From Nonlabens sp. YIK11 (GTDB taxonomy: Bacteria; Bacteroidota; Bacteroidia; Flavobacteriales; Flavobacteriaceae), in contig NZ_LBMJ01000001.1 in NCBI RefSeq assembly GCF_001413925.1, positions 2,768,001 through 2,832,000 on the forward strand: DNA of 64,000 nucleotides. The letters are read 5' to 3'. A program made the translations under genes and the position numbers. Under the pieces are notes generated by a model. It was not told the origin of the DNA. It was given only the letters and a program-made list of their open reading frames with translations, and searched no databases. Below, in pieces: positions 1 to 64,000 of the stretch (positions are counted from its first letter, which is position 1; the number at the start of each line of letters is the position of its first letter).

Positions 1-22
1 TACCGATTGGTAGCCCTTTTTT
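1..22 (+). terminator. Truncated terminator of a gene left of the window
   Basis: TACC-GATT-GGTA followed by GCCCTTTTTT looks like the inner part and 3' arm of a rho-independent terminator whose 5' arm lies outside the window. It suggests that a plus-strand gene ends just to the left. The outer stem cannot be seen, so this is a weak call. Confidence 0.4.
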
Positions 23-205
23 ATGTTTTAAATGTAATGGAATCAACAGCCTCATCAGAATAAACGCCTCATCACGATTCAACTTTCTGGATTTATCTTG
101 ATCTCAATTCCCGCATTTAAAGCTTCATAAACCAGCGTTCTTTTGAAGTCATAGATCACTTCAAATCAAACACAAAAGTGATTCGCATGAATTGCAGGTA
201 TCTGT

Positions 206-403
206 AAATACTAATATTTGGTATTAAAATATTAGGAGGATACTTAGGAGATACTAGGGAGATACTTAGGGGATAGTGTATGAGGAGTGTATGGGTGACT
301 CGACTATTACTCGACTGCTATTCGACTGTTATTCGACTAATACTCGACTAAAGAGTATGGATCAAGTATATAAAAGTAATAGAACAGGTATGGAAACGTA
401 CCT
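206..403 (+). repeat. 11-bp-phased degenerate repeat array (locus 1)
   Basis: Cut into 11-mers from base 206, this stretch gives 18 related units. Examples are GATACTTAGGA (239), GATACTAGGGA (250), GATACTTAGGG (261), TATTACTCGAC (305), TGCTATTCGAC (316), TGTTATTCGAC (327), TAATACTCGAC (338), TAAAGAGTATG (349), GATCAAGTATA (360) and GAACAGGTATG (382). Units end mainly in CGAC, TATG or TAGG(G). The outermost units are weak. The same phase and the same words recur at 49696-49805 on the other strand. About one unit per helical turn would suit cooperative protein binding; this is inference. Confidence 0.75.
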
Positions 404-651
404 ATTTGTTTGTTGAGAGATGGACAGCTATAGCTTTATAGATTCTGCTCTTTTAAGTTTTATCGATTGCTTAATCCCAACTCGTAAAAGTGAATGCAGA
501 GTCGATAGTTATCTCTCCTAAATTACAGCCAAGAATTGATAAAATACAGCTAGAGCCAATTCAGGTAAAGGCATGGATCAGAATACCTAAAAAGCGACGA
601 CTTAAAGGTAATCATGACTTAAACGGGAACTAAGCTTCCTTTACCTGAAAC

Positions 652-672
652 AATCCTAGGAAGGATTTTTTA
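652..672 (+). terminator. Possible small terminator hairpin
   Basis: AATCCT-AGGA-AGGATT followed by TTTTT. The stem is only 6 bp. In plus orientation it would end a transcript coming from the array region, where no gene is seen, so the call is tentative. Confidence 0.3.
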
Positions 673-691
673 TCAAGGTGTTTAAATAGGA

Positions 692-2506
692 TTATTTAGT
701 CCTCTCAATATATTCATCAACCAATTCCTCTAATATATTTAACGGCAAGGAGCCATTAGTGAGTACCACATCGTGGAAATCTTTAATATCAAAATCTTCA
801 CCTAGTGCATTTTGAGCTTTGGCTCGCAACTGCAGGATCTTGTTCATTCCTACTTTGTAAGCAGTTGCTTGAGATGGCATCACGATATGGCGCTCTACCA
901 TTTTAATGGCATCACTTTCGGCATTAGGTGTATTTGCCATATAATATTCAATACCTTCTTCTCTACTCCACTTTTTGGAATGAATACCGGTATCCACCAC
1001 AAGGCGGCAGGCACGCCATAATTCCATAGCGAGTCTTCCAAAATCACTGTATGGGTCTTTGTAAAAGCCTATTTCTTTCGGGATCAGCTCTGAGTAAAGT
1101 CCCCAACCTTCTACATAGGCCGTGTAAAAGGAATGCTTTCTAAATTCAGGAATACTGTCCAGTTCTTGTGCGATGGCAATTTGCATATGGTGTCCAGGAA
1201 TACCTTCATGATAAGCTAATGCATCCATCTGATAGGTAGGCATAGCTTTCATATCATATAAATTAGCATAGTAAGTTCCAGGCCTACTGCCGTCAGTAGC
1301 AGGTTGCTGATAAAATGCTTTGCCAGCGCTAGACTCACGAAAAGGTTCCACAGCCTTTACGATGATGTCAGCTTCAGGAAGCGTGTGGAATAATTCTGGA
1401 AGTTTTGCCTTCATGGCATTAATCTTAGCGGTAGCCTCACCCAAGTACCTTTTCTTGCCGGCATCAGTATCCGAATAATAGAATTGGTCATCATCACGCA
1501 TGAATTTGAAGAAATCTTGAAGGGTTCCTTCAAATTTGACTTGTTTCATGATCTCACGCATCTCATTGTGAATGCGCTCTACTTCTTTGAGACCCAATTC
1601 ATGGATCTCGTCAGCCGTCATATTTGTGGTGGTGGTTCTATCTAAAGCGTGTTGATAAAACTCTGCTCCTTTAGGAAATTTCCAAGCTCCATCTTCTCCA
1701 GTGGCTCGCTGCTGTTGATCTGTAAGAAACGTGATCAAGTTTTCGTAAGCCGGCATCACGTGCTGCAGCAAGGCCTCATCTGCCATAGTTTTTAATTCCT
1801 CTTTTCGTTTAGTGTCTAGATCAAGCTTGTCTATTTTATCTTCAAAGTCTGCTGCAAGCGTACTCTTATCGCCAAAATCGCTAAACGGTGCACCAGTGAT
1901 CACATTACGGGAATCCTTAAGTACTTTTTCAAATACAAATCGAGGTAACAGGATGCCGTTTGTTTCTCTTAACGACAGGTTGTTGGTCAACTCCTCAAAC
2001 AGCGGCTGGATACCTTTAAAACGCTCAATGTATGCCAGTGCATCAGACTCGCTGGCTATTTGATGCATGTTGATCAAAAATGCCGGTACTTCAGACTGCA
2101 TACCGTGCATCTGGTTGACAGGATAGCTGTATAAGCGATAGTCATAATCTGCTATTTTTTGTTCCTGCTCGCGCTTATACAGTCGATAACTTAAAAGGTC
2201 TTGACCTTCCAGTGCCTGTTCTTCCACTTCCTTGGTCAAGTATTTGAGTCGGGATTCTGCCAGCTCTTTATCCTCTAGATCTCTGGCACTTGAGATATCG
2301 GTCCACTTGCCATAGTCCGTTTTGATACCCATCTGGGTTTGCATTTCAGGATCTCTTGCAAGGTCTTTTTGGAATTGTGCTTCCAGCCAGTTATTGAACT
2401 CTTGGGAGATTTTAAGTTGTTCCGCTTTCGCGAAAGCGTGACTATCAGTATCATTCTTACAAGAACCTAAGATTAGAATGATCGCCAGAAATACCGTCTT
2501 TCTCAT
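692..2506 (-). CDS. DUF885 family lipoprotein, metallopeptidase-like
   Basis: This is a predicted exported lipoprotein of the DUF885 family, whose members resemble zinc-dependent peptidases. Residues 1-16 form a signal peptide ending in the lipobox LGSC, so Cys16 would be lipidated and the protein anchored in a membrane facing the periplasm or surface. The zinc-site motif YHEGIPGHH lies near residue 432, in the C-terminal half as usual for the family, and the length (604 aa) is typical. The palindrome at 2423-2438 is translated as AFAKA at about residue 24, in the linker just after the lipidation site. The gene follows dsbD after 6 bases on the same strand and probably shares its transcript. 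Substrate unknown. Confidence 0.88.
   Translation of the reverse strand: MRKTVFLAIILILGSCKNDTDSHAFAKAEQLKISQEFNNWLEAQFQKDLARDPEMQTQMGIKTDYGKWTDISSARDLEDKELAESRLKYLTKEVEEQALEGQDLLSYRLYKREQEQKIADYDYRLYSYPVNQMHGMQSEVPAFLINMHQIASESDALAYIERFKGIQPLFEELTNNLSLRETNGILLPRFVFEKVLKDSRNVITGAPFSDFGDKSTLAADFEDKIDKLDLDTKRKEELKTMADEALLQHVMPAYENLITFLTDQQQRATGEDGAWKFPKGAEFYQHALDRTTTTNMTADEIHELGLKEVERIHNEMREIMKQVKFEGTLQDFFKFMRDDDQFYYSDTDAGKKRYLGEATAKINAMKAKLPELFHTLPEADIIVKAVEPFRESSAGKAFYQQPATDGSRPGTYYANLYDMKAMPTYQMDALAYHEGIPGHHMQIAIAQELDSIPEFRKHSFYTAYVEGWGLYSELIPKEIGFYKDPYSDFGRLAMELWRACRLVVDTGIHSKKWSREEGIEYYMANTPNAESDAIKMVERHIVMPSQATAYKVGMNKILQLRAKAQNALGEDFDIKDFHDVVLTNGSLPLNILEELVDEYIERTK
2423..2438. repeat. Palindrome copy 1, exact 16-mer
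   Basis: CGCTTTCGCGAAAGCG inside the DUF885 gene, read as AFAKA just behind the lipobox. Confidence 0.95.
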
Positions 2507-2512
2507 AATTGA

Positions 2513-4561
2513 TTATTTGTTAAGGCCAGATTCCAGCCAGATTTTATATTCCTCTACATCTGGAGTGTACCCGACGGGCTCAACCAGGTCGTTCCCATTT
2601 TGATCTACAATCGCGTAGAAGGGTTGAGCATTCACTTGGTACCGCTCGATCTGGAAGTCACTCCACTTGTTGCCTATAGTCCTGATTTTTTTACCAGTGG
2701 TTTCAGAAACATATTGTTCTTCTTTCTCAAGATCTGCTCGCTCGTCCACATAAAGGGATATCAGAACAAAATCATTCTTGAGTAGATCCTTGATCACCGG
2801 TTCGCCCCATACGCGTTCTTCCATCTTACGGCAATTGACGCACGCCCAACCCGTAAAATCAATTAAAGCAGGTTTGCCTACCTCATTGGCATAGGCAAGT
2901 CCTTCTTCATAATCGTCAAAGGTGATGATGTCATGAACACCTAAATGCGCGCCGTCCGGAATCTCTATTTGAGCAGTACTGGCATTGCTAGAGAACCCAT
3001 AAGGAGACTCGCTATAGGTCATTGGTGGTGGGAAACCACTAATCAACTTGAGCGGCGCACCCCACAATCCAGGAATCAAATACAAAGTAAAACACAGCGA
3101 TAAAATTCCCAACAGCAAACGACCTACAGAGATCGACTGATCTTTATCGTCATGAGGCAAGCGTATCTTCCCGAACAAATAAATCGCCAAGGCTCCAAAA
3201 ATGGCAATCCAAATCGCTATAAAAAGTTCTCGTTGCAACCAACCTGCTTGCCAGACCAAATCTGCATTGGATAAGAATTTGAAGGCAAATGCCAGCTCCA
3301 AAAAGCCCAAGAAAACCTTTACGGTATTGAGCCATCCTCCAGATTTAGGCAAGGCGGTCAACCAACTGGGAAACAAGGCAAATAGCGCAAATGGTATTCC
3401 CAGTCCAAACCCAAAACCTGCTAGCCCAACGCTTAAAGCGGTCGCACCACCATCAGACGACAGCACGCTTCCCAACACGCTACCAATCACGGGACCTGTA
3501 CATGAAAAGGAAACCAGTACCAGCGTCAAGGCCATAAAAAAGATGCCTATCACACCGCCTACACTAGAGGCCTTGTCTACTTTATTGATAAGTGAATTAG
3601 GCATAGTGATCTCAAAAGCACCAAAAAAGCTAATCGCAAAGACCACAAAAATGATAAAGAAGAAGATGTTCAAATAGGGATTGGTACTAAACTCATTGAA
3701 CACATCTGGAGAGATGGATTCAAATAGATGAAATGGCATACTGCACAGCACATAGATCAATAGGATGAAAAATCCGTAAAGGATGCCTTGAAACTTACCT
3801 TTAGTATTCTTTTCATTTTGCTTTGTGAAAAATGAAACCGTCATGGGAATCATAGGATAAACACATGGTGTCAATAAGGCTCCAAATCCAGCCAATAAAC
3901 ACAAAACAAAAATGGTCGTCAGGTCATTCTCATTATCCTTTTCAATATCATCACTAAACGGTACATCGGTTGGAGTGGTCTCTTCTTTGGATTTGGCTTC
4001 TTTTAAATTAGATAAATCAGGTGCCTGTGCAACCAGTGGCTCGATGTCGTTATCGTAATAATTGTCAATGATGGAAGCAACCTCTGCTCCAACGACTGCG
4101 TCGGGATTGATTTTAAAAATCAACATTTCTGGAGATGGCGGCAGGCAGCGTTCATCGTCACATGCTTGATAAATAGCTTCAGCCAGGATATAATCTACAC
4201 TGGTGTCTAGCAATTTTACCTTCTGCTTAAAGACGGCAAAGTCCTTGAATTGGTAGACGTCGGCTTCAAAAACCTCTGTATATTCTTTATAAGTGCCAAT
4301 TTCTTGATTGGCTCCCAAAAGTTCGAATCTATTATCAGCTTCATAAAACCGAAACTCGGTTGGAATATTACCGGCACCTACCGAAAATTGAGAGTAAATA
4401 TGCCAGCCCGCATCTAGCTGTGCCGTTGAGACCAATTCGTAGGTGTTCTCTCCTAAATCGTTGACCTCAACACTCCAACTGGCAGGATCTGACAGTTGAG
4501 CACTGGACAAAAAACCAACAAATACTAGAAGTACCAACCATACATTTTTCAAATAACCCAT
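2513..4561 (-). CDS. dsbD: Thiol:disulfide interchange protein DsbD
   Basis: An inner-membrane reductant conduit that passes electrons from cytoplasmic thioredoxin to periplasmic thiol proteins. The order of parts is a signal peptide; an N-terminal periplasmic domain with the cysteine pair CDDERC near residue 137; a central block of about eight membrane segments with [10 protein letters not shown] (near 229) and [10 protein letters not shown] carrying the two membrane cysteines; and a C-terminal thioredoxin domain with WACVNC near residue 572. All three redox pairs are present. A charged linker rich in K, E and D precedes the membrane block. The start overlaps the end of tilS by 13 bases, so the two are translationally close. 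Confidence 0.93.
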
Positions 4562-5880
4562 GTAATCTTTTTAATTTCTTTAGTCGATCTTGTAATGGCA
4601 TGATGCCTACTGGACCTCAAACCAACAATCCATAAAATCTTGTCACCCGATTCCAAAACAAAACATCGTTCTTTATCCAATCGGGAAACTTTCTCATTAA
4701 TTAATATATCGCTCACTAATTGCGAGCCACTCATGCCATAAGGTTCCAGCCTATCGCCTGGCCTCCATACCCGTAAAGTTAACGGATATTCCAGCCGTGA
4801 CGTATCTACCAGCAATACATTTTTACCCATGTGCGCCTTGACAAAATCCATAGGATCATCCACATGATGGGTTTCTACCGATAGCTGCGCCTGATCAATA
4901 GATACTGATGTAGTTTCAGGTAATAGATACCAGGTTGCTGTTACGGGATCCTTACGCAACTCTAACCTCAATAAATCCCGATCTTTCAGCAAGATATAAT
5001 CGTCATTCTGCAGTTGTTTACCGGTTTCGGCGTCCATCAAATGCAGGACTTCATCCATCTTGATAAAACCATAAGGCTGTAGCAAATAGAACAGATACTT
5101 AGCAAATCCATCCACCTTTTTTACCTCATCCAGATGTATTTCAAATGCAGTGGTGTTGGTAGTTGTTACGCTTTCGCGAAAGCGTGCTACCGCATCGTCC
5201 ACAATACTTTCAACATCTTTGAGATAGGACAAGGTTTTGAGGAAATGAGCTCTCAAATCTGGAAGCGCGCTGTGTAGAAGCGGCAATACCTCATTACGCA
5301 ACTGATTGCGCTGGTAATCGTTACTGGCATTGCTGGAATCTTCACGCCATTTCAAATCATGCTGCTGCGCGTATTCCAAAATCTGCTGTCTGGTAAAAGG
5401 CAGCAACGGTCGTATCACAGACTCGTTGATCGCAGGAATTCCTTGCAGGCCAGCGAGTCCAGCGCCGCGATTTAAATTGATTAGAAACGTTTCGATTTGA
5501 TCGTCCAGGTGATGTGCCGTGAGGATACCATCCAGATGATAGGTTTGTTGCAGTTGCGCAAACCACTCATATCGCAAATCCCTGGCGGCCATTTGAGTGG
5601 AAATACCTCGATTTGCAGATATTTTTTTGGTCTCAAAAGAGGTAGTGTGCAGTTCAATTGCTTGATCGCCTGCCATTTTTTTGAGGAACTGTTCATCACC
5701 ATCACTTTCCGCAGCACGTAGATTGAAATTGCAATGTGCCCATTGCGCTTTTATTCCTGCCTGGTGGAGTAAATGTGCCAAAACAACACTGTCCAAACCA
5801 CCACTGATGGCCAGCAAATACGAGCCTTGCATCAATTGCGGGAAGTTAGATCTTACATGTTCAACAAAAGCATCTTGCAT
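4549..5880 (-). CDS. tilS: tRNA(Ile)-lysidine synthetase TilS
   Basis: Converts C34 of the AUA-reading tRNA-Ile to lysidine, using ATP and lysine, in the cytoplasm. The PP-loop motif [13 protein letters not shown] lies near residues 25-37, with [10 protein letters not shown] and [14 protein letters not shown] following, as in the family; the C-terminal TilS domain ([14 protein letters not shown]) is present. At 443 aa it is full length. The palindrome at 5169-5184 is translated in the frame ARFRES near residue 235, in the variable linker after the catalytic domain. The gene lies between pabB (10 bases upstream) and dsbD (overlapping). Confidence 0.93.
5169..5184. repeat. Palindrome copy 2, exact 16-mer
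   Basis: CGCTTTCGCGAAAGCG inside tilS, read in the RFRES frame. Confidence 0.95.
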
Positions 5881-5889
5881 GCTGCAAAT

Positions 5890-7203
5890 CTAAGAAAAAG
5901 CTATGCCTTGGGACTTGAGAACCTCCATCAATGCAGCTGCTTTTACAAGACATTCCTGATATTCATATTCAGGAATTGCGGCTATGGTGATGGCACTACC
6001 AACACTTAGGGAAACTGTCCTTTTCTGGGCATTGTAAAGTAGGGTGCGTATGACCACATTAAGATCAAAATCTCCAGACGGTTTGAAGTAACCTACCGCA
6101 CCGCTGTAGACACCACGTTTAAAGGATTCTGTTTTTTCAATGATTTTCATGGCACTGATCTTAGGTGCGCCCGTCATGCTGCCCATGGGAAAAGTAGCCT
6201 TAATGGCATCAACTCCTGTATGCTGGTCGTCCAGCTGTGCCGTAATACTACTGATCATGTGATGCACCTGAGGGAAAGAATACAACCCAAAAAGTTCTGA
6301 AACTTCTACACTTCCCTTTTTGGCCACTCGAGACAAGTCATTACGGACCAAGTCAACGATCATGACGTTTTCAGATCGTTCTTTTTGATTCTTGAGCAAT
6401 TCGTTTTTAAGCTGCTCGTCCGTCGCTTGGTCGCTGGAACGTGCGGCCGTTCCCTTGATAGGTTGTGAAAGCAATTCACCAGCAGATTTCTTTAAGTAAC
6501 GCTCTGGACTGGCGCTGATGATATAGTGATCATGAAATCTTGCGTAAGCTGCAAACGGTGGTCTACTGCTTTGATTCAAATCCTGATAAGCTTGTATAGC
6601 ATCCAGCTTTACATCCGCGGCGCTAAATTGTGTACACAAATTGGCTTCATAGATGTCTCCGCGCTGTATATGACTTAAAAAGGATTGCGCTTTTTCTAGG
6701 TAAGCTGATTTGGAATCAGTGGCTTGAAGTTTATTTTGGGAACGGTATTCTTTAGGTTCACTAGCTGGTTGATTGCGTATTGATTCAAACAGATTGCTGA
6801 TTTCAATTTGATCCTCTTCATACGTATGGAAAGTGACCTGATCGAGCGCTATCTCCATCACCATTTGAGGAACAAAGAATTGCAAATCTGGAAATTCTAA
6901 GGCGTCTGGATTCTGGCTGGTAAGTGGTTCCAATTCATTTTTCAGATCGTACCCCAAATAACCGAACATCCAATCTTCATGCTCTTCTTGAAAATGGCGT
7001 AATTGCTCAAAAGCGGTTCCTGCGGCACATCGCAATAGATCTATCGCTCCTACAGCACACAAACAACTGTAAGTAGCCGATTCCGCCTCATTACTATCCA
7101 AAAAAACCAAGAATTCTTCCTTTTCAAAGAAGCGCAATAGCTGGTTTTTGAACGTAGCCTGATCAGAGATAGAGAAGCTATAGGAAGTTCTAGAATTGTT
7201 CAC
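5890..7203 (-). CDS. pabB: Aminodeoxychorismate synthase component I
   Basis: A chorismate-binding enzyme that makes 4-amino-4-deoxychorismate for folate; anthranilate synthase component I is the close alternative. The C-terminal chorismate-binding domain (about residues 160-430) carries SQPIKGTAAR, SENVMIVDLVRNDLSRV, GSMTGAPKISAMKIIE and SGAVGYF, all family signatures. The N-terminal third is the more variable domain. PIKGT, with its lysine, favours PabB over TrpE. No glutamine amidotransferase subunit is adjacent. It heads the minus-strand run pabB-tilS-dsbD-DUF885, with gaps of 10 bases or fewer or overlaps. Confidence 0.85.
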   Translation of the reverse strand: MNNSRTSYSFSISDQATFKNQLLRFFEKEEFLVFLDSNEAESATYSCLCAVGAIDLLRCAAGTAFEQLRHFQEEHEDWMFGYLGYDLKNELEPLTSQNPDALEFPDLQFFVPQMVMEIALDQVTFHTYEEDQIEISNLFESIRNQPASEPKEYRSQNKLQATDSKSAYLEKAQSFLSHIQRGDIYEANLCTQFSAADVKLDAIQAYQDLNQSSRPPFAAYARFHDHYIISASPERYLKKSAGELLSQPIKGTAARSSDQATDEQLKNELLKNQKERSENVMIVDLVRNDLSRVAKKGSVEVSELFGLYSFPQVHHMISSITAQLDDQHTGVDAIKATFPMGSMTGAPKISAMKIIEKTESFKRGVYSGAVGYFKPSGDFDLNVVIRTLLYNAQKRTVSLSVGSAITIAAIPEYEYQECLVKAAALMEVLKSQGIAFS

Positions 7204-7307
7204 GATGCAAATGTAATTGGGATTCCATCAACACCATGAACTCTAGACAAAAATCGGTAGTACATTCCAGATCACGCTTGTGATTCTAATTACTAATCTC
7301 CTGAGGT

Positions 7308-9557
7308 TTAGAATCTATACTGCAACAAACCTCTAATGAAGAATGGTGTTCCTGGTGTAAAGTGTATTTCTTCCACGGGTGCAGCTTCATTTTGAAGTCT
7401 TGATTCTGTAGCAAATTGGGTTTCATTCCACTCTACACCAAATAAGTTTTGAACCGCAACGCCTAACCTCAGGTTGTTACTGATATCGTAATTTACATTC
7501 AAGTCAGATACAAAATAACCTTCTGCAACAATGTTATTGTCTTCATTTGCAGGACGATCACCAATATAACGGTATCTAAATCCAGCATTGAAACCATTCC
7601 AATCCTTTAGACTCAAACCACCGGTAGACGTAAACTTAGGAGCCAATGGGATCAAGTCTTCGCCATCAGGTTCGTTAATAGCTCTAGCGTGAGCATAGTT
7701 TAAATTACCGTCAAAGAAAAGGTGGTCTGTAAGTTGATACCTTAATCCTAGGTCATAGCCATAACGCTCTGTCTCACCGCTAGGCTCTACGATACCTGCA
7801 TCACCTACATAGACAAATTCTTGCTCCAGGAATAAATACCATAAAGCAGCATTCACAATAATTCTGTTGGTAGGTTTCCAGATGGCTCCTAAATCAGATC
7901 CATAGGATTTAGGTAAAATATCGTCTGCTGTTTCTTGTAGCACCACACGAGTATCATTACTATGAAAACCAACGCCATTTTTGAAGTATAATTGAACGTC
8001 TTCATTCACTCGGTAGTTGAAATTCAGCTTGGGCAACAATGCTGTTTCAGTTTGTGCTTGAGTATCGTATAAAGTGGTCAGCGCGTCTTTATACGTGAAC
8101 TTGAATCGTTCCAATCGCAATCCAGCATCAATCAAGAAATCATTCACGTACCAGGTAGCACCTACAAATCCAGAAGTGTTGGTTTCGTTAATATCACCTA
8201 GCTGAATATTCTCTAAGGTCGTGCGTCTATTCAACGTGCGTGATAACTCACTACCTTCTGTACGATCGTTGCGTAACCTGATTCCTGCGGTTAAATCTAG
8301 CTTATAATCGGCTAACTGGGTTGTATAGGTATAAGCCGCATCAAGCCCAGCCAGGTCACGAGATTCTCGTTGTCTGATTTGGTCACCATTAATAGGATCT
8401 TCTAGGAAGAACGTAAAGTTGGAGAACAAAAGGAAGTCGTACTTAGAATAATACAAATGAGTGCTGAAGGTTTCGTTATCGCTCACCTGCATGTCATAAT
8501 TGATGTTGACACTGGTGCGTGAGGTCTCGCCACCTTCTGTATCATCAATAGCGCCAAATCTTCCTATCAAACCACGATCCACAGCACGTTGCGGGATCTG
8601 TCCGCTCGCGTCCCATTCACTATCAAAATGCGAGATACTTACGCCCAACTCATTACCATTATCAGATATGTAATTGAGTTTCCCGAATAAGTTGATGCGA
8701 TCAAAATTTTGTGGGCTATCAAACGGCCCATCAAATGTCAAATATTCTGTAGCTACATAAGCGCTGGTATTGCTATTATCCAACACCTGAACCAATCCCA
8801 CATAACGCTGATAATTAAAATCACCAATTTCTGAACTGATTACATTTTCACGCACATAATCCATCGTACGGAAATCCACATGTCCAGCCGTAGCAAAATT
8901 CCCAACCGCTTTATCATAGCTACCTTTTCCATAAGAGATGTTCTCAATGGTTTCAGGGATGACAAAGTGCAAGTCTGCATAGCCTTGTCCATGCGCATGG
9001 GACACCATATTCACTGGCATACCGTCGACACTTATGGCAACGTCTGTACCGTGATCAATATCAAAACCTCTTAGAAACAACTGCTCTGCCTTACCGCCAC
9101 CAGCATGTTGTCCTATAAAAAGACCTGGCACGGCTCGCAAAACTTCTTGAGATGATGTCACCGGATTCACTTCAAGATCGGCTTTCGTGATAGTGTTAAG
9201 CACGTCAACATCATTGGTTAAGCTAATAGCATCTAAATCTATGGGCGCCTCCTCAAGGATAATCTGAAGCACTTCAGATTCATCTGTTATCGCTTTCGCG
9301 AAAGCGGAATACCCCAATTTTGAAAATCGCAATTCATCACCTTCATCCACATCATTTAAGATGAAATAGCCCTTAACATTAGTATGCGTGTGCTTTCCAG
9401 TTTTGACGTGTAGGACATAAACATCTTTTAAGGGTCGATCCTCTGTATCCACAACCGTACCGGTAATGGGATGGGCAAAAATGAGATTTGAAAATAAAAT
9501 GAAGAGTAAAAGAAGCCCAGAAGGAGCATTCTTTTTAGGTGAAAATCTAGAATTCAT
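7308..9557 (-). CDS. TonB-dependent outer-membrane receptor
   Basis: An outer-membrane gated channel that would import a substrate with energy from TonB. After a signal peptide (about residues 1-28, ending near LIFAHP) comes a carboxypeptidase-regulatory-like domain (GTVVDTEDRPLKDVYV...), then a plug domain (VLRAVPGLFIGQHAGGGKAEQLFLRGFDIDHG) and a beta-barrel ending in the aromatic residue of LLQYRF, typical for outer-membrane insertion. No SusD partner lies next to it, so a siderophore, cofactor or metal is as likely as a glycan. The DHGTD and SHAHGQGYADLH plug segments are histidine-rich, which might point to metal, but this is inference. The palindrome at 9291-9306 is read as AFAKA in the N-terminal domain. 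Confidence 0.9.
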   Translation of the reverse strand: MNSRFSPKKNAPSGLLLLFILFSNLIFAHPITGTVVDTEDRPLKDVYVLHVKTGKHTHTNVKGYFILNDVDEGDELRFSKLGYSAFAKAITDESEVLQIILEEAPIDLDAISLTNDVDVLNTITKADLEVNPVTSSQEVLRAVPGLFIGQHAGGGKAEQLFLRGFDIDHGTDVAISVDGMPVNMVSHAHGQGYADLHFVIPETIENISYGKGSYDKAVGNFATAGHVDFRTMDYVRENVISSEIGDFNYQRYVGLVQVLDNSNTSAYVATEYLTFDGPFDSPQNFDRINLFGKLNYISDNGNELGVSISHFDSEWDASGQIPQRAVDRGLIGRFGAIDDTEGGETSRTSVNINYDMQVSDNETFSTHLYYSKYDFLLFSNFTFFLEDPINGDQIRQRESRDLAGLDAAYTYTTQLADYKLDLTAGIRLRNDRTEGSELSRTLNRRTTLENIQLGDINETNTSGFVGATWYVNDFLIDAGLRLERFKFTYKDALTTLYDTQAQTETALLPKLNFNYRVNEDVQLYFKNGVGFHSNDTRVVLQETADDILPKSYGSDLGAIWKPTNRIIVNAALWYLFLEQEFVYVGDAGIVEPSGETERYGYDLGLRYQLTDHLFFDGNLNYAHARAINEPDGEDLIPLAPKFTSTGGLSLKDWNGFNAGFRYRYIGDRPANEDNNIVAEGYFVSDLNVNYDISNNLRLGVAVQNLFGVEWNETQFATESRLQNEAAPVEEIHFTPGTPFFIRGLLQYRF
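9291..9306. repeat. Palindrome copy 3, exact 16-mer
   Basis: CGCTTTCGCGAAAGCG inside the TonB-dependent receptor gene, read as AFAKA in the domain before the plug. Confidence 0.95.
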
Positions 9558-9661
9558 TGGTTTATTAGGTTGTTGAAATAACTACGTACGAAAAACGCAT
9601 ATCAGTTTTAGACCCTTTGTTAAACAAACCGTAAAAGAATTAACAAAACGAATAAAAACAA

Positions 9662-9687
9662 ACCAGCCGGCAATATTGCCGGCTGGT
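9662..9687 (-). terminator. Terminator after lpd
   Basis: A 12-bp perfect stem ACCAGCCGGCAA / TTGCCGGCTGGT with a 2-base core. On the minus strand it is followed by TTTGTTTTTATT, and it sits 23 bases after the lpd stop codon. It separates lpd from the receptor gene. Confidence 0.85.
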
Positions 9688-9709
9688 CTATCTATTTATA
9701 CATGTGCTT

Positions 9710-11110
9710 TTAAACGTGAATGGCACGATCCTCAGTCGCCGCGAGTGCAGCTTCCTTGACGGCTTCGGCATAGGTTGGGTGTGCATGGGACATGCGAGCG
9801 ATATCTTCAGAACTTGCTCTAAACTCCATGGCGGTAACAGCCTCGGCAATCAAGTCTGCAACGCGTGCTCCTATCATATGAACGCCTAGAACTTCATCTG
9901 TGGCTTTGTCTGCCAGGATCTTGACGAGTCCATCAGTATCTCCTGACGCTCTGGAACGGCCCAATGCTCTCATAGGAAACTGACCCGATTTGTACTCCAC
10001 TCCAGCTTCTTTTAGTTCTTCCTCGGTTTTACCAACACTGGCGACTTCTGGCCAAGTATAAATTACATTGGGAATTAAATTGTAATTCACGTGAGGCTTT
10101 TGACCTGCGATGGTTTCGGCGACAAAAACACCTTCTTCTTCGGCCTTGTGAGCTAACATGATACCACGTACCACATCACCTATGGCATAGATGTTATCGA
10201 CGTTAGTCCTCATATGCTCATCCACTTCTACCTGTCCACGCTCGTTGATCTTGATACCGGCAGCGGTAGCATTCAGCTTATCTGTGTAAGGACGACGCCC
10301 TACGGAAACAAGGACATAATCACCCTTGAATTCTACTTCTTCTCCTTTTTTGTTTTTGGCGGTAACGGTCACCTCATCACCATTGCGCTCTACTTTATTA
10401 ACCGCATGGGATAGGTGGAATTTGACACCTTGCTTTTTCATCACTTTCATCAATTCCTTAGAAAGTGAGCTGTCCATAGCGGCAGCAATGCGGTCTAAAT
10501 ATTCTATGACCGTAACCTCTGCTCCTAATCTTCTATACACTTGGCCCAATTCCAACCCTATCACACCACCACCAATGATGATCATGTGTTTAGGTATTTC
10601 TTTAAGTTTCAAAGCTTCTGTAGAAGTAATGACTCTTTCTTTATCCAGCGTGATGAAAGGCAAATTTGCTGGCTTGGACCCTGTGGCCACAATGATCTTT
10701 TTAGCCTCAATCGTCTGTTCTTTCTCGCCTTCAATTTTAATGTGAGTAGCGTCCACAAAAGAACCCATTCCTGTAAAGACGTCAATCTCATTTTTCTTCA
10801 TCAAATAAGCAACACCATCGCAAGTTTGAGAAACGACACTTGCTTTGCGTGCGATCATTTTTTCAAAGTTGATCTTGATATCGCCTGGAATCTCAATACC
10901 ATGCTCTTCAAAATGTTTGGTAGCATCTTCATAATGGTGTGAAGAATCCAGTAATGCTTTGGACGGAATACAACCTACATTCAAACAAGTTCCTCCTAGT
11001 GTGTCATATTTTTCAATGATGGCGGTTTTCATGCCTAATTGTGCACAGCGTATTGCTGCCACATATCCACCTGGTCCAGAACCGATTACTGCTACGTCAT
11101 ATGTACTCAT
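9710..11110 (-). CDS. lpd: Dihydrolipoyl dehydrogenase (E3)
   Basis: An FAD enzyme that reoxidises dihydrolipoamide in 2-oxoacid dehydrogenase complexes and the glycine cleavage system. The N-terminal FAD fold IGSGPGGYVAA, the redox disulfide GGTCLNVGCIPSK (Cys42 and Cys47), the NAD fold IGGGVIGLELGQVYRRLG and the C-terminal HAHPTYAEAVKEAA with the catalytic His-Glu pair are all present. Length (466 aa) is standard. No E1 or E2 gene is adjacent. It has its own terminator (9662-9687) and a candidate -7 box at 11142-11149. Confidence 0.96.
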   Translation of the reverse strand: MSTYDVAVIGSGPGGYVAAIRCAQLGMKTAIIEKYDTLGGTCLNVGCIPSKALLDSSHHYEDATKHFEEHGIEIPGDIKINFEKMIARKASVVSQTCDGVAYLMKKNEIDVFTGMGSFVDATHIKIEGEKEQTIEAKKIIVATGSKPANLPFITLDKERVITSTEALKLKEIPKHMIIIGGGVIGLELGQVYRRLGAEVTVIEYLDRIAAAMDSSLSKELMKVMKKQGVKFHLSHAVNKVERNGDEVTVTAKNKKGEEVEFKGDYVLVSVGRRPYTDKLNATAAGIKINERGQVEVDEHMRTNVDNIYAIGDVVRGIMLAHKAEEEGVFVAETIAGQKPHVNYNLIPNVIYTWPEVASVGKTEEELKEAGVEYKSGQFPMRALGRSRASGDTDGLVKILADKATDEVLGVHMIGARVADLIAEAVTAMEFRASSEDIARMSHAHPTYAEAVKEAALAATEDRAIHV

Positions 11111-11141
11111 AAGTCTATTTTCTTCTTGTTAAAATGGATTG

Positions 11142-11149
11142 CAAAGATA
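11142..11149 (-). promoter_or_regulatory. Candidate -7 box of lpd
   Basis: On the minus strand this reads TATCTTTG, matching the Bacteroidetes -7 consensus TAnnTTTG, 32 bases before the lpd start codon. No good -33 TTG is seen at the usual spacing. Confidence 0.45.
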
Positions 11150-11160
11150 GCAAAGGCTAT

Positions 11161-12486
11161 TTAGATTGTCGCTTCTCCTTCGGCTATTTCACTTACCGAT
11201 TTAGGTTGCGGATTTCGCTTGTTATAAGGTCTAATAATTAATCGAGCGGCGCGATCAAAATTGAAGTAATTGTAGGTCCAGTTGAGGAAAACCACTATTC
11301 TATTGCGAACTCCAACTAAAAAGTATAGGTGAACGCCCAACCAGGCAAACCAAGCGAGAAAACCTCCTAAGGTAAATTTACCTATGTCTGCCACCGCACG
11401 ATTTCTACCAACAGTAGCCATGGAACCTTTATCAAAATAACTAAAGGGTTTCATCTCTTTACCTTCAGCCATTCTAATTAGGTTTTTTCCAAGGTTGTCT
11501 CCTTGCTGTATGGCAGGTTGTGCCACTTGTGGGTGACCATCGGGAAAATCTTTAGTTTTCATAAATGCAATGTCACCTACTGCATATACATTATCAGTTC
11601 CTTCCACTTTATTAAAAAGATCCACTTTGAGTCGGTTCCCTTTTTCTGTAATCATGGATTTTTCAAAGCCGCTGGGATGTGCACCGGTCACACCAGCACT
11701 CCAGATGAAGGTTGACGTTTCCAGTCGCATACCACTTTTAGTGGTTACAATGTCATCTTCATAGTTGGTGACCATCTCTTCCAGATGGACCTCAACGCCT
11801 AATTCTTTCAAATACTTATACGCTTTTAACGAGGCCTTTCTGCTAAATGGTGGCAAGACTCGATCAGCTCCATCCAGCAGGTGGATTTCCATAAAGTCTG
11901 GATTGATGTCTGGATAGTCGTTTTTGAGTATGCCGTTTTTAAATTCCGCAAAGGCTCCAGAGAGTTCTACTCCAGTAGGACCAGCTCCAGACATCACGAT
12001 ACGCATGAGCTTTTTTTGCTCGTTCACATCGTCAGTGATAGTTGCCTTTTCAAGGTTTTGAAGCATGAGACTTCTTATATCCAGCGCCTCTGGAACGGAC
12101 TTCATGGACAGTGCATTCTCCTCAATCTTATCGTTCCCAAAGAAATTGGTTTTGGTTCCCGTGGCGAGAATCAAATGATCATAATCGATCTCTCCTATGC
12201 TTGTAGTAATGGAGTTTTTTTCAAGATTGACTTTCTCTACTTCCGCCATTCTGAACAGGTAGTCGTGTGTCTCATCAACAATGCTACGCAATGGAAAAGC
12301 AATGGAATCTGGTTCCAAACCACTGGTGGCTACCTGATATAAAAGTGGCTGGAAGGTGTGATAGTTATGCCTGTCTATAAGTACGACTTGAAATTTGTGC
12401 TCTGTTAGCTTTCGCGAAAGCGTAACTCCTCCAAAACCGCCGCCTACAATAACGACTCTGGGATGTTGACTAGCAGGAATCTGCAT
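11161..12486 (-). CDS. ndh: Type II NADH dehydrogenase (NDH-2), FAD-dependent
   Basis: A single-subunit, non-proton-pumping NADH:quinone oxidoreductase on the inner face of the inner membrane. The FAD fold VVIVGGGFGGVTLSRKL, the family segment NYHTFQPLLYQVATSGLEPDSIAFPLR, a second nucleotide fold (MSGAGPTGVELSGAFAEF) and VYAVGDIA are present; hydrophobic C-terminal segments probably anchor it. The longest frame begins at 12567, but homology begins at Met28 of it (MQIPASQHPRVVIVGGG), so I place the start at 12486 (441 aa). The palindrome at 12407-12422 encodes TLSRK within the FAD-binding helix itself, so here it is part of the folded core. Confidence 0.9.
   Translation of the reverse strand: MQIPASQHPRVVIVGGGFGGVTLSRKLTEHKFQVVLIDRHNYHTFQPLLYQVATSGLEPDSIAFPLRSIVDETHDYLFRMAEVEKVNLEKNSITTSIGEIDYDHLILATGTKTNFFGNDKIEENALSMKSVPEALDIRSLMLQNLEKATITDDVNEQKKLMRIVMSGAGPTGVELSGAFAEFKNGILKNDYPDINPDFMEIHLLDGADRVLPPFSRKASLKAYKYLKELGVEVHLEEMVTNYEDDIVTTKSGMRLETSTFIWSAGVTGAHPSGFEKSMITEKGNRLKVDLFNKVEGTDNVYAVGDIAFMKTKDFPDGHPQVAQPAIQQGDNLGKNLIRMAEGKEMKPFSYFDKGSMATVGRNRAVADIGKFTLGGFLAWFAWLGVHLYFLVGVRNRIVVFLNWTYNYFNFDRAARLIIRPYNKRNPQPKSVSEIAEGEATI
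12407..12422. repeat. Palindrome copy 4, exact 14-bp core
   Basis: GCTTTCGCGAAAGC is exact; the first base of the 16-mer is A instead of C. Read in the LSRK frame inside the NDH-2 Rossmann helix. Confidence 0.9.
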
Positions 12487-12549
12487 GATTGGTTTTTTTA
12501 TAAAATTAACCCAGGAACCCCAATATCCCTTTGCGCTTAACAATCTTTT

Positions 12550-12595
12550 ACTAACCTTGTAACACAATCAAGTATTGAGATACTAATCTTGTAAC
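12550..12595. promoter_or_regulatory. Direct repeat upstream of the sigma-factor gene
   Basis: ACTAACCTTGTAAC (12550-12563) and ACTAATCTTGTAAC (12582-12595) differ by one base and are 32 bp apart, ending 12 bases before the sigma-factor start. TGTAAC resembles -35 elements of some ECF promoters, so autoregulation is possible; this is inference. Confidence 0.45.
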
Positions 12596-12607
12596 CAAAC
12601 CCAACCA

Positions 12608-13102
12608 GTGAGTTCTCAACTAGAAAAGGAATTTGTTGAACAGTTAGAAACGAACCAGAATATTGTCCATAAGATTTGTAGGCTTTATACGGACAATCAA
12701 GATGCTCACAACGACCTGTTTCAAGAAGTAACCATACAATTATGGAAGGCGTATCCCAAATTTAGGGGCGACTCCAAGTTCTCGACGTGGATGTATAGAG
12801 TTGCCCTTAACACGGCCATCACCCTATACCGCAAATCAAAACGCAGTGTGCAAACACAGCGCTACGACACCGTGGAATTCAAAATTGAAGACACCACTGA
12901 GGATGATGAAACCATGGAGCAACTCACCTTGCTTTACGGCGCCGTCAAACAATTGAACGATATTGAAAAGGCACTAGTCTTTCTGTATCTAGAAGATAAA
13001 AATTACAAAGAAATCGCGGAAACGCTAGGTATTACTGAGGTCAACGCACGAGTGAAGATGAACAGGATCAAGACCAAATTAACGAACATTATAAATCCAT
13101 AA
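12608..13102 (+). CDS. ECF-type RNA polymerase sigma factor
   Basis: A small sigma-70 family factor (164 aa) that would direct RNA polymerase to a dedicated promoter set. Region 2 (about residues 20-85) holds AHNDLFQEVTIQLWKAYPKF and STWMYRVALNTAI. Region 4 (about 110-160) holds LEDKNYKEIAETLGITEVNARVKMNRIK, with its helix-turn-helix. The start is GTG at 12608; no in-frame ATG nearby gives a better fit. A two-base gap separates it from the membrane-protein gene downstream, which is probably its partner. A direct repeat with TGTAAC lies just upstream. Confidence 0.9.
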   Translation: MSSQLEKEFVEQLETNQNIVHKICRLYTDNQDAHNDLFQEVTIQLWKAYPKFRGDSKFSTWMYRVALNTAITLYRKSKRSVQTQRYDTVEFKIEDTTEDDETMEQLTLLYGAVKQLNDIEKALVFLYLEDKNYKEIAETLGITEVNARVKMNRIKTKLTNIINP

Positions 13103-13104
13103 GT

Positions 13105-13746
13105 ATGGATCAATTAGATATACTAAAATCAAAATGGCAATCGCAAAAAAGCGATTACCCTACGTATACTGCGCAGCAGCTTACTGGCCTGATCGCCAAA
13201 AAGTCGAGCAGTATCGTAAAATGGATCTTTTATATAGGTATAGGTGAATTTGTGTTATTGACGCTCATCAATATTTTCTACATGGATGGAGAAAATGTTC
13301 AGGGATATGTCGCTGCCCTTGGCGAGCCCTTGTATTATGGGTCTTATATCTTTAGCTATGTTGTGGTACTATTCTTTATTTACAGATTCTGGATCAATTA
13401 CAAAAACATATCTGCAGATCAACCAGCCCGCAAGTTGATGAAGAACATTTTGAAGACCAGGCGCACCATGAAATGGTACATCTGGTACAACCTTATTTTC
13501 ATCATGATTTTTGGGATTATTGGAGCAGTAATGCTTCTATTCAATTCACCAGAGTTTTCTGAGTTGATCAACTCTACAGAATTCCAGGAGCACAAGGTGC
13601 GTTTTATGGCTGGTTATATTACGGTCATGGTATTATTCTTTGCCGTTTTTTGCGCAATCATCTATGGGATTTACAGTCTGATCTACGGCATTCTGCTTAG
13701 AAGGCTGAAGAGAAACTATGAAGAATTAAAGAAAATGGAAGTCTAG
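13105..13746 (+). CDS. Membrane protein, probable partner of the sigma factor
   Basis: I do not recognise a named family. The 213-aa protein has a cytosolic N-terminal stretch of about 35 residues (MDQLDILKSKWQSQKSDYPT...) and four hydrophobic segments near residues 38-60, 75-100, 125-148 and 165-200, ending in a basic tail. Position, two bases after an ECF sigma gene, and the soluble N-terminus before membrane segments suggest an anti-sigma or sensor role, as in other Bacteroidetes pairs of this layout. No zinc-binding anti-sigma motif (HxxxCxxC) is visible, so the role is inference. Confidence 0.75.
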   Translation: MDQLDILKSKWQSQKSDYPTYTAQQLTGLIAKKSSSIVKWIFYIGIGEFVLLTLINIFYMDGENVQGYVAALGEPLYYGSYIFSYVVVLFFIYRFWINYKNISADQPARKLMKNILKTRRTMKWYIWYNLIFIMIFGIIGAVMLLFNSPEFSELINSTEFQEHKVRFMAGYITVMVLFFAVFCAIIYGIYSLIYGILLRRLKRNYEELKKMEV

Positions 13747-13891
13747 TTACTGTTTTGTAATCTCAATACTTGATCTGCATTGATGAAAATGCTGTCCTAA
13801 GTTCTATTCAAGAATCGTTCTTTTCGACAGTATTTAGATCTGTATAGATTTTCCGTCAGATTTGATATCGATATAAGGCAAGCTAAATCTG

Positions 13892-14359
13892 TTATTCTGG
13901 TTTGTAATTCAAGGTGTTCCCACGAGGCAAATAACTTAAGCTAAGTAAATTCTCATTGTATTCTAACAGAGCATATTCCAATGTTTCATTTGAATTACTG
14001 ATCGTCAAATAGGTGACCATTGCAGCCTCTGGGTTTGAATCATTAGCAGGCTTTCTTTCTACCGCATAGTCGTATACATCTCCTGGACTTTGATCTGTTC
14101 CTTTATAAAACATGATCCATTTATCATCTTTGATCTCGATACCGGCATTAGCATCTTCTGTGCTAATCCAGCGGCCGTTTTTGAAACTTACAGTGGCATT
14201 ATCATCCTCGTATGCAGCTGGAGACTTTTCTACTGGTGATGTGATTTCCTCTGTCACAGCTTCAGCTTCTACCTCTGATTTTTTACTCGTGTTACAAGCA
14301 ATGGTAGCCATGAAGACCATGATCAAGATGCTCATCTTTATTGGAAATGCCTTTTTCAT
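13892..14359 (-). CDS. Small lipoprotein of unknown function
   Basis: Starting at the second methionine (MKKAFPIKMSILIMVFMATIAC) this is a 155-aa protein with a signal peptide and lipobox TIAC, then an acidic low-complexity linker, then a small domain with tryptophans (NGRWISTEDANAGIEIKDDKWIMFY). The longest frame starts at 14419, but the 20 extra residues precede a clear signal peptide and are unlikely to be translated. The beta-rich C-terminal part resembles small secreted ligand- or inhibitor-like domains, but I cannot name the family. Convergent with the sigma operon. Confidence 0.8.
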   Translation of the reverse strand: MKKAFPIKMSILIMVFMATIACNTSKKSEVEAEAVTEEITSPVEKSPAAYEDDNATVSFKNGRWISTEDANAGIEIKDDKWIMFYKGTDQSPGDVYDYAVERKPANDSNPEAAMVTYLTISNSNETLEYALLEYNENLLSLSYLPRGNTLNYKPE

Positions 14360-14425
14360 AGATTTATTAATTGACGTAGTATTAATAGTTAAGGTCAATA
14401 TTTCAAAAGTTTGAATCAAATAACT

Positions 14426-15145
14426 CTATGGATTTGTGGACCACAACGCAGCGCTTTTCATCACGGCGCGACGTGGCAATTTCAATCCAGCCACTACCAG
14501 TTGTGCAAAATCTTCAGGTTGTAAAACGCTGTCTTCTGAGTCTTTATCTGCTATTCCCAGCTCTACCGTCATATCTGTAGCAATGGTGCTAGGAGTAAGC
14601 GTACAAACCCTAATATTGTTCTTGCGTACTTCTTTCATCAAAGATTCTGACATCCCGATGACAGCAAATTTTGATGCAGAATACGCAGATGTATTGGCAT
14701 TACCTGAAAGTCCTGCCGTAGAGCTCACGTTGATGATGTCTCCTTCATTTTTATCGATAAGGTGCGGTAAAACTTCTTTGGTCATGTAATACATTCCCAT
14801 CACATTGGTCTGTATGATTTGTGACCACTGCTCAACTTCCATCTCTTGAAAAGAACCAAATGCTGCGATTCCTGCATTGTTCACCAGAATATCCACAGAT
14901 CCAAGCTTATTAATAAGATCGCTCACACCAATTTTGACCTCTTCGTGATTACTCACATCAAAAGTCGCGTAAAAGGCCTTCACTCCTATATTTTCCAGCT
15001 CGCTAACGGTGTCTTGCAAGGCAGATTCATCTCTTCCTGTAACTGCTACGTCGATTCCTTCTTTTGCGAAAGCGATGGCCATGGCTTTCCCTAATCCTCG
15101 ACTACCACCAGTGATAATGGCCTTTTTATTTTTAAGATGACTCAT
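14426..15145 (-). CDS. Short-chain dehydrogenase/reductase, FabG-like
   Basis: An NAD(P)-dependent oxidoreductase of the classical SDR family (239 aa). The nucleotide fold GGSRGLGKAMAIAF, the NNAGIA motif, the catalytic serine in NVSSTAG and the YSASK motif with its active-site Tyr and Lys are all present. It is annotated FabG-like by general similarity; the substrate cannot be told from sequence, and no fatty-acid genes are adjacent. The stretch at 15061-15074 resembles the window's palindrome but is the normal AFAKEG of this family. Confidence 0.88.
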   Translation of the reverse strand: MSHLKNKKAIITGGSRGLGKAMAIAFAKEGIDVAVTGRDESALQDTVSELENIGVKAFYATFDVSNHEEVKIGVSDLINKLGSVDILVNNAGIAAFGSFQEMEVEQWSQIIQTNVMGMYYMTKEVLPHLIDKNEGDIINVSSTAGLSGNANTSAYSASKFAVIGMSESLMKEVRKNNIRVCTLTPSTIATDMTVELGIADKDSEDSVLQPEDFAQLVVAGLKLPRRAVMKSAALWSTNP

Positions 15146-15188
15146 ATGTGTATTGTTGTTGTTTGTGAATTTCTATTTGCACCAATAA

Positions 15189-16289
15189 TTAGTTATTGGT
15201 AGGCAGCGGTGTTTTGTTAAGTGTAAAGGTCATGTTTGAAATATCACCGGTAGCCTCATTAATTCTGGAATTGGAGTAATACAACTCATTATTGTAAATA
15301 CTAAACGTGTCTGCCCAGCGAACTTTGTCACCTTCGACCAAAGTATAGATCGAACCGTCTGGTTTTCTGTATTGAATTTTGTTGTGCTCTAGATCTGCGA
15401 AATATAGATTGCCATTAGCATCTAGAATCATCCCATCTGGAGCTGCGGTCGTACCCAAATCAGTCACACTTTGATCGATTTGCTTCTCACTTTTTGTAAG
15501 TAAATCATCTGTTGGGATGGAATACAAACTGTAGGCAGTCAGTGCGTGATAATACAACTGATTGTTGACCGCATCCAATGCGATACCATCAGAATTGATG
15601 GTGCCTTCCCATTTTTTACCATCAAAAGTGAGATAAGACTGCTCTGCTGTGGTAGATGGATGTTCGTTAAGAATTCTTCGAGAATTTCCGCTCTCGCGAT
15701 CGATCACGATCAAACCTGCGTGACCAGAGTCGGTCAAGTAAATCATGTTTTTGATGGGATCAACGCGCAAATCGTTGATATAGGAATCTGGAAAATAGCT
15801 GGAAGTTCCTAAAGTGTAGGTTTTTTTCAACTCATCAGATTCTAGATCAAAAACGTAAATGCGCGGTGCATCCAGCACCTCTTGGAACTTGACACTTCTT
15901 GTATCGATAACATATAATTCATTCTCAAAAGCTATTACCGACTGCACGCCTACAAATTGATCCATTTGTGTAGGTTGTCCTATTTCCCAAGCGTTCCAAG
16001 CTTCGTCCGGGTAGCTTTGTTGGGATTGATCTGCTTTGATTTCTACGACGGAATTCTTCACACCTTCTCGCCATCTAGGAAAGTTCACAAAAATGCGCCC
16101 ATCAGCGGTCAGAGTGACTCCAGTAACCTGTTGACCTGTGAAGCTGGCAACTTCGGTGATGATCTGTGAAGTGGAGTCCACTGCTACAGACTCTTCCTGA
16201 GTAGATTCGGTAGACTTGTTTTCTTTGCAGGATGCAAGAAAGGCAACCGATACTAGTAAAAAAATAGTGTGTTTTAAGAAGGTGCTCAT
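15189..16289 (-). CDS. Yellow/major-royal-jelly-like beta-propeller lipoprotein
   Basis: An exported protein with signal peptide and lipobox (FLASC, Cys21). The body carries the pattern of the major royal jelly protein / Yellow family: VNFPRWREGV, then PDEAWNAWEIG, FVGVQSV, APRIYVFDL, SYINDLRVD, IYLTDSGHAGLIVID and GIALD. These form a beta-propeller. Bacterial members are often labelled gluconolactonase-like or L-dopachrome tautomerase-related, but the activity is not established. Length 366 aa is usual. The FabG-like gene follows 43 bases downstream; the export operon is upstream on the same strand. Confidence 0.85.
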   Translation of the reverse strand: MSTFLKHTIFLLVSVAFLASCKENKSTESTQEESVAVDSTSQIITEVASFTGQQVTGVTLTADGRIFVNFPRWREGVKNSVVEIKADQSQQSYPDEAWNAWEIGQPTQMDQFVGVQSVIAFENELYVIDTRSVKFQEVLDAPRIYVFDLESDELKKTYTLGTSSYFPDSYINDLRVDPIKNMIYLTDSGHAGLIVIDRESGNSRRILNEHPSTTAEQSYLTFDGKKWEGTINSDGIALDAVNNQLYYHALTAYSLYSIPTDDLLTKSEKQIDQSVTDLGTTAAPDGMILDANGNLYFADLEHNKIQYRKPDGSIYTLVEGDKVRWADTFSIYNNELYYSNSRINEATGDISNMTFTLNKTPLPTNN

Positions 16290-16453
16290 AGATTGGATTT
16301 CAAAATTGCGGCGCTCTTTATCATCGTCGCCTTAAGGAAGACCAAAGTTAAAAACCGATGCCTCGATACGCTCCTAAACCCTTCATAAAACTGATGGCAA
16401 AGAATGAATCAGTTCTTCAGGAAGTTTAATAGATGAAAGATCTTTTGAGTATT

Positions 16454-16469
16454 CGCTTTCGCGAAAGCG
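16454..16469. repeat. Palindrome copy 5, exact 16-mer, intergenic
   Basis: CGCTTTCGCGAAAGCG in the 228-base gap between the Yellow-like gene and the TolC-family gene, 48 bases after the latter's stop codon. It is preceded by TTGAGTATT, similar to the TTGAG before copies 6 and 7. Confidence 0.95.
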
Positions 16470-16517
16470 AGATTCAAAACCTGCTTTGCAAAACGAGAAG
16501 AGATAGGAAAATTTACA

Positions 16518-17960
16518 TTACAGATTCTCAGGCAATATCACCAGGCTTCTAAATAAGGTAGCCTTGGATTCAAACAACTTTTTTTGAACCTCTAATTGCT
16601 TTAATTGAGCCTCAATAAACTTGACTTCCCTAGAGTTGATGAGGAACAGGGAACTGTCTCCCAATTCAAACTTGCGCAGTTCACCAGCAAGCAGTTGTGC
16701 CGTACCCGTAGTTAAGTTGGACGATATATCTAGCTGTCTGTTGTAACCTTCCAGCTCTGCAAACACAGATATGACTTTGTTGCGCAAAATGAGCGTTTCA
16801 GATTGCAGGCCGTAGCGTGCGTCATTAATCTTGATTTTGGCTAGGCGCAAATCTCCTCGTTCCTTCCTGGTAAAAATGGGATAGGCAAAAGTCAATCCAG
16901 CTTTGTAGTTATCCTGTGTGATGGAATTAAGCCGGTCCCAATCTGGAGTGATAAAATTATAATCAACGGTAATTTTAGGCAAAAGCTTGTTCGCTTTCAA
17001 TTGCCGGTCCACATCCAGTTGATCCAACTTAAAGTTGAGCGCCTGAATTTTAGGGTGGTTTTCAACGTTAAATTCTGACAGGCTAGTTCCCATAAGTCCC
17101 AGCGTCACGTCTATGGACGAATTTAAATCAGGTTGTGGGAAGACATTGGGTTGTAATTCTACCGGCACGCCATCCAGCCATAAAAAATTGGAAAGCTGCA
17201 ACCTGCTTTTGATCTCGTTCACTCTTGCCTGCTCTAATCCTAGCAATCTGTTCTGTGTGGCCACGCCGGCTTCTACCGTGTCAATCGCGGCCTTATCACC
17301 AGCGCGAGCGCTAATAATCACGCCGCGTTCTCGTGTAATGGCAGCATCCAAAATATCGATATATACCTCAACCTCCTTAGTAGCTCGCCACCATTCAAAA
17401 TAGGCCGTTGATGCATCAAATAGGATCTGGTTGACGGCAAGATCTCTTTCTGCTGCTGTTTGTTGCTCAAACAGTCGCGCCTTGCGCAAGGTCGCCATAC
17501 GATCATTGATCAATAATCCTTGTGCCAGGTCTACCTTAACTCCAGCACTGTACAAACCACCATCTGGAACGGTAAGTGATGGATCAAGAAAGGATCCTTC
17601 ATTACGCTCTGCTCCAGCCTTGAATTCTATACCATACCAGGTTGGAATCTTGAAGACACCAGAGAGTTCATCATAATATTCCGTTCCCTTAAAGTCCTTG
17701 CGGCGATAATCGACTTCAATTTTGGGATCAAAACCACCACGCGCTCGTAGCAAGTTCGCTTGTCCTTCGTCTAGCAGCAGTTCTGCTTGTTTGGCAACTG
17801 GATGGTGGCGCTTGACATATCCCAAATACTCAGAAAAGCTGAGAACAGTAGTGTCCTGCAAAACTTGTACTGGCGGTTGTTGTTGAGTTCGCTTTCGCGA
17901 AAGCGAAACAGCATCTACCTGCAACACTATTAAAAGAGCTATGAATAACGTGAACCTCAT
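16518..17960 (-). CDS. TolC family outer-membrane efflux protein
   Basis: The outer-membrane channel of a tripartite export system. The mature start is MRFTLFIALLIVLQ at 17960 (480 aa): a signal peptide, then two repeated coiled-coil/beta modules as in the TolC family (SEYLGYVKRHHPVAKQAELLLDEGQANLLRARGG). The longest frame extends to 18272 but would overlap the HlyD gene by over 300 bases and has no homology there. One base separates this start from the HlyD stop. The palindrome at 17890-17905 is read as SLSRKRT just after the signal peptide. It acts with the HlyD-like and ABC proteins upstream. Confidence 0.9.
   Translation of the reverse strand: MRFTLFIALLIVLQVDAVSLSRKRTQQQPPVQVLQDTTVLSFSEYLGYVKRHHPVAKQAELLLDEGQANLLRARGGFDPKIEVDYRRKDFKGTEYYDELSGVFKIPTWYGIEFKAGAERNEGSFLDPSLTVPDGGLYSAGVKVDLAQGLLINDRMATLRKARLFEQQTAAERDLAVNQILFDASTAYFEWWRATKEVEVYIDILDAAITRERGVIISARAGDKAAIDTVEAGVATQNRLLGLEQARVNEIKSRLQLSNFLWLDGVPVELQPNVFPQPDLNSSIDVTLGLMGTSLSEFNVENHPKIQALNFKLDQLDVDRQLKANKLLPKITVDYNFITPDWDRLNSITQDNYKAGLTFAYPIFTRKERGDLRLAKIKINDARYGLQSETLILRNKVISVFAELEGYNRQLDISSNLTTGTAQLLAGELRKFELGDSSLFLINSREVKFIEAQLKQLEVQKKLFESKATLFRSLVILPENL
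17890..17905. repeat. Palindrome copy 6, exact 16-mer (20 bp with flanks)
   Basis: CGCTTTCGCGAAAGCG with TTC/GAA flanks, preceded by TTGAG, at the start of the mature part of the TolC-family protein; read as SLSRKR. Confidence 0.95.
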
Positions 17961-17961
17961 T

Positions 17962-19317
17962 CTATTTCTTTGTTTTAACAGTACCACTTGCATCTGTAGG
18001 CTGGTAGTAATTAGGCGGGAAGCCGTTGAGCTGACGCCATAATTCATACCAAACCGGCACGTCGTCCAGCAGCGCAATCGTATAGGCACCTGATCCAGGA
18101 CGCAGCGCATCTGGCCACTCATAATCGGTTTCGTCTGGAGCGAGTAGCACTCTATATTTTCCATTTGTACTGATGAAGGTTTCGACGGCAACGATTTCTG
18201 CACCATAGGTACCATAGCTTGCATTGGGCCATCCAGAAAATACGATGGCTGGCCAGCCGTCAAATTGCACACGCACTTTCTCGCCTACATAAAGTAACGG
18301 CAAGTCCAGTGGATCGACAAAGGTCTCTACCGCTAGGTCATAGTTGGCCGGCATGATGTTCACTAACGGTTCGCCTTCTTTAAAGGTCTCACCTATTCCA
18401 GAGACGATGGCCTTGTTGATGTAACCATCTTGCGGCGCGACGATGAACAACATCCCACTACGTATGCTGTAATTGGTACGGTCGTTCTCCAGTTTACTCA
18501 CCTGGGCGGCTACATCCAACTGGGCAGACTCTGCACTGAAGCGATCACTTTGAGCTTTGGCAATTTTCTCTGCATATTCCTGCTCTAAACGGTTAATGTC
18601 GATTCTTGCGTTAATGACTTCATTGCGGCTTTGAAGTAGCTTTTGCTCTTGAGAAATCAATTTTGCCTGCGTTTCTTGAAGTTTAAGACGTTTTTGTTCC
18701 ACGTCTACGACAGACTTCAAGCCTTCTTCTTGCAAAGTTTGTTCTCGAACCAGCTGGCGTTGCGCAATTTCAATATTGGTACGAGCCGCTTCCAGATCAA
18801 TACTGTCACTGGTTACCTTGAATCGTGCTTGCTTGATTTTGTTTTGAGCTTGCTCGAGTTTCAATAAAAGCTCTGATGCCAGCGCGCCAGTTTGTTGTGT
18901 CAATGCTTCTACTTTTTGACCGTAGGCGTTGACACTATTAATCTTGGCAATGATTTGATCGCCAGTACGTTCTACTAACAATGGATCAAAATACTCACTT
19001 TTCACCTCGCTTATTTGCAGTATGGTATCTCCTTTTCTTACTCGATCGCCCTCGCGTACAAACCACTGCTCCAACCTACCTGGAATAGGTGATTGTAACG
19101 TTTGCGGTCGCTGTGCCGGAGTCAATGTAGTTACAGCTCCATTGCCGGTAACCGTTTGGGTCCACGGCATGAATAAAATGATGAGTAACACAATTGAGAA
19201 ACCAAATAGGAATCTATTGAAGTATTCAAAATGGGTCCTGTTGAAGACTCTCTTTCCAGCTGAATATTCATTCAAATCCAGCTTGTTAATGATTTTATTT
19301 TCTGAAATATTCAACAT
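17962..19317 (-). CDS. HlyD-family membrane fusion protein
   Basis: The periplasmic adaptor of a type I-like export system. One membrane segment near residues 33-52 (FGFSIVLLIILFMPWTQ) is followed by a biotinyl-lipoyl-like domain (QSPIPGRLEQWFVREGDRVRKGDTILQI), a long alpha-helical hairpin rich in Q, E and R (about residues 120-290), the second half of the lipoyl domain (FIVAPQDGYINKAIVSGIGETFKEGEPL) and a beta-barrel domain. Length 451 aa is usual. It lies between the ABC half-transporter (two bases upstream) and the TolC gene, all on the minus strand, with a TetR gene first. Confidence 0.92.
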   Translation of the reverse strand: MLNISENKIINKLDLNEYSAGKRVFNRTHFEYFNRFLFGFSIVLLIILFMPWTQTVTGNGAVTTLTPAQRPQTLQSPIPGRLEQWFVREGDRVRKGDTILQISEVKSEYFDPLLVERTGDQIIAKINSVNAYGQKVEALTQQTGALASELLLKLEQAQNKIKQARFKVTSDSIDLEAARTNIEIAQRQLVREQTLQEEGLKSVVDVEQKRLKLQETQAKLISQEQKLLQSRNEVINARIDINRLEQEYAEKIAKAQSDRFSAESAQLDVAAQVSKLENDRTNYSIRSGMLFIVAPQDGYINKAIVSGIGETFKEGEPLVNIMPANYDLAVETFVDPLDLPLLYVGEKVRVQFDGWPAIVFSGWPNASYGTYGAEIVAVETFISTNGKYRVLLAPDETDYEWPDALRPGSGAYTIALLDDVPVWYELWRQLNGFPPNYYQPTDASGTVKTKK

Positions 19318-19319
19318 GC

Positions 19320-20999
19320 TTAGATCGATTTATCAGTTATGATTCTTCCATTTTCTAGAGTTACTACCCTACTACAATGATCCAACCATCGCGGACTCTG
19401 GCTTACCACTATAATAGACCAACCGTGAGATGGATCTGTCAAAAATTTCATGATGCGTTCGCTTTCTTCAGGTTCAAATTGATCTAAAGGATCCTTAAGA
19501 ATCAACATTTTAGGCTTTTTGATAATACTACGAGCGAGCACTATCTTCTTACCTACGGTATGACTTATTTGTTTCCCTTCTGGATAAATATGAGTTTCTA
19601 GTCCGTAAGGAAGCATTTTGAGATATGGTAACAATCCAACATTCTCCATAGCCCAGTATATTTCCTCATCGGTGATCCTTTGATCACCATAGGTGATGTT
19701 GTTGCGTAGCGTACCTTCAAATGGAGTCTCACCACTCATGGATTGACCTATGTTAGATCTGTAATAATTGAGGTTTACACCACGCAGGTTGGTGTTGTTT
19801 AAATACACATTACCTTCAGTAGGTTCAATGATTCCAGCAATGAGCCTTAAAAGAGTGGACTTTCCACTACCGTTGGGACCGTTAATGACAACAGAACAGT
19901 CTTTAGTGAGTTTCAATGAAATGTTGTTCAATATAGGAGCTGTGCGATTTTCTACCGTATAGGTGACATCTTCCAACTCTACCTTGAAATTCTCTTCTGC
20001 CTTGAACGGCTTTTCACCTGTGGTAGATTCAAGTTCCTTGTCAACCACTTCTCCTAATTTTTCTAAAGAAGTAAGCATGTCATAAAAAGACTCCAACCCT
20101 GAAATTATCTTTTCCACAGCACCGATGATGATCAAAATAATCAACTCTGCCGCTACAAACTGACCTATGTTCATTTGCTGGTTAAGTACTAGAAAACCTC
20201 CTATAAGAAGTAGACCAGCCGTTACTAGAACTTTAAATCCTATAAACTGGATGGCCTGTATGATAATCACCTTGAAGTGACTTTCCCTATATTCCAGATA
20301 TTCTGTGGTGAGTTCATCATTGCGATCTACTGCATGAGTAGTGTTTCCAGAAAGCTTAAAACTGATGATGGATCTCGCGACCTCTTGCAACCAGTGTGCT
20401 ACTTTATACTTACTCTTGGACTCTTTTAAACTGGTCTTCAGACCTTTGTCTGCTGTAAACTTGAACAACACAAAACCCAAACCCAATAATAGAAAGCCAT
20501 AAGCGATAAAGAATGGGTGATAAAAAGAAAGTAGAATCAACCCAAAAATGATCTGCAAGATCGCGGTAGGATAATCCACCAATAATTTTGAAAGGCTTTT
20601 TTGTATGGTAAGCGTATCAAAGAAACGATTTGCCAACTCTGGCGGATAATAATTACGCAGCTCACTCATCTTAATTTTTGGGAAGCGATAGGCAAACTCA
20701 AATGATGATCTGGTAAATATTTTCTGCTGAACGTTCTCTGTAATACGTATCTGCATCAATTGCAAAACCCCACCAAAGGCTACTCCTAATGTCACAACCA
20801 CCACAAGCAGTATCCATGAAGTTGTTATTTGCGCACCTTGAATCAAGTTAATAATCGCCTGTATCCCTAATGGCAACGATAAACCTACAAGACCGGCAAA
20901 AATTGCATAGTAAAAAATTTGATAGACATCACGTTTATCCAACTCCAGCATTCTCGTCAATCGTTGCCAGGAGGTTAGGATGTTTTTATCTTTCTTCAT
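19320..20999 (-). CDS. ABC half-transporter with degenerate ATPase motifs
   Basis: An inner-membrane transporter of the type I secretion/lipid exporter shape: a six-segment membrane domain (about residues 25-310) and an ATP-binding domain (about 335-559). Walker A is intact (INGPNGSGKSTLLRL), but other motifs are not. The Walker B region reads MLILKDPLDQF, with Lys-Asp where Asp-Glu is expected; the signature region is SHTVGKKIVLARSI instead of LSGGQ; and the switch histidine position reads VVSQSP. ATP binding is likely kept, while hydrolysis may be slow or may need another partner. It overlaps the TetR gene by 4 bases and is followed by HlyD and TolC genes. Confidence 0.88.
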   Translation of the reverse strand: MKKDKNILTSWQRLTRMLELDKRDVYQIFYYAIFAGLVGLSLPLGIQAIINLIQGAQITTSWILLVVVVTLGVAFGGVLQLMQIRITENVQQKIFTRSSFEFAYRFPKIKMSELRNYYPPELANRFFDTLTIQKSLSKLLVDYPTAILQIIFGLILLSFYHPFFIAYGFLLLGLGFVLFKFTADKGLKTSLKESKSKYKVAHWLQEVARSIISFKLSGNTTHAVDRNDELTTEYLEYRESHFKVIIIQAIQFIGFKVLVTAGLLLIGGFLVLNQQMNIGQFVAAELIILIIIGAVEKIISGLESFYDMLTSLEKLGEVVDKELESTTGEKPFKAEENFKVELEDVTYTVENRTAPILNNISLKLTKDCSVVINGPNGSGKSTLLRLIAGIIEPTEGNVYLNNTNLRGVNLNYYRSNIGQSMSGETPFEGTLRNNITYGDQRITDEEIYWAMENVGLLPYLKMLPYGLETHIYPEGKQISHTVGKKIVLARSIIKKPKMLILKDPLDQFEPEESERIMKFLTDPSHGWSIIVVSQSPRWLDHCSRVVTLENGRIITDKSI

Positions 21000-21673
21000 G
21001 TTGGTTTTACAATAAGGTGAATAAGGTTAAGAAAATAATCAGTAGCCGTGACTTCTTGATTACAATCTGTTAAGGCTTTAAAGTGACGCTTTAAAAAATG
21101 CTGGTGCAATGACCCATCTATAATCGTACTACTAAGACTCGCCGCATAATTATATTCTGGATTTACCGCCACAATCATATCGCGCAACCTAAGTACTAGT
21201 CGTTTATAAATGGAGAAATAACCATTTTTATTTTCTTCATCAACTTCTTTGGTCAAATAGGATTTGGAATACTCTTCTACAACGATCTTACTTAGAGTTA
21301 CCTCATCCACATGACCAAAATTCATATCCTGCACCACTTCTCTCGTCAAAATAGAAACCGCCGTTTCCAACCTTGCCAAAGGATCTGAAATCGTCATCGT
21401 CTTTATAATCAATTGATATTCCAACCAGCTCCAGTACCATGAAGTAAGGTACAACAACAGCTTATGTTTATTTTCAAAATATCTATAAATGGAACTTTCA
21501 TTACTACCTATTTCCTTGCCCAGTTTTCTAAACGTAAATTGCTCAAAACCCATCTCATGAATCATCTGTATGCTTTGTTCCACGATCCTGCGGCCCAGAT
21601 CAGAAGATTCTGGGTCCTTCAGGAAGATCTTTTCATTAATTTCTACCTTCAGGTTCTTGAGTAGAGTATCCAT
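20996..21673 (-). CDS. TetR family transcriptional regulator
   Basis: A 225-aa one-component regulator. The N-terminal helix-turn-helix (about residues 25-75) includes RRIVEQSIQMIHEMGFEQFTFRKLGKEIGSNESSIYRYFENKHKLLLYL, in which the Y-R-Y-F-x-N-K ending of the recognition helix is typical for TetR. The C-terminal ligand domain is not assignable. It is the first gene of the operon with the ABC, HlyD and TolC genes (ATGA overlap with the ABC gene), so it probably controls that export system. It is divergent from the M24 peptidase gene; the 148-base gap holds a 22-bp perfect palindrome. Confidence 0.9.
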   Translation of the reverse strand: MDTLLKNLKVEINEKIFLKDPESSDLGRRIVEQSIQMIHEMGFEQFTFRKLGKEIGSNESSIYRYFENKHKLLLYLTSWYWSWLEYQLIIKTMTISDPLARLETAVSILTREVVQDMNFGHVDEVTLSKIVVEEYSKSYLTKEVDEENKNGYFSIYKRLVLRLRDMIVAVNPEYNYAASLSSTIIDGSLHQHFLKRHFKALTDCNQEVTATDYFLNLIHLIVKPT

Positions 21674-21777
21674 TCCAATTTATTTGTAGGTAAAAATAAT
21701 AGCAATACTATTAATGATTGATATTATTAGTTTTATTTAACAGATCAAAGAAAATTCTTAAGGCGTGATTTTGAGTT

Positions 21778-21793
21778 CGCTTTCGCGAAAGCG
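21778..21793. repeat. Palindrome copy 7, 22 bp with flanks, intergenic
   Basis: CGCTTTCGCGAAAGCG, extended by GTT on the left and AAC on the right to a 22-bp perfect palindrome at 21775-21796. Preceded by TTGA. It lies between the divergent TetR and M24 genes, 28 bases before the M24 start. Confidence 0.95.
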
Positions 21794-21821
21794 AACCCCA
21801 TATAATCTCTATTTTTATACC

Positions 21822-22496
21822 ATGAGCAACACACTAGAGCAACTTCAACTCGCCGAAGAAAAAGCGGCGCAGCTATTTGAAGAAATCGAAAAGCGATCCA
21901 TCATCAAAGCAGGATCTACTGAGAAACAGATCAACACACAAGTATTTGAGCTGGCTGAAGAGCTTTTTGGAATCAAGAAGTACTGGCACAAGCGCATCGT
22001 TCGTGCCGGTGAGAACACCTTGCATCCCTATGATGAAAATCCGCCAGACCTTGTGGTAAAGGAAGATGATATTGTCTTTCTTGATTTTGGCCCTATTCTG
22101 GAAGAATGGGAAGCAGATTATGGAAGAACTTATGTGCTAGGGAATGATCCTACTAAGAAACGACTGGCTAGCGATAGTGAGCGTTTGTGGTTTGTAGCTC
22201 AAAAACACGTTTTAGAACATCCAGAAATCACTGGCGCAGAACTGTACAATTACTGCGTCCAGCTCGCACAGGAAGCTGGATGGGAATTTGGCGGACCTAT
22301 TGCCGGGCATTTGATAGGACACTTTCCACATGAGCAACTGGATGGTGAGGAAAAGACCAATTACATCCATCCAGAAAATCACGTGGCTTTAAGGGAACTG
22401 GACACATCTGGCCAGCAGAGGCACTGGATTATTGAAATCCATCTGGTAGATCGTGAGAAAAAGATAGGCTCCTTCTTTGAGCAGATCGCGATTTGA
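21822..22496 (+). CDS. M24 (Xaa-Pro/methionine aminopeptidase-like) family protein
   Basis: A cytosolic pita-bread-fold protein of family M24, 224 aa from the ATG at 21822 (MSNTLEQLQLAEEK). The longest frame starts at 21765 but would run through the palindrome. Candidate metal ligands are visible: DIVFLDFGPILEEWEADYGRTY gives two aspartates, HLIGHFPHEQ a histidine, and IIEIHLVD a glutamate. It is shorter than true Xaa-Pro dipeptidases, lacking their N-terminal domain, so the peptide specificity is open. It is single-gene and ends at a bidirectional terminator. Confidence 0.85.
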   Translation: MSNTLEQLQLAEEKAAQLFEEIEKRSIIKAGSTEKQINTQVFELAEELFGIKKYWHKRIVRAGENTLHPYDENPPDLVVKEDDIVFLDFGPILEEWEADYGRTYVLGNDPTKKRLASDSERLWFVAQKHVLEHPEITGAELYNYCVQLAQEAGWEFGGPIAGHLIGHFPHEQLDGEEKTNYIHPENHVALRELDTSGQQRHWIIEIHLVDREKKIGSFFEQIAI

Positions 22497-22504
22497 TGCC
22501 ATAA

Positions 22505-22530
22505 AAAAACCATCACGGTTGTGATGGTTT
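22505..22530. terminator. Bidirectional terminator, M24 gene / clpS
   Basis: Stem AACCATCAC / GTGATGGTT with loop GGTT, preceded by a run of A and followed by a run of T, so it can work on both strands between the convergent M24 and clpS genes. Confidence 0.85.
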
Positions 22531-22552
22531 TTAGTTTTTTAATTATAAGTAT

Positions 22553-22834
22553 CTACTGAATCTCTGCTGTCAAGCCTGCTTCCAGCAGTTTTGAGCATCG
22601 AGGTTCTAGATCACTGTAATCGCCAGTCTTGACATTACATTTTCCCTTGTAGTGAACGATAAGGCTACATTGTTCTGCTTGTATTGGTGTATGATCACAA
22701 GCCTCTACAAGCATATCGATCACATGGTCAAATGTATTCACCTCATCATTGAACAAAACTATTTTGTTCTCTTTTTTTTCGGCTACTTCTACATCCAGTT
22801 CTGGAAGTTCTTGTGTGTATGTACTCATTTTCAT
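22553..22834 (-). CDS. clpS: ATP-dependent Clp protease adaptor ClpS
   Basis: A 93-aa adaptor that hands N-degron substrates to ClpA/ClpC with ClpP in the cytoplasm. The family core is clear: KIVLFNDEVNTFDHVIDMLVEAC, then QAEQCSLIVHYKGKCNVKTG and the C-terminal LLEAGLTAEI. The first 20 residues are the variable ClpS tail. The start is either Met1 (22834) or Met3; a -7 box at 22842-22849 leaves a very short leader. It lies downstream of prmA on the same strand, a common arrangement in flavobacteria. Confidence 0.93.
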   Translation of the reverse strand: MKMSTYTQELPELDVEVAEKKENKIVLFNDEVNTFDHVIDMLVEACDHTPIQAEQCSLIVHYKGKCNVKTGDYSDLEPRCSKLLEAGLTAEIQ

Positions 22835-22841
22835 AATGATA

Positions 22842-22849
22842 CAAAATTA
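22842..22849 (-). promoter_or_regulatory. Candidate -7 box of clpS
   Basis: On the minus strand this reads TAATTTTG, matching TAnnTTTG, only 8 bases before the clpS start, implying a nearly leaderless transcript or use of the second methionine. No -33 TTG is seen at normal spacing. Confidence 0.4.
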
Positions 22850-22888
22850 AAAAATGTTGCTCACCTACGGTATTGGTTTAACTCAAAT

Positions 22889-23737
22889 TTACTTTTTGAG
22901 AAAGACTGGTGCGATCCAATTGTCTTTTTTTCTATGTCCCTGGTATTCCAGACCAGCTTGCAAACAGGCTGCTTCAATGGCCTCAAGGTCTTCTTCATAA
23001 AAACCACTAAGCAGTAACAAACCACCTGTGGACAAACATTTAGAATAGGTTGGAATATCGACTAACAGGATATTGCGGTTGATGTTTGCGATGATCACGT
23101 CATAAAATTTGTCCTGCAACACCTCAGCACCACCCAGAATCACCGTTACCTTATCCGCTTTGTTCCGCTCTACATTTTCCAGTGCGTTCTCATAACACCA
23201 GGTATCGATATCGACAGCGTCAACGGCATTTGCGCCACGCATCTGGGCAAGTATGGCAAGAACGCCTGTACCACTTCCCATGTCCAGCACCTTTTGATCT
23301 TTAAAATCCAATTCCAGTAAATATTCCATCATCATATAGGTAGTCTGATGATGGCCTGTCCCAAAACTCATCTTGGGCTCAATCACAATGTCATAATCCA
23401 CATCGTGTTTCTCATGAAAGGGTGCTCGTACTTCACAGCGACCGTCCACCATGATGGCTTCGAAGTTGGATTCCCATTCGTGATTCCAGTTGGTTGGTGG
23501 TATTTCCGCTTTCGCGAAAGCGATATCTACATGATCACTTTGCAAGATTTCCAGATTCTTCAATAAATCTTCTTGATCCAAATCTTTCTGGATGTAAGCC
23601 AAAAGACCTTCTTCTGTCTCCATGAAACTTTCAAATCCCAAGGTGCCCAATTGGGCTGCCAAGACATCATTCCACGGTTCTATGGGAGCTACGGTAAACG
23701 TATACTCCACATACAACTGGTCAGTAATCTTTGACAT
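22889..23737 (-). CDS. prmA: Ribosomal protein L11 methyltransferase PrmA
   Basis: A SAM-dependent enzyme that trimethylates ribosomal protein L11. The SAM fold is KVLDMGSGTGVLAILAQMRGA, followed by VDAVDIDTWCYENALENV and the DVIIANINRNILL motif; PKMSFGTGHHQTTYMMMEYL precedes it, as in the family. At 282 aa it is full length. The palindrome at 23507-23522 encodes DIAFAKAE near residue 74, in the N-terminal substrate-recognition half. Its start codon abuts the tpiA stop codon with no gap, so they are one operon. Confidence 0.94.
   Translation of the reverse strand: MSKITDQLYVEYTFTVAPIEPWNDVLAAQLGTLGFESFMETEEGLLAYIQKDLDQEDLLKNLEILQSDHVDIAFAKAEIPPTNWNHEWESNFEAIMVDGRCEVRAPFHEKHDVDYDIVIEPKMSFGTGHHQTTYMMMEYLLELDFKDQKVLDMGSGTGVLAILAQMRGANAVDAVDIDTWCYENALENVERNKADKVTVILGGAEVLQDKFYDVIIANINRNILLVDIPTYSKCLSTGGLLLLSGFYEEDLEAIEAACLQAGLEYQGHRKKDNWIAPVFLKK
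23507..23522. repeat. Palindrome copy 8, exact 16-mer
   Basis: CGCTTTCGCGAAAGCG inside prmA, read as DIAFAKA. With its GATAT flank it matches the copies in kdsD and meaB over 21 bases on the coding strand. Confidence 0.95.
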
Positions 23738-24490
23738 TTAAAAAGACTTTGCGATCGCTACAAAGGAATCTGCATCCAGCGATGCGCCACCTACCAAACC
23801 GCCATCCACGTCAGGCTGGGCAAAAATTTCTTGAGCATTAGCAGGTTTCACACTACCGCCGTAGAGGATGCTCAACTTATCTGCGGTTTTCTCTCCATAC
23901 TTATCTTCTACAAATTTTCTAAGATGGTGGTGCATTTCCTGCGCCTGTTCTGGGCTAGCAGTTTCACCAGTTCCTATGGCCCATACGGGTTCATAGGCGA
24001 TAACGATTTGTTTCCAATCTTTGGCAGTAAGCTTGAAAAGGGCTTTTTCAATCTGGTCTGTAACGGTTTTGAAATGCTCGCCGCTCCTGCGTTGTTCAAG
24101 GTGTTCACCACAGCAAAATATGACGCGCATGCCTTTTTCAATGGCTTTGTGCGTTTTTTCGGCAAGGACATCATCTGTTTCAAGGAATACATCGCGACGT
24201 TCTGAATGGCCCAAGATCACTGTTTTGATTCCAACACTTTGTAGCATGTCTATAGAAACCTCGCCGGTAAAAGCACCGCTATCATGCTGCGAAGCATTTT
24301 GCGCGATGACCTCGATAGGCGACTCTAAGGAATCATTGAAAGCTGCATAAAGAAAAGGGTGCGATGGCGCCACCATGATCTCGCAATCCAGCTGCTCTGG
24401 CAATTGCTTGTTTATGTTGAAAATAAGTTCCTGTGTCATGGGCAGGTCACAGTTCATCTTCCAGTTTCCTGCTAATATGTTGTTTCTCAT
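23738..24490 (-). CDS. tpiA: Triosephosphate isomerase
   Basis: Interconverts dihydroxyacetone phosphate and glyceraldehyde 3-phosphate in the cytoplasm. The catalytic residues are in GNWKMN (Asn9, Lys11), ILGHSERR (His) and AYEPVWAIGTG (Glu), and the phosphate-binding LYGGSVKPAN is present. The length of 250 aa is normal. It overlaps the upstream hypothetical gene by 4 bases (ATGA) and abuts prmA. This run of a DoxX-like gene, a hypothetical, tpiA, prmA and clpS looks like a conserved flavobacterial gene order. Confidence 0.97.
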   Translation of the reverse strand: MRNNILAGNWKMNCDLPMTQELIFNINKQLPEQLDCEIMVAPSHPFLYAAFNDSLESPIEVIAQNASQHDSGAFTGEVSIDMLQSVGIKTVILGHSERRDVFLETDDVLAEKTHKAIEKGMRVIFCCGEHLEQRRSGEHFKTVTDQIEKALFKLTAKDWKQIVIAYEPVWAIGTGETASPEQAQEMHHHLRKFVEDKYGEKTADKLSILYGGSVKPANAQEIFAQPDVDGGLVGGASLDADSFVAIAKSF

Positions 24491-25107
24491 AATTTTGTTT
24501 TTTGGATCACGGTTGCAGGTAATAATCTAACCATCACATTCTTAATCGACGGTTCTATTACTAGAAACTTCCATGTATCGTCTGTGGTTGACTTAACGGC
24601 TACCGCATTTTTCAAATTATCGATAGCAAATACTTCTTTCTTTTTGTCAAAACGTATGGATGAATCTGGCAAGGATTCATTGAGCATATCTACGATAAAT
24701 TTTGTCGTGGAGTCTCGCGATTGCTCATCATCTGTAGCATCAAATAGGTTGATGTATTTAAGCTCAAATTGTTGACGGAACTGGAATGGTATGTAAACCT
24801 GATTGCCATCCACGATTTTACTATCTATGCTCACAACTTCTACACTGTTTATTTTAACCTCAGTATCTGCGCTTTCAAAGGTTTGTTTCATTTCCTGTAC
24901 CAGCTTCTCTTTGTTATAAATATCAAAGAGATTGTCAGGCATATAGGAGGTTGCTTGAGTATATTGGCGGCTTTTTAAGGCGCTTGCATACTTGGCAAAG
25001 TCTGATTTGAGTTGGACCTCGTCGCTTTGGGCAACGCCCATAATTGATGTCGTCAGAAAAACGAACAATAAAAGATTTTTCAAGACTATTTTTTTCTGAA
25101 GCTGCAT
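24487..25107 (-). CDS. Secreted protein of unknown function
   Basis: A 206-aa protein with a signal peptide (about residues 1-26, NLLLFVFLTTSIMGVAQS). The mature part begins with a helical segment (DFAKYASALKSRQYTQATSYMPDNLFDIY) and continues as a mixed alpha/beta domain. I do not recognise a named family; the overall pattern (a growing residue followed by an NTF2-like fold) is only suggestive. Its stop overlaps the tpiA start by 4 bases, so it is in the same transcript as tpiA, prmA and perhaps clpS. Confidence 0.8.
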   Translation of the reverse strand: MQLQKKIVLKNLLLFVFLTTSIMGVAQSDEVQLKSDFAKYASALKSRQYTQATSYMPDNLFDIYNKEKLVQEMKQTFESADTEVKINSVEVVSIDSKIVDGNQVYIPFQFRQQFELKYINLFDATDDEQSRDSTTKFIVDMLNESLPDSSIRFDKKKEVFAIDNLKNAVAVKSTTDDTWKFLVIEPSIKNVMVRLLPATVIQKTKL

Positions 25108-25186
25108 AGCTTCCGATTAAACTTATTTCAAAGATATTGAACTTAATGGTCTTTACGGCTATCTATAAGATTGGGGTTAAGCAACC

Positions 25187-26260
25187 TTAGTCCAACTTTA
25201 CTCGTGGATCTAGCCAAACATAGACCAAGTCTACCAAGATATTGATCATGATAAACAATGTCGAAATCACTAAAACGGCACCCGTTATAACGGGTAGATC
25301 CAACGTATTCAATGCCTCGACAATTTCCTTGCCCAATCCATTCCAGTTAAAAATGTACTCTACAAAAACGGCACCGGCCAGCATACTGGCAAACCAACCG
25401 CTCACGGCAGTGATCACCGGATTAAGTGCATTCTTAAAAGCATGTTTTGTGATGACCTGGTATTTAGTAAGACCTTTCGCGTAAGCGGTAACAATATACT
25501 CTTGACTCATCACTTCCAACAGGCTGTTGCGCATTAACTGGCTAATGACCGCCAATGGACGTATTCCCAAAACGACAGCTGGAAGAATCAAATTACGCCA
25601 TTGTAACTGCATGTTTTCTCCATAATCATCCAATTCATACAAGCTACCGCTCATACGTAGGCCCGTGAATTCATGCCACAGGTAACCAAATAGAAATGCA
25701 AAAATGATGGCACTGAAAAAACTAGGCACGCTCATGCCCATTGTGCTGACCAACTGTATGGTATGATCTACCCTATTGCCTTTATTCAAAGCAGAGATGA
25801 CTCCTAAAACAAGGCCTATCAACAAAGCAATCGTTATTGCGACCACAGCCAGAATGATGGTATTGGGCAAGGTCTCGCCTATCACTAGGCTTACCTTTTT
25901 ACCAGATTTTTGAAAAGATTCCCGCAAGTAAGGTAGTTTAATCATCAAACTCGTTCCAGAGAAGCTGATCAAACGAACACCTGTGTATTTACCATCATCG
26001 TAGGTGAAATTATTACTTGAATTGGAATGAATGGATAGCGGACTCAAATCATTTAGAAAGTACACATATTGTTGACCTAAGGATTGATCAAACCCGTATT
26101 TAGCTCGCACTGCGGCGAGTTGCTCTTCGCTTTCATTTTGTCCCAACATCATCTGTGCTGGATCTCCAGGTAATAGATAAAACAACAGGAACACGACAGT
26201 CACCACGCCATACAGTGTGAGAAACGCATACCCCAATTTTTTAAGCAGGTATTGGATCAT
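25187..26260 (-). CDS. ABC transporter permease, dipeptide/oligopeptide type
   Basis: An inner-membrane permease of the DppB/OppB family (357 aa). The first membrane segment and the family N-terminus (FLLFYLLPGDPAQMMLGQNES) are followed by a periplasmic loop of about 70 residues and five further membrane segments. The permease motif EYIVTAYAKGLTKYQVITKHAFKNALNPVIT, with its conserved G and EAA-like loop, is present. No second permease, ATPase or binding-protein gene is adjacent; partners would lie elsewhere. It overlaps the DoxX-like gene by 4 bases. Confidence 0.9.
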   Translation of the reverse strand: MIQYLLKKLGYAFLTLYGVVTVVFLLFYLLPGDPAQMMLGQNESEEQLAAVRAKYGFDQSLGQQYVYFLNDLSPLSIHSNSSNNFTYDDGKYTGVRLISFSGTSLMIKLPYLRESFQKSGKKVSLVIGETLPNTIILAVVAITIALLIGLVLGVISALNKGNRVDHTIQLVSTMGMSVPSFFSAIIFAFLFGYLWHEFTGLRMSGSLYELDDYGENMQLQWRNLILPAVVLGIRPLAVISQLMRNSLLEVMSQEYIVTAYAKGLTKYQVITKHAFKNALNPVITAVSGWFASMLAGAVFVEYIFNWNGLGKEIVEALNTLDLPVITGAVLVISTLFIMINILVDLVYVWLDPRVKLD

Positions 26261-27351
26261 AGGTTAAGCTCATCAAAATCATTCCAGTGCGATTTACCGG
26301 TGATCACGCCATTCTTGACTAATACCACACCAGGATTAGAACGTATCATTGTTTTGAGAGCTGTACCATCAGTGGTGTAAAAATTGACATCGAGCCCATA
26401 GGTTTCTTTTGCTTGATCTGTCTCGCTAGGCGCAGAAGAACTCAAAGCAATGACTCGATAGCCAGCAGCTTTAGCAGATTTCACAAACTTAGACAACTGG
26501 AGCATCCCGCGATTTTCAGCATTATTAAGGTTGTACATTACCAAAAGCGCCACTTTAGGCTCGCTTAAAATTTCTTGAGTGATGTCACCTTGATCTTCAG
26601 AAGTTATAGCAAAATCGTGAATGGGCGGTTCAAAACCTTTTTTAAGAAGTCTGGTCTCTACTTTAATATAATTGGGTCTTCCTTCTGGTGGTAATCCTTT
26701 GGTAGTAATTATTTCTTCTTTACCATCAACATCATAATACCAGTCATAGCCATACACATCAGGTCTATCTGGATCAGGTTGCATGGCTTGGTTAATATCC
26801 GTTCCAATTTTATAAGCTCTAAAATCTATGATAGGCAAGTGCATCAAAACATAATAGGCAATTCCAAAACAGCCTATAGTAACCAACATGGTGGTCAACA
26901 TACCCGTAAACTTTTTAAACAATGGCCTTATTAAAGACACGTTCATAAAAAGAATCACAATCATGAACAACAAGATCACATCCTTAGTAAAACTTTGCCA
27001 TGGAGTCAATGGAATAGCGTCACCAAAACACCCACAATCAGTCACTTTATTAAAATATGCCGAATAAAAAGTGAGAAACGTGAAGAAAATGATCATCAAT
27101 AAAAGTGACCATACCGTGAACCTCTTCTGAAATCCAATCAACAACATCACGCCTAGAATCACTTCAAGAATGACCAAGAAAATGGCAAGAGGCAAGGCAA
27201 AAGGCTGTAGAAACTCCAATCCCAAAACAGCTGCACTAAAATATTCATCCAGCTTAAAAGAAAAACCTACGGGATCATTCAGTTTTACCAGACCGCTAAA
27301 AATGAAAAGAATACCGACAAAGACCCTACAAAAACCAACTAATAACTTCAT
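26257..27351 (-). CDS. DoxX/MauE-like membrane protein with C-terminal soluble domain
   Basis: The N-terminal half (about residues 1-150) has four membrane segments in the DoxX/MauE pattern (RVFVGILFIFSGLVKLNDPVGFSFKL) and a DCGCFGD motif between segments three and four, as in redox-linked MauE-like proteins. The C-terminal half is soluble and thioredoxin-like in outline (VALLVMYNLNNAENRG, YRVIALSSSAPSE), with no CxxC. This architecture is known in Bacteroidetes (BT_3928-like). A role in electron or thiol metabolism is inference. Its 3' end overlaps the permease gene by 4 bases. Confidence 0.83.
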   Translation of the reverse strand: MKLLVGFCRVFVGILFIFSGLVKLNDPVGFSFKLDEYFSAAVLGLEFLQPFALPLAIFLVILEVILGVMLLIGFQKRFTVWSLLLMIIFFTFLTFYSAYFNKVTDCGCFGDAIPLTPWQSFTKDVILLFMIVILFMNVSLIRPLFKKFTGMLTTMLVTIGCFGIAYYVLMHLPIIDFRAYKIGTDINQAMQPDPDRPDVYGYDWYYDVDGKEEIITTKGLPPEGRPNYIKVETRLLKKGFEPPIHDFAITSEDQGDITQEILSEPKVALLVMYNLNNAENRGMLQLSKFVKSAKAAGYRVIALSSSAPSETDQAKETYGLDVNFYTTDGTALKTMIRSNPGVVLVKNGVITGKSHWNDFDELNL

Positions 27352-27419
27352 AAAAATATAATTGCCCTAAAGATACTAAGCCCAACTCGAGAAATCAGAA
27401 AAATAGTAACATGAAAAAT

Positions 27420-27442
27420 CCCCAAACGTGAGACGCTTGGGG
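27420..27442 (-). terminator. Terminator after the PPIase fusion gene
   Basis: Stem CCCCAAACG / CGCTTGGGG with one mismatch and a 5-base loop; on the minus strand it is followed by ATTTTTC. It lies 23 bases beyond the PPIase stop codon. Confidence 0.75.
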
Positions 27443-27464
27443 ACTTCAATTACTTAAAAGATAT

Positions 27465-28397
27465 TTATCTCACCGCCATCAATTCTACATCAAAGACCAA
27501 TGTGGCATTAGGCGGAATTACACCTCCAGCGCCGGCACTACCATAGGCAATGTGTGATGGAATCACAAATCTTGCCTTATCACCTACTTGCAATAACTGG
27601 ATACCTTCATCCCATCCAGCAATTACCTGACCAACTCCTAACTGGAAATCGATCGGTTTTTTGCGCTCAAAGCTGGAGTCAAAGACTTTACCATGAGGTA
27701 GCATTCCTTTGTAGTGAACACTTACCGTCTTTCCTTTCTCTGCTTTGGTACCAGATCCTTTATTGATGATCTTGTATCTTAAACCGCTGTCGGTTTTATC
27801 AAATCCAGCAGCAATTTCATCCAGTTCTTGTTCTGCCTGCTTTCTTGCTTGCTCTTCACGGGCCTTGGCCGCTCCAGTAAATTGTCTGAACGATTCTACA
27901 GCGTTGTATGCTTTAGCTTCATCACCTTCGCGAATGATTTCAATACTTTTTATTTCATCACCTTGAGCGATAGCATCAACAACATCTTGTCCTTCCACTA
28001 CCTTACCAAAAACCGTATGCTTGTCATCCAACCATGCCGTCTCTATATGAGTAATAAAAAATTGCGAACCGTTGGAACCAGGACCAGCATTTGCCATACT
28101 CAAAACCCCAGGACCGTCATGGCGCAATTCTGGATGGAACTCATCATCAAATTTGTAACCTGGATCACCGGCACCAGTGCCTTGTGGATCACCTCCTTGA
28201 ATCATAAAGTCTGGAATGACTCTGTGAAATTTTAATCCATTATAAAATGGTGTTCCTTGAGGTTTTGCGCTGTTTTCTAGATTCCCTTCAGCTAGTCCTA
28301 CAAAATTACCAACCGTTCCAGGTGTTCTCTTGTAGTGTAATTGTAAAAGGATGTCTCCTTTAGAAGTATTTAGTTTGGCGTATAATCCGTCTTGCAT
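27465..28397 (-). CDS. Peptidyl-prolyl isomerase, cyclophilin-FKBP fusion
   Basis: Two different isomerase domains in one chain of 310 aa. The N-terminal cyclophilin (about residues 1-155) has [44 protein letters not shown] and [14 protein letters not shown] helical linker rich in E, A and K follows, then an FKBP domain (about 205-310; [51 protein letters not shown]). No signal peptide is seen, so it is probably cytosolic. The longest frame begins at 28421, but that overlaps a -7 box; homology begins at MQDGLYAKL, so I place the start at 28397. Confidence 0.92.
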
Positions 28398-28418
28398 GTC
28401 TATTAATTTTTCAGTTTG

Positions 28419-28426
28419 CAAAGTTA
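28419..28426 (-). promoter_or_regulatory. Candidate -7 box of the PPIase gene
   Basis: On the minus strand this reads TAACTTTG (TAnnTTTG), 21 bases before the chosen start codon. A TTG lies 14 bases further upstream, closer than usual for a -33 element. Confidence 0.45.
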
Positions 28427-28470
28427 AGTGATCTAAAAAACAATTTTAGAACTACCACCACCAATAAAAA

Positions 28471-28494
28471 ACGCCTTGTTGGATAACAAGGCGT
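28471..28494 (-). terminator. Terminator after the 194-aa secreted protein gene
   Basis: Perfect 10-bp stem ACGCCTTGTT / AACAAGGCGT with loop GGAT, followed on the minus strand by TTTTTTATT. It lies 16 bases after the stop codon at 28511. Confidence 0.88.
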
Positions 28495-28510
28495 TTAGGT
28501 TTGTAAACAG

Positions 28511-29095
28511 TTATTTTTTAATTTTTGCACGTTTGAAATAAACTCCATCATCCCAATCGTTATGGGCATAGCCATCATCAAAATGTCCAAAATTATGGGA
28601 AGTACAATCGTGACGTCTTCCTAAATCTGCATAGACATCTACATGACCACGAGCGGCGATAAATCTGCCTTTTTTATCGTATCTCACTTCAAGTCCACCA
28701 ACGCGATCAAGGATACCGCGGTAATAGTCCACATCCAGACGGCCTATTCTAGCGACAGTACCATCACGATTGTACGATACTCTTGTGTTATTGATCAAAG
28801 TCACTTGACCTAACCTATTATAACGTACATTTCCCTGACTCGCGCCTACGCTGCGTCGTCTATCAACAGCCGGCCTTGTGAAAACCGTAGCATTTGAATA
28901 TCTAGGAATCTCAAATTCCAGACTGCCATCAGGATAGAGGGCAAAATCAATAAAATTGTGAGTGAACAGTACTGGCTGCACTTTTTTGTAACGCTTTGAG
29001 TACCCTTTGATAGGTCCATCGCTTATGGATGTCTCCATTGCCTGCGCAGTAGTCAACATTAGACCAGCTGCCATAAATAGTAGAATTTTTTTCAT
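28511..29095 (-). CDS. Secreted protein of unknown function with repeated short strands
   Basis: A 194-aa protein with a signal peptide (about residues 1-19, ending TAQA). The mature part has short repeated units around the pattern (V/L)xYxxxGxVxxIG, seen as VRYNRLGQVTLINN, VSYNRDGTVARIGR, VDYYRGILDRVGG and VRYDKKGRFIAARG. This suggests a small beta-repeat structure. The C-terminus is rich in His and Asp (RRHDCTSHNFGHFDDGYAHNDWDD) and might bind metal, which is inference. Family not recognised. It is a single-gene unit with its own terminator. Confidence 0.8.
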   Translation of the reverse strand: MKKILLFMAAGLMLTTAQAMETSISDGPIKGYSKRYKKVQPVLFTHNFIDFALYPDGSLEFEIPRYSNATVFTRPAVDRRRSVGASQGNVRYNRLGQVTLINNTRVSYNRDGTVARIGRLDVDYYRGILDRVGGLEVRYDKKGRFIAARGHVDVYADLGRRHDCTSHNFGHFDDGYAHNDWDDGVYFKRAKIKK

Positions 29096-29398
29096 GACTA
29101 TAGTATTAGGGTGTCGCCTACTCTATAAGCTTTTCGGCATCCGCTTATAGTATGAATTCCAAGCATCGTGCCATTTACGAAATCGTTTGCGTAACTCTTT
29201 GGTAAAGATTGTATCAAATCCCTAATAATGAATAGAATGAGTTCGCTTTCGCGAAAGCGAAATATTCTTCAGACCACATCAATTCCAGCTGCTTTTGAGA
29301 TAGCAGAAACCCATTTTACAAGACCGTAATTGGAAATGAGCAAAAAAATATCCTTTAAACCTAATGATATTTGCGATCGGCCGTTATCTTCGTTTTCT
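29096..29398. other. Divergent intergenic region with a palindrome
   Basis: This 303-base stretch lies between two divergent genes for secreted proteins and holds palindrome copy 9. A minus-strand frame (29269-29499) covers part of it, but it overlaps the lipoprotein gene and has no clear family. I see no RNA gene. Confidence 0.6.
29244..29259. repeat. Palindrome copy 9, 20 bp with flanks, intergenic
   Basis: CGCTTTCGCGAAAGCG with TT/AA flanks (20-bp perfect palindrome at 29242-29261), preceded by ATGAG. It is 140 bases before the lipoprotein gene at 29399. Confidence 0.95.
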
Positions 29399-29929
29399 AT
29401 GAAAAACAAAAAGACCTTTCTCAGAACAATTTTGGCACTATGCCTCATGATCGCCACAACCTCCTGCGGATCCTCGGATGACGATTGCACAAAAAGCATC
29501 TCAATACCGCAAGTTTATTTTGTCGGTAATCAATCGTACACCACCAACACAACACAAGAGGTTCCTTGTAGTTTTCCTGAACCTACAGCTTTGCAAGTCG
29601 TGGAGCCGCCGTATTTAGAAGGCTTTACTTATGAAATAATCTTTTATGAATTCACGCCAGACACAGGAAACAACACCAGTAGACTACGTTTTGAAATAAA
29701 GCTAAATAATAATAGTGATAGAGATGTAACTGGTCTACCCATTACAACGATACGCACTGGAGATATTACGGGTACCGGTCCTATTTTTCTAAATGTTGCA
29801 ACCACGACATGTCCTTCCATACCTGCTAACTCCAGCTGTCTCTTTACTGCTGATTTTGAAGAAAGTTTGAATTTTGGAAACACTAGCCCTGGTGAGATTA
29901 TCGATATTCAGTACCTATTGACAGAGTAG
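29399..29929 (+). CDS. Lipoprotein of unknown function
   Basis: From the ATG at 29399 the protein (176 aa) begins with a good lipoprotein signal (MKNKKTFLRTILALCLMIATTSC, Cys23), so I prefer this to the longest frame at 29330. The mature part contains several cysteines (DDCTKS, EVPCSFPE, TTTCPSIPANSSCLF) and a beta-rich region with FEIKLNNNSDRDVTGLPITTI. This resembles an immunoglobulin-like domain with disulfides, but I cannot name a family. It is convergent with recQ, 7 bases apart. Confidence 0.78.
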   Translation: MKNKKTFLRTILALCLMIATTSCGSSDDDCTKSISIPQVYFVGNQSYTTNTTQEVPCSFPEPTALQVVEPPYLEGFTYEIIFYEFTPDTGNNTSRLRFEIKLNNNSDRDVTGLPITTIRTGDITGTGPIFLNVATTTCPSIPANSSCLFTADFEESLNFGNTSPGEIIDIQYLLTE

Positions 29930-29936
29930 AACGATT

Positions 29937-32129
29937 TTAATTCCCAACCTCACTAATAAACTTCAATCGATACAAGCGGATTTCTTCTTCCTCGTACTCG
30001 CCGTCAAACTCTTCCATGGCGGCATCGATGTGGTCGTTTTCGGCTTCCAGGAAGTATTCATGTAAATCTTCCTGTTGCTCCTCATCCAGCATCTCGTCTA
30101 CCCAGTAACTAATGTTGAGTTTTGTACCGCTAAAAACGATACTTTCCAACTCATTGATAAGTTCGTGCATCTCCATGCCTTTGGCATCTGCAATGTCATC
30201 AAAGGAAAGTTTGCGGTCAATACTGGTTATGAAGTATAGTTTATTGCCAGATTTAGTACCTGTAGATTTTATAACTAGATCATCAGCTCTCGTGATGTCA
30301 TTATCCTCTACGTATCGCGCGATCAATTCTACAAATGGTTTACCAAATTTGCGAGCCTTACCATCTCCTACTCCATGGATGTTTGCCATCTCTTCTAGGG
30401 AAATAGGATATTTTGTGGCCATATCATCAATCGATGGATCTTGAAATACTACATAAGGCGGCACTTTCTTTTGAGTGGCGACTTTTTTGCGCAGTTCCTT
30501 GAGCATCTTGACCAGCTTATCGTCCAGCGCTGCTGCTTTACCAGATCCCGCTGGCATGGAATCTTCTTGATGATAGGTATGATCATCACTCATCATGAAG
30601 GTCTTTCCTGATTTTAGGAATTTGCGACCCGCATCTGTAATCTTAAGCGTTCCATAAGATTCTATGTCCTTTCTTATATAGCGCGCAACCATAACCTGTC
30701 GTATCAAGGCAGTCCAGAAGGCTGGTTCCTTGTCCTTACCACTACCAAAATATTCATGGGAATCCAGCTTGTGACTGGTAATCATCGCATTGCTTTTACC
30801 TACTAGAATCTTGACAATATCCTTCGCTTTATAACGCTCGCCTGCCGCGTCAATTACTTCGATCAGTTTTTTGACGTCGTCAATGGCTTCCCGCTGTGGT
30901 TTTGGGTTGCGCATGTTATCGTCCATGTCACCACCATCACCTGTGGCTGGATCAAATTCCTCACCAAAGTAATGTAGGATGAACTGCCTGCGGCTCAAGC
31001 TCGTTTCTGCATAGCCTACCATTTCCTGTAACAAGGCGTGTCCTATCTCTTGTTCGGCAATAGGTTTGCCAGACATGAATTTCTCAAGCTTTTCAATGTC
31101 TTTATAACTATAGTAAGCCAGACAGTGACCTTCACCACCATCACGACCGGCGCGACCGGTTTCTTGATAATAGGATTCGATACTTTTTGGAATATCATGA
31201 TGGATTACAAAACGCACATCTGGTTTGTCGATTCCCATACCAAAGGCAATCGTCGCCACCACCACATCTACATCTTCCATGAGGAACTTATCTTGATGGG
31301 AAGCTCTGGTCTTGCCATCAAGACCTGCGTGATATGGCACGGCTTTGATACCATTGACTTGAAGTACTTGCGACAATTCTTCCACACGTTTGCGAGACAA
31401 GCAGTAAACAATTCCAGACTTGCCTTCGTTTTGTTTTATAAACCTCGTGATGTCTGCATCCACCTGATCTGTCTTGGGACGTACTTCATAAAATAGATTT
31501 GGTCTATTGAACGACGCTTTATAAGTGGTCGCATTGGGTATTTGAAGATTCTTGAGGATATCTTCCTGTACTTTAGGTGTTGCCGTTGCCGTCAACCCTA
31601 TAATAGGGATATCGTCACCTATACGATCAATGATGCGTCTTAGATTTCTGTATTCTGGTCTAAAATCATGACCCCATTCACTTATACAATGCGCCTCGTC
31701 TACCGCAAGGAAACTGATCTTCTGATCTTTCAGGAATTCAACGTACTCTTCTTTAGTAAGAGATTCTGGTGCCACATAAAGTAATTTTGTGACTCCATTG
31801 ACAATATCATCCTTGACTCGTTGTACCTCACTTTTATTGAGGCTGCTATTCAACACGTGCGCCACGCCTTCATCATCTGATATACCACGTATGGCATCCA
31901 CCTGATTCTTCATCAACGCAATGAGTGGTGAAACTATGATCGCCGTACCGTCCTGCATGAGTGCGGGCAACTGATAGCAAAGCGATTTACCACCGCCGGT
32001 AGGCATGATGACAAATACATCTTCCTGATTTAATACTGAAGTGACCACGCTTTTTTGCAGTCCTCTAAACTGACTAAAACCGAAGTATTTTTTGAGGTTT
32101 TCCTCTAATCCAGATTGCTTAAATGCCAT
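29937..32129 (-). CDS. recQ: ATP-dependent DNA helicase RecQ
   Basis: A 3'-5' DNA helicase in recombination and fork repair. Helicase motifs are in order: FRGLQKSVV (motif 0), MPTGGGKSLCYQLP (Walker A), TATATPKVQEDIL, DEAHCISEWGHDFRPEYR (the RecQ-specific loop), FNRPNLFYEV, and QETGRAGRDG (motif VI). The C-terminal zinc and winged-helix (RQC) part and an HRDC domain (PPYVVFQDPSIDDMATKYPISLEEMANIHGVG) follow. An acidic tail of about 90 residues ends the protein. The zinc-binding cysteines expected in RQC are not evident in the translation. It is divergent from kdsD. Confidence 0.94.
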   Translation of the reverse strand: MAFKQSGLEENLKKYFGFSQFRGLQKSVVTSVLNQEDVFVIMPTGGGKSLCYQLPALMQDGTAIIVSPLIALMKNQVDAIRGISDDEGVAHVLNSSLNKSEVQRVKDDIVNGVTKLLYVAPESLTKEEYVEFLKDQKISFLAVDEAHCISEWGHDFRPEYRNLRRIIDRIGDDIPIIGLTATATPKVQEDILKNLQIPNATTYKASFNRPNLFYEVRPKTDQVDADITRFIKQNEGKSGIVYCLSRKRVEELSQVLQVNGIKAVPYHAGLDGKTRASHQDKFLMEDVDVVVATIAFGMGIDKPDVRFVIHHDIPKSIESYYQETGRAGRDGGEGHCLAYYSYKDIEKLEKFMSGKPIAEQEIGHALLQEMVGYAETSLSRRQFILHYFGEEFDPATGDGGDMDDNMRNPKPQREAIDDVKKLIEVIDAAGERYKAKDIVKILVGKSNAMITSHKLDSHEYFGSGKDKEPAFWTALIRQVMVARYIRKDIESYGTLKITDAGRKFLKSGKTFMMSDDHTYHQEDSMPAGSGKAAALDDKLVKMLKELRKKVATQKKVPPYVVFQDPSIDDMATKYPISLEEMANIHGVGDGKARKFGKPFVELIARYVEDNDITRADDLVIKSTGTKSGNKLYFITSIDRKLSFDDIADAKGMEMHELINELESIVFSGTKLNISYWVDEMLDEEQQEDLHEYFLEAENDHIDAAMEEFDGEYEEEEIRLYRLKFISEVGN

Positions 32130-32149
32130 ACGGCTGCTCCCTTTTTGTT

Positions 32150-32157
32150 TATCTTTG
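32150..32157 (+). promoter_or_regulatory. Candidate -7 box of kdsD
   Basis: TATCTTTG matches TAnnTTTG, 58 bases before the TTG start proposed for kdsD and after the alternative ATG at 32123, which supports the downstream start. Confidence 0.45.
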
Positions 32158-32215
32158 TTCGCTACAATTTACAATTAAATTCGTTTCTCACAAACGATAT
32201 AAACAGCTAACGCTT

Positions 32216-33184
32216 TTGAGCAACACAAATAAAATTCTGGAAGTCGCCCGCCGCACGATTCGTATCGAGGCAAATGCCATTAAGGAGCTGGAAGATTGTG
32301 TGGATATCGCTTTCGCGAAAGCGGTACAACACATACACACCTCAAACGGCAGAGTCATCATTACCGGTATAGGCAAAAGTGCCATCATTGCACAGAAAAT
32401 AGTGGCCACCATGAACAGCACTGGTACGCCAGCGATTTTCATGCACGCCGCAGATGCCATACATGGTGACCTGGGAATCGTTCAAAAAAACGATGTGGTG
32501 ATTTGTATTTCAAAAAGCGGAAACACTCCAGAAATAAAGGTACTCGTGCCACTTATTAAGAATTTTGACAATAAACTAATCGCGATTACCAGTAATAAGA
32601 ATTCCTTTTTAGGTACCGAAGCAGATTTCATACTGCACGCTCCTATTGCTGAGGAAGCTTGCCCCAACAACCTTGCTCCTACCACAAGTACCACGGCGCA
32701 ACTGGTTATGGGTGATGCCCTAGCGATAAGCCTGCTGGAATTGAAAGGCTTCACAGATGCAGATTTTGCCCGCTACCATCCAGGTGGTGCACTAGGTAAA
32801 AAACTCTATTTAAGAGTAAAAAATCTGGCAGATCAACGACCAAAACCTCAAGTGATGCCACAAACATCATTGCGTGAGGTAATCGTAAATATTTCAGAAA
32901 ACATGCTGGGAATGACCGTGGTTGTTGAAGATCAAAAAATACTGGGCATCATAACCGATGGTGACTTAAGACGCATGCTCACCAGCGGCAAGGATATCGA
33001 CTCGTTAGTAGCCAGTGATATAATGACCGCAAATCCTAAAACCATTCCCGCAGACGCTATGGCCATACAGGCACGCGAGCTCATGGAAGAGAAGCATATT
33101 TCTCAGCTCGTGACCATTGACGATCAAAATCATTATGCAGGTGTGGTTCACATTCATGATGTAATCAGAGAAGGAATTATCTAG
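32216..33184 (+). CDS. kdsD: Arabinose-5-phosphate isomerase (KpsF/GutQ family)
   Basis: Makes arabinose 5-phosphate for Kdo, used in lipopolysaccharide. The SIS domain (about residues 25-165) has VIITGIGKSAIIAQKIVATM, HAADAIHGDLGIV, CISKSGNTPEI and HPGGALGKKLYLRV, and a CBS-domain pair follows to the end. The longest frame starts at ATG 32123, overlapping the recQ start; I prefer the TTG at 32216 (322 aa), which gives the usual family N-terminus (SNTNKILEVARRTI) and lies downstream of a -7 box. The palindrome at 32308-32323 is read as DIAFAKAV. It abuts tatC with no gap. Confidence 0.88.
   Translation: MSNTNKILEVARRTIRIEANAIKELEDCVDIAFAKAVQHIHTSNGRVIITGIGKSAIIAQKIVATMNSTGTPAIFMHAADAIHGDLGIVQKNDVVICISKSGNTPEIKVLVPLIKNFDNKLIAITSNKNSFLGTEADFILHAPIAEEACPNNLAPTTSTTAQLVMGDALAISLLELKGFTDADFARYHPGGALGKKLYLRVKNLADQRPKPQVMPQTSLREVIVNISENMLGMTVVVEDQKILGIITDGDLRRMLTSGKDIDSLVASDIMTANPKTIPADAMAIQARELMEEKHISQLVTIDDQNHYAGVVHIHDVIREGII
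32308..32323. repeat. Palindrome copy 10, exact 16-mer
   Basis: CGCTTTCGCGAAAGCG inside kdsD, read as DIAFAKA; the GATAT flank is shared with copies in prmA and meaB. Confidence 0.95.
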
Positions 33185-34018
33185 ATGGCAAGAAAGAAAG
33201 TTGACCCCAATAACATGTCTTTTCTGGACCACGTGGAGGAATTGCGCTGGTGTCTTATCAGGTCGCTAGTGGGCATTATGATTGGTGCCGTTGTGGTGTT
33301 CATTGCAAAAGATTTTGTTTTTGACACCATCATTTTTGGACCTAAACGTGCCGATTTCTTTACCTATGACTTCTTTTGTAACATAGGTAGGTTCTTTGGG
33401 ATTGAAAGTGACTTTTGCGATCCTAACTTCGGTTTTAAAGTACAGTCCAAAGAGATGTCAGATGAATTTTCGGCTCACATTTGGACTTCCATTACCTTAG
33501 GATTTGTGATTGCTTTTCCTTGGGTGTTATATCAAGTATGGAAGTTTATTGCTCCAGGACTTAAGAGTAATGAGAAAAAGTACAGCAGCGGTTTCATCTT
33601 TGTGAGTTCGCTATTGTTCTTCATAGGTGTGGTTTTTGGCTACTATATCATTGCACCTTTATCGGTTCACTTTATGGTGACTTATAATTTGAGCGCAGAA
33701 GTCGTGACTGAGCCTAGCCTGGCGAGTTATATCGCCTACATTCGAGCATCTGTTTTGGCTTCTGGATTATTATTTGAACTGCCGATCATCATTTACTTTT
33801 TGACAAAGATTGGTCTGGTTACACCAGAGATTATGCGCAAGTCGCGCAAGTTCGCCCTAGTGATTGTTTTGATCGTAGCCGCAGTCATCACACCGCCAGA
33901 CATTGCAAGCCAAGTGATCGTAGCGATTCCAGTGTTATTACTTTATGAAGTAAGTATTTATATATCAAAGTTTGTCTTGATGAGAGACGCACGCAGAAAA
34001 AGAAAATTAGCAGCATAA
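33185..34018 (+). CDS. tatC: Sec-independent protein translocase TatC
   Basis: The core membrane subunit of the twin-arginine export system (277 aa). The family N-terminus MSFLDHVEELRWCLIRSL, with its conserved Glu, is followed by six membrane segments; AFPWVLYQVWKFIAPGLKSNEKKY and FELPIIIYFLTKIGLVTPEIMRKSRKFA are characteristic. It has a Bacteroidetes-type extended first periplasmic loop containing three cysteines. The start directly follows the kdsD stop. No tatA or tatB gene is in the window. Confidence 0.96.
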   Translation: MARKKVDPNNMSFLDHVEELRWCLIRSLVGIMIGAVVVFIAKDFVFDTIIFGPKRADFFTYDFFCNIGRFFGIESDFCDPNFGFKVQSKEMSDEFSAHIWTSITLGFVIAFPWVLYQVWKFIAPGLKSNEKKYSSGFIFVSSLLFFIGVVFGYYIIAPLSVHFMVTYNLSAEVVTEPSLASYIAYIRASVLASGLLFELPIIIYFLTKIGLVTPEIMRKSRKFALVIVLIVAAVITPPDIASQVIVAIPVLLLYEVSIYISKFVLMRDARRKRKLAA

Positions 34019-34021
34019 AAA

Positions 34022-34378
34022 ATGAGCGACTTAGTAAAAGAATTCAACGAGTATCGTGAGCGCATGAATGGCGCCATTACTCAGGATAATAATAAAATCC
34101 TTAAACGTATCTTCAACCTTGATACTAATGCCTTTACAGCAGGCGCACTGGACAAGAAAACCAAAGAGTTGTTGGGTCTCGTCGCCAGTACGGTACTGCG
34201 ATGTGATGATTGTGTAAAATATCACCTTGAAGAAAGCTACAAGGCAGGTTTATCAAAAGAAGAAGTTGTGGAAGCTTTATCCATTGCAACACTTGTAGGT
34301 GGTACCATCGTGATACCACATTTGCGCCGCGCCTATGAATATTGGGATGCTGTAGAGCAACATGCTAAAGCTGAATAA
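34022..34378 (+). CDS. Carboxymuconolactone decarboxylase/AhpD family protein
   Basis: A small (118 aa) all-helical protein of the CMD/AhpD fold. The motif CDDCVKYH (Cys61, Cys64, His68) is the AhpD-type active site, which in known members works as a thiol peroxidase or reductase rather than a decarboxylase. Three bases separate it from tatC, so it is in the same transcript. The physiological substrate is not evident. Confidence 0.9.
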   Translation: MSDLVKEFNEYRERMNGAITQDNNKILKRIFNLDTNAFTAGALDKKTKELLGLVASTVLRCDDCVKYHLEESYKAGLSKEEVVEALSIATLVGGTIVIPHLRRAYEYWDAVEQHAKAE

Positions 34379-34395
34379 AAACCAATGAGCTAAAG

Positions 34396-34863
34396 ATGAG
34401 ATTTAATAGCAAAAAAGGAGTTTTAATGCTCATTGTGGTTGTGTTTGTTACCACATTGTTGCTCTATCTTCTTTTCTCATCTTTAAGCAATACGCAAAAA
34501 AACCTAGCAATGTGGATTCCCAGTATCCTGTTGATGCTGGCAGTTCCTGTTTTTCTGCTATGGATTTACGTTCAGACCTATTACGTTTTGGAAGATGGTG
34601 AACTTAAATACGTGTCTGGTCCCATAAGAGGATCTGTCAAGATCGCGAGGATTGAACAGGTAATTAAAAACACAACTCTTTGGGTTGGCTTGAAACCAGC
34701 AACTGCTCGCAACGGTATCATCGTTAAATATGATAATTACAATGAACTCTACATTAGCCCAGCTAACAATGAGAAGTTCATTGAAAAACTATTGGAGCTC
34801 AATCCTGATATTGTCGTCAAGGACGACAAGGATGATATTTTTCCAGGTGCTCCTATCAATTAA
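34396..34863 (+). CDS. PH-domain-like membrane protein
   Basis: A 155-aa protein with two membrane segments (about residues 8-30 and 40-62) and a C-terminal bacterial PH-like beta domain (YVLEDGELKYVSGPIRGSVKIARIEQV...). Such proteins are common and of unknown function. It sits in a co-directional run kdsD-tatC-CMD-PH-adenosyltransferase with short gaps. Confidence 0.8.
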   Translation: MRFNSKKGVLMLIVVVFVTTLLLYLLFSSLSNTQKNLAMWIPSILLMLAVPVFLLWIYVQTYYVLEDGELKYVSGPIRGSVKIARIEQVIKNTTLWVGLKPATARNGIIVKYDNYNELYISPANNEKFIEKLLELNPDIVVKDDKDDIFPGAPIN

Positions 34864-34868
34864 AATCT

Positions 34869-35441
34869 ATGAAAATTTATACCAAGACCGGTGACACAGG
34901 AGAAACTTCTCTTTTTGGAGGCACTCGAGTCCCTAAAAGTAATATGAGAATTGACAGTTATGGAACCGTTGATGAACTCAATTCATGGATGGGATTGCTT
35001 AGAGACCAGCCAGTAGACGATGCGACTAAAAACTTCATCATAGAAATACAGGATCACCTTTTTACCATAGGCGCGATTCTAGCCACACCACCAGAAAAGG
35101 AATTGCTCAAAAATGGCCAAGAGAGACTCAACATCTCTAAAATTTCTGACGATCACGTGGCGCAACTAGAGACTCAAATGGACCATATGGAAGAAGGTTT
35201 ACCGCAAATGACGCATTTTATCTTGCCAGGCGGCCATCAGTCTGTGTCATTCTGTCACATAACAAGGACTGTTTGTAGACGTGCAGAGCGTCTCGCTGTG
35301 GATTTGAATACCAGCGAGCCCATCGATCCACAAGTGATCAAGTATTTGAACAGACTTTCTGACTACCTATTTGTATTGGCACGCAAGTTGTCTAAAGATC
35401 TACAAGCAGAAGAGATCAAGTGGATTCCTAAAAAACATTAG
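34869..35441 (+). CDS. Cob(I)alamin adenosyltransferase, PduO type
   Basis: Transfers the adenosyl group of ATP to corrinoid cobalt to make adenosylcobalamin. The N-terminal ATP motif TKTGDTGETSLFGGTRVPK, the helix RIDSYGTVDELNSWMGLLR, the FILPGG segment, CRRAERLAVDL and YLNRLSDYLFVLAR are the PduO-type signature. Length 190 aa is normal. It fits with meaB in the same window, since adenosylcobalamin is the cofactor of methylmalonyl-CoA mutase, although the mutase gene itself is not here. Confidence 0.93.
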   Translation: MKIYTKTGDTGETSLFGGTRVPKSNMRIDSYGTVDELNSWMGLLRDQPVDDATKNFIIEIQDHLFTIGAILATPPEKELLKNGQERLNISKISDDHVAQLETQMDHMEEGLPQMTHFILPGGHQSVSFCHITRTVCRRAERLAVDLNTSEPIDPQVIKYLNRLSDYLFVLARKLSKDLQAEEIKWIPKKH

Positions 35442-35579
35442 ATCATAATTAGCAGTTTCATTGAAGACGATCTGCTAGTTCAACCTTGAGGAATCACACT
35501 TTACATTTTGACAAAACAATTTGATTTCCAAAAGCTTAACCGCTCTTTAAAATCTTGAATCTTAAATTATCAAAAAAAT

Positions 35580-35609
35580 TTGGAAAAGTGGACAAACGGT
35601 CTATTTTTG
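35580..35609 (+). promoter_or_regulatory. Promoter of the DUF2795 gene
   Basis: TTG (35580-35582), 19 bases, then TATTTTTG (35602-35609). This matches the Bacteroidetes -33/-7 consensus TTG and TAnnTTTG at correct spacing, 23 bases before the start codon. It is the best promoter match in the window. Confidence 0.65.
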
Positions 35610-35632
35610 CAAAAAAATAAACGAGTAAAATT

Positions 35633-35854
35633 ATGTATTGGACACTAGAACTTGCATCCTATTTAAGCGATGCGCCTTGGCCAGCAGAAAAGGATGAGCT
35701 TATCGACTACGCCATCCGTACCGGTGCACCTCTAGAGGTTGTAGAAAACCTGCAAGCTATTGAGGATGAAGGTGATTCTTATGAGTCTATCCAGGAAATC
35801 TGGCCTGACTATCCTACAGACGATGATTACCTCTGGAATGAGGATGAATACTAG
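35633..35854 (+). CDS. DUF2795 family small acidic protein
   Basis: A 73-aa acidic protein (MYWTLELASYLSDAPWPAEKDELIDYAIR) of the DUF2795 family. The pattern of alternating helices with conserved W, P and E matches this family; function unknown. A clear promoter lies 23 bases upstream and a terminator follows 20 bases after the stop, so it is a single-gene unit ahead of secA, an arrangement I believe is common in flavobacteria. Confidence 0.88.
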   Translation: MYWTLELASYLSDAPWPAEKDELIDYAIRTGAPLEVVENLQAIEDEGDSYESIQEIWPDYPTDDDYLWNEDEY

Positions 35855-35873
35855 ACACCTATAACTTTTAAAA

Positions 35874-35898
35874 AGTCTCGTAATGAGGCTTTTTTTTT
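35874..35898 (+). terminator. Terminator after the DUF2795 gene
   Basis: Stem AGTCTC / GAGGCT with a 5-base loop and a following run of nine T, 20 bases after the stop codon. Confidence 0.8.
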
Positions 35899-35971
35899 GC
35901 TTTAAATTTAAGACCTTAGCAAGAGCGATTTAAAATATTTAAATAGCTATTAATCAATTATATAACACCAC

Positions 35972-38900
35972 ATGGGACTATTAGATTCCGTTTTAAAAAT
36001 ATTCGTAGGCGACAAATCAAAACAAGACGTGGCAGAGCTACAGCCCAATGTCACTAAGACTTTGAGTTTTGAAAAAGAGATGGAAGGCCTATCGATTGAT
36101 GAGCTGCGCCATAAAACTACTGAGTTTAAAGAGAAGATCGCTTCCGCGAAAGCGAACACATTACAGCAAATATCTTCTTTACAGGAAGATGCCAATAACG
36201 AAGAGGACATTGACAAGCGTGAAGAGATCTATGAGCAAATAGATAAACTTCAAGAACAGGCTTATGAAGAAGCCGAAGTTGTCCTGAACGAGATCATGCC
36301 AGAAGCCTTTGCGGTAATGAAAGAAACTGCAAAGCGTTTTTATCACAATACTGAAATCAAAGTTGCTGCAACCTCTAGAGATCGCGAGTTAAGCGGTGAA
36401 AAGGATTATGTGACACTCGATGGCGATCATGCGATCTGGTCCAACTCTTGGGATGCCGCTGGGAAGCCTATTACCTGGGACATGATTCACTATGATGTTC
36501 AAATCATAGGAGGTACCGCTCTTCACATGGGTAAAATTGCAGAAATGCAGACTGGTGAAGGTAAAACTCTTGTGGCAACCTTGCCTGTGTACCTTAATGC
36601 CTTGACCGGTAACGGTGTTCACGTTGTAACCGTAAATGATTACCTGGCTAAACGTGACAGCGCCTGGATAGGACCATTGTTTGAATTTCACGGTTTAAGT
36701 ATTGATTGTATTGATTATCATAAGCCCAATTCTGAAGCACGTCGCAAGGCCTACCTAGCAGATATCACTTATGGAACCAACAATGAATTTGGTTTTGATT
36801 ACTTGAGGGATAACATGGCTCACGCCACGGCAGACTTGGTACAACGCAAACATAATTATGCGATCATTGATGAAACGGATTCCGTTCTTATCGATGATGC
36901 TCGTACACCATTGATTATTTCTGGTCCTGTACCAGAAGGTGATCGCCAGGAGTTTGATGTCCTAAAACGTCCCGTAGAAAACATTGTCAGTGTTCAGAGA
37001 AAAGAACTCGTGCAAACTTTGGCGAAAGCCAAGAAATTAATTGCAGAAGGTGACACCAAAGAAGGTGGACTTGAATTGCTAAGAGTGTATCGCGGTTTGC
37101 CTAAAAACAAAGCCTTGATCAAGTTCTTGAGTGAAGAAGGTATCAAGCAATTATTGCAAAAGACAGAGAACCACTACATGCAGGACAACAATCGCGAGAT
37201 GCCTACCGTAGATGCTGAGCTGTATTTTGTAATTGATGAAAAGAACAATCAGGTAGAATTGACGGATAAAGGAATTGAATTCCTATCTGGAGATGATGAT
37301 CCAGAATTCTTTGTAATGCCAGAAGTAGGTGTTGAAATAGGTCGCATTGAAAGCGCTGGATTGAGCAAGGAAGAAGAAGCAGAGAAGAAAGAGGAACTCT
37401 TCCGTGAGTTTGCGGTAAAATCAGAACGTATTCACACGTTGAATCAGCTGTTGAAGGCTTATACCCTATTTGAACGCGATACAGAATATGTCGTGATGTC
37501 TAAAGATAAAAAGACACGCGATGCCACTACGGGCGCGATCAAAACGGTGAGTGAGGAACAAGTCATGATCGTTGATGAGCAAACAGGTCGTATCATGGAT
37601 GGCCGTCGTTACAGCGATGGATTGCACCAGGCGATTGAGGCAAAGGAAAATGTAAAGATTCAAGATGCCACGCAGACCTTTGCTACCATCACGCTTCAGA
37701 ATTACTTTAGAATGTACAAAAAGCTGGCTGGTATGACCGGTACTGCGGTAACTGAAGCTGGCGAATTCTGGGAAATCTACAAACTAGACGTGGTAGAGAT
37801 TCCTACCAACAGACCTATTGCTCGTGATGACCGTCAAGATTTGGTGTACAAAACCAAGCGAGAAAAGTACGGCGCCGTTATAGAAGAGGTGACTCGATTA
37901 AAAGAAGCTGGTCGTCCTGTATTGATAGGTACTACATCAGTGGATATATCTGAGTTGTTGAGCAGAACCCTACAACGTGCTGGTATTGAGCACAACGTAT
38001 TGAACGCAAAGCAACACAAACGAGAGTCTGAAATCGTTGCAGAAGCTGGAAACGCTGGACAAATTACTATCGCCACAAACATGGCAGGTCGTGGTACAGA
38101 CATTAAATTATCAGAAGAAGTTAAAAAAGCCGGCGGTCTTGCCATCATAGGTACAGAGCGTCACGATTCACGTCGTGTAGATAGACAGCTGCGTGGTCGT
38201 GCTGGTCGTCAAGGAGATCCAGGAAGTTCACAGTTTTACGTATCGCTGGAAGATAACTTGATGCGATTATTTGGTTCTGAGCGTATGGCCAAAACCATGG
38301 ATAGATTAGGAATGAAAGAAGGCGAAGTGATTCAGCATTCCATGATTTCAAAGTCCATCGAGCGTGCACAGAAAAAAGTGGAAGAAAACGCCTTTGGAGT
38401 GCGTAAGCGTCTATTAGAATATGATGATGTGATGAATGCCCAACGCGAGGTGATTTACAAGCGTCGTTACAATGCATTGTTCGGTGATCGTCTTGCAGTG
38501 GATATTGCAAATATGATCTATGATATTGCAGAAAATATCACACAGACCAACAAGATCGCACAGGACTTCAAAAACTTTGATTTTGAATTGATTCGCTACT
38601 TCTCCATGAGTAGCCCGTTGACAGAAGCAGAATTTAAATCCAAATCAGAGCCACAAATAACATCTGCCATCTACAAAGCTGCTTACCAGCACTACAAAGA
38701 GAAGATGGAACGCACGGCTAGAGAAGTTTATCCAGTCATTAAAAATGTGGTAGAAAATGACGAGCGCAACTATGAGCGTATTGCCGTACCGTTTACAGAT
38801 GGCATCAAGACACTCAATGTGTCCACCAATTTGAAAGACGCGTACGATTCTGAAGGTAAGTCCCTAGTGACTGACTTTGAGAAAAATATTACGCTTGCGA

Positions 38901-39388
38901 TCATTGACGATGCTTGGAAAACGCACCTTCGCAAGATGGATGAGTTGAAACAAAGTGTACAACTTGCCGTTCACGAGCAAAAAGATCCATTATTGATCTA
39001 TAAGTTTGAGGCATTTGAGTTGTTCAAAGAGATGATTGATAAGGTGAATAAGGAAGTTATTGGCTTCATGTTTAAAGGCGACTTGCCCACTCAGGATTCC
39101 AGAGCCATCCAAGAAGCCCGCGAGCAAAAAGCTGAAAAGACGACCACCTCAAAAGATGAAGTCTTGAACAGCGATGAGCAGGCAGCCCGCAATAGAGCCG
39201 TTGGTTCCGGTGCAAGCCAGCAACAACGCCAGCCCGTCACGGAAACCATCACACGCGACCAACCTAAAATAGGCCGTAACGATCAAGTTACCATCAAGAA
39301 CATCATGACTGGAGAAGCCAAGGAATGTAAATACAAACAAGCCATTCCATTGATCAACAAAGGTGAATGGGTACTGGATAAATATTAA
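35972..39388 (+). CDS. secA: Preprotein translocase ATPase SecA
   Basis: Drives proteins through SecYEG with ATP. Motor motifs are MQTGEGKTLVATLP (Walker A, near residue 191), DETDSVLIDDARTPLIISG (Walker B-like), TNMAGRGTDIKL and QLRGRAGRQGDPGSSQFYVSLEDNLMRLFG. At 1138 aa it is longer than the E. coli protein because of Bacteroidetes insertions, including one of roughly 100 residues around KNKALIKFLSEEGIKQLL. The C-terminus lacks the zinc-binding CxCGSG motif and ends KGEWVLDKY. A palindrome variant (36139-36154) is translated as IASAKAN in the first 60 residues, and another lies 4 bases past the stop codon. Confidence 0.97.
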   Translation: MGLLDSVLKIFVGDKSKQDVAELQPNVTKTLSFEKEMEGLSIDELRHKTTEFKEKIASAKANTLQQISSLQEDANNEEDIDKREEIYEQIDKLQEQAYEEAEVVLNEIMPEAFAVMKETAKRFYHNTEIKVAATSRDRELSGEKDYVTLDGDHAIWSNSWDAAGKPITWDMIHYDVQIIGGTALHMGKIAEMQTGEGKTLVATLPVYLNALTGNGVHVVTVNDYLAKRDSAWIGPLFEFHGLSIDCIDYHKPNSEARRKAYLADITYGTNNEFGFDYLRDNMAHATADLVQRKHNYAIIDETDSVLIDDARTPLIISGPVPEGDRQEFDVLKRPVENIVSVQRKELVQTLAKAKKLIAEGDTKEGGLELLRVYRGLPKNKALIKFLSEEGIKQLLQKTENHYMQDNNREMPTVDAELYFVIDEKNNQVELTDKGIEFLSGDDDPEFFVMPEVGVEIGRIESAGLSKEEEAEKKEELFREFAVKSERIHTLNQLLKAYTLFERDTEYVVMSKDKKTRDATTGAIKTVSEEQVMIVDEQTGRIMDGRRYSDGLHQAIEAKENVKIQDATQTFATITLQNYFRMYKKLAGMTGTAVTEAGEFWEIYKLDVVEIPTNRPIARDDRQDLVYKTKREKYGAVIEEVTRLKEAGRPVLIGTTSVDISELLSRTLQRAGIEHNVLNAKQHKRESEIVAEAGNAGQITIATNMAGRGTDIKLSEEVKKAGGLAIIGTERHDSRRVDRQLRGRAGRQGDPGSSQFYVSLEDNLMRLFGSERMAKTMDRLGMKEGEVIQHSMISKSIERAQKKVEENAFGVRKRLLEYDDVMNAQREVIYKRRYNALFGDRLAVDIANMIYDIAENITQTNKIAQDFKNFDFELIRYFSMSSPLTEAEFKSKSEPQITSAIYKAAYQHYKEKMERTAREVYPVIKNVVENDERNYERIAVPFTDGIKTLNVSTNLKDAYDSEGKSLVTDFEKNITLAIIDDAWKTHLRKMDELKQSVQLAVHEQKDPLLIYKFEAFELFKEMIDKVNKEVIGFMFKGDLPTQDSRAIQEAREQKAEKTTTSKDEVLNSDEQAARNRAVGSGASQQQRQPVTETITRDQPKIGRNDQVTIKNIMTGEAKECKYKQAIPLINKGEWVLDKY
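36139..36154. repeat. Palindrome copy 11, one mismatch
   Basis: CGCTTCCGCGAAAGCG in secA, read as ASAKA instead of AFAKA; one T-to-C change breaks the symmetry. Confidence 0.85.
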
Positions 39389-39391
39389 TAT

Positions 39392-39407
39392 CGCTTTCGC
39401 GAAATCG
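39392..39407. repeat. Palindrome copy 12, one mismatch, intergenic
   Basis: CGCTTTCGCGAAATCG, one mismatch, 4 bases after the secA stop codon. Confidence 0.85.
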
Positions 39408-39420
39408 ATTTGATAGATAG

Positions 39421-39441
39421 TGCCTTGCAATTTGCAGGGCA
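39421..39441 (+). terminator. Probable terminator after secA
   Basis: Stem TGCCTTGCA / TGCAGGGCA with one G-T pair and a 3-base loop, followed by TTTCTAG. The T-run is short. Confidence 0.55.
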
Positions 39442-39469
39442 TTTCTAGTTTAAAATCTAAATTAGTGAA

Positions 39470-39991
39470 ATGATAAAAAGACTTATACCGTTAATCATGG
39501 CTGCCTTTGCGATGATAATATTCCAGTCATCATGTAACAATTCTTTTAAAGGTGATAGTTTTTTATCCGATCGAGAAACTATCTTACCTAAACCTAGATT
39601 TGATAATTTATTTTTTCCTGTGGAAGAGTCAAAATTGGTCTCAATGGGAAACAATGATTTATTTATTGTAAAGCAAGTTTTGAGACAAGCAATTGATAAA
39701 AATCAGTTTGAATTTTTAAAAAACCCAACCGTTAAACTACTTTATGAAAATTTCTACTTTCAGTATGTTCCATATTTAAATGACAGATCTGAAAAATGTA
39801 TTTACATAAATGTGTTCTGTGAACTACCAGAGCATTATAAGATTTTATCAAATGAATCTGAGAATGGTGAAGGCCTGAATTGGAAAGTAGATTTTATATC
39901 CAGTAATCATGTAGATTATTGTACTTGGCACGGTGAAGTTAATATCGAATCCGAATCTTATTTCAATCTGTTTACTCGCAGTAATCATTAG
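39470..39991 (+). CDS. Lipoprotein of unknown function
   Basis: A 173-aa protein with a lipoprotein signal (MIKRLIPLIMAAFAMIIFQSSC, Cys22). The mature part is mixed alpha/beta with a KCIYINVFC segment and DYCTWHGEVNIE near the end. Family not recognised. Base composition looks more AT-rich than its neighbours on reading, which may mean a strain-specific gene. Independent gene between secA and the DUF3140 gene. Confidence 0.75.
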   Translation: MIKRLIPLIMAAFAMIIFQSSCNNSFKGDSFLSDRETILPKPRFDNLFFPVEESKLVSMGNNDLFIVKQVLRQAIDKNQFEFLKNPTVKLLYENFYFQYVPYLNDRSEKCIYINVFCELPEHYKILSNESENGEGLNWKVDFISSNHVDYCTWHGEVNIESESYFNLFTRSNH

Positions 39992-40061
39992 AAAAACTAT
40001 TCTGTTAACATTCCCGTAGCAGTTTACATACAAATCACTTCTTATCTTCAAAACAAAAACC

Positions 40062-40406
40062 ATGAGCGATAAAAGCAAGGATGAGATTTATGATGAATTC
40101 TATAATCTGGTAAATATGACGCCTAGCGAACTGGAAGACTGGCTGGATACAGATAAGTCTAAAGGTGTAGGTCAGGACAGCGGCGACGGTGAGGCCATTG
40201 GACACAAATCGGGGCGCAAGATCATCAAGATCAAAAACAAGAAAAAAGACGAACTTACAGATACCAACTATGACCACATGAACAAAGTCATAGGCTACAT
40301 CAATCGTCATAAGGCACAAAAGCCCAGTAGCGACATCAAGGAATCTGACTGGCGCTACAGTCTTAAAAATTGGGGCCACGATCCCTGCAAGGAAATGGAT
40401 TGTTAG
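40062..40406 (+). CDS. DUF3140 family protein
   Basis: A 114-aa protein with N-terminal YDEFYNLVNMTPSELEDWL, a Gly/Lys-rich middle (SGRKIIKIKNKKKDEL) and C-terminal HMNKVIGYINRHKAQKP...WRYSLKNWGHDP. This matches the DUF3140 family, sometimes described as DNA-binding; the basic central segment would allow that, but the function is not established. Confidence 0.85.
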   Translation: MSDKSKDEIYDEFYNLVNMTPSELEDWLDTDKSKGVGQDSGDGEAIGHKSGRKIIKIKNKKKDELTDTNYDHMNKVIGYINRHKAQKPSSDIKESDWRYSLKNWGHDPCKEMDC

Positions 40407-40445
40407 TCCAGATTTATTGCGATCTTTAGGTCATAAATCCTACCA

Positions 40446-41462
40446 TTGCCTAATTCTTCCCATATCAATCCCAACCTGCGTCGCCACAAAAAGGCTGTGG
40501 ATATCGATTCACTGTTTGAGCAGTTAAGGAAAGGAAAAATTAGCGCATTAAGTCAAGTCATTACCTTAGTAGAAAGTACCGCTGGTGAAGATATCGCTTT
40601 CGCGAAAGCGATTTTATCAAAGGCACTACCCTATTCGGGAAAATCATTCCGATTAGGAATTACGGGTGTTCCTGGCGTTGGAAAATCAACATTTATAGAA
40701 GCCTTAGGATCTAGTTTGATTGCGACAGGAAAAAAAGTGGCCGTACTCGCCATCGATCCATCCAGCAGTATTTCTCGCGGAAGCATTCTGGGCGATAAAA
40801 CCCGGATGGAAGAATTGGTCAAAAGCGATCAAGCTTTTATTAGACCTAGTCCTGCGGGAACGACTTTGGGAGGCGTTGCACGAAAAACTCGTGAAGCGAT
40901 TATACTTTGCGAGGCCGCTGGATTTGACTTTATCATTATTGAAACAGTTGGTGTAGGTCAAAGCGAAACGGCTGTACACAGCATGACCGACTTTTTTCTA
41001 TTACTCAAACTCGCCGGCGCTGGTGACGATCTGCAAGGCATCAAAAAAGGCATCATGGAAATGGCAGACCTCATAGTCATCAACAAAGCCGATGGAGAAA
41101 ACCGTACAGCAGCCAAACACGCCCAACGTGAATTCAAAAACGCCTTGCACCTGCTACATCCCAAAAACCATGGCTGGTCCACAAAAGTAATTACTGCCAG
41201 CGGTTTAAAGCAGGAAGGCATTACAGATGTTTTAGAGCAAATTGAGGCGTTTCAATCTCATAGCAACACTAACAACGGCATTGAGAAACGAAGAAACCAG
41301 CAGGAAATATACTGGCTACATCAAACTATTGAAGACCGATTAAAATCTGAATTTTACCATCAACCTGGAATGGATGAGCAATTGGCAGATCTCGAAGAGC
41401 AGATAATGTCTAAAAAAATGACCGCTTTTGAGGCAGCAGATCGTTTATTGGATAGAGGTTGA
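40446..41462 (+). CDS. meaB: Methylmalonyl-CoA mutase-associated GTPase MeaB
   Basis: A G3E-family GTPase that loads and protects the adenosylcobalamin cofactor of methylmalonyl-CoA mutase. Motifs are GITGVPGVGKSTFIEALGS (Walker A), VAVLAIDPSSSISRGSILGDKTRM, ETVGVGQSE and VINKADG (guanine specificity). The start is TTG at 40446, since the family N-terminal SHINPNLRRHK lies upstream of any other plausible start. The palindrome at 40595-40610 is read as DIAFAKAI, about 20 residues before Walker A, in the helical lead-in. It ends in an 18-base overlap with the convergent PAP2 gene. Confidence 0.92.
   Translation: MPNSSHINPNLRRHKKAVDIDSLFEQLRKGKISALSQVITLVESTAGEDIAFAKAILSKALPYSGKSFRLGITGVPGVGKSTFIEALGSSLIATGKKVAVLAIDPSSSISRGSILGDKTRMEELVKSDQAFIRPSPAGTTLGGVARKTREAIILCEAAGFDFIIIETVGVGQSETAVHSMTDFFLLLKLAGAGDDLQGIKKGIMEMADLIVINKADGENRTAAKHAQREFKNALHLLHPKNHGWSTKVITASGLKQEGITDVLEQIEAFQSHSNTNNGIEKRRNQQEIYWLHQTIEDRLKSEFYHQPGMDEQLADLEEQIMSKKMTAFEAADRLLDRG
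40595..40610. repeat. Palindrome copy 13, exact 16-mer
   Basis: CGCTTTCGCGAAAGCG inside meaB, read as DIAFAKA; the GATAT flank is identical to that of the kdsD copy. Confidence 0.95.
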
Positions 41463-42020
41463 TCCATATTTCGCTTTCGCGAAAGCGAACAACTTAAAGC
41501 AAATTATCCCAAGTAGAACTCCCATCACGGCACCCATCAAAATGTCGCCTAAATAGTGAAGGCCCAGATAGACTCGGCTATAGGCGACCAAGATTGCCCA
41601 TATGATAGTAATGATACAGAGCACGCGTTGCGACTTCCAAAGTAAAAGACATACAAAGGTGGCCAGTCCTATGGCACTACTCGAGTGAGCGCTATAAAAC
41701 CCATAAGTACCACCACTGCGACCTACTTTTGAAATGACACCTTCCAATGCTGGTTCCCTAAAAGGTCGCAGACGCTCAAAGCCATCTTTGAAAAGATTGG
41801 CAATCTGGTCGCTGGCTGCGATGAGTATCGCTATGGTTACAACGCTTATCAAGGTGTTTTTCCAGCCTAATTTGTTATAGAAAAAGAACAGCAACACCAA
41901 GTAAAAAGGAATGGAATAAAGCTTGTGGGTCACGATATTAAAGAACAGATCGACAGTATCATTACCCCAATCGTTTAAGGCAACGGTAGCTTCCCAATCT
42001 AGCTCCTTAAGATCATTCAT
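41445..42020 (-). CDS. PAP2-family membrane phosphatase
   Basis: An integral membrane lipid phosphatase (191 aa from MNDLKELDW). The three active-site motifs are KDGFERLRP (KxxxxxxRP), GFYSAHSSS (SxHSS, in place of PSGH) and SRVYLGLHYLGD (SRxxxxxHxxxD). It may act on undecaprenyl pyrophosphate or phosphatidic acid. The longest frame begins at 42068, inside the next gene; the start at 42020 gives an 8-base overlap with that gene. The palindrome at 41472-41487 encodes FAFAKAKY in the cytosolic C-terminal tail, eight residues before the end. Confidence 0.9.
   Translation of the reverse strand: MNDLKELDWEATVALNDWGNDTVDLFFNIVTHKLYSIPFYLVLLFFFYNKLGWKNTLISVVTIAILIAASDQIANLFKDGFERLRPFREPALEGVISKVGRSGGTYGFYSAHSSSAIGLATFVCLLLWKSQRVLCIITIIWAILVAYSRVYLGLHYLGDILMGAVMGVLLGIICFKLFAFAKAKYGSTSIQ
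41472..41487. repeat. Palindrome copy 14, 20 bp with flanks
   Basis: CGCTTTCGCGAAAGCG with TT/AA flanks in the last codons of the PAP2 gene, read as AFAKA near the C-terminus. Confidence 0.95.
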
Positions 42021-42243
42021 TCTCGTAGAATTCCATCTGCTCATCATAGAAGCGGCTGGCCTCTTCAATGAGATTTTTGGTTTCGGCTTCTAGGTCTTCT
42101 TTATCAGCCTTTTGGATATCGTCTATGAATTCCAGTTCGTCATCAATAAGGTTGATGATAAATCTTGGGTATTCTGTATGGATCACAAAGATGTCGTCAG
42201 GATGGTCAGAATGGTCGCCCATTAAAAATCTAGGAAGTTGCAT
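42013..42243 (-). CDS. Small acidic conserved protein
   Basis: A 76-aa acidic protein (MQLPRFLMGDHSDHPDDIFVIHTEYPRFIINL...) with a short beta segment and a helical acidic tail. I believe it is a conserved flavobacterial hypothetical but cannot name a family. It is translationally coupled to the PAP2 gene by an 8-base overlap. Confidence 0.78.
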   Translation of the reverse strand: MQLPRFLMGDHSDHPDDIFVIHTEYPRFIINLIDDELEFIDDIQKADKEDLEAETKNLIEEASRFYDEQMEFYENE

Positions 42244-42312
42244 GATTATTGGTATTATAGTGCAAGCTACTAAATTATGAATTCAGAAATCAGAATTCAG
42301 AATGGTAACCCT

Positions 42313-42320
42313 TAAATTTG
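42313..42320 (+). promoter_or_regulatory. Candidate -7 box of lptB
   Basis: TAAATTTG (TAnnTTTG) ends 6 bases before the ATG at 42327, supporting that start over the TTG at 42318 and a nearly leaderless transcript. Confidence 0.5.
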
Positions 42321-42326
42321 TCACCT

Positions 42327-43073
42327 ATGCAAGAAAAGCTAACCGCAGATAATCTACAGAAAGCCTACAAGGGCAGGCCAGTTGTAAAAGGAGTTTCCCT
42401 TGAAGTAAATCAAGGTGAGATCGTAGGCTTGTTGGGACCTAACGGTGCTGGTAAGACCACAACGTTTTACATGATGGTAGGACTGGTGAAACCTACTGCT
42501 GGTAAGGTTTTCTTGAACCAGACTGATATTACCAAATATGCCATGTACAAACGTGCACAAAACGGTATAGGTTATCTAGCGCAAGAAGCTTCTGTATTTA
42601 GAAAGCTTTCTATTGAAGATAACATTTTGGGCGTTTTGCAATTGACAGATCTTTCCAAAAAAGAACAGCTGGAACGTCGCGATATGCTGCTGGAGGAATT
42701 TGGTTTGACTGATCGACGCAAACGTCGTGGTGATTTATTATCTGGTGGTGAACGTCGTCGTACGGAGATTGCGCGAGCCCTAGCGACCAATCCCAATTTT
42801 ATCTTGCTGGACGAACCATTTGCAGGTGTCGATCCTGTTGCGGTAGAAGATATTCAGCGTATTGTGGCACAACTAACTAAGAAAAACATCGGTATCCTGA
42901 TTACCGATCACAACGTACAAGAAACTCTTGCGATTACAGACCGCACGTACCTCATGTTTGAAGGTAAAATTTTAAAACAGGGAAATCCAGAAGAACTCGC
43001 CGAAGACGAAGTGGTACGTCGTGTATATCTAGGTCAAAACTTTGAGCTGAGGAAGAAAAAGATCTTTGATTAA
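42327..43073 (+). CDS. lptB: LPS export ABC transporter ATPase LptB
   Basis: The ATPase that drives lipopolysaccharide from the inner membrane through the Lpt bridge. Walker A GPNGAGKTT, signature LLSGGERRRTEIARALA and Walker B FILLDEPFAGVDP are intact, and the LptB-specific segment FLNQTDITKYAMYKRAQNGIGYLAQEASVF is present. Length 248 aa from ATG 42327. The other lpt genes are not adjacent. Ends convergently with pssA, overlapping by 4 bases. Confidence 0.95.
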   Translation: MQEKLTADNLQKAYKGRPVVKGVSLEVNQGEIVGLLGPNGAGKTTTFYMMVGLVKPTAGKVFLNQTDITKYAMYKRAQNGIGYLAQEASVFRKLSIEDNILGVLQLTDLSKKEQLERRDMLLEEFGLTDRRKRRGDLLSGGERRRTEIARALATNPNFILLDEPFAGVDPVAVEDIQRIVAQLTKKNIGILITDHNVQETLAITDRTYLMFEGKILKQGNPEELAEDEVVRRVYLGQNFELRKKKIFD

Positions 43074-43831
43074 GCCCTTTTTTTATCTAGAATCGTATTG
43101 TTCAACAGACTCATCGCGATGTAAAGTACGATGATGCAAGGAACCGCATAAAGTTGTAATGTGGCAATCAATACCAAACAGATCAGTAGAAATATCCATC
43201 GTATCTCGTTGCCCTTGAATCCAAAGTTTTTAAACTTAAGAGCAAATAAAGGCAATTCTGCATTGAGCAAATAGCAACTTAAAAGAATAATTCCAGTGAG
43301 TATATATGGATTACTCAGCAATCCATAAATCCAGTCTACATGCGTACTTTGAACGATAATAGCTAGCGAAATAATCAAAATAGCATTAGCTGGAGTCGGT
43401 ACTCCTATAAAAGAATCTGTTTGTCTGGTGTCTAAATTAAAGCGCGCCAGTCTCAACGCACTGGCTGCTGTGATCAAGAAACCTATCAATGGGAGAAATG
43501 GATGGGCGATAGCATAATCGCCAGTTGCACTTTGAAAAGACAAAGAGTCCTCAAATAAATTGACACCTAGCGAATCATTGAGCATCTGATACATAGCGAT
43601 ACCAGGCACGAGACCACTGGTAACAAGGTCTGCCATGGAATCCAATTGGCCACCCAATTCACTACTTACCTTGAGCATTCTCGCAGCAAGACCATCAAAA
43701 AAGTCAAAGAAAATTCCTGCCGCCACAAGGATTCCAGCGGTAATCAAGTCGTCATTAAGGGCAAAAACAGCCGCGATGCAACCACAAAGCAGATTAAGTA
43801 ATGTTATTATATTGGGAATCCATTGTTTCAT
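43070..43831 (-). CDS. pssA: CDP-diacylglycerol-serine O-phosphatidyltransferase
   Basis: An inner-membrane enzyme that makes phosphatidylserine, the precursor of phosphatidylethanolamine. The CDP-alcohol phosphotransferase motif DG(x2)AR(x8)G(x3)D(x3)D is present as DGLAARMLKVSSELGGQLDSMAD. About eight membrane segments are visible. Length 253 aa fits the type II PssA of Gram-negative bacteria. The gene is convergent with lptB and divergent from the PorV-like gene. Confidence 0.92.
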   Translation of the reverse strand: MKQWIPNIITLLNLLCGCIAAVFALNDDLITAGILVAAGIFFDFFDGLAARMLKVSSELGGQLDSMADLVTSGLVPGIAMYQMLNDSLGVNLFEDSLSFQSATGDYAIAHPFLPLIGFLITAASALRLARFNLDTRQTDSFIGVPTPANAILIISLAIIVQSTHVDWIYGLLSNPYILTGIILLSCYLLNAELPLFALKFKNFGFKGNEIRWIFLLICLVLIATLQLYAVPCIIVLYIAMSLLNNTILDKKRA

Positions 43832-43913
43832 ATTTGCAAATATGCGGTAAAAATCGGCTGGAATTGTAGCTGTTGTAGGACAATATCCACAAGGTTATGA
43901 AGTTATTAGAGGA

Positions 43914-43921
43914 TAACTTTG
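43914..43921 (+). promoter_or_regulatory. Candidate -7 box of the PorV-like gene
   Basis: TAACTTTG (TAnnTTTG), 28 bases before the TTG start. No -33 TTG at normal spacing. Confidence 0.4.
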
Positions 43922-43949
43922 GATATTTGCCACTAGAATCATTGCTGCC

Positions 43950-45020
43950 TTGAGATTTCCCCTTGTTTTACTGACTTTGCTGAGTTTCGCTTTCGCGAAA
44001 GCGCAAACCTCAAGAGCCTATTCCAACGAGTTTTTGAACATAGGTGTCGATGCTGCAGCTTTAGGGATGAGCAATGCCGTGGTCGCAAAAACTGGTAACG
44101 TGAATTCTGGATACTGGAATCCAGCTGGTTTGATGCAATTGGAAGAGCGTGAATTATCACTCATGCACGCCAGTTATTTTGCTAACATCGCCCAATATAA
44201 CTATGGTGCCTATGCGATGCCTATTGACGACCGCAGTGCTTTTGCATTTTCTGTGATACGATTCTCTGTCGACGACATCTTGAATACCACCCAACTTATC
44301 GATGATCAAGGAAATATCAATTATGACCGTATATCCACATTCTCTACGGCAGATTGGGCATTTACCTTGTCCTATGCACGTGAGTCAAAACTGGACGGTT
44401 TTTCTTATGGTGGTAATGTCAAAGTCATACGCAGAATCATAGGTGATTTTGCGACTTCATTAGGTTTTGGACTGGATATAGGATTGCAAATGCAACGCGG
44501 TGACTGGAGTTTTGGACTTATGGCTAGAGATATTACTACCACTTATAACACCTGGTCCATCGACGAGGATGAATTTGCAACCGTGCAAGGTGCCGTCGCC
44601 AATCAAAATCAAGAACTCCCAGAAACTACCGAGATCACGCTCCCAAAACTGCAACTGGGAATCTCTCGAGAATTTACCTTTCACTATGATCATGTCCTAA
44701 CCGCCGAGGTTGATCTAAATATGAGGTTTATCCAAACCAATGACATTATATCCAGCAGTAGTGTGAGTGCGACGCCTGCATTGGGACTGGAATATGGTTA
44801 TACAGATCTTGTCTTTGTGCGTGCCGGTATGGGAAATTTCCAGAATGAAATGCAGCTGGACGGCAATGACAATGTCACTTTCCAGCCCAATATAGGCATA
44901 GGCTTTAAATACAAGGGCATATCTGTGGACTATGCCTTGACAGATATAGGAGATTCCAGTGCAGCATTGTATTCCAATATCTTTTCGGTAAATGTGGACC
45001 TATCGGTTTTTAGTCGTTAG
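43950..45020 (+). CDS. PorV/PorQ family outer-membrane protein
   Basis: An outer-membrane beta-barrel of the PorV/PorQ family linked to type IX secretion (356 aa). Family features are SNEFLNIGVDAAALGMSNAVVA near the mature N-terminus, GYWNPAGLM, and barrel strands to the end; PorV binds cargo after export, but this member's exact role is unknown. The start is TTG at 43950. The palindrome at 43988-44003 encodes SFAFAKAQ exactly at the predicted end of the signal peptide, so AKA-Q would be the leader-peptidase cleavage site. The gene precedes lnt on the same strand. Confidence 0.87.
   Translation: MRFPLVLLTLLSFAFAKAQTSRAYSNEFLNIGVDAAALGMSNAVVAKTGNVNSGYWNPAGLMQLEERELSLMHASYFANIAQYNYGAYAMPIDDRSAFAFSVIRFSVDDILNTTQLIDDQGNINYDRISTFSTADWAFTLSYARESKLDGFSYGGNVKVIRRIIGDFATSLGFGLDIGLQMQRGDWSFGLMARDITTTYNTWSIDEDEFATVQGAVANQNQELPETTEITLPKLQLGISREFTFHYDHVLTAEVDLNMRFIQTNDIISSSSVSATPALGLEYGYTDLVFVRAGMGNFQNEMQLDGNDNVTFQPNIGIGFKYKGISVDYALTDIGDSSAALYSNIFSVNVDLSVFSR
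43988..44003. repeat. Palindrome copy 15, exact 16-mer, in a signal peptide
   Basis: CGCTTTCGCGAAAGCG read as AFAKA at the signal-peptide cleavage site of the PorV-like protein. Confidence 0.95.
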
Positions 45021-45088
45021 GTTTCTTCAAACAAGAGTTCTCTATTCTTAATAACCTAGTATTTTAGTGGTTTCAACAATTTGCCTCT

Positions 45089-46696
45089 ATGCTTAAAAAC
45101 ATTCTACTTGCGCTATTATCGGGAATACTATTTTGGCTAGGTTGGCCTACTTACGGCTTTCCATTATTGTTGTTTTTTGCGTTTATTCCGCTATTGATTG
45201 TTGAGTATGGAATACGGCATCAATCGGTCAAAGCTGCTGGCTGGAAGGTCTTGGGATTGTCTTACATTACGTTTTTCACGTGGAATATATGCACGACCTC
45301 TTGGCTGTATTTTTCCACACCATTTGGGATGTGGTTTGCCGTATTGGTCAACTCCTTATTGATGGCAATCGTATTTTGGTGCTATCATCTATTTGCCCGC
45401 AAGGCGACTACTGGCGCCTCACTTACCTTTCTCGCTTGTTTATGGATAGGCTTTGAATACCTTCACTTACACTGGGATTTTTCATGGCCTTGGCTCAATC
45501 TGGGCAATGGTTTTAGCGAGTATACCTCTTGGATCCAGTGGTATGAATACACAGGAACCTTTGGTGGTAGCTTATGGGTTTGGGGTACGAACATTTCCCT
45601 GTTTTTATTGTGGAAACGCTTTCGCGAAAGCGGAACAAAACTCAATCTGTTTGTATCTGTTAAAGTCACTCGCATTTCACTGACTTTAATTGGAATCCCA
45701 ATACTGATATCCCTTTTCCTAAAGCCCGATGACTCGCTAGATGGCGACACGAGCGAGGTGGTCATATTACAACCGAACATTGACCCGTATGCTGAAAAGT
45801 ACAATACTGATAATTCTAGTATTGTCAATCTCTTACTCAACCTAACTGAACAAAAAATAACCGATTCTACTGATATCATCATCGCGCCAGAGACCGTGCT
45901 CGCGAGATCCATAGAATTGAACACAGTTCCTTTTGATCCCAGCGTGAATGCACTCCAAGGATATATCACGCAGCATCCCAACACCTCCTATGTAGGTGGG
46001 ATATCGATGCTGGAACGTTTTAGGGATGAAGAAAAAGTAACCACACAAAGCAATTACTATGCTGACGGTGATTTTTATTACAACGATTTTAATAGTGCCT
46101 TATTTTTAAAAGACAAGAGTGAATCTGCCTTGTATCACAAATCCAAACTTGTGGTAGGTGTCGAGAACTTTCCTTACAAGAGTATTCTTCAACCTATTTT
46201 AGGTGATGCCATGATCGATCTAGGCGGTACGGTAGCCACGAAAACCACTCAGCCGGAAAGAGCGGTATTTGAGAGTACACAAGGTTCCAAGGTGGCTCCT
46301 ATTATATGTTATGAATCAGTTTATGGCGATTATGTGACCGACTATGTACTGAACGGTGCGCAGTTTCTTGCTATCATCACTAATGATGCCTGGTGGGGAA
46401 ATACACAAGGTCACCAGCAACATTTAAGTATTGCTAGGTTAAGAGCCATTGAGTCTAGAAAATGGGTCGCCCGTAGTGCCAATACGGGAATCAGTGCCGT
46501 GATTGCTCCATCTGGAGTCGTTGTGGAACGGTTAGATTATGAAGAGCAAGGAACTATCAAAGCGACCATTGGTCTCTCTGATGAGCTTACCTTCTACTCT
46601 AAACACGGTGATTACATTGCACGCATTGCTATGGGAATGGGCCTATTTATTTTACTGTTTGGGATTTTCAAGAGAGGAACCATGAAGCGGAAATAA
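45089..46696 (+). CDS. lnt: Apolipoprotein N-acyltransferase
   Basis: Adds the third acyl chain to lipoproteins at the inner membrane. The N-terminal half has several membrane segments; the C-terminal nitrilase-like domain carries the catalytic triad in APETVL (Glu), YHKSKLVVG (Lys) and IICYESVYGD (Cys), and NDAWWGNTQGHQQHLSIARLRAIE follows, as usual. The palindrome at 45617-45632 is read as KRFRESGTK, in the loop after a membrane segment near residue 180. The stop codon directly precedes an 8-bp tandem array. Many lipoproteins in the window would be its substrates. Confidence 0.93.
   Translation: MLKNILLALLSGILFWLGWPTYGFPLLLFFAFIPLLIVEYGIRHQSVKAAGWKVLGLSYITFFTWNICTTSWLYFSTPFGMWFAVLVNSLLMAIVFWCYHLFARKATTGASLTFLACLWIGFEYLHLHWDFSWPWLNLGNGFSEYTSWIQWYEYTGTFGGSLWVWGTNISLFLLWKRFRESGTKLNLFVSVKVTRISLTLIGIPILISLFLKPDDSLDGDTSEVVILQPNIDPYAEKYNTDNSSIVNLLLNLTEQKITDSTDIIIAPETVLARSIELNTVPFDPSVNALQGYITQHPNTSYVGGISMLERFRDEEKVTTQSNYYADGDFYYNDFNSALFLKDKSESALYHKSKLVVGVENFPYKSILQPILGDAMIDLGGTVATKTTQPERAVFESTQGSKVAPIICYESVYGDYVTDYVLNGAQFLAIITNDAWWGNTQGHQQHLSIARLRAIESRKWVARSANTGISAVIAPSGVVVERLDYEEQGTIKATIGLSDELTFYSKHGDYIARIAMGMGLFILLFGIFKRGTMKRK
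45617..45632. repeat. Palindrome copy 16, exact 16-mer
   Basis: CGCTTTCGCGAAAGCG inside lnt, read in the RFRES frame in a loop between membrane segments. Confidence 0.95.
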
Positions 46697-46782
46697 TGTG
46701 GTAATGTGGTAATGTGGTAATGTGGTAATGTGGTAATGTGGTAATGTGGTAATGTGGTAATGTGGTAATGTGGTAATGTGGT
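46695..46782. repeat. 8-bp tandem array, 11 copies
   Basis: AATGTGGT repeated 11 times without error, starting within the lnt stop codon. A perfect array of this kind suggests recent slippage and probable length variation between strains. Confidence 0.95.
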
Positions 46783-46850
46783 AATTAAATTTTTTGATTG
46801 TTGGTAATCAACTTAGTGATGTTAAATTATTCTATTTCTTTTTGCAATTA

Positions 46851-48242
46851 CTATTGACCTTTTAAGAAAATAACGGTACTAAGGGTTTTTACCAAAATTC
46901 TGATATCTAGGAAAATGCTGCGTTTTTTGATGTAGTATAAGTCGTATTGTAGTTTTTTAAGATGGTCCTCATAGCTTTCCCCATAACTAGCTTTTACTTG
47001 TGCCCAACCGGTTAATCCTGGCTTTACGACATGCCTGGTTTCATAAAACGGTATCTTTTCCGTAAGCTTTTTGACAAAAACAGGTCTTTCTGGTCGCGGC
47101 CCGATGACGCTCATGTTTCCTTGTAGGATATTGAAAAATTGAGGGATCTCATCTAAGCGTGTCTTGCGCAATAGCTTACCAAATGCTGTAACCCTGCTGT
47201 CTTTCTTGACGGTGAACTGCGCACCGTCGACCTCTGCATTTCTAATCATCGTACGGAATTTTAAAATTTCAAACTCTTTACGATTACGACCAATTCTGGT
47301 TTGTGAGTAAAATAGTGGACCACGATTTGCCAGCAGATTTCCAAACAGCACCAAAGGTAAAATCACCACAAAACCGATGAGGCCTATGACGCTAATGAAG
47401 ACGTCAAAACAGCGGTGGTAGACCTGATAGAGTCTATTTTGATTACTTCTCGCAAATGGGAAATACCTGTAAAAATCCTTACCCACAAAATTGACGGGAA
47501 CACGATCTGTCATCTCTTCGTAAACCTGTGAATATTCCCTAACTGAAAAGCCGTTTTCTACCAACTCTATGAGCCACGTATAGATTTGAGTAGTAATACC
47601 TGCCGAATTCATACTAGCGATGACAATCTCACGCACATTTTCCTTTCTTATTTTTTCTTCTGCTTCGGCTACGGTTAATACCGCAATCCTGTCATCATAT
47701 CCCATATCGATGCTACGATCTGTATTGATGTAACCTATGATGGTGTAATTAGGATCTGCTGACTGCAGTTGACTGGAGATTTCCAAAGCATCCACCGCAT
47801 CTGCCACGATGATGATTTTCTTATCAAATCTAGAACTTGCAAACAGCTTCACATAAATCGATCGCCAGCTCATGAGTGATATGAGAACCGTAGCGGTAAA
47901 ATAAAATATTTGCAATCTATTATCTGGTAATACCGGTGTAAGAAATGGAGTCAATAAATATGCAAGAGAGGTAAGAATTCCTGTATAAAAAACACCTTGT
48001 AAAGTACTGGTAATTCGGCTGGCCTTTTGTAGATCGTATAATTCAAAAACGGTTGCAAAAAAGAGAATGTAGATACAGAGAATTACAGATCCCAGCCATT
48101 GATCAAGGTTGATCATAAAATAATTCATGTCAAAAAAATAACCCACTAAATGAAGAGAAAACAGAATTACGCACACATCAATAACGCGCAGTAAAACCTT
48201 GCGTTCTGAAATCTCAAAATGTATGGAACTAGAATTTGCCAT
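46851..48242 (-). CDS. Initiating sugar transferase (polyprenyl glycosylphosphotransferase)
   Basis: Transfers the first sugar-1-phosphate onto undecaprenyl phosphate to begin a surface glycan. Four to five N-terminal membrane segments (about residues 18-125) are followed by a CoA-binding-like domain (IIIVADAVDALEISSQL) and the C-terminal bacterial sugar transferase domain: FDVFISVIGLIGFVVILPLV, FYSQTRIGRNRKEFEILKFRTM, RKTRLDEIPQFFNILQGNMSVIGPRPERP and KPGLTGWAQV. This is the WcaJ/WbaP-like architecture (463 aa). It is the last gene of the minus-strand run HTH-GT4-transferase and would start the polymer built by the genes at 51-63 kb. Confidence 0.93.
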   Translation of the reverse strand: MANSSSIHFEISERKVLLRVIDVCVILFSLHLVGYFFDMNYFMINLDQWLGSVILCIYILFFATVFELYDLQKASRITSTLQGVFYTGILTSLAYLLTPFLTPVLPDNRLQIFYFTATVLISLMSWRSIYVKLFASSRFDKKIIIVADAVDALEISSQLQSADPNYTIIGYINTDRSIDMGYDDRIAVLTVAEAEEKIRKENVREIVIASMNSAGITTQIYTWLIELVENGFSVREYSQVYEEMTDRVPVNFVGKDFYRYFPFARSNQNRLYQVYHRCFDVFISVIGLIGFVVILPLVLFGNLLANRGPLFYSQTRIGRNRKEFEILKFRTMIRNAEVDGAQFTVKKDSRVTAFGKLLRKTRLDEIPQFFNILQGNMSVIGPRPERPVFVKKLTEKIPFYETRHVVKPGLTGWAQVKASYGESYEDHLKKLQYDLYYIKKRSIFLDIRILVKTLSTVIFLKGQ

Positions 48243-48277
48243 TTAGGGGATTAGCATTCTTACCTCAAATATATTCT

Positions 48278-49357
48278 TTAAGATCTTAATAGATCATTCC
48301 ATGAATTTTTGATCGTATTCCATGAGAACTTACTTACAAATACGTGTGCGTTCGTCGATATTCTATTGGCTAATTCTTGATTTTTGGTAAGTAATATTAT
48401 GGATTCTACCATTCTAGTAACATCATTATCATCTACTAGCAAACCATTAGATTCATTTTTGATAAACATTGGAATGCCACCCACGTTTGTAGAAATCACT
48501 GGCAATCCCAGAGCCATGGCTTCCAATATACTGACCGGCATGTTGTCAAAATGTGATGTATTGATGAAAATGTCGTGCTCACGGCTTAGAGCAATCCATT
48601 CCGTTTTTGATAATAGTCCCGTAAATTGAACCGGTAGATCCTTTTCCAATGCATACAGTTCACAGCGTTGCAAAGATCCATCTTTGTCGGGTCCCACCAT
48701 GGTGAGGCATGCATTAGGCAATCGTTCCAGTAATCGCTCCAGTACCTTCAAAGCCATCATGGGATTATAGATCTCCGCAAAGGATCTTACCCAGAGCAGC
48801 TTCGGCTGGACGCGTGATCGCTTGTTAAAACCATAATTTTCAAGCTCTAAGCTATTTGGGATTACTGTGATTTTATTAAAATTCGCTTTCGTGCTTCGAC
48901 TACCTGCCTGTCCAGTCAGGTGCTCAGCATGAACTTCTTCGTCGCTGCGCTCCTCGAAAGCGAATTTCAAATAATCACTAGGACTCACCACTCGGTGTGC
49001 GTTGCTTAAAAAGTGATGAAATACTTTAGGGTTCTTTTTGAGCCTTGCTGGCAAATTACCACCGTGGAGAATGGGAATATATTTGATATTCAACCAACGG
49101 CAAATGTATCCGATGGATATCGCATACCAGAAATTACGAGTACTGTAGGTGTCTATGAGAACGAACTGCGCCCAGTTCCTATTAAATAGCGTGACCCAGG
49201 CCATGTGAAGCCCACGTAACCATTGGTTTTTGACGGAAGAAGCTGTTTTTACCTGATAGCCCTGCTTGCGTAAAAGATCGCTGAGCGTATCAATGGTGGT
49301 GGCTGTTCTATTCTTACTGGCAAGCTGGTTGCCTATGTATAGAACCCTAGTCTGCAT
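48278..49357 (-). CDS. Glycosyltransferase family 4 with a repeat insert
   Basis: A GT-B fold glycosyltransferase (359 aa from MQTRVLYIGNQLAS; the longest frame begins at 49390). The C-terminal donor domain has LLWVRSFAEIYNPMMALKVLERL, and DIFINTSHFDNMPVSILEAMALGLPVISTNVGG, the usual E-x7-E region. Between SDYLKFAFE and NKITVIPNS, where relatives have a short loop, about 28 residues are encoded by a split palindrome (48881-48965). The insert is rich in charged residues and likely on the surface. The start lies just past the HTH stop codon, so it is probably coupled to it. Confidence 0.9.
   Translation of the reverse strand: MQTRVLYIGNQLASKNRTATTIDTLSDLLRKQGYQVKTASSVKNQWLRGLHMAWVTLFNRNWAQFVLIDTYSTRNFWYAISIGYICRWLNIKYIPILHGGNLPARLKKNPKVFHHFLSNAHRVVSPSDYLKFAFEERSDEEVHAEHLTGQAGSRSTKANFNKITVIPNSLELENYGFNKRSRVQPKLLWVRSFAEIYNPMMALKVLERLLERLPNACLTMVGPDKDGSLQRCELYALEKDLPVQFTGLLSKTEWIALSREHDIFINTSHFDNMPVSILEAMALGLPVISTNVGGIPMFIKNESNGLLVDDNDVTRMVESIILLTKNQELANRISTNAHVFVSKFSWNTIKNSWNDLLRS
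48881..48965. repeat. Split palindrome with 63-bp nested insert
   Basis: ATTCGCTTTCG (48881-48891) and CGAAAGCGAAT (48955-48965) are the two halves of a 22-bp perfect palindrome of the window's main family, separated exactly at the centre by 63 bp (21 codons). The insert contains TGCTTCGAC and GCTCAGCATGA, the words of the repeats near the GIY-YIG gene, and these are split in turn by the imperfect palindrome ACCTGCCTGTCCAGTCAGGT. The nesting is read directly; its origin is inference. Confidence 0.9.
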
Positions 49358-49389
49358 CTGTACCACTAGGTGATGCCGTATGGTAAGCA

Positions 49390-49629
49390 TTATGCGGCAT
49401 CTTTGGTAATGTTTAATCTACTATATAATTGTTCTACAGAAATCTCCATGAATTCTGCAAATTCTTCAAAAGTGACGTGCTTACGTTTTGTAATGTCCTT
49501 AAAGTCGCGAGCTTCTTTAAGTAATTTGTATGCCTTAGTCATGCCACATTGCATGACTTCCCTTACTCGTTCCATGCTAATAAATAGCGGTGCTGGCTTG
49601 AGGCCTTTTTTTTCTTTGTTTGATTTCAT
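49390..49629 (-). CDS. Small helix-turn-helix (excisionase-like) protein
   Basis: A 79-aa basic protein. SMERVREVMQCGMTKAYKLLKEARDF forms a helix-turn-helix similar to MerR/excisionase types, followed by KRKHVTFEEFAEFMEISVEQLY, a second helical pair. No catalytic domain. Its stop codon overlaps the longest frame of the glycosyltransferase gene (TAATG), and an 11-bp-phased array lies 67 bases upstream of its start, so it probably binds that array and controls the neighbouring glycan genes; this is inference. An excisionase role seems unlikely, since no integrase is seen. Confidence 0.82.
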   Translation of the reverse strand: MKSNKEKKGLKPAPLFISMERVREVMQCGMTKAYKLLKEARDFKDITKRKHVTFEEFAEFMEISVEQLYSRLNITKDAA

Positions 49630-49695
49630 AACCGTTTTTGTTGTGTGGTGATTTGTTCATTGGTCTCATTTTCGTCTGGTTTTTGCTTTAAGTTA

Positions 49696-49805
49696 AATTA
49701 GTATCCCTTTATTATTCCCTACCTGATCTATACTTATTCCATACTTGTTTGTCGAGTGCAGCATACACTCTAGTCGAGTAATTCATATAAGATCGTCGAG
49801 AAAGC
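49696..49805 (-). repeat. 11-bp-phased degenerate repeat array (locus 2)
   Basis: On the minus strand, ten consecutive 11-mers: GCTTTCTCGAC, GATCTTATATG, AATTACTCGAC, TAGAGTGTATG, CTGCACTCGAC, AAACAAGTATG, GAATAAGTATA, GATCAGGTAGG, GAATAATAAAG, GGATACTAATT. Units ending CGAC and TATG alternate. Words and phase match the array at 206-403 (for example TAATACTCGAC, TAAAGAGTATG, GATCAAGTATA). It ends 67 bases before the HTH start codon. Confidence 0.8.
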
Positions 49806-50224
49806 ATCAAGAGACAGTGACAAATTTAGAAGGCTTAAAAGAAGAATCAACTGTCATGCTTGGGACGTTCTCCACATGGTTATTAACATTGAAATTTAGA
49901 GCCTTTTTAATATGTAACACTTTAAAAATCAATATACTCCGTTTTTACTGTACATTTTTATCAATAAAAACCTTATTTATTTTAATGTAAAAAGGCTATT
50001 TGTTAATGCCCATTTGATTTTGTATTGCCGCTAAAAGCGGCAGATTGGATTCAATTGAATACCTATTTACGTCATTCTCCTTTTTATAAATTTTTCATTT
50101 TTGATCTTTTCTATCGCAAACTGGTAACTATTGATATTTTTTACCCTTTTTTATTCCTTTTAATTGATTTTATCATCCTTTTCAGTTTTTGATATATTCT
50201 TCACAATGCACTTTTTAGCTCCTT

Positions 50225-50232
50225 TAGATTTG
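50225..50232 (+). promoter_or_regulatory. Candidate -7 box of the 250-aa protein gene
   Basis: TAGATTTG (TAnnTTTG), 29 bases before the start codon. No -33 TTG at normal spacing. Confidence 0.45.
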
Positions 50233-50261
50233 GCCATTATTCGTCATTTAATTTTTTTATC

Positions 50262-51014
50262 ATGGCAAAAAATACAAGCCTATTAAAAATAGAAGGAACG
50301 CTGGGAGAGCTTACCTTCTATAAGTCCCAAGATGGTTTTCTAGTGAAAACCAAAAGCGGTGTAAGCAAACAGCGCATTGACAACGATCCTGCATTTTCCA
50401 GAACGCGTGAAAATGGCAAAGAATTTGGAGAAATTGCCCGTAGCGGCAAAGTCTTACGAACAGCCATACGCCCATTGCTATTGGAAGCGAAGGATACTAA
50501 GGTAACCTCTAGATTAGTTAAGGTCATGGGCGCTGTCAAAAACTCTGATGCCACTTCGCAACGAGGAGAGCGAACGGTGTTCAACGGTTTAGCTACCGAT
50601 CTGGGAAAATCCTATCTGAAAGGATTTGATTTTAATAACAAAGCGGTCTTAGGTAGCATTCTCTATAGCGCTATGGAGGTGGATTCCAGTACTGGCGTGA
50701 TTACATTGAATCAATTGAGACCAAAATTGGAAATCGCAGCGCCCTCAGGTAGCACCCACGTGACCCTGCTTTCGGCTTCTGCCAATGTAGACTTTCTTAC
50801 TGAGGATTTTAGCCTTTCCCTAAGCAATACCGAAACTATTGCGGTGCACGATGTAAATCCTGTTGATGTCGTATTGACACCTCAAGCCGTTCCTTCTGGC
50901 TCTGGAACCTCTATGTTGTTCTTTTTAATGAGTTTTAGTCAAGAAGTGAATGGCAGTTTATATGATTTACGAAATGGGGCGTATAACGTGCTTAATTTGA
51001 TCGAAGTCTTATAG
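50262..51014 (+). CDS. Protein of unknown function, GTLGxLTFYK family
   Basis: A 250-aa protein with no signal peptide or membrane segment. The N-terminal half is basic and has the pattern KIEGTLGELTFYKSQDGFLV, then RIDNDPAFSRTRENGKEFGEIARSGKVLRTAIRPLL, then SRLVKVMGAVKNSDATSQRGERTVFNG. The C-terminal half is beta-rich (THVTLLSASANVDFLTEDFSL) and ends SQEVNGSLYDLRNGAYNVLNLIEVL. From memory, close relatives are frequent and often multi-copy in flavobacteria and uncharacterised. The gene is divergent from the small HTH gene with the array, and has its own -7 box and terminator. A structural or assembly protein is possible, but I cannot assign a role. Confidence 0.85.
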   Translation: MAKNTSLLKIEGTLGELTFYKSQDGFLVKTKSGVSKQRIDNDPAFSRTRENGKEFGEIARSGKVLRTAIRPLLLEAKDTKVTSRLVKVMGAVKNSDATSQRGERTVFNGLATDLGKSYLKGFDFNNKAVLGSILYSAMEVDSSTGVITLNQLRPKLEIAAPSGSTHVTLLSASANVDFLTEDFSLSLSNTETIAVHDVNPVDVVLTPQAVPSGSGTSMLFFLMSFSQEVNGSLYDLRNGAYNVLNLIEVL

Positions 51015-51048
51015 ATAACGATTCCATTTACCTTTAGGTGTCTTCTTA

Positions 51049-51080
51049 AAAACCCTTATAGAGCTTTCTATAAGGGTTTT
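51049..51080. terminator. Terminator after the 250-aa protein gene
   Basis: Perfect 14-bp stem AAAACCCTTATAGA / TCTATAAGGGTTTT with loop GCTT, 34 bases after the stop codon; A-run before and T-run after allow action on both strands, so it may also stop transcription from the downstream glycan genes. Confidence 0.88.
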
Positions 51081-51251
51081 TGTATGTGATTAAATTTCTA
51101 AGACTTTCTTCCTTATCCATTTTTAGGACGCCCAATAGTTATCTTCGATGGTAGAAACGATGCACGAAAATCAATACTTCTCTTATGGTTACAACCTTTC
51201 ACTTAAGACAAGAATATTGGTGTTCCTATTTTGATCAAGAGGTAAACGCGT

Positions 51252-52604
51252 TCAACGATAGGGTTTCCTTCTAGGACTTTTCTTTTTCACGTTAATTACT
51301 TTTAATAAAGCCAACCCATAAAAAAAGGATGGTGCCGCTATACGCATCGCGCTGTGATTGATGGTGGCAAACCAGAATATCAAAAACGCATAGAAATAGA
51401 TATTGCCTCTATGTGACAATCTATATATCAATGGAGTAATGATCAAAACTAATATGGAAAGTATACCAATAGCACCATGTTCTGATAACAATCTACTTGA
51501 TTCGTTGTGGGAAGCCGCCACAATACCGTCCTTTCTTGCTCGGTAATATTTTACCTGACCAGCCCCAATACCCGCAATGGGATTTTCTGTAAAAGCTTCT
51601 AGTTCGATGCTTATCAACTCTGATCTTCCCGTACTCAAATCTTTCTTCATACGACCTGCCGCATCTTGATTAGCATATCGTTTATCTATTAGACCATTGG
51701 TCACCATAGATGTGAAGCCCCAAGCTATTCCAAGGCCAACGACGAGCACCCCTAATTTAGGCAACATGGCTACTCTAAACGAGGAACGCTTTAAAAGAAA
51801 AATGGTGAAGATGGTTGCTACAATCATCATAGCCGCCGTAAAAATCCCACCACGAGAAAAAGTAACCCAACCACGATAGGTCATTCCTAATAGCAGGATT
51901 ATGTCGATCACATTGATCGTAAAATTTTTAACCCTTAAAAATCTTACGAAACATATAAACATCCCAATTCCCAAAGCGGTCGCCACTTGATTGGGGCCAT
52001 ATCCGCCAGAGGCTGCAAAATTTGAAGCGGTACCCGTAGCAATGTCTCTTATATCTGGAGTTACCAGAAATAGATATAAGGTCAACATAGCTATAGGACC
52101 TACGGATAATTTGAGGATCTCTTCCAACCTATTTAATGAAATCGTTCGCTGATAACAATAGATTGCTACTATTCCTAAAGTCACCGGTCCACTAAGGTTG
52201 AATGCAATTACTTTACGCAGACTTTCGCCCAAAGGAATCACTTGCGAAGCAATTACGATACTTGGAATAAGCAAAAGCAAATACATCACAAATGGAATGG
52301 ATTTAATAGAAAATCCCTTATGAAAGATCCCGATGGACATGAAGACCAACACCAAATATTTAATCAATTCATAAAAAAACAATGCATCTGTCATGCGCAG
52401 AAAAACCTCCCAACAGGTCAAATAGCAGGCGGCCATTAAGGCTTCCTGATTGCGGTCTTTGCTGGATATCACCCTTAAAAACAAATAAGCGGTAATGCTA
52501 TAGAATAACAGTTTTGACGTTAAAGGTAATAAGACGACCAAGAGCGCCATAATCAAATGGGCCCCTATAAGTATGGGATAAGAAAGCTTTTCGACCTTGA
52601 TCAT
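51252..52604 (-). CDS. O-antigen ligase/polymerase family membrane protein
   Basis: A polytopic membrane protein (450 aa) with about twelve hydrophobic segments. The Wzy_C/WaaL domain is recognisable by a large loop with TGRSELISIELEAFTENPIAGIGAGQVKYYRARKDGIVAASHNESSRLLSEHGAIGIL, where NPIAGIGxG and the HNxxxxxxxExG pattern are typical. It would polymerise or ligate lipid-linked glycan in the periplasm. It overlaps the upstream GT4 gene by 4 bases, as the last gene of the minus-strand glycan operon. Confidence 0.88.
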   Translation of the reverse strand: MIKVEKLSYPILIGAHLIMALLVVLLPLTSKLLFYSITAYLFLRVISSKDRNQEALMAACYLTCWEVFLRMTDALFFYELIKYLVLVFMSIGIFHKGFSIKSIPFVMYLLLLIPSIVIASQVIPLGESLRKVIAFNLSGPVTLGIVAIYCYQRTISLNRLEEILKLSVGPIAMLTLYLFLVTPDIRDIATGTASNFAASGGYGPNQVATALGIGMFICFVRFLRVKNFTINVIDIILLLGMTYRGWVTFSRGGIFTAAMMIVATIFTIFLLKRSSFRVAMLPKLGVLVVGLGIAWGFTSMVTNGLIDKRYANQDAAGRMKKDLSTGRSELISIELEAFTENPIAGIGAGQVKYYRARKDGIVAASHNESSRLLSEHGAIGILSILVLIITPLIYRLSHRGNIYFYAFLIFWFATINHSAMRIAAPSFFYGLALLKVINVKKKSPRRKPYR

Positions 52605-53671
52605 AGAGAACTATAGATTTGACTAAGAGTTGTCAAGTAAGGCTGCTGGCTGTACTTTTTTTCTATTCGTTTTTGAAATTTAAGTCCTATTTCTGACCTT
52701 AGAGCGGGATCGTTGATCAAATCCAAAAGATATTTTTTGAAAACGGAAGGTGATTCTAGTTCTGCTATGAACCCATCGTCTCCTATTACCTGTTTACACG
52801 CGCCTACATTTGTTGCCACGACCGGAAGACCTGCATTTCCATACTCCAGCAAAGACAATGGCAAACCTTCTGATTTTGAACTTAACACACCTATCTGACA
52901 CTGTTTTAATATATCTGCTACATCTGTTCTCGTGCCTAACATGAATACGCGATCCTGTAGTTGATTTTGAGTTATAAACTTTTGAAGATTTTGACTGTAT
53001 TGATCCTGAAAGTCCATACCAACCAGCAACAGACTCCAATCTGGATGTAGCGAGACAATATCGCGCCACACCTCTAGGAGCATTGGGTGATTTTTTTGAG
53101 GTCTTAAATTTGCTAGACAAACCACACGCTGACTATGATTTCCAGGAATCCTATCTTCTGTTTCAGGGAAAATTGAATCTTTGACAGAGAAGTTGGCCAA
53201 AAAAAATACGTTGCCCTTTGGTTTCAATTGTCTAGCCCATCGTTCCAGCTGTTCATTTACGACTATAATGGCATCCATTTTTTTTGCCATGATCCTTAAT
53301 AAGCGTGTCGGACGTTGATCCAGCATTTCGGCATTTCCATAATGATCATGCCAGATCAACTTCAGATGAGGATTAAGGATTTTCAATAGAAAAGCCGTAT
53401 AACAGGATGTCCCGTGCGCATGAATATGAGTAATTTTAAGGTTTTGCACAAATTTGTGCATTCTGGCAATCCCTGAAATTCCTATTCTGCCTTTACGATT
53501 TGCAAACCTATATGCCACTTCATTGTCAAGTTGCTCTTTTAACACACCTTCTTCCCTAGTGCAGCACAAAGCGGACAGCTCTACTTTTTCCGTTAAAGCG
53601 TTTGCGATTTGAACCGCCATACGCTCTGCGCCGCCAGGATGTAGACTGTCGATGATTTGTAGGATGCGCAT
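52601..53671 (-). CDS. Glycosyltransferase family 4
   Basis: A GT-B glycosyltransferase (356 aa). The N-terminal domain begins MRILQIIDSLHPGGAERMAVQIANAL, the classical GGAExxxxxLA start; the C-terminal domain has VVCLANLRPQKNHPMLLEVW and IGVLSSKSEGLPLSLLEYGNAGLPVVATNVGA, with the E-x7-E motif. Acceptor and sugar cannot be told. It is followed by the O-antigen ligase gene (4-base overlap) and preceded by a 190-base gap with three heptamer arrays. Confidence 0.93.
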   Translation of the reverse strand: MRILQIIDSLHPGGAERMAVQIANALTEKVELSALCCTREEGVLKEQLDNEVAYRFANRKGRIGISGIARMHKFVQNLKITHIHAHGTSCYTAFLLKILNPHLKLIWHDHYGNAEMLDQRPTRLLRIMAKKMDAIIVVNEQLERWARQLKPKGNVFFLANFSVKDSIFPETEDRIPGNHSQRVVCLANLRPQKNHPMLLEVWRDIVSLHPDWSLLLVGMDFQDQYSQNLQKFITQNQLQDRVFMLGTRTDVADILKQCQIGVLSSKSEGLPLSLLEYGNAGLPVVATNVGACKQVIGDDGFIAELESPSVFKKYLLDLINDPALRSEIGLKFQKRIEKKYSQQPYLTTLSQIYSSL

Positions 53672-53678
53672 GGTTTTG

Positions 53679-53841
53679 GGGATGAGGGATGAGGGATGAG
53701 GGATTAGGGATTAGGGATGTGGTATGAGGTATGAGGGATTAGGGATTTTTGATATTTGATATTTGATATTTGATATTTGATATTTGATATTTGATATTTG
53801 ATATTTGAAAATAGAGAATAGAGAATAGAGAATAGAATATA
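53679..53841. repeat. Three successive 7-bp tandem arrays
   Basis: 53679-53748 is ten heptamers of the GGGATGA/GGGATTA type; after two T, 53751-53806 is eight copies of GATATTT; 53807-53841 is five units of GAGAATA and variants. All three have a 7-bp period. They lie immediately upstream of the GT4 start at 53671. Confidence 0.93.
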
Positions 53842-53864
53842 GAGTGGTTGTGTTTTAGGTTTTT

Positions 53865-55358
53865 TTAGGTTTGATGGTTTAGCAATTTTACGATTTCCTT
53901 TTCAAAGTCTTCTAGGGTGTATTGCTGTGACCAGGTTTGTGCTGCTTGGGACATCATTTGATAATGATCTTGGTGGTTCAGCAGCCATTGCAGGTCGGTT
54001 ATGGTACGATTTATTTTAGTAAAAATGAGGCCTCTTGGAGTTTCTGATTTAACTATAAGCTTATTTGCTTCTAAACCGTCTTCGACAGGCTCAAACTGAC
54101 CTAAAGTGATTATAAATAAGGTTTTTAAATCAAGATCTCCATTGTTATTCAGCATCCAAGGGACGCAACTCACTGGTGAGGCTATAGGTACACAGCCGTG
54201 CCACATGGCTTCGGCCACTGCCTTGGGCCAGCCTTCACTTTGGGAGGCTAAGAATACAAAATGGGCTTGTTTATAGGCCTTTCTGACCACCTCAGCGGGC
54301 TGGTTGCCGTGGAAGGTGAAGGCCCCATTGTCCTTACTTCGACTTCGATCAGTGCGAGAGGGAGATTTTTGCTGAGAGGAACGGGTGTTTTGATGACCAT
54401 CCATTTCTCGACTCTCGCTCGAAACTGGATTGCTTTGAGGTACTGAACGGTTCTCGACTTGACTTCGGCTTCGCTCAGTCGACAGGCTCGAAACTGGATT
54501 GCTTTGAGGTGTTGCAACGTTCTCGGGTTGACTTCGGCTGCGCTCAGTCGACAGACTCGAACCGGCATTGGGGTTGCTTTGGGGTTGACTTCGGCTACGC
54601 TCAGTCACCATGACTGTTCTGGCGTGTTGTTTTAGTTGTTGCATCATGGGGCCGTCGCCGTAGAAATGAGCTTGTGCGGAAATGCCGTGCTTATGTAGTC
54701 CTTCTATCAATTCTATCAACAATTGCGGGTTTTTGTTCTTTGATAGCGTACCTACAAAGATGATTTGTATCGGACTCACAAACTCTTTTTGGAATACCTT
54801 TCTGTCAGTTTTAGAATACGAAGCCGTGAAAAATGGCACTATGTTTTCCGATTGGTTTTTCCACTGTCCGTAGGCCATCACATTGGTATTCTTACTCCAT
54901 TTTGGGCTTGAAAAGAGGCGCTTTTGCCATCGATAGGATAAAGGTTGTTTTGAATTAGGATCCCAATTCCCAGCATATTTTACGGATATACGCTTTCGCG
55001 AAAACGATAATGCTACCAACCCGGCCAAAAAGGCTAGATTTCCCGGAGCCCGTAGATGAATATGGTCTGCCTTTTTCATTTGTTTATACAATAATTGAAT
55101 CTGGCCTGGAATGTTTATTAATGATTTTATTGCTGTGCTTATTCTGTTATATTCAAGTCTTTTGACCGGTAAAAGCTCAAAGTCTTGTCGGTCGAAGGGT
55201 TTCAAGAGCAAAGGGCGAGAAAACTCATTTGGACCTATAAATGTTGTATGAGATACGTGAGACATCCACAGATCCATTTCCTTAACGTAAGGTGCATAGG
55301 CCTGCTTAGTTCCTTTATCGTAAAGAATAGGAGCGTCAGATATGACAAGCAATTTCAT
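53865..55358 (-). CDS. Glycosyltransferase family 4 with in-frame 69-bp repeats
   Basis: A GT-B glycosyltransferase of 497 aa, longer than usual. The N-terminal domain runs to about residue 190. The donor domain starts with PIQIIFVGTLSKNKNPQLLIELIEGL and continues FYGDGPMMQQLKQHA. It resumes after the insert with FTFHGNQPAEVVRKAYKQAHFVFLASQSEGWPKAVAEAMWHG. Between these, about 95 residues (about 250-345) are made of TERSRSQ-containing 23-residue repeats encoded at 54320-54612. The frame is intact, so the enzyme may still fold, with a disordered loop. A palindrome with one mismatch (54991-55006) is read as SFSRKR. Confidence 0.9.
   Translation of the reverse strand: MKLLVISDAPILYDKGTKQAYAPYVKEMDLWMSHVSHTTFIGPNEFSRPLLLKPFDRQDFELLPVKRLEYNRISTAIKSLINIPGQIQLLYKQMKKADHIHLRAPGNLAFLAGLVALSFSRKRISVKYAGNWDPNSKQPLSYRWQKRLFSSPKWSKNTNVMAYGQWKNQSENIVPFFTASYSKTDRKVFQKEFVSPIQIIFVGTLSKNKNPQLLIELIEGLHKHGISAQAHFYGDGPMMQQLKQHARTVMVTERSRSQPQSNPNAGSSLSTERSRSQPENVATPQSNPVSSLSTERSRSQVENRSVPQSNPVSSESREMDGHQNTRSSQQKSPSRTDRSRSKDNGAFTFHGNQPAEVVRKAYKQAHFVFLASQSEGWPKAVAEAMWHGCVPIASPVSCVPWMLNNNGDLDLKTLFIITLGQFEPVEDGLEANKLIVKSETPRGLIFTKINRTITDLQWLLNHQDHYQMMSQAAQTWSQQYTLEDFEKEIVKLLNHQT
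54320..54612. repeat. In-frame 69-bp tandem repeats inside a glycosyltransferase gene
   Basis: Two near-complete 69-bp units, starting at TCGAAACTGG (54419 and 54488), plus partial ones on both sides. Each contains GACTTCGGCT(T/G/A)CGCTCAGTC, the same word type as the repeats flanking the GIY-YIG gene. 69 bp is 23 codons, so the frame is kept. Confidence 0.88.
54991..55006. repeat. Palindrome copy 17, one mismatch
   Basis: CGCTTTCGCGAAAACG in the GT4 gene, read as FSRKR. Confidence 0.85.
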
Positions 55359-55903
55359 AATATGTAGTCTTGACTGTCGTGATCGCTTATTTTCACCGCG
55401 GGAACACCCACGACTGTTGTGTTTGTTTCCACTGACTTTACCACAAGGGAATTGGCACCAATGACGACACCGTCGCCTACCTGAATATTACCCGCAACCA
55501 CGGCATTAGCCCCAACGTAGACTCGATCGCCAATGACTGGTACGCCTCGATACTGGCCACGACCGCTTACTCCTATCGTGACGCCTTGGGAGATATTACA
55601 GTTATTACCTATCACAGCCTGTGGATGTACAATTATGCCAGAATGATGCCCGATATATAGGCCTTCACCTATCTGTGCGCTGTGTGGTAAGCTTATACCC
55701 GTGAATATCTCTACTTTTTTTTGACATAGAACGCCCACAATCAAAAGTATCCTTTTTAGCAATTTAGGTAGTTGGGCTTTGTGTACCGCATTAAAAATCC
55801 TGTAATAAAACAGCGCCCATAAACCTTGCTGGGTCAGCAGCATAAGAAGTTTAGACTTACCGCTGTAGTCTGTATATCTTTTTATGTCGCTTGAGAATTT
55901 CAT
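55355..55903 (-). CDS. Serine acetyltransferase-like hexapeptide acyltransferase
   Basis: A left-handed beta-helix acetyltransferase (182 aa from MKFSSDIKRY). The hexapeptide repeats are in the C-terminal half: IYIGHHSGIIVHPQAVIGNNCNISQGVTIG, then VIGDRVYVGANAVVAGNIQVGDGVVIGANSLV. The active-site histidine-containing HHSGIIVHP is present. Similar to CysE-like proteins in glycan loci, so it probably O- or N-acetylates a sugar; true serine acetyltransferase is the alternative. The longest frame (55945) would overlap the GT2 gene more; ATG 55903 gives an ATGA overlap. Confidence 0.88.
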   Translation of the reverse strand: MKFSSDIKRYTDYSGKSKLLMLLTQQGLWALFYYRIFNAVHKAQLPKLLKRILLIVGVLCQKKVEIFTGISLPHSAQIGEGLYIGHHSGIIVHPQAVIGNNCNISQGVTIGVSGRGQYRGVPVIGDRVYVGANAVVAGNIQVGDGVVIGANSLVVKSVETNTTVVGVPAVKISDHDSQDYIL

Positions 55904-56904
55904 GATCCAGGTTTGTTCCATAGCAGCGAAATAACACCAAGGCATCTACCTGCAAATTCAATTGCTGCTTCCCATCTTTGACTGGTAGTAAATATATTGA
56001 GAAATCTTATGCCTGTGAGTAATAGCGTTATTTGATACCACCTGATAGTGTCGTTAAACGATGGATTGGGATTCTTGACACGCCAAACATACCAGCCATT
56101 GCGGATGACCATCTTCCCATATTTAAAGGAATTCGGTCTACCTGACGCATCATGGTGGTGTTCTAACTGTGCTGCAGTGTTTACATATAAGTTTCCTAAC
56201 TTAGAAAGCCGTAAACTAAAATCTGCATCTTCATATAACCCATAACCTTCAAAGTACTCAGAAAACTTATGCTCTTTTAGCACGCGTAAAGGAAAACTGG
56301 AAACTCCACCCATCAGGGTTTCAGTTTGATATATTTTACCTGAAGGCGGTAAGAATCCAATAGACCTGCCGTGTCCGAAATTTGGATAAAAACCTGGAGG
56401 TTCATTTTGAACCAGGCCTAATTTACGTCTTAGCTTATACCTACTACTTTCTTTACGACGGTAGCCGTCAAAGTAGAAATAACGTATATCGTTCTCTTCA
56501 ATGTGATTAGCCTTTTCCCATACCACCTCATTGGTAATATAGCCTCCCACACCCATAGCTTCAGGATATATAGTATAGGTCTCCAATAGCCGTTCGAAGT
56601 AGTCTGACTCTAAAACGACATCATCATCAAGAAAGGCTACAATGTCTATTTCTTCAGAAACTTTTGAGATTCCGTGATTACGCTGTTTAGTCAGACCACG
56701 ATCACCTTCAGAGACTTGAAAGTATTTTAAGTATGGTATTTCTATTTCACCTAGTCTAGCTTTGGTTTTTTGATCTTGCGAACCATCTACTATGATGATC
56801 TGATCTGGACACCTAGATTGAGATTTTACTGAAGCTATCAAACGTATGATTGCATCAGGTCGTTGATAGGTGCAAATGATTAATGCTAGAGTATTATAAG
56901 CCAT
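55900..56904 (-). CDS. Glycosyltransferase family 2
   Basis: A GT-A fold glycosyltransferase (334 aa from MAYNTLALIICTYQRP). The N-terminal core has ALIICTYQRPDAIIRLIASVKSQ, IIIVDGSQD, and VAFLDDDVVLE, the DxD-type metal motif; the acceptor side has EGYGLYEDADFSLRLSKLG. Substrate unknown. The longest frame begins at 56931. It overlaps the upstream GT2 gene by 11 bases and the acetyltransferase gene by 4. Confidence 0.9.
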   Translation of the reverse strand: MAYNTLALIICTYQRPDAIIRLIASVKSQSRCPDQIIIVDGSQDQKTKARLGEIEIPYLKYFQVSEGDRGLTKQRNHGISKVSEEIDIVAFLDDDVVLESDYFERLLETYTIYPEAMGVGGYITNEVVWEKANHIEENDIRYFYFDGYRRKESSRYKLRRKLGLVQNEPPGFYPNFGHGRSIGFLPPSGKIYQTETLMGGVSSFPLRVLKEHKFSEYFEGYGLYEDADFSLRLSKLGNLYVNTAAQLEHHHDASGRPNSFKYGKMVIRNGWYVWRVKNPNPSFNDTIRWYQITLLLTGIRFLNIFTTSQRWEAAIEFAGRCLGVISLLWNKPGS

Positions 56905-58372
56905 TTGACAATTTATGAGACCAATATACACTACGATCCCAAGCCTTTCTAAAATAGCGGTAATGCTTTATTGGATTACTAGTACCAAAACCACGATAGA
57001 ACTTAAAAAAAAGTACTAATTTATATCCTTGTAATTGCTGTAAAGTGGTGTTTTTACGTCTGAAGTACATTATTTGCGGCGAGGGTTTTGGCTTGAATTT
57101 TTCAAATTGCCAAGGAAAAATAAATTCACTTCTAAATCCGCCAACTGGTGCTTTAAGGTGAAGAATTTGAATTTGAGGTGTATAAATTACATCATAACCG
57201 GCATTTCTGATTTGCATACCATAATCCGCGTCTTCTCCGTAGCCATGTTCCAAAGCAAGATCAAAAGAGCATTGTTCAAACACATCACGGTTTACCATGG
57301 AACAACCTGATCCAAAAGATTTCCATTGTATCATAGCGGTAACTTTATCCTGATCGTTATTTTGTAAGTATGCAGTATTTATAACACTTAAGCCTGTTTG
57401 TTTCAATGTTTGAAATATTTTCTCGAACAAAAGTTTATCAAAACGAGCGTCATCATCAAAAAACATCACCCAAGGTGCCGTCGTTTTGGATATGGCAAGA
57501 TTTCTAGCGTGACAAGAACCAGTTCTGTGTATCAATTGGTGGTCCATCTGAAATGGCCAGGTCTCTTCTTCTAGATAATACAGCTCACTTTTAGAAGATG
57601 AATCTGCATTTTGCTCAATGATAATTATTTTTTTTGGCTGTATGGTTTGCCTTGCGATATCCTTAAGTACCTGATACAGATAATCAGGCCTTCCCAAGGT
57701 GGGAATTATAATCTCATATTCTAAATCAAACTCATCAGGCTTAAAAACCTTTTTTTGTAAAACAACAGCGTCGATTTTGATTTTTCTAGTCTTAAAAAAT
57801 TGCGCTTTCGCGAAAGCGGCCCACGGAAATCTTTTTTCATAAAGTATATGGCATAGCAATAACAGCAAGGTCCAACGTCTTTTATAATGTTGTTGAACGA
57901 ACTGGTACAACAAAGAATCTGACAGTTTATTATGACTAAGGTGATATGGCAATTGGTATGTGAAAACACCAGCCGACTGAGCCAACTTGCCCAGCGAATT
58001 GACCCAATACAAAAGGTCTTGACTTGCAGATAACTGGTCGGAAACTTGATTGACCAAAGCCGCATGAATGTAAAAAATAGATGTTCCCTTTATCCAGGTA
58101 GGATACTTCACGGTTTTTGATATTTTGAGAAAAGGGCTGTCCTCTACATATCCAAAATCTTGATTTAATGGGTTATGATTGGAAATGAACAAATTTCTCG
58201 AAAGGTTCTCTCCTAGGGCTTCAATAAACAAGGTTCCATCAAGATCCCTTTCTTTTACAACAATTGGTTCTTCTGGATTTTCTCTGGCGCAATCGTACAA
58301 AGCTGGTAATACCGATTTACCTTGATAGGGTCCAGCACATATCTTATTCTGCTTGTACTCCAGAATAATCAT
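56894..58372 (-). CDS. Glycosyltransferase family 2 with N-terminal extension
   Basis: A 492-aa protein. The GT-A domain lies in the second half, from about residue 218 (YEIIIPTLGRPDYLYQVLKDIARQ, IIIIEQNAD, WVMFFDDDARFD, EHGYGEDADYGMQIRNAG). The first 215 residues are of unknown type and resemble other surface-glycan proteins that carry a sugar-nucleotide-like fold. The palindrome at 57803-57818 is read as AAFAKAQF in the linker before the GT domain. It overlaps the next GT4 gene by 4 bases, so the run is one operon. Confidence 0.87.
   Translation of the reverse strand: MIILEYKQNKICAGPYQGKSVLPALYDCARENPEEPIVVKERDLDGTLFIEALGENLSRNLFISNHNPLNQDFGYVEDSPFLKISKTVKYPTWIKGTSIFYIHAALVNQVSDQLSASQDLLYWVNSLGKLAQSAGVFTYQLPYHLSHNKLSDSLLYQFVQQHYKRRWTLLLLLCHILYEKRFPWAAFAKAQFFKTRKIKIDAVVLQKKVFKPDEFDLEYEIIIPTLGRPDYLYQVLKDIARQTIQPKKIIIIEQNADSSSKSELYYLEEETWPFQMDHQLIHRTGSCHARNLAISKTTAPWVMFFDDDARFDKLLFEKIFQTLKQTGLSVINTAYLQNNDQDKVTAMIQWKSFGSGCSMVNRDVFEQCSFDLALEHGYGEDADYGMQIRNAGYDVIYTPQIQILHLKAPVGGFRSEFIFPWQFEKFKPKPSPQIMYFRRKNTTLQQLQGYKLVLFFKFYRGFGTSNPIKHYRYFRKAWDRSVYWSHKLSNGL
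57803..57818. repeat. Palindrome copy 18, exact 16-mer
   Basis: CGCTTTCGCGAAAGCG inside the GT2 gene, read as AFAKA in the linker before the catalytic domain. Confidence 0.95.
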
Positions 58373-59517
58373 TGTATAATTATTTTTTGGTATAACTCCA
58401 TATTCCTTAAAGCAATACTTTTAATGTCAAATCTTCTCTCCACTTTTTTGCGGGCACCTGATCCCAATTTCTTGACCAACATTTCATCATCAAAAAGTCT
58501 GGAGATGGATTTAATATAGCCATTTATATCATCAGGATGATGCATCAATCCGTCGACACCATGATTGATGATGTCTTTTGCCCAACCTATGTTTGTGTTG
58601 ACCACTGTTTTTTGTAGCGCCATAGATTCTATAGTAACCATTCCCATGGTTTCAGCAAGTGATGGAAACACACACACGTGTGCATTCTTGATCTTTTCCT
58701 GCACCTCGTTATAAGGCAACTTACCAACATAATCTATACGGCTTAGAACATCTGCCGAAACACTAGCTTTCATAAGCTCCCATGTAGAATAGCTACCTGT
58801 TGCAATATCGGGAGCATCTCCTCCGATCAACGTTAATGAAGCCTCAGGGAATTGATCTAATACTTTTGTAAAAATCTGCAACAACTGAAAAACCCCTTTT
58901 TTGCGTATGAGTGTACCTATGTTGAGAAGATTAAATTCCTGATAATTATCAGGATGAGGATTTTCAAATTTATCTAGCTGTAAACCATAATGTATCACTT
59001 TCACATTATTAAAGTTCATTTTAAACAAATCTGCACTCTTTTGACCTGCAAAATTTGTTGGGGCTATGAATGCTTGCGCTCTTTTGATCGCGTTGGTCTC
59101 AAAAAAACGGTTTTTCCATTTTTGAGGTCTTCCTTCTATGCTGCAAAAATAAGTGTCACTCCCATGAAAACGAATCACCAGCGGAACTTTGAACTTCATG
59201 AAGGCTGTGATACCCGTCCAGTCTGGTGCTTCCAAAAGATCGATGCCTTTTTCTTTTATGAGTCTATTTAAGTAAGCATTGATATGCTTACGGTAAAAAT
59301 AGAAACCGCCTACCTTGTAGTACTTCTGTTTTAAAATGTAAAAATTGATGCCATTTTCCTTAAAATGATCAGATCTCTGCTTCCCATAAACGACGATGCT
59401 TACTTCAATTTTAGAAGCAATTAATTCTTCTGCTAGGTTTTTAATACTCGTACCTAAGCCACCGCTGGAGCCGATTCGCTCGTGTGGATATTCAGGGGTT
59501 AGGTAAGCAATGTGCAT
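58369..59517 (-). CDS. Glycosyltransferase family 4
   Basis: A GT-B glycosyltransferase (382 aa). MHIAYLTPEYPHERIGSSGGLGTSIKNLAEELI is the N-terminal signature with a glycine-rich loop; the donor domain has FNLLNIGTLIRKKGVFQLLQIF and HVCVFPSLAETMGMVTIESMALQKTVVNTN with the E-x7-E motif. No palindrome or insert is present. It lies 35 bases after the GT2 gene BA (59553) in the same direction. Confidence 0.93.
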   Translation of the reverse strand: MHIAYLTPEYPHERIGSSGGLGTSIKNLAEELIASKIEVSIVVYGKQRSDHFKENGINFYILKQKYYKVGGFYFYRKHINAYLNRLIKEKGIDLLEAPDWTGITAFMKFKVPLVIRFHGSDTYFCSIEGRPQKWKNRFFETNAIKRAQAFIAPTNFAGQKSADLFKMNFNNVKVIHYGLQLDKFENPHPDNYQEFNLLNIGTLIRKKGVFQLLQIFTKVLDQFPEASLTLIGGDAPDIATGSYSTWELMKASVSADVLSRIDYVGKLPYNEVQEKIKNAHVCVFPSLAETMGMVTIESMALQKTVVNTNIGWAKDIINHGVDGLMHHPDDINGYIKSISRLFDDEMLVKKLGSGARKKVERRFDIKSIALRNMELYQKIIIQ

Positions 59518-59552
59518 CTATTTAATATTCTTGATTTTTATATTCTAGTTTG

Positions 59553-60266
59553 TCAAAATAACCTATACTTTAGAATACAATACATCGCTCTAAAGCCGTC
59601 CTTCCAGCCTATTTTCTTGCCTTCTTCAAAAGTTCTTCCATAGTAACTTATTCCCACCTCGTAAATTCTAATCCTTTTGATTTTGGAGATCTTTGCGGTC
59701 ACTTCTGGCTCAAAACCGAAACGTTTTTCTTTAAGATTCAAGGATTTGATAATTTCTGACCTGAACAATTTATAACAAGTCTCCATATCCGTCAAGTTTA
59801 AATCGGTCATCATATTACTCAAAAAGGTCAGAAATTTATTTCCTATACTATGCCAGAAAAATAAAATACGATGCGGATTACCACCCATAAATCGGCTACC
59901 ATAAACTACATCTGCATTACCTTTTAAAATAGGTTTAAGCAATAGATTATATTCTTCAGGATCATACTCTAGGTCTGCATCTTGAATCACAATATAATCT
60001 CCAGTAGCTTCTTTGATGCCACGGTGCAGTGCTGCGCCTTTACCCATGTTTCTTTCTTGAAGAAAATAGGTGATCGCCATATTGCTATTGACTTTTTGAT
60101 AATTACGAATGGCATTAAACGTATCATCGGTTGAACAATCGTCAACAATTATGACCTCCTTTTTGAGATCGTTCAATAGTTCAACTTCTTTTACCTTATC
60201 CAAGATGAGGTGAATGGTCTTCGCCTCATTATAAGCCGGTATGATTATCGACAGTGTTTCTACCAT
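59553..60266 (-). CDS. Dolichyl-phosphate-mannose synthase-like glycosyltransferase 2
   Basis: A short GT-A enzyme (237 aa from [17 protein letters not shown]). Motifs are [63 protein letters not shown] and YGSRFMGG, as in DPM1-like synthases that load a sugar onto polyprenyl phosphate. No membrane segments follow, so the donor may be used for glycan modification. The longest frame (60302) extends into the next gene; the start at 60266 leaves 2 bases to the BB stop. Confidence 0.92.
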
Positions 60267-60268
60267 GA

Positions 60269-61690
60269 TTACTTTTCCATAATTTGTTGAATCTCTTCCC
60301 AAATTCGCTCACTTGCCTTTTCTGGTGATTCTGGCTTATTTACGATACCATACCACTGCCTGGTTACAGGAACGGGATTTAGCTCGCCACATAGTATTCC
60401 CTTAATTCCTTTGTAGATGTCCAATTTGTTAAAGGCCCAAACAACGCTTTTCTCGCGTTCTGGCATGGATCTAAAATGTACGTACTCGTAATTTTGTCCA
60501 ATATCACGAGTTCCGTTGGTAAGCTGCGGCTGTTCGTAATTGGGATAAATGGTTGGCTTACCGTGTATCACAAAATCAAAAACCATGCTCGAGCAAATAT
60601 TGACCACCAGCTCGCTATGGTAGCAGGTGTTGACCAACCTGGCAAAATCAGCTTTAGTGGGCATTACTTGATTCCATTGTTGTCCCATAGGTTTCCATAA
60701 AGGTGCTATAGGTGTGATCACATCGCTATATTTTTCCAAAACATCATCATATCTGCCCGTAAAGTCAATAGGCACCTGACGGTAAATAATACCGATATCA
60801 AAGCCTTCTTCTTTAAGCTTTCTTACAGCCACAGCCGTGTCCTCCAGGTAGTATTGATCCAACGGTGAAGTAGTCTGGTCATCTCCAGAAAAACAGATAT
60901 ACCTTGTAGTTTCACTTAGACCATGTTCTTGGCAGAATTGCTTTCGCGAAAGCAAGATATCCATATCATAATGTGGCTCAAATTGCGGTGTGCCAGTGAC
61001 AAAGATTTGCTCTGGTTTGGTTTTAGGATAATACTCCAACAACTGAGCTTTCATCAACTCTGACCAGACGAAATAGTAATCCGTCTCGATGGTTGACATT
61101 CCTTTTGGCAGATTGTCCCAACTGTAAATCCAGCAGGCTGTTTTGATTCCTAGATCCTGTGCCGCAAGAATAGGTGCAATCGCTTGAGTTGCGCGCTGTG
61201 TGGTGCAAAAAACTAGATCAGGCCTGTGTTCTGACAACTGTGCTTTTACCTCTAGGTAGCGTTGCGTTGATCGTTCAGCAGCATACATTTGATCTACTAA
61301 TTGTTGCCAGCCCTTTTGGCTTGCGCTGAATTTCTCATGGTATTTGACAAAGCTGCTTTTGACCAAATTCTTTAAGCTGTTCCATCGTAGTGGAAATCGA
61401 TACGTGCGATACACCTTGTCGTTAGTTCGCTTTCGCGAAAGCGATAACTCCACCCTTTTTCTTGCATGATTTAACACAGGCGTTTTAGGATGAATCTTTG
61501 TGCTAGCGATCTTTATTTCCTGATATCCCAACTCTTCCTGCAGTGGAAATATGGTATTGTTCCAATAAGTGATGTCAAAACCTTGCTCCTCACCAATCTC
61601 TTTGAACTGCGTGAAGGCAAAGTTGCGCAGGCCGACGCCGTCGGGAAACAGAATAAAAATCTTCTTGTTTTGTGGGGTATTTAAGGCCAA
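60269..61690 (-). CDS. Surface-glycan glycosyltransferase-like protein
   Basis: A 473-aa protein with a GT-B-like layout: N-terminal [20 protein letters not shown], a linker, [42 protein letters not shown], and C-terminal [26 protein letters not shown]. The last segment resembles the C-terminal part of CDP-glycerol/UDP-N-acetylglucosamine-type enzymes of capsule loci. I cannot give a precise activity. It carries two palindromes: at 60940-60953 (read LLSRKQ) and 61428-61443 (read SLSRKRT), the only gene here with two copies. Confidence 0.78.
60940..60953. repeat. Palindrome copy 19, exact 14-bp core
   Basis: GCTTTCGCGAAAGC is exact; the outer bases of the 16-mer differ on both sides (T and A). 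Read as LLSRKQ in the glycosyltransferase-like gene. Confidence 0.92.
61428..61443. repeat. Palindrome copy 20, exact 16-mer
   Basis: CGCTTTCGCGAAAGCG (18-bp palindrome with flanks) inside the glycosyltransferase-like gene, read as SLSRKRT. Confidence 0.95.
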
Positions 61691-62042
61691 AAGTGCTTTT
61701 GCTTGAGCAGCAAATATAAATTTTATCGAGTTAGGTTTTGGTGAATTATCGGCGTTGTAATTGTTGGTGGGTAATGGGGTTTATAATCATAACAAAAGCT
61801 CGATTGGACTGTTCATTTTTGCCATTGATAAGCTCAGGTTGAGAATTTCCGTATTCATTCTAAGCTTGTCGAAAGAGGTTGGTGATGCAAAGAGCATTTT
61901 CCTAGGCACTCGCCTTCGACAGGCTCAGGCTGACAGTGAGGTTTTTTTCTTCTGTGACTCGCCTTCGACAGGTTCTTGCTGAAAGTGGTCGTCGTAGCCG
62001 TAAAACGAATTGAATACTTTCTTTTATATACGGATATTCTGG
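61691..62042. other. Intergenic region with left repeat block
   Basis: This 352-base stretch, left of the GIY-YIG gene, holds one 80-bp repeat unit and a half unit. Open frames here (for example 61761-61982) are translations of the repeat and not genes. Confidence 0.7.
61856..61986. repeat. Repeat unit plus half unit, left of GIY-YIG
   Basis: Unit 61856-61935 runs from AAGCTTGTCGAAAG, through GTTGGTGATGCAAAGAGCATTTT, to CGCCTTCGACAGGCTCAGGC and TGACA. A half unit with CTCGCCTTCGACAGGTTC follows (61936-61986). The two ends of a unit are inverted versions of each other. Confidence 0.88.
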
Positions 62043-62351
62043 TTAATCAATCTTATGATTGTATTCTGTATAATTCTTGGAGTACTGCACCATTTTATCC
62101 CAATCGCCATTAATCAAAGCTTTTTTCTTTCTCCTGCTCCATCCCTTTATTCTTTTTTCCCAAATAATAGCTTGGCTGGGATCATCAATAAATTCTTTAT
62201 ACCATACCAATATTACTGGAAGTCGGCTGCTAGTATAACCTCTTGTTTTTCCAGATTGATGAATCGCTATTCTGCTTGCGAGATTTGAAGTGATTCCCGT
62301 GTAGAAACTTGCGTCAGCACATTCTAGTATGTAAACGGTGAAGTATTTCAT
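62043..62351 (-). CDS. GIY-YIG endonuclease domain protein
   Basis: A 102-aa single-domain GIY-YIG protein, similar in size to UvrC-N-like YhbQ/UPF0213 proteins. The motifs are VYILECADASFYTGIT (GIY and YTG elements), the conserved Arg in SNLASRIAIHQSG, and the catalytic glutamate in IIWEKRIKGWSRRKK. It is flanked on both sides by the same type of 80-82-bp repeat in the same orientation. Such a nuclease might cut or move these repeats, as the RAYT protein does for REP sequences; this is inference. Confidence 0.88.
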   Translation of the reverse strand: MKYFTVYILECADASFYTGITSNLASRIAIHQSGKTRGYTSSRLPVILVWYKEFIDDPSQAIIWEKRIKGWSRRKKKALINGDWDKMVQYSKNYTEYNHKID

Positions 62352-62691
62352 CTGTTAGTAATTTCTGACAGATTGAAGTTAGGGATTTTATTGTTTTTAA
62401 ATATCTGCCTTTTTTAGAATATACCTTCAACAGGTTCTGGTTGATATTTTCCTTGGTGTCATGCTGAGCTTATCGAAGCAGGTTGGTGGAGCAAAGAGGA
62501 TTTTTCTCGTTACTCGCCTTCGACAGGCTGAGGCTGACATTTTCCCTGATGTCATGCTGAGCTTGTCGAAGCAGGTTGATGGAAAGAAGAGCATTTTTCT
62601 CGTTACTCGCCTTCGACAGGCTCAGGCTGACAGTGGGCTTTTTCTTCCGTGAGACGCCTTCAACAGGCCTGGGCTTACAGTGAGGTATAGA
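62352..62691. other. Intergenic region with right repeat block
   Basis: This 340-base stretch between the GIY-YIG gene and the NeuB-type gene consists mostly of two full repeat units and half units. The frame 62461-62652 is a translation of the repeat. Confidence 0.7.
62458..62686. repeat. Two 82-bp repeat units plus half unit, right of GIY-YIG
   Basis: Units at 62458-62539 and 62551-62632, 82 bp each with an 11-bp spacer. Each starts GTCATGCTGAGCTT(A/G)TCGAAG and ends CGCCTTCGACAGGCT(G/C)AGGC-TGACA, its approximate inverse, with a middle like AGCATTTTTCTCGTTACT. A half unit (62633-62686) follows, as on the left side of the GIY-YIG gene. Confidence 0.9.
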
Positions 62692-63570
62692 TTAGGCTTT
62701 GCGGTACTTTAATTTATCGCGTTGAACTTGTTCTATGGGTAGAATGTCCATGGTTTTGTGAGTCAATGCCTGGTGTACTGCTTTTAAATCTCTGGCTAGC
62801 TTTCTCATTCCAGCTGGCTCTAAAGAAGCGCTGTGGTCCGTTCCTTTCCAAGTGCGATCTAGGGTATAGTGACGTTCAACGATGTTTGCTCCTAATGTAT
62901 AGGCAGCGATGTCTACAGCAATCCCAAGATGATGCCCAGAAAAACCTATATGTTTTACCCGATCGCCATATTTTTCCAGCAAGGTTGAAATGTCTAGTAG
63001 ACAAATATCTGCAAATGGGACTGGATAGCCTGATGTACAATTGTATAACACAAGATCTTGCGCGCGGTCCTGCTTTTCAAAAAAGTTGACCAATTCATCA
63101 ATTTCATCTGGAGTGGTCATTCCTGTAGAGCAATGGATCTCTCCGTCGTAGTTTTTACACAACCACTCGAGCATCTCATAATGGTTGTTGCAGGCACTAG
63201 GTATTTTAATAAATTCTGGTTGTAATCCAGCGATTTCTTTGGCACTGGTCAAATCCCAAACGCTTGTCGCATAGGTGATTCCCAGCGATTCACAATATTC
63301 TTTAAGCTCTGCATGTTGATGGACGTCGAACTCTAGAAACTCACGGTGCGCTCCATAGGTATCTCCATACGAATTAATAGGATTAGGGTGCGGTGCATTG
63401 TATTGCTCTGTAGTCAATAATTCTATGTTGTGACGTTTTTGAAACTTGACCGCATCGACCTTGCAAAAAACAGCAGCCATCTGGATCATTTCTTTGGCGA
63501 TGTCCATATCGCCTTTGTGATTGCCGCCTATTTCTGCAATGGTGTAGGGAACTTTGTACTTACTGAGCAT
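62692..63570 (-). CDS. N-acetylneuraminate synthase family (NeuB-like) protein
   Basis: A TIM-barrel synthase (292 aa) that condenses phosphoenolpyruvate with a hexosamine to make a nonulosonic acid such as sialic or legionaminic acid. Motifs are YTIAEIGGNHKGDMDIAKEMI, VDAVKFQKR, SVWDLTSAKEI, IKIPSACNNHYEML, STGMTT and the C-terminal FSGHHLGIAVDIAAYTLGANIVERHYTLDRTWKGTDHSASLEP, with the family's catalytic and metal residues. The C-terminal SAF (antifreeze-like) domain of full NeuB proteins (about 60 residues) is missing, so the exact product is uncertain. Confidence 0.9.
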   Translation of the reverse strand: MLSKYKVPYTIAEIGGNHKGDMDIAKEMIQMAAVFCKVDAVKFQKRHNIELLTTEQYNAPHPNPINSYGDTYGAHREFLEFDVHQHAELKEYCESLGITYATSVWDLTSAKEIAGLQPEFIKIPSACNNHYEMLEWLCKNYDGEIHCSTGMTTPDEIDELVNFFEKQDRAQDLVLYNCTSGYPVPFADICLLDISTLLEKYGDRVKHIGFSGHHLGIAVDIAAYTLGANIVERHYTLDRTWKGTDHSASLEPAGMRKLARDLKAVHQALTHKTMDILPIEQVQRDKLKYRKA

Positions 63571-63607
63571 TATTTATTGGTATTTATTCAAAATCCTAAA
63601 ATATATA

Positions 63608-64000
63608 TTATAAGAATTTTTCCTTGGATTTAATACTTTTATCTCTAAACCTCAAGATTGGTTGTTCAAAATACTTTGTAATCAGATATGAAATCAAAAT
63701 GGTCAATATCCAATATAATCCATATTTTGCAAGTATAGACAAATAGGCATTCATTTGAGTCCAATTTATAGCTTTCAAAACCCAATATTGAACTAGGGAT
63801 AAGTTTACTAAATACATCGGATAAGATATTAAACTAATGAATGTCAAATATTTGAAAACAATTCCTTTCCCGCTTTTTACTGAACTTAAAAACGGTAGTA
63901 TAAATAATGTACCTATGGAAACGGTAGTAAAGGAAAAAACTGATTGATAAATACCAACTTCATTTTCAATGAAGAAAGAAAGTTTAGTCGTGGCAAACAA
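63608..64000 (-). CDS. Acyltransferase family membrane protein, C-terminal part
   Basis: The C-terminal 130 residues of a gene that runs beyond the right end of the window. Four hydrophobic segments and the motif LISYPMYLVNLSLVQYWVL match the acyltransferase-3 family, which O-acetylates glycans. The ending FRDKSIKSKEKFL is a basic tail. The N-terminal catalytic part is not visible. Confidence 0.8.
   Translation of the reverse strand: MFATTKLSFFIENEVGIYQSVFSFTTVSIGTLFILPFLSSVKSGKGIVFKYLTFISLISYPMYLVNLSLVQYWVLKAINWTQMNAYLSILAKYGLYWILTILISYLITKYFEQPILRFRDKSIKSKEKFL

Follow-up and report, generated by a model that had tools for sequence, protein, structure and literature searches.

To our knowledge, no more than two bacterial families have well-established uptake sequences, the origin of which is debated. 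The USS of the Pasteurellaceae is described in PMC1626085 as a core of 9 bp accompanied by two AT-rich segments, whereas the DUS of the Neisseriaceae is a 10-mer whose flanks hold no motifs according to PMC1626085 and a few weaker bases according to PMC1939737. The latter source also reports even spacing for uptake sequences, and PMC7811141 gives about one site per 1 kb for H. influenzae. In the Neisseriaceae, foreign uptake dialects are reported to mark ICEs (PMC7371117). Riemerella columbina takes up its own DNA preferentially, and the short-word count given in PMC7965970 settled on no uptake motif. A different kind of iterated word is HIP1 of the cyanobacteria, an 8-bp palindrome accompanied by methyltransferases of its inner sequences (as presented in PMC4390886).

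The motif described herein was found in Nonlabens, and its constrained core, CGCTTTCGCGAAAGCG, is a 16-bp perfect palindrome. Like the USS, the element combines a core with AT-rich segments spaced by roughly one helical turn, and the two have in common abundant stable copies, even spacing, a non-coding excess and family-wide sharing (for the USS, as described in PMC1626085 and PMC1939737). Unlike the USS, it has a palindromic core with flanks on both sides, occurs once per 3–4 kb, belongs to the Bacteroidota and is only putatively linked to uptake. Similarly to the DUS as portrayed in PMC7371117, it is clade-specific, lies partly in genes and appears to mark mobile DNA from other hosts, but the DUS is not palindromic. 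With HIP1 it shares the highly iterated palindromic form and a bias of deviations to the outer bases (PMC4390886 for HIP1); unlike HIP1, it appears to need no C5 enzyme, and its inner palindromes are not enriched. The likening to HIP1 or uptake sequences, first made in a sequence-only reading of this DNA, is judged right. Our favoured, if tentative, interpretation is that the motif is a genome-wide self-DNA recognition element, most likely a palindromic analogue of uptake sequences.

The window, i.e., the whole 64-kb stretch of DNA that was analysed, holds 22 sites with up to three mismatches (15 exact, four with one mismatch, one with two and two with three), whereas 100 dinucleotide shuffles of it averaged 0.23 sites at the same threshold and never gave more than 2. 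At up to two mismatches there are 20 sites (Table 1), 17 of them inside mechanically called ORFs; the 14-mer occurs 17 times and TTTCGCGAAA 19 times. In the 3.26-Mb genome, the exact 16-mer is present in 680 copies and the reversed control word in none. The sequence-only reading had counted 15 exact copies, 17 of the 14-mer and 20 sites spanning 2423–61443, which proved exact on recount. Its view of a highly iterated motif in excess of chance, dispersed in and between genes, is likewise borne out by the shuffles, the genome-wide count and the ORF placement, and its view that the copies are not transposase elements is judged right. The even spacing of the sites is a feature that it left unremarked.

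Table 1. Motif sites with up to two mismatches in the window, with their context and their counterparts in the compared genomes G397 and G409.
Positions	Form	Context	Frame	Counterparts
2423..2438	exact 16-mer	DUF885 gene	AFAKA	identical in G397 and G409
5169..5184	exact	tilS-like gene	RFRES	
9291..9306	exact	TonB-dependent receptor gene	AFAKA	
12407..12422	1 mismatch	NDH-2-like gene	LSRKL	same column in 11/12 aligned proteins
16454..16469	exact	intergenic		intact in G409 despite diverged flanks
17890..17905	exact	outer-membrane efflux gene	LSRKR	G397 1 mismatch; G409 exact
21778..21793	exact	extreme 5' end of called ORF		G397 exact; G409 2 mismatches
23507..23522	exact	prmA-like gene	AFAKA	in G397/G409 comparison
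29244..29259	exact	intergenic, between divergent genes		G397 exact; G409 unaligned
32308..32323	exact	SIS/CBS-domain gene	AFAKA	in G397/G409 comparison
36139..36154	1 mismatch	secA		identical single-mismatch form in G397 and G409
39392..39407	1 mismatch	directly past secA stop		G397 exact; G409 unaligned
40595..40610	exact	ORF	AFAKA	in G397/G409 comparison
41472..41487	exact	ORF	AFAKA	in G397/G409 comparison
43988..44003	exact	5' part of ORF	AFAKA	in G397/G409 comparison
45617..45632	exact	ORF	RFRES	G409 exact; in G397 a 21-bp palindrome-containing insertion splits the site near the dyad
54991..55006	1 mismatch	glycosyltransferase gene	SFSRKR	different near-copies: G397 1 mismatch, G409 2
57803..57818	exact	ORF	AFAKA	unaligned in G397 and G409
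60939..60954	2 mismatches, both outermost; 14-mer intact	ORF		same form in G397 and G409
61428..61443	exact	ORF	LSRKR	in G397/G409 comparison

Sites occur at a density of about one per 3–4 kb and are spaced far more regularly than random placement would give (coefficient of variation of the gaps 0.50 vs 0.90), with only 5 of 148 gaps below 1 kb against 38.9 under random placement. No obvious regional trend was seen over 20 stretches along the chromosome. The constrained unit extends to about 52 bp, consisting of the 16-bp palindrome and some 18 bp on each side, and is double-stranded and two-fold symmetric; read outward, the flanks are G-poor, and they are A-rich at +1 to +3 and at +9 to +12, about one helical turn apart. 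Even spacing and local avoidance of close pairs, together with hundreds of genus-wide sites and the USS-like arrangement of core and A-rich segments, argue for an uptake sequence. The same regularity, the two-fold symmetry with wrapping-like flanks and the lack of a regional trend also suit the main rival explanation, namely an intracellular architecture mark at which a dimer of a nucleoid or chromosome-organising protein would bend or wrap some 50 bp of DNA, so that the chromosome is pinned once per 3–4 kb; we hold it to be possible but doubtful. Against an uptake sequence stand the density, sparser than in H. influenzae, the palindromic form, since known uptake sequences are described as non-palindromic in PMC1939737, and the weak spacing regularity and flank signal in G185. 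An intrinsic terminator was also considered and rejected: no T-run follows the hairpin, and 121 of 178 sites lie within ORFs. T at +1 to +3 amounts to 17, 17 and 11%, under the 29% background, and the flanks are no more complementary than their composition gives.

The distribution over genera is near on/off. The motif was present in all 23 Nonlabens genomes searched (180–737 copies each), in all 18 genomes drawn from a second genus (138–711 copies each) and, with 408 14-mers, in the sole genome examined of a third, while 391 of 397 family genomes hold 0–19 copies. This abundance in just 3 of the 231 genera sampled in the family speaks against an architecture mark. In a ComEC tree of 53 rows, Nonlabens is unplaced relative to the other two motif-rich genera, and a single clade is therefore not established; the one-change result on this tree, which would suggest a single origin, counts motif rows against outgroup rows only. 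Possible dialects of the motif in the sister genera represented by G042, G394 and G142 were discarded. These genomes hold 6, 15 and 9 dispersed 14-mers, the apparent enrichment came from stretches chosen for holding a site, and other stretches of G142 (140 kb) and G042 (120 kb) gave no site at up to two mismatches. CTTTGSCAAAG in G023 was likewise dropped as a dialect and reads as REP-like, because several of its copies form close pairs next to shared intergenic sequence.

Between this genome and G409, the site cores have diverged by 1.8%, against 21.9% overall. TilS-like proteins that are 43–50% identical still carry sites at the same column, and the site at 5169..5184 is found there in all ten aligned proteins (43–100% identity), once with 1 mismatch. 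Where sites turn over among orthologues, one site per gene is kept: that of the TonB-dependent receptor gene is shared by 6 of 10 species, and the other four have one site in a different column of the same gene. Orthologues without a site that align cleanly are of equal length and differ by substitutions; this result refers to clean alignments only, one site in a gappy N-terminal stretch being not judgeable. The sequence-only reading had also proposed a minimal mobile palindrome, of the REP or MITE kind, spreading by insertion. While the palindromic form, dispersal and high copy number would fit such an element, sites that stay put and, in clean alignments, arise by substitution make it hardly tenable.

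The possibility that the sites are merely conserved codons, raised in the sequence-only reading against its own proposal, fails as well. Out of 178 sites placed, 121 lie in ORFs and 57 are intergenic, whereas 11.5% of the DNA is non-coding. In the coding sites, the motif is read in three frames, and it accounts for nearly every occurrence of the peptides encoded (AFAKA 55/55, RFRES 21/21, LSRKR 18/19). Given the three reading frames and the intergenic excess, selection acts on the DNA. Conserved positions, intergenic excess, gain by substitution in clean alignments and a turnover that keeps one site in each gene all support an uptake sequence.

Mismatches within the sites are concentrated at the outermost bases, as reported for HIP1 in PMC4390886. 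This bias, in a GC-containing palindrome, recalls a methylation-linked iterated word that an orphan methyltransferase, with linked repair, both makes and maintains, and the sequence-only reading had listed a methylation mark among the possible roles. The idea is weakened, at least for the C5 class that was searched: of 36 motif-rich genomes, 18 gave no detectable C5 methyltransferase, and the present genome is among them. Outside the motif sites the inner palindromes are not enriched, with TCGCGA observed 68 times against 74.8 expected and CGCG 671 times against 884.7; TTCGCGAA occurs once against 0.2 expected, too few to judge. Furthermore, the 16-bp core and 18-bp flanks are far longer than usual methyltransferase sites, and we consider this origin very unlikely.

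Mobile DNA offers evidence in more than one direction. A 29-kb plasmid-like contig has no site, and a 20-kb stretch of the same genome, read as a prophage, has a single degenerate one, which favours an uptake sequence and speaks against an architecture mark. Phage contigs from IMG/VR, in contrast, bear the element. Among 41 matching stretches, some of them not independent of one another, 19 have two or three sites, mostly 3–5 kb apart and thus close to the spacing in the host; two sites have stayed in position at an identity of about 59–64%. Such retention favours a role in chromosome architecture and is hard to square with a purely extracellular one; phages and ICEs would then gain sites since unmarked DNA would be poorly maintained. 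Both the self/non-self pattern across chromosome, plasmid-like contig and prophage-like stretch and the marked phage contigs would also suit a Chi-type protection or defence-exemption mark, with a nuclease or defence complex sparing the DNA that bears the element. Chi sites, however, are short asymmetric words recognised on a single strand, whereas here 16 bp and symmetric flanks are constrained, and this explanation appears unlikely.

In the six motif-poor genomes with site-bearing genes that were checked, all of other genera, the sites sit in metal-efflux genes, within clusters (ten proteins) of RND efflux, P-type ATPase and Fur genes. These genes look transferred from motif-rich donors, and the clusters may be analogous to the foreign uptake dialects on ICEs, which would fit an uptake sequence. 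A large extra ParB lies near such a cluster in 4 of 13 motif-poor genomes searched. A parS-like origin cluster, which the few copies in other genera had at first resembled, was rejected, the clusters in the genomes checked being composed of efflux, ATPase and Fur genes and the chromosomal ParB lying elsewhere. A plasmid search with an island gene as query returned no match.

As for a protein that reads the element, parS/ParB and Noc sites are palindromes of similar length with TTTC...GAAA arms. In the Nonlabens motif the arms are 2 bp closer and sites number in the hundreds, and neither consensus word was found within two mismatches in 644 kb sampled from this genome; sites of the parS or Noc consensus are therefore an unlikely reading, and the sequence-only reading was right that the motif differs from the parS consensus. 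Six motif-rich genomes each encode exactly one ParB_N protein and no second ParB-type protein, which, with no reader found, counts against an architecture mark. Domains of a putative uptake machinery are widespread: ComEC domains were detected in 12/12 motif-rich and 45/46 motif-poor or outgroup genomes searched, and DUF5689-domain proteins in 11/11 and 18/19, respectively. These findings agree with an uptake sequence but, being equally common in motif-poor relatives, explain nothing specific to the motif. When 29 DUF5689 proteins were aligned, the part of the alignment compared held nothing particular to motif-rich genomes, and the ComEC neighbourhoods of three out of eight genomes, inspected by reading frame only, gave no lead to a reader. 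The uptake sequence is a candidate, with no receptor found in these comparisons and competence of Nonlabens presumed; the uptake and nucleoid-site roles suggested in the sequence-only reading both survive.

The form of the element suggests a symmetric protein complex as its reader, one that would recognise the core through contacts with the bases and the flanks through their shape or bending. If the motif is an uptake sequence, a flavobacterial-type competence system would preferentially take up DNA that bears the element. Alleles with a site could then spread by transformation. A further site close to one already present would gain little, so that sites would arise by point mutation, settle at one per 3–4 kb and be conserved in place. 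The self-DNA preference of Riemerella columbina provides a possible parallel, and the motif of Nonlabens is a clear candidate for the question raised by that work. A further proposal, which we advance with more reserve, is that of a self-DNA password: chromosome, transferable islands and adapted phages would share the roughly 52-bp symmetric element every 3–5 kb, and a machine with dyad symmetry would read it, so that marked DNA alone is admitted, kept or organised.

We know of no earlier uptake-sequence candidate in the Bacteroidota and of no earlier self-DNA password system that is palindromic or comes from this phylum. Within the open-licence PMC literature, an exact-word search with the 14-mer gave no match, subject searches gave no description of the motif by title or abstract start, and none of the exact-word matches to TTTCGCGAAA and CGCTTTCGCG is evidently on the motif (PMC8034619 deals with absent words in human DNA). 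A third, unrelated case of uptake sequences, if true, would by its palindromic core and symmetric flanks test both the need for an asymmetric pilin receptor and whether such marks serve uptake or the chromosome. The motif might, in addition, be useful for tracing gene flow, as the metal-efflux genes of the six genomes from other genera illustrate. Divergence was also tabulated by distance from the sites, in figures that are confounded by fast-evolving regions and carry no weight in the argument: there was little trend against G409 (21.7% vs 24.9%), and against G397 it was 4.8% within 250 bp and 9.4% beyond 2 kb.

The palindrome CGCTTTCGCGAAAGCG occurs in 15 exact copies in the window and at 20 sites when up to two mismatches are allowed, which reproduces the totals of the sequence-only reading; shuffles of the window give 0.23 sites even at up to three mismatches. 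The enrichment is genome-wide, with 680 exact copies against none of the reversed word. The genome holds 752 copies of the central 14-mer and 791 of the inner 10-mer TTTCGCGAAA, so that most inner 10-mers are part of the full word. A 644-kb sample, from stretches amounting to about one fifth of the genome, contains 136 exact sites plus 29 and 13 sites with one and two mismatches, respectively; it excludes stretch L051, whose tandem array has odd copies. The mismatched sites deviate mainly at the outermost bases of the motif. The GC content of that array is 58%, versus 41% for the genome.

The data show that selection acts at the DNA level. The concern that the sites might only be conserved codons is answered by their placement: the 121 of 178 sampled sites that lie within mechanically called ORFs are split over all three frames (67, 30, and 24), the remaining 57 are intergenic although non-coding DNA makes up 11.5% of the sample, and of the 95 occurrences of the peptides AFAKA, LSRKR, and RFRES, the motif encodes 94. 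A separate count that includes L051 gives 41 of 126 intergenic sites versus 12.8% non-coding DNA. For 27 of 33 co-directional intergenic sites of the 644-kb sample, the upstream stop is nearer than the downstream start (medians 47 and 119 bp), a bias that perhaps reflects promoter avoidance.

The sites are also conserved in place. Against the compared genome G409, core divergence is 1.8% versus 21.9% overall, and 15 of the 17 sites that align show no difference, compared with 4.4% of all aligned 16-mers (three unaligned sites excluded). Against the closer G397, the divergences are 1.3% and 6.3%, and 16 of 19 aligned sites are identical by count over a background of 47% (one unaligned site excluded); the number truly intact is 15, since a 21-bp insertion in G397, invisible to the identity count, interrupts site 45617. 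Across the genus, the site is kept in 10 of 10 rows for a TilS-like protein and in 11 of 12 for an NDH-2-like protein, while a TonB-receptor gene carries exactly one site per species (n=10), in one column in six and in another in four. The earlier suggestion of a minimal mobile palindrome is disfavoured, as the cleanly aligned gains, in proteins of 682, 437, and 749 aa, are substitutions with lengths unchanged; one site, near the N terminus of the 749-aa protein, falls in a gappy alignment stretch.

The motif is abundant in Nonlabens (180–737 exact copies in all 23 genomes searched), in the second genus g200 (138–711 in all 18 drawn), and in G185, one genome of a third genus, with 408 14-mers. 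Across 397 family genomes, the 14-mer occurs 408–857 times in six, 1–19 times in 73, and not at all in 318, while its reversed control occurs once, in one genome. The 10-mer follows, with 559–1107 copies in the six motif-rich genomes and at most 37 in all others (control 0–28). Among 394 Bacteroidota genomes, 11 contain the exact 16-mer, namely this genome and ten with one or two copies.

The palindrome is the centre of a longer element. Going outward from the core on either side, the G content is 6% at +1 to +10 and 9% at +11 to +18 (background 20%), with maxima of A at +1 to +3 and +9 to +12. The 18-bp flanks hold 1.40 G on average versus 3.74 in random 18-mers (minimum of 1000 trials 3.37). 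Since this pattern agrees among the coding 5′ side, the coding 3′ side, and intergenic sites, and the two flanks show no complementarity beyond composition, the extended element is a DNA feature rather than an RNA hairpin; a terminator reading is disfavoured as well. The pattern recurs in other Nonlabens and g200 and weakly in G185; it is weaker at viral-contig and island sites (12% and 14% G at +1 to +10, respectively). The base directly outside the core varies by species, being mostly A here and mostly T in g200 and G403. Judging from symmetry, length, and flank pattern, a dyad-symmetric protein complex would occupy about 50 bp of duplex.

The dyad itself looks like an insertion hot spot. 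A second palindrome centred on CCTGCCGGCAGG has five exact copies in 1.35 Mb of motif-rich stretches, three of them within the motif near its dyad, and it is absent from 400 kb of further Nonlabens stretches. For one motif interrupted in this way, the orthologous window site 45617 is intact.

Second-palindrome copies and tandem arrays
Stretch	Position	Feature
L037	1179	CCTGCCGGCAGG inside motif
L049	4232	CCTGCCGGCAGG inside motif
L054	5510	CCTGCCGGCAGG inside motif
L041	9565	CCTGCCGGCAGG outside recognisable motif
L193	13624	CCTGCCGGCAGG outside recognisable motif
L051	G000:C1:3180001-3200000	tandem array, unit ~1.16 kb, holding a repeated, degenerate motif relative
Window	46694-46785	tandem array of 8-bp unit (TAATGTGG type), alignable at many shifted positions in G397

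Spacing is even: 148 gaps in this genome average 3.25 kb with a CV of 0.50, versus 0.90 under random placement that kept the number of sites per stretch (minimum over 2000 trials 0.72), and only 5 gaps are below 1 kb versus 38.9 at random. For the first 100 exact sites in the genome listing the CV is 0.48, for other Nonlabens 0.51, and for g200 and G185 0.63 each; the case for evenness is weak in G185, as 4.35% of random trials are equally even. Even spacing is reported for uptake sequences (PMC1939737), and the Pasteurellaceae USS is described as combining a core with two AT-rich segments spaced at about helical intervals (PMC1626085). An uptake sequence is our tentative first choice, falling a little short of probable. 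The ComEC and DUF5689 domains, which PMC8459023 assigns to flavobacterial competence proteins, are present in the motif-rich genomes and equally in others. As for the other roles proposed from sequence, a methylation mark is disfavoured in its C5 form by a survey of C5 methyltransferases and by inner-palindrome counts outside the motif, and the stated difference from the parS consensus holds, parS and Noc words being disfavoured by a consensus search of this genome's sample. A single ParB, which might bind the motif, is present in each of the six motif-rich genomes searched.

An intracellular site organising the chromosome ranks second and is rather doubtful; the strongest point for it is the presence of sites in phages. 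IMG/VR holds 41 stretches with an exact match, several sharing one contig, and 19 of them carry two or three sites, mostly 3–5 kb apart. The matches of ten proteins, drawn from four stretches, include portal, head, protease, terminase, and tape-measure proteins; in stretch L080 there is an integrase match. A site is kept in place at about 59–64% identity in the pairs L102/L099 (at 4578) and L076/L092; conversely, another L102 site is degenerate in L099 and one more is unaligned. The alignment of L080 with L102 contains no site, and L080 and L077, about 86% alike, share one identical site of three, the other two differing. Some of the 41 matches, GC-rich stretches holding one copy each, are probably unrelated. 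In this genome, the 20-kb stretch L048, whose reading frames suggest phage-type genes, has one degenerate site, and the 29-kb contig C2, which we read as plasmid-like from its ParA-like and Rep-like reading frames, has none even with four mismatches allowed.

In the low-count genomes inspected (G076, G051, G280, and seven others fetched), the copies form clusters: on one contig in G076 and, among the matches listed, in G051, and mainly in two clusters in G280. Ten site-bearing genes from six such genomes encode metal efflux or its regulators, and a large extra ParB lies near such a cluster in 4 of 13 motif-poor genomes searched. In stretches of other Flavobacteriaceae genera (L009–L019), the motif sits at conserved positions within metal-efflux genes, which suggests transfer of these genes from motif-rich donors; a motif pair 933 bp apart occurs in the metal-efflux genes of G101, G209, G087, G078, G076, and G280. 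The 6, 15, and 9 14-mers of G042, G394, and G142, whose genera lack the genome-wide pattern, are dispersed and may be remnants or transfers. In G023, stretch L259 carries CTTTGSCAAAG repeats, several as close pairs, near shared intergenic sequence; these are REP-like.
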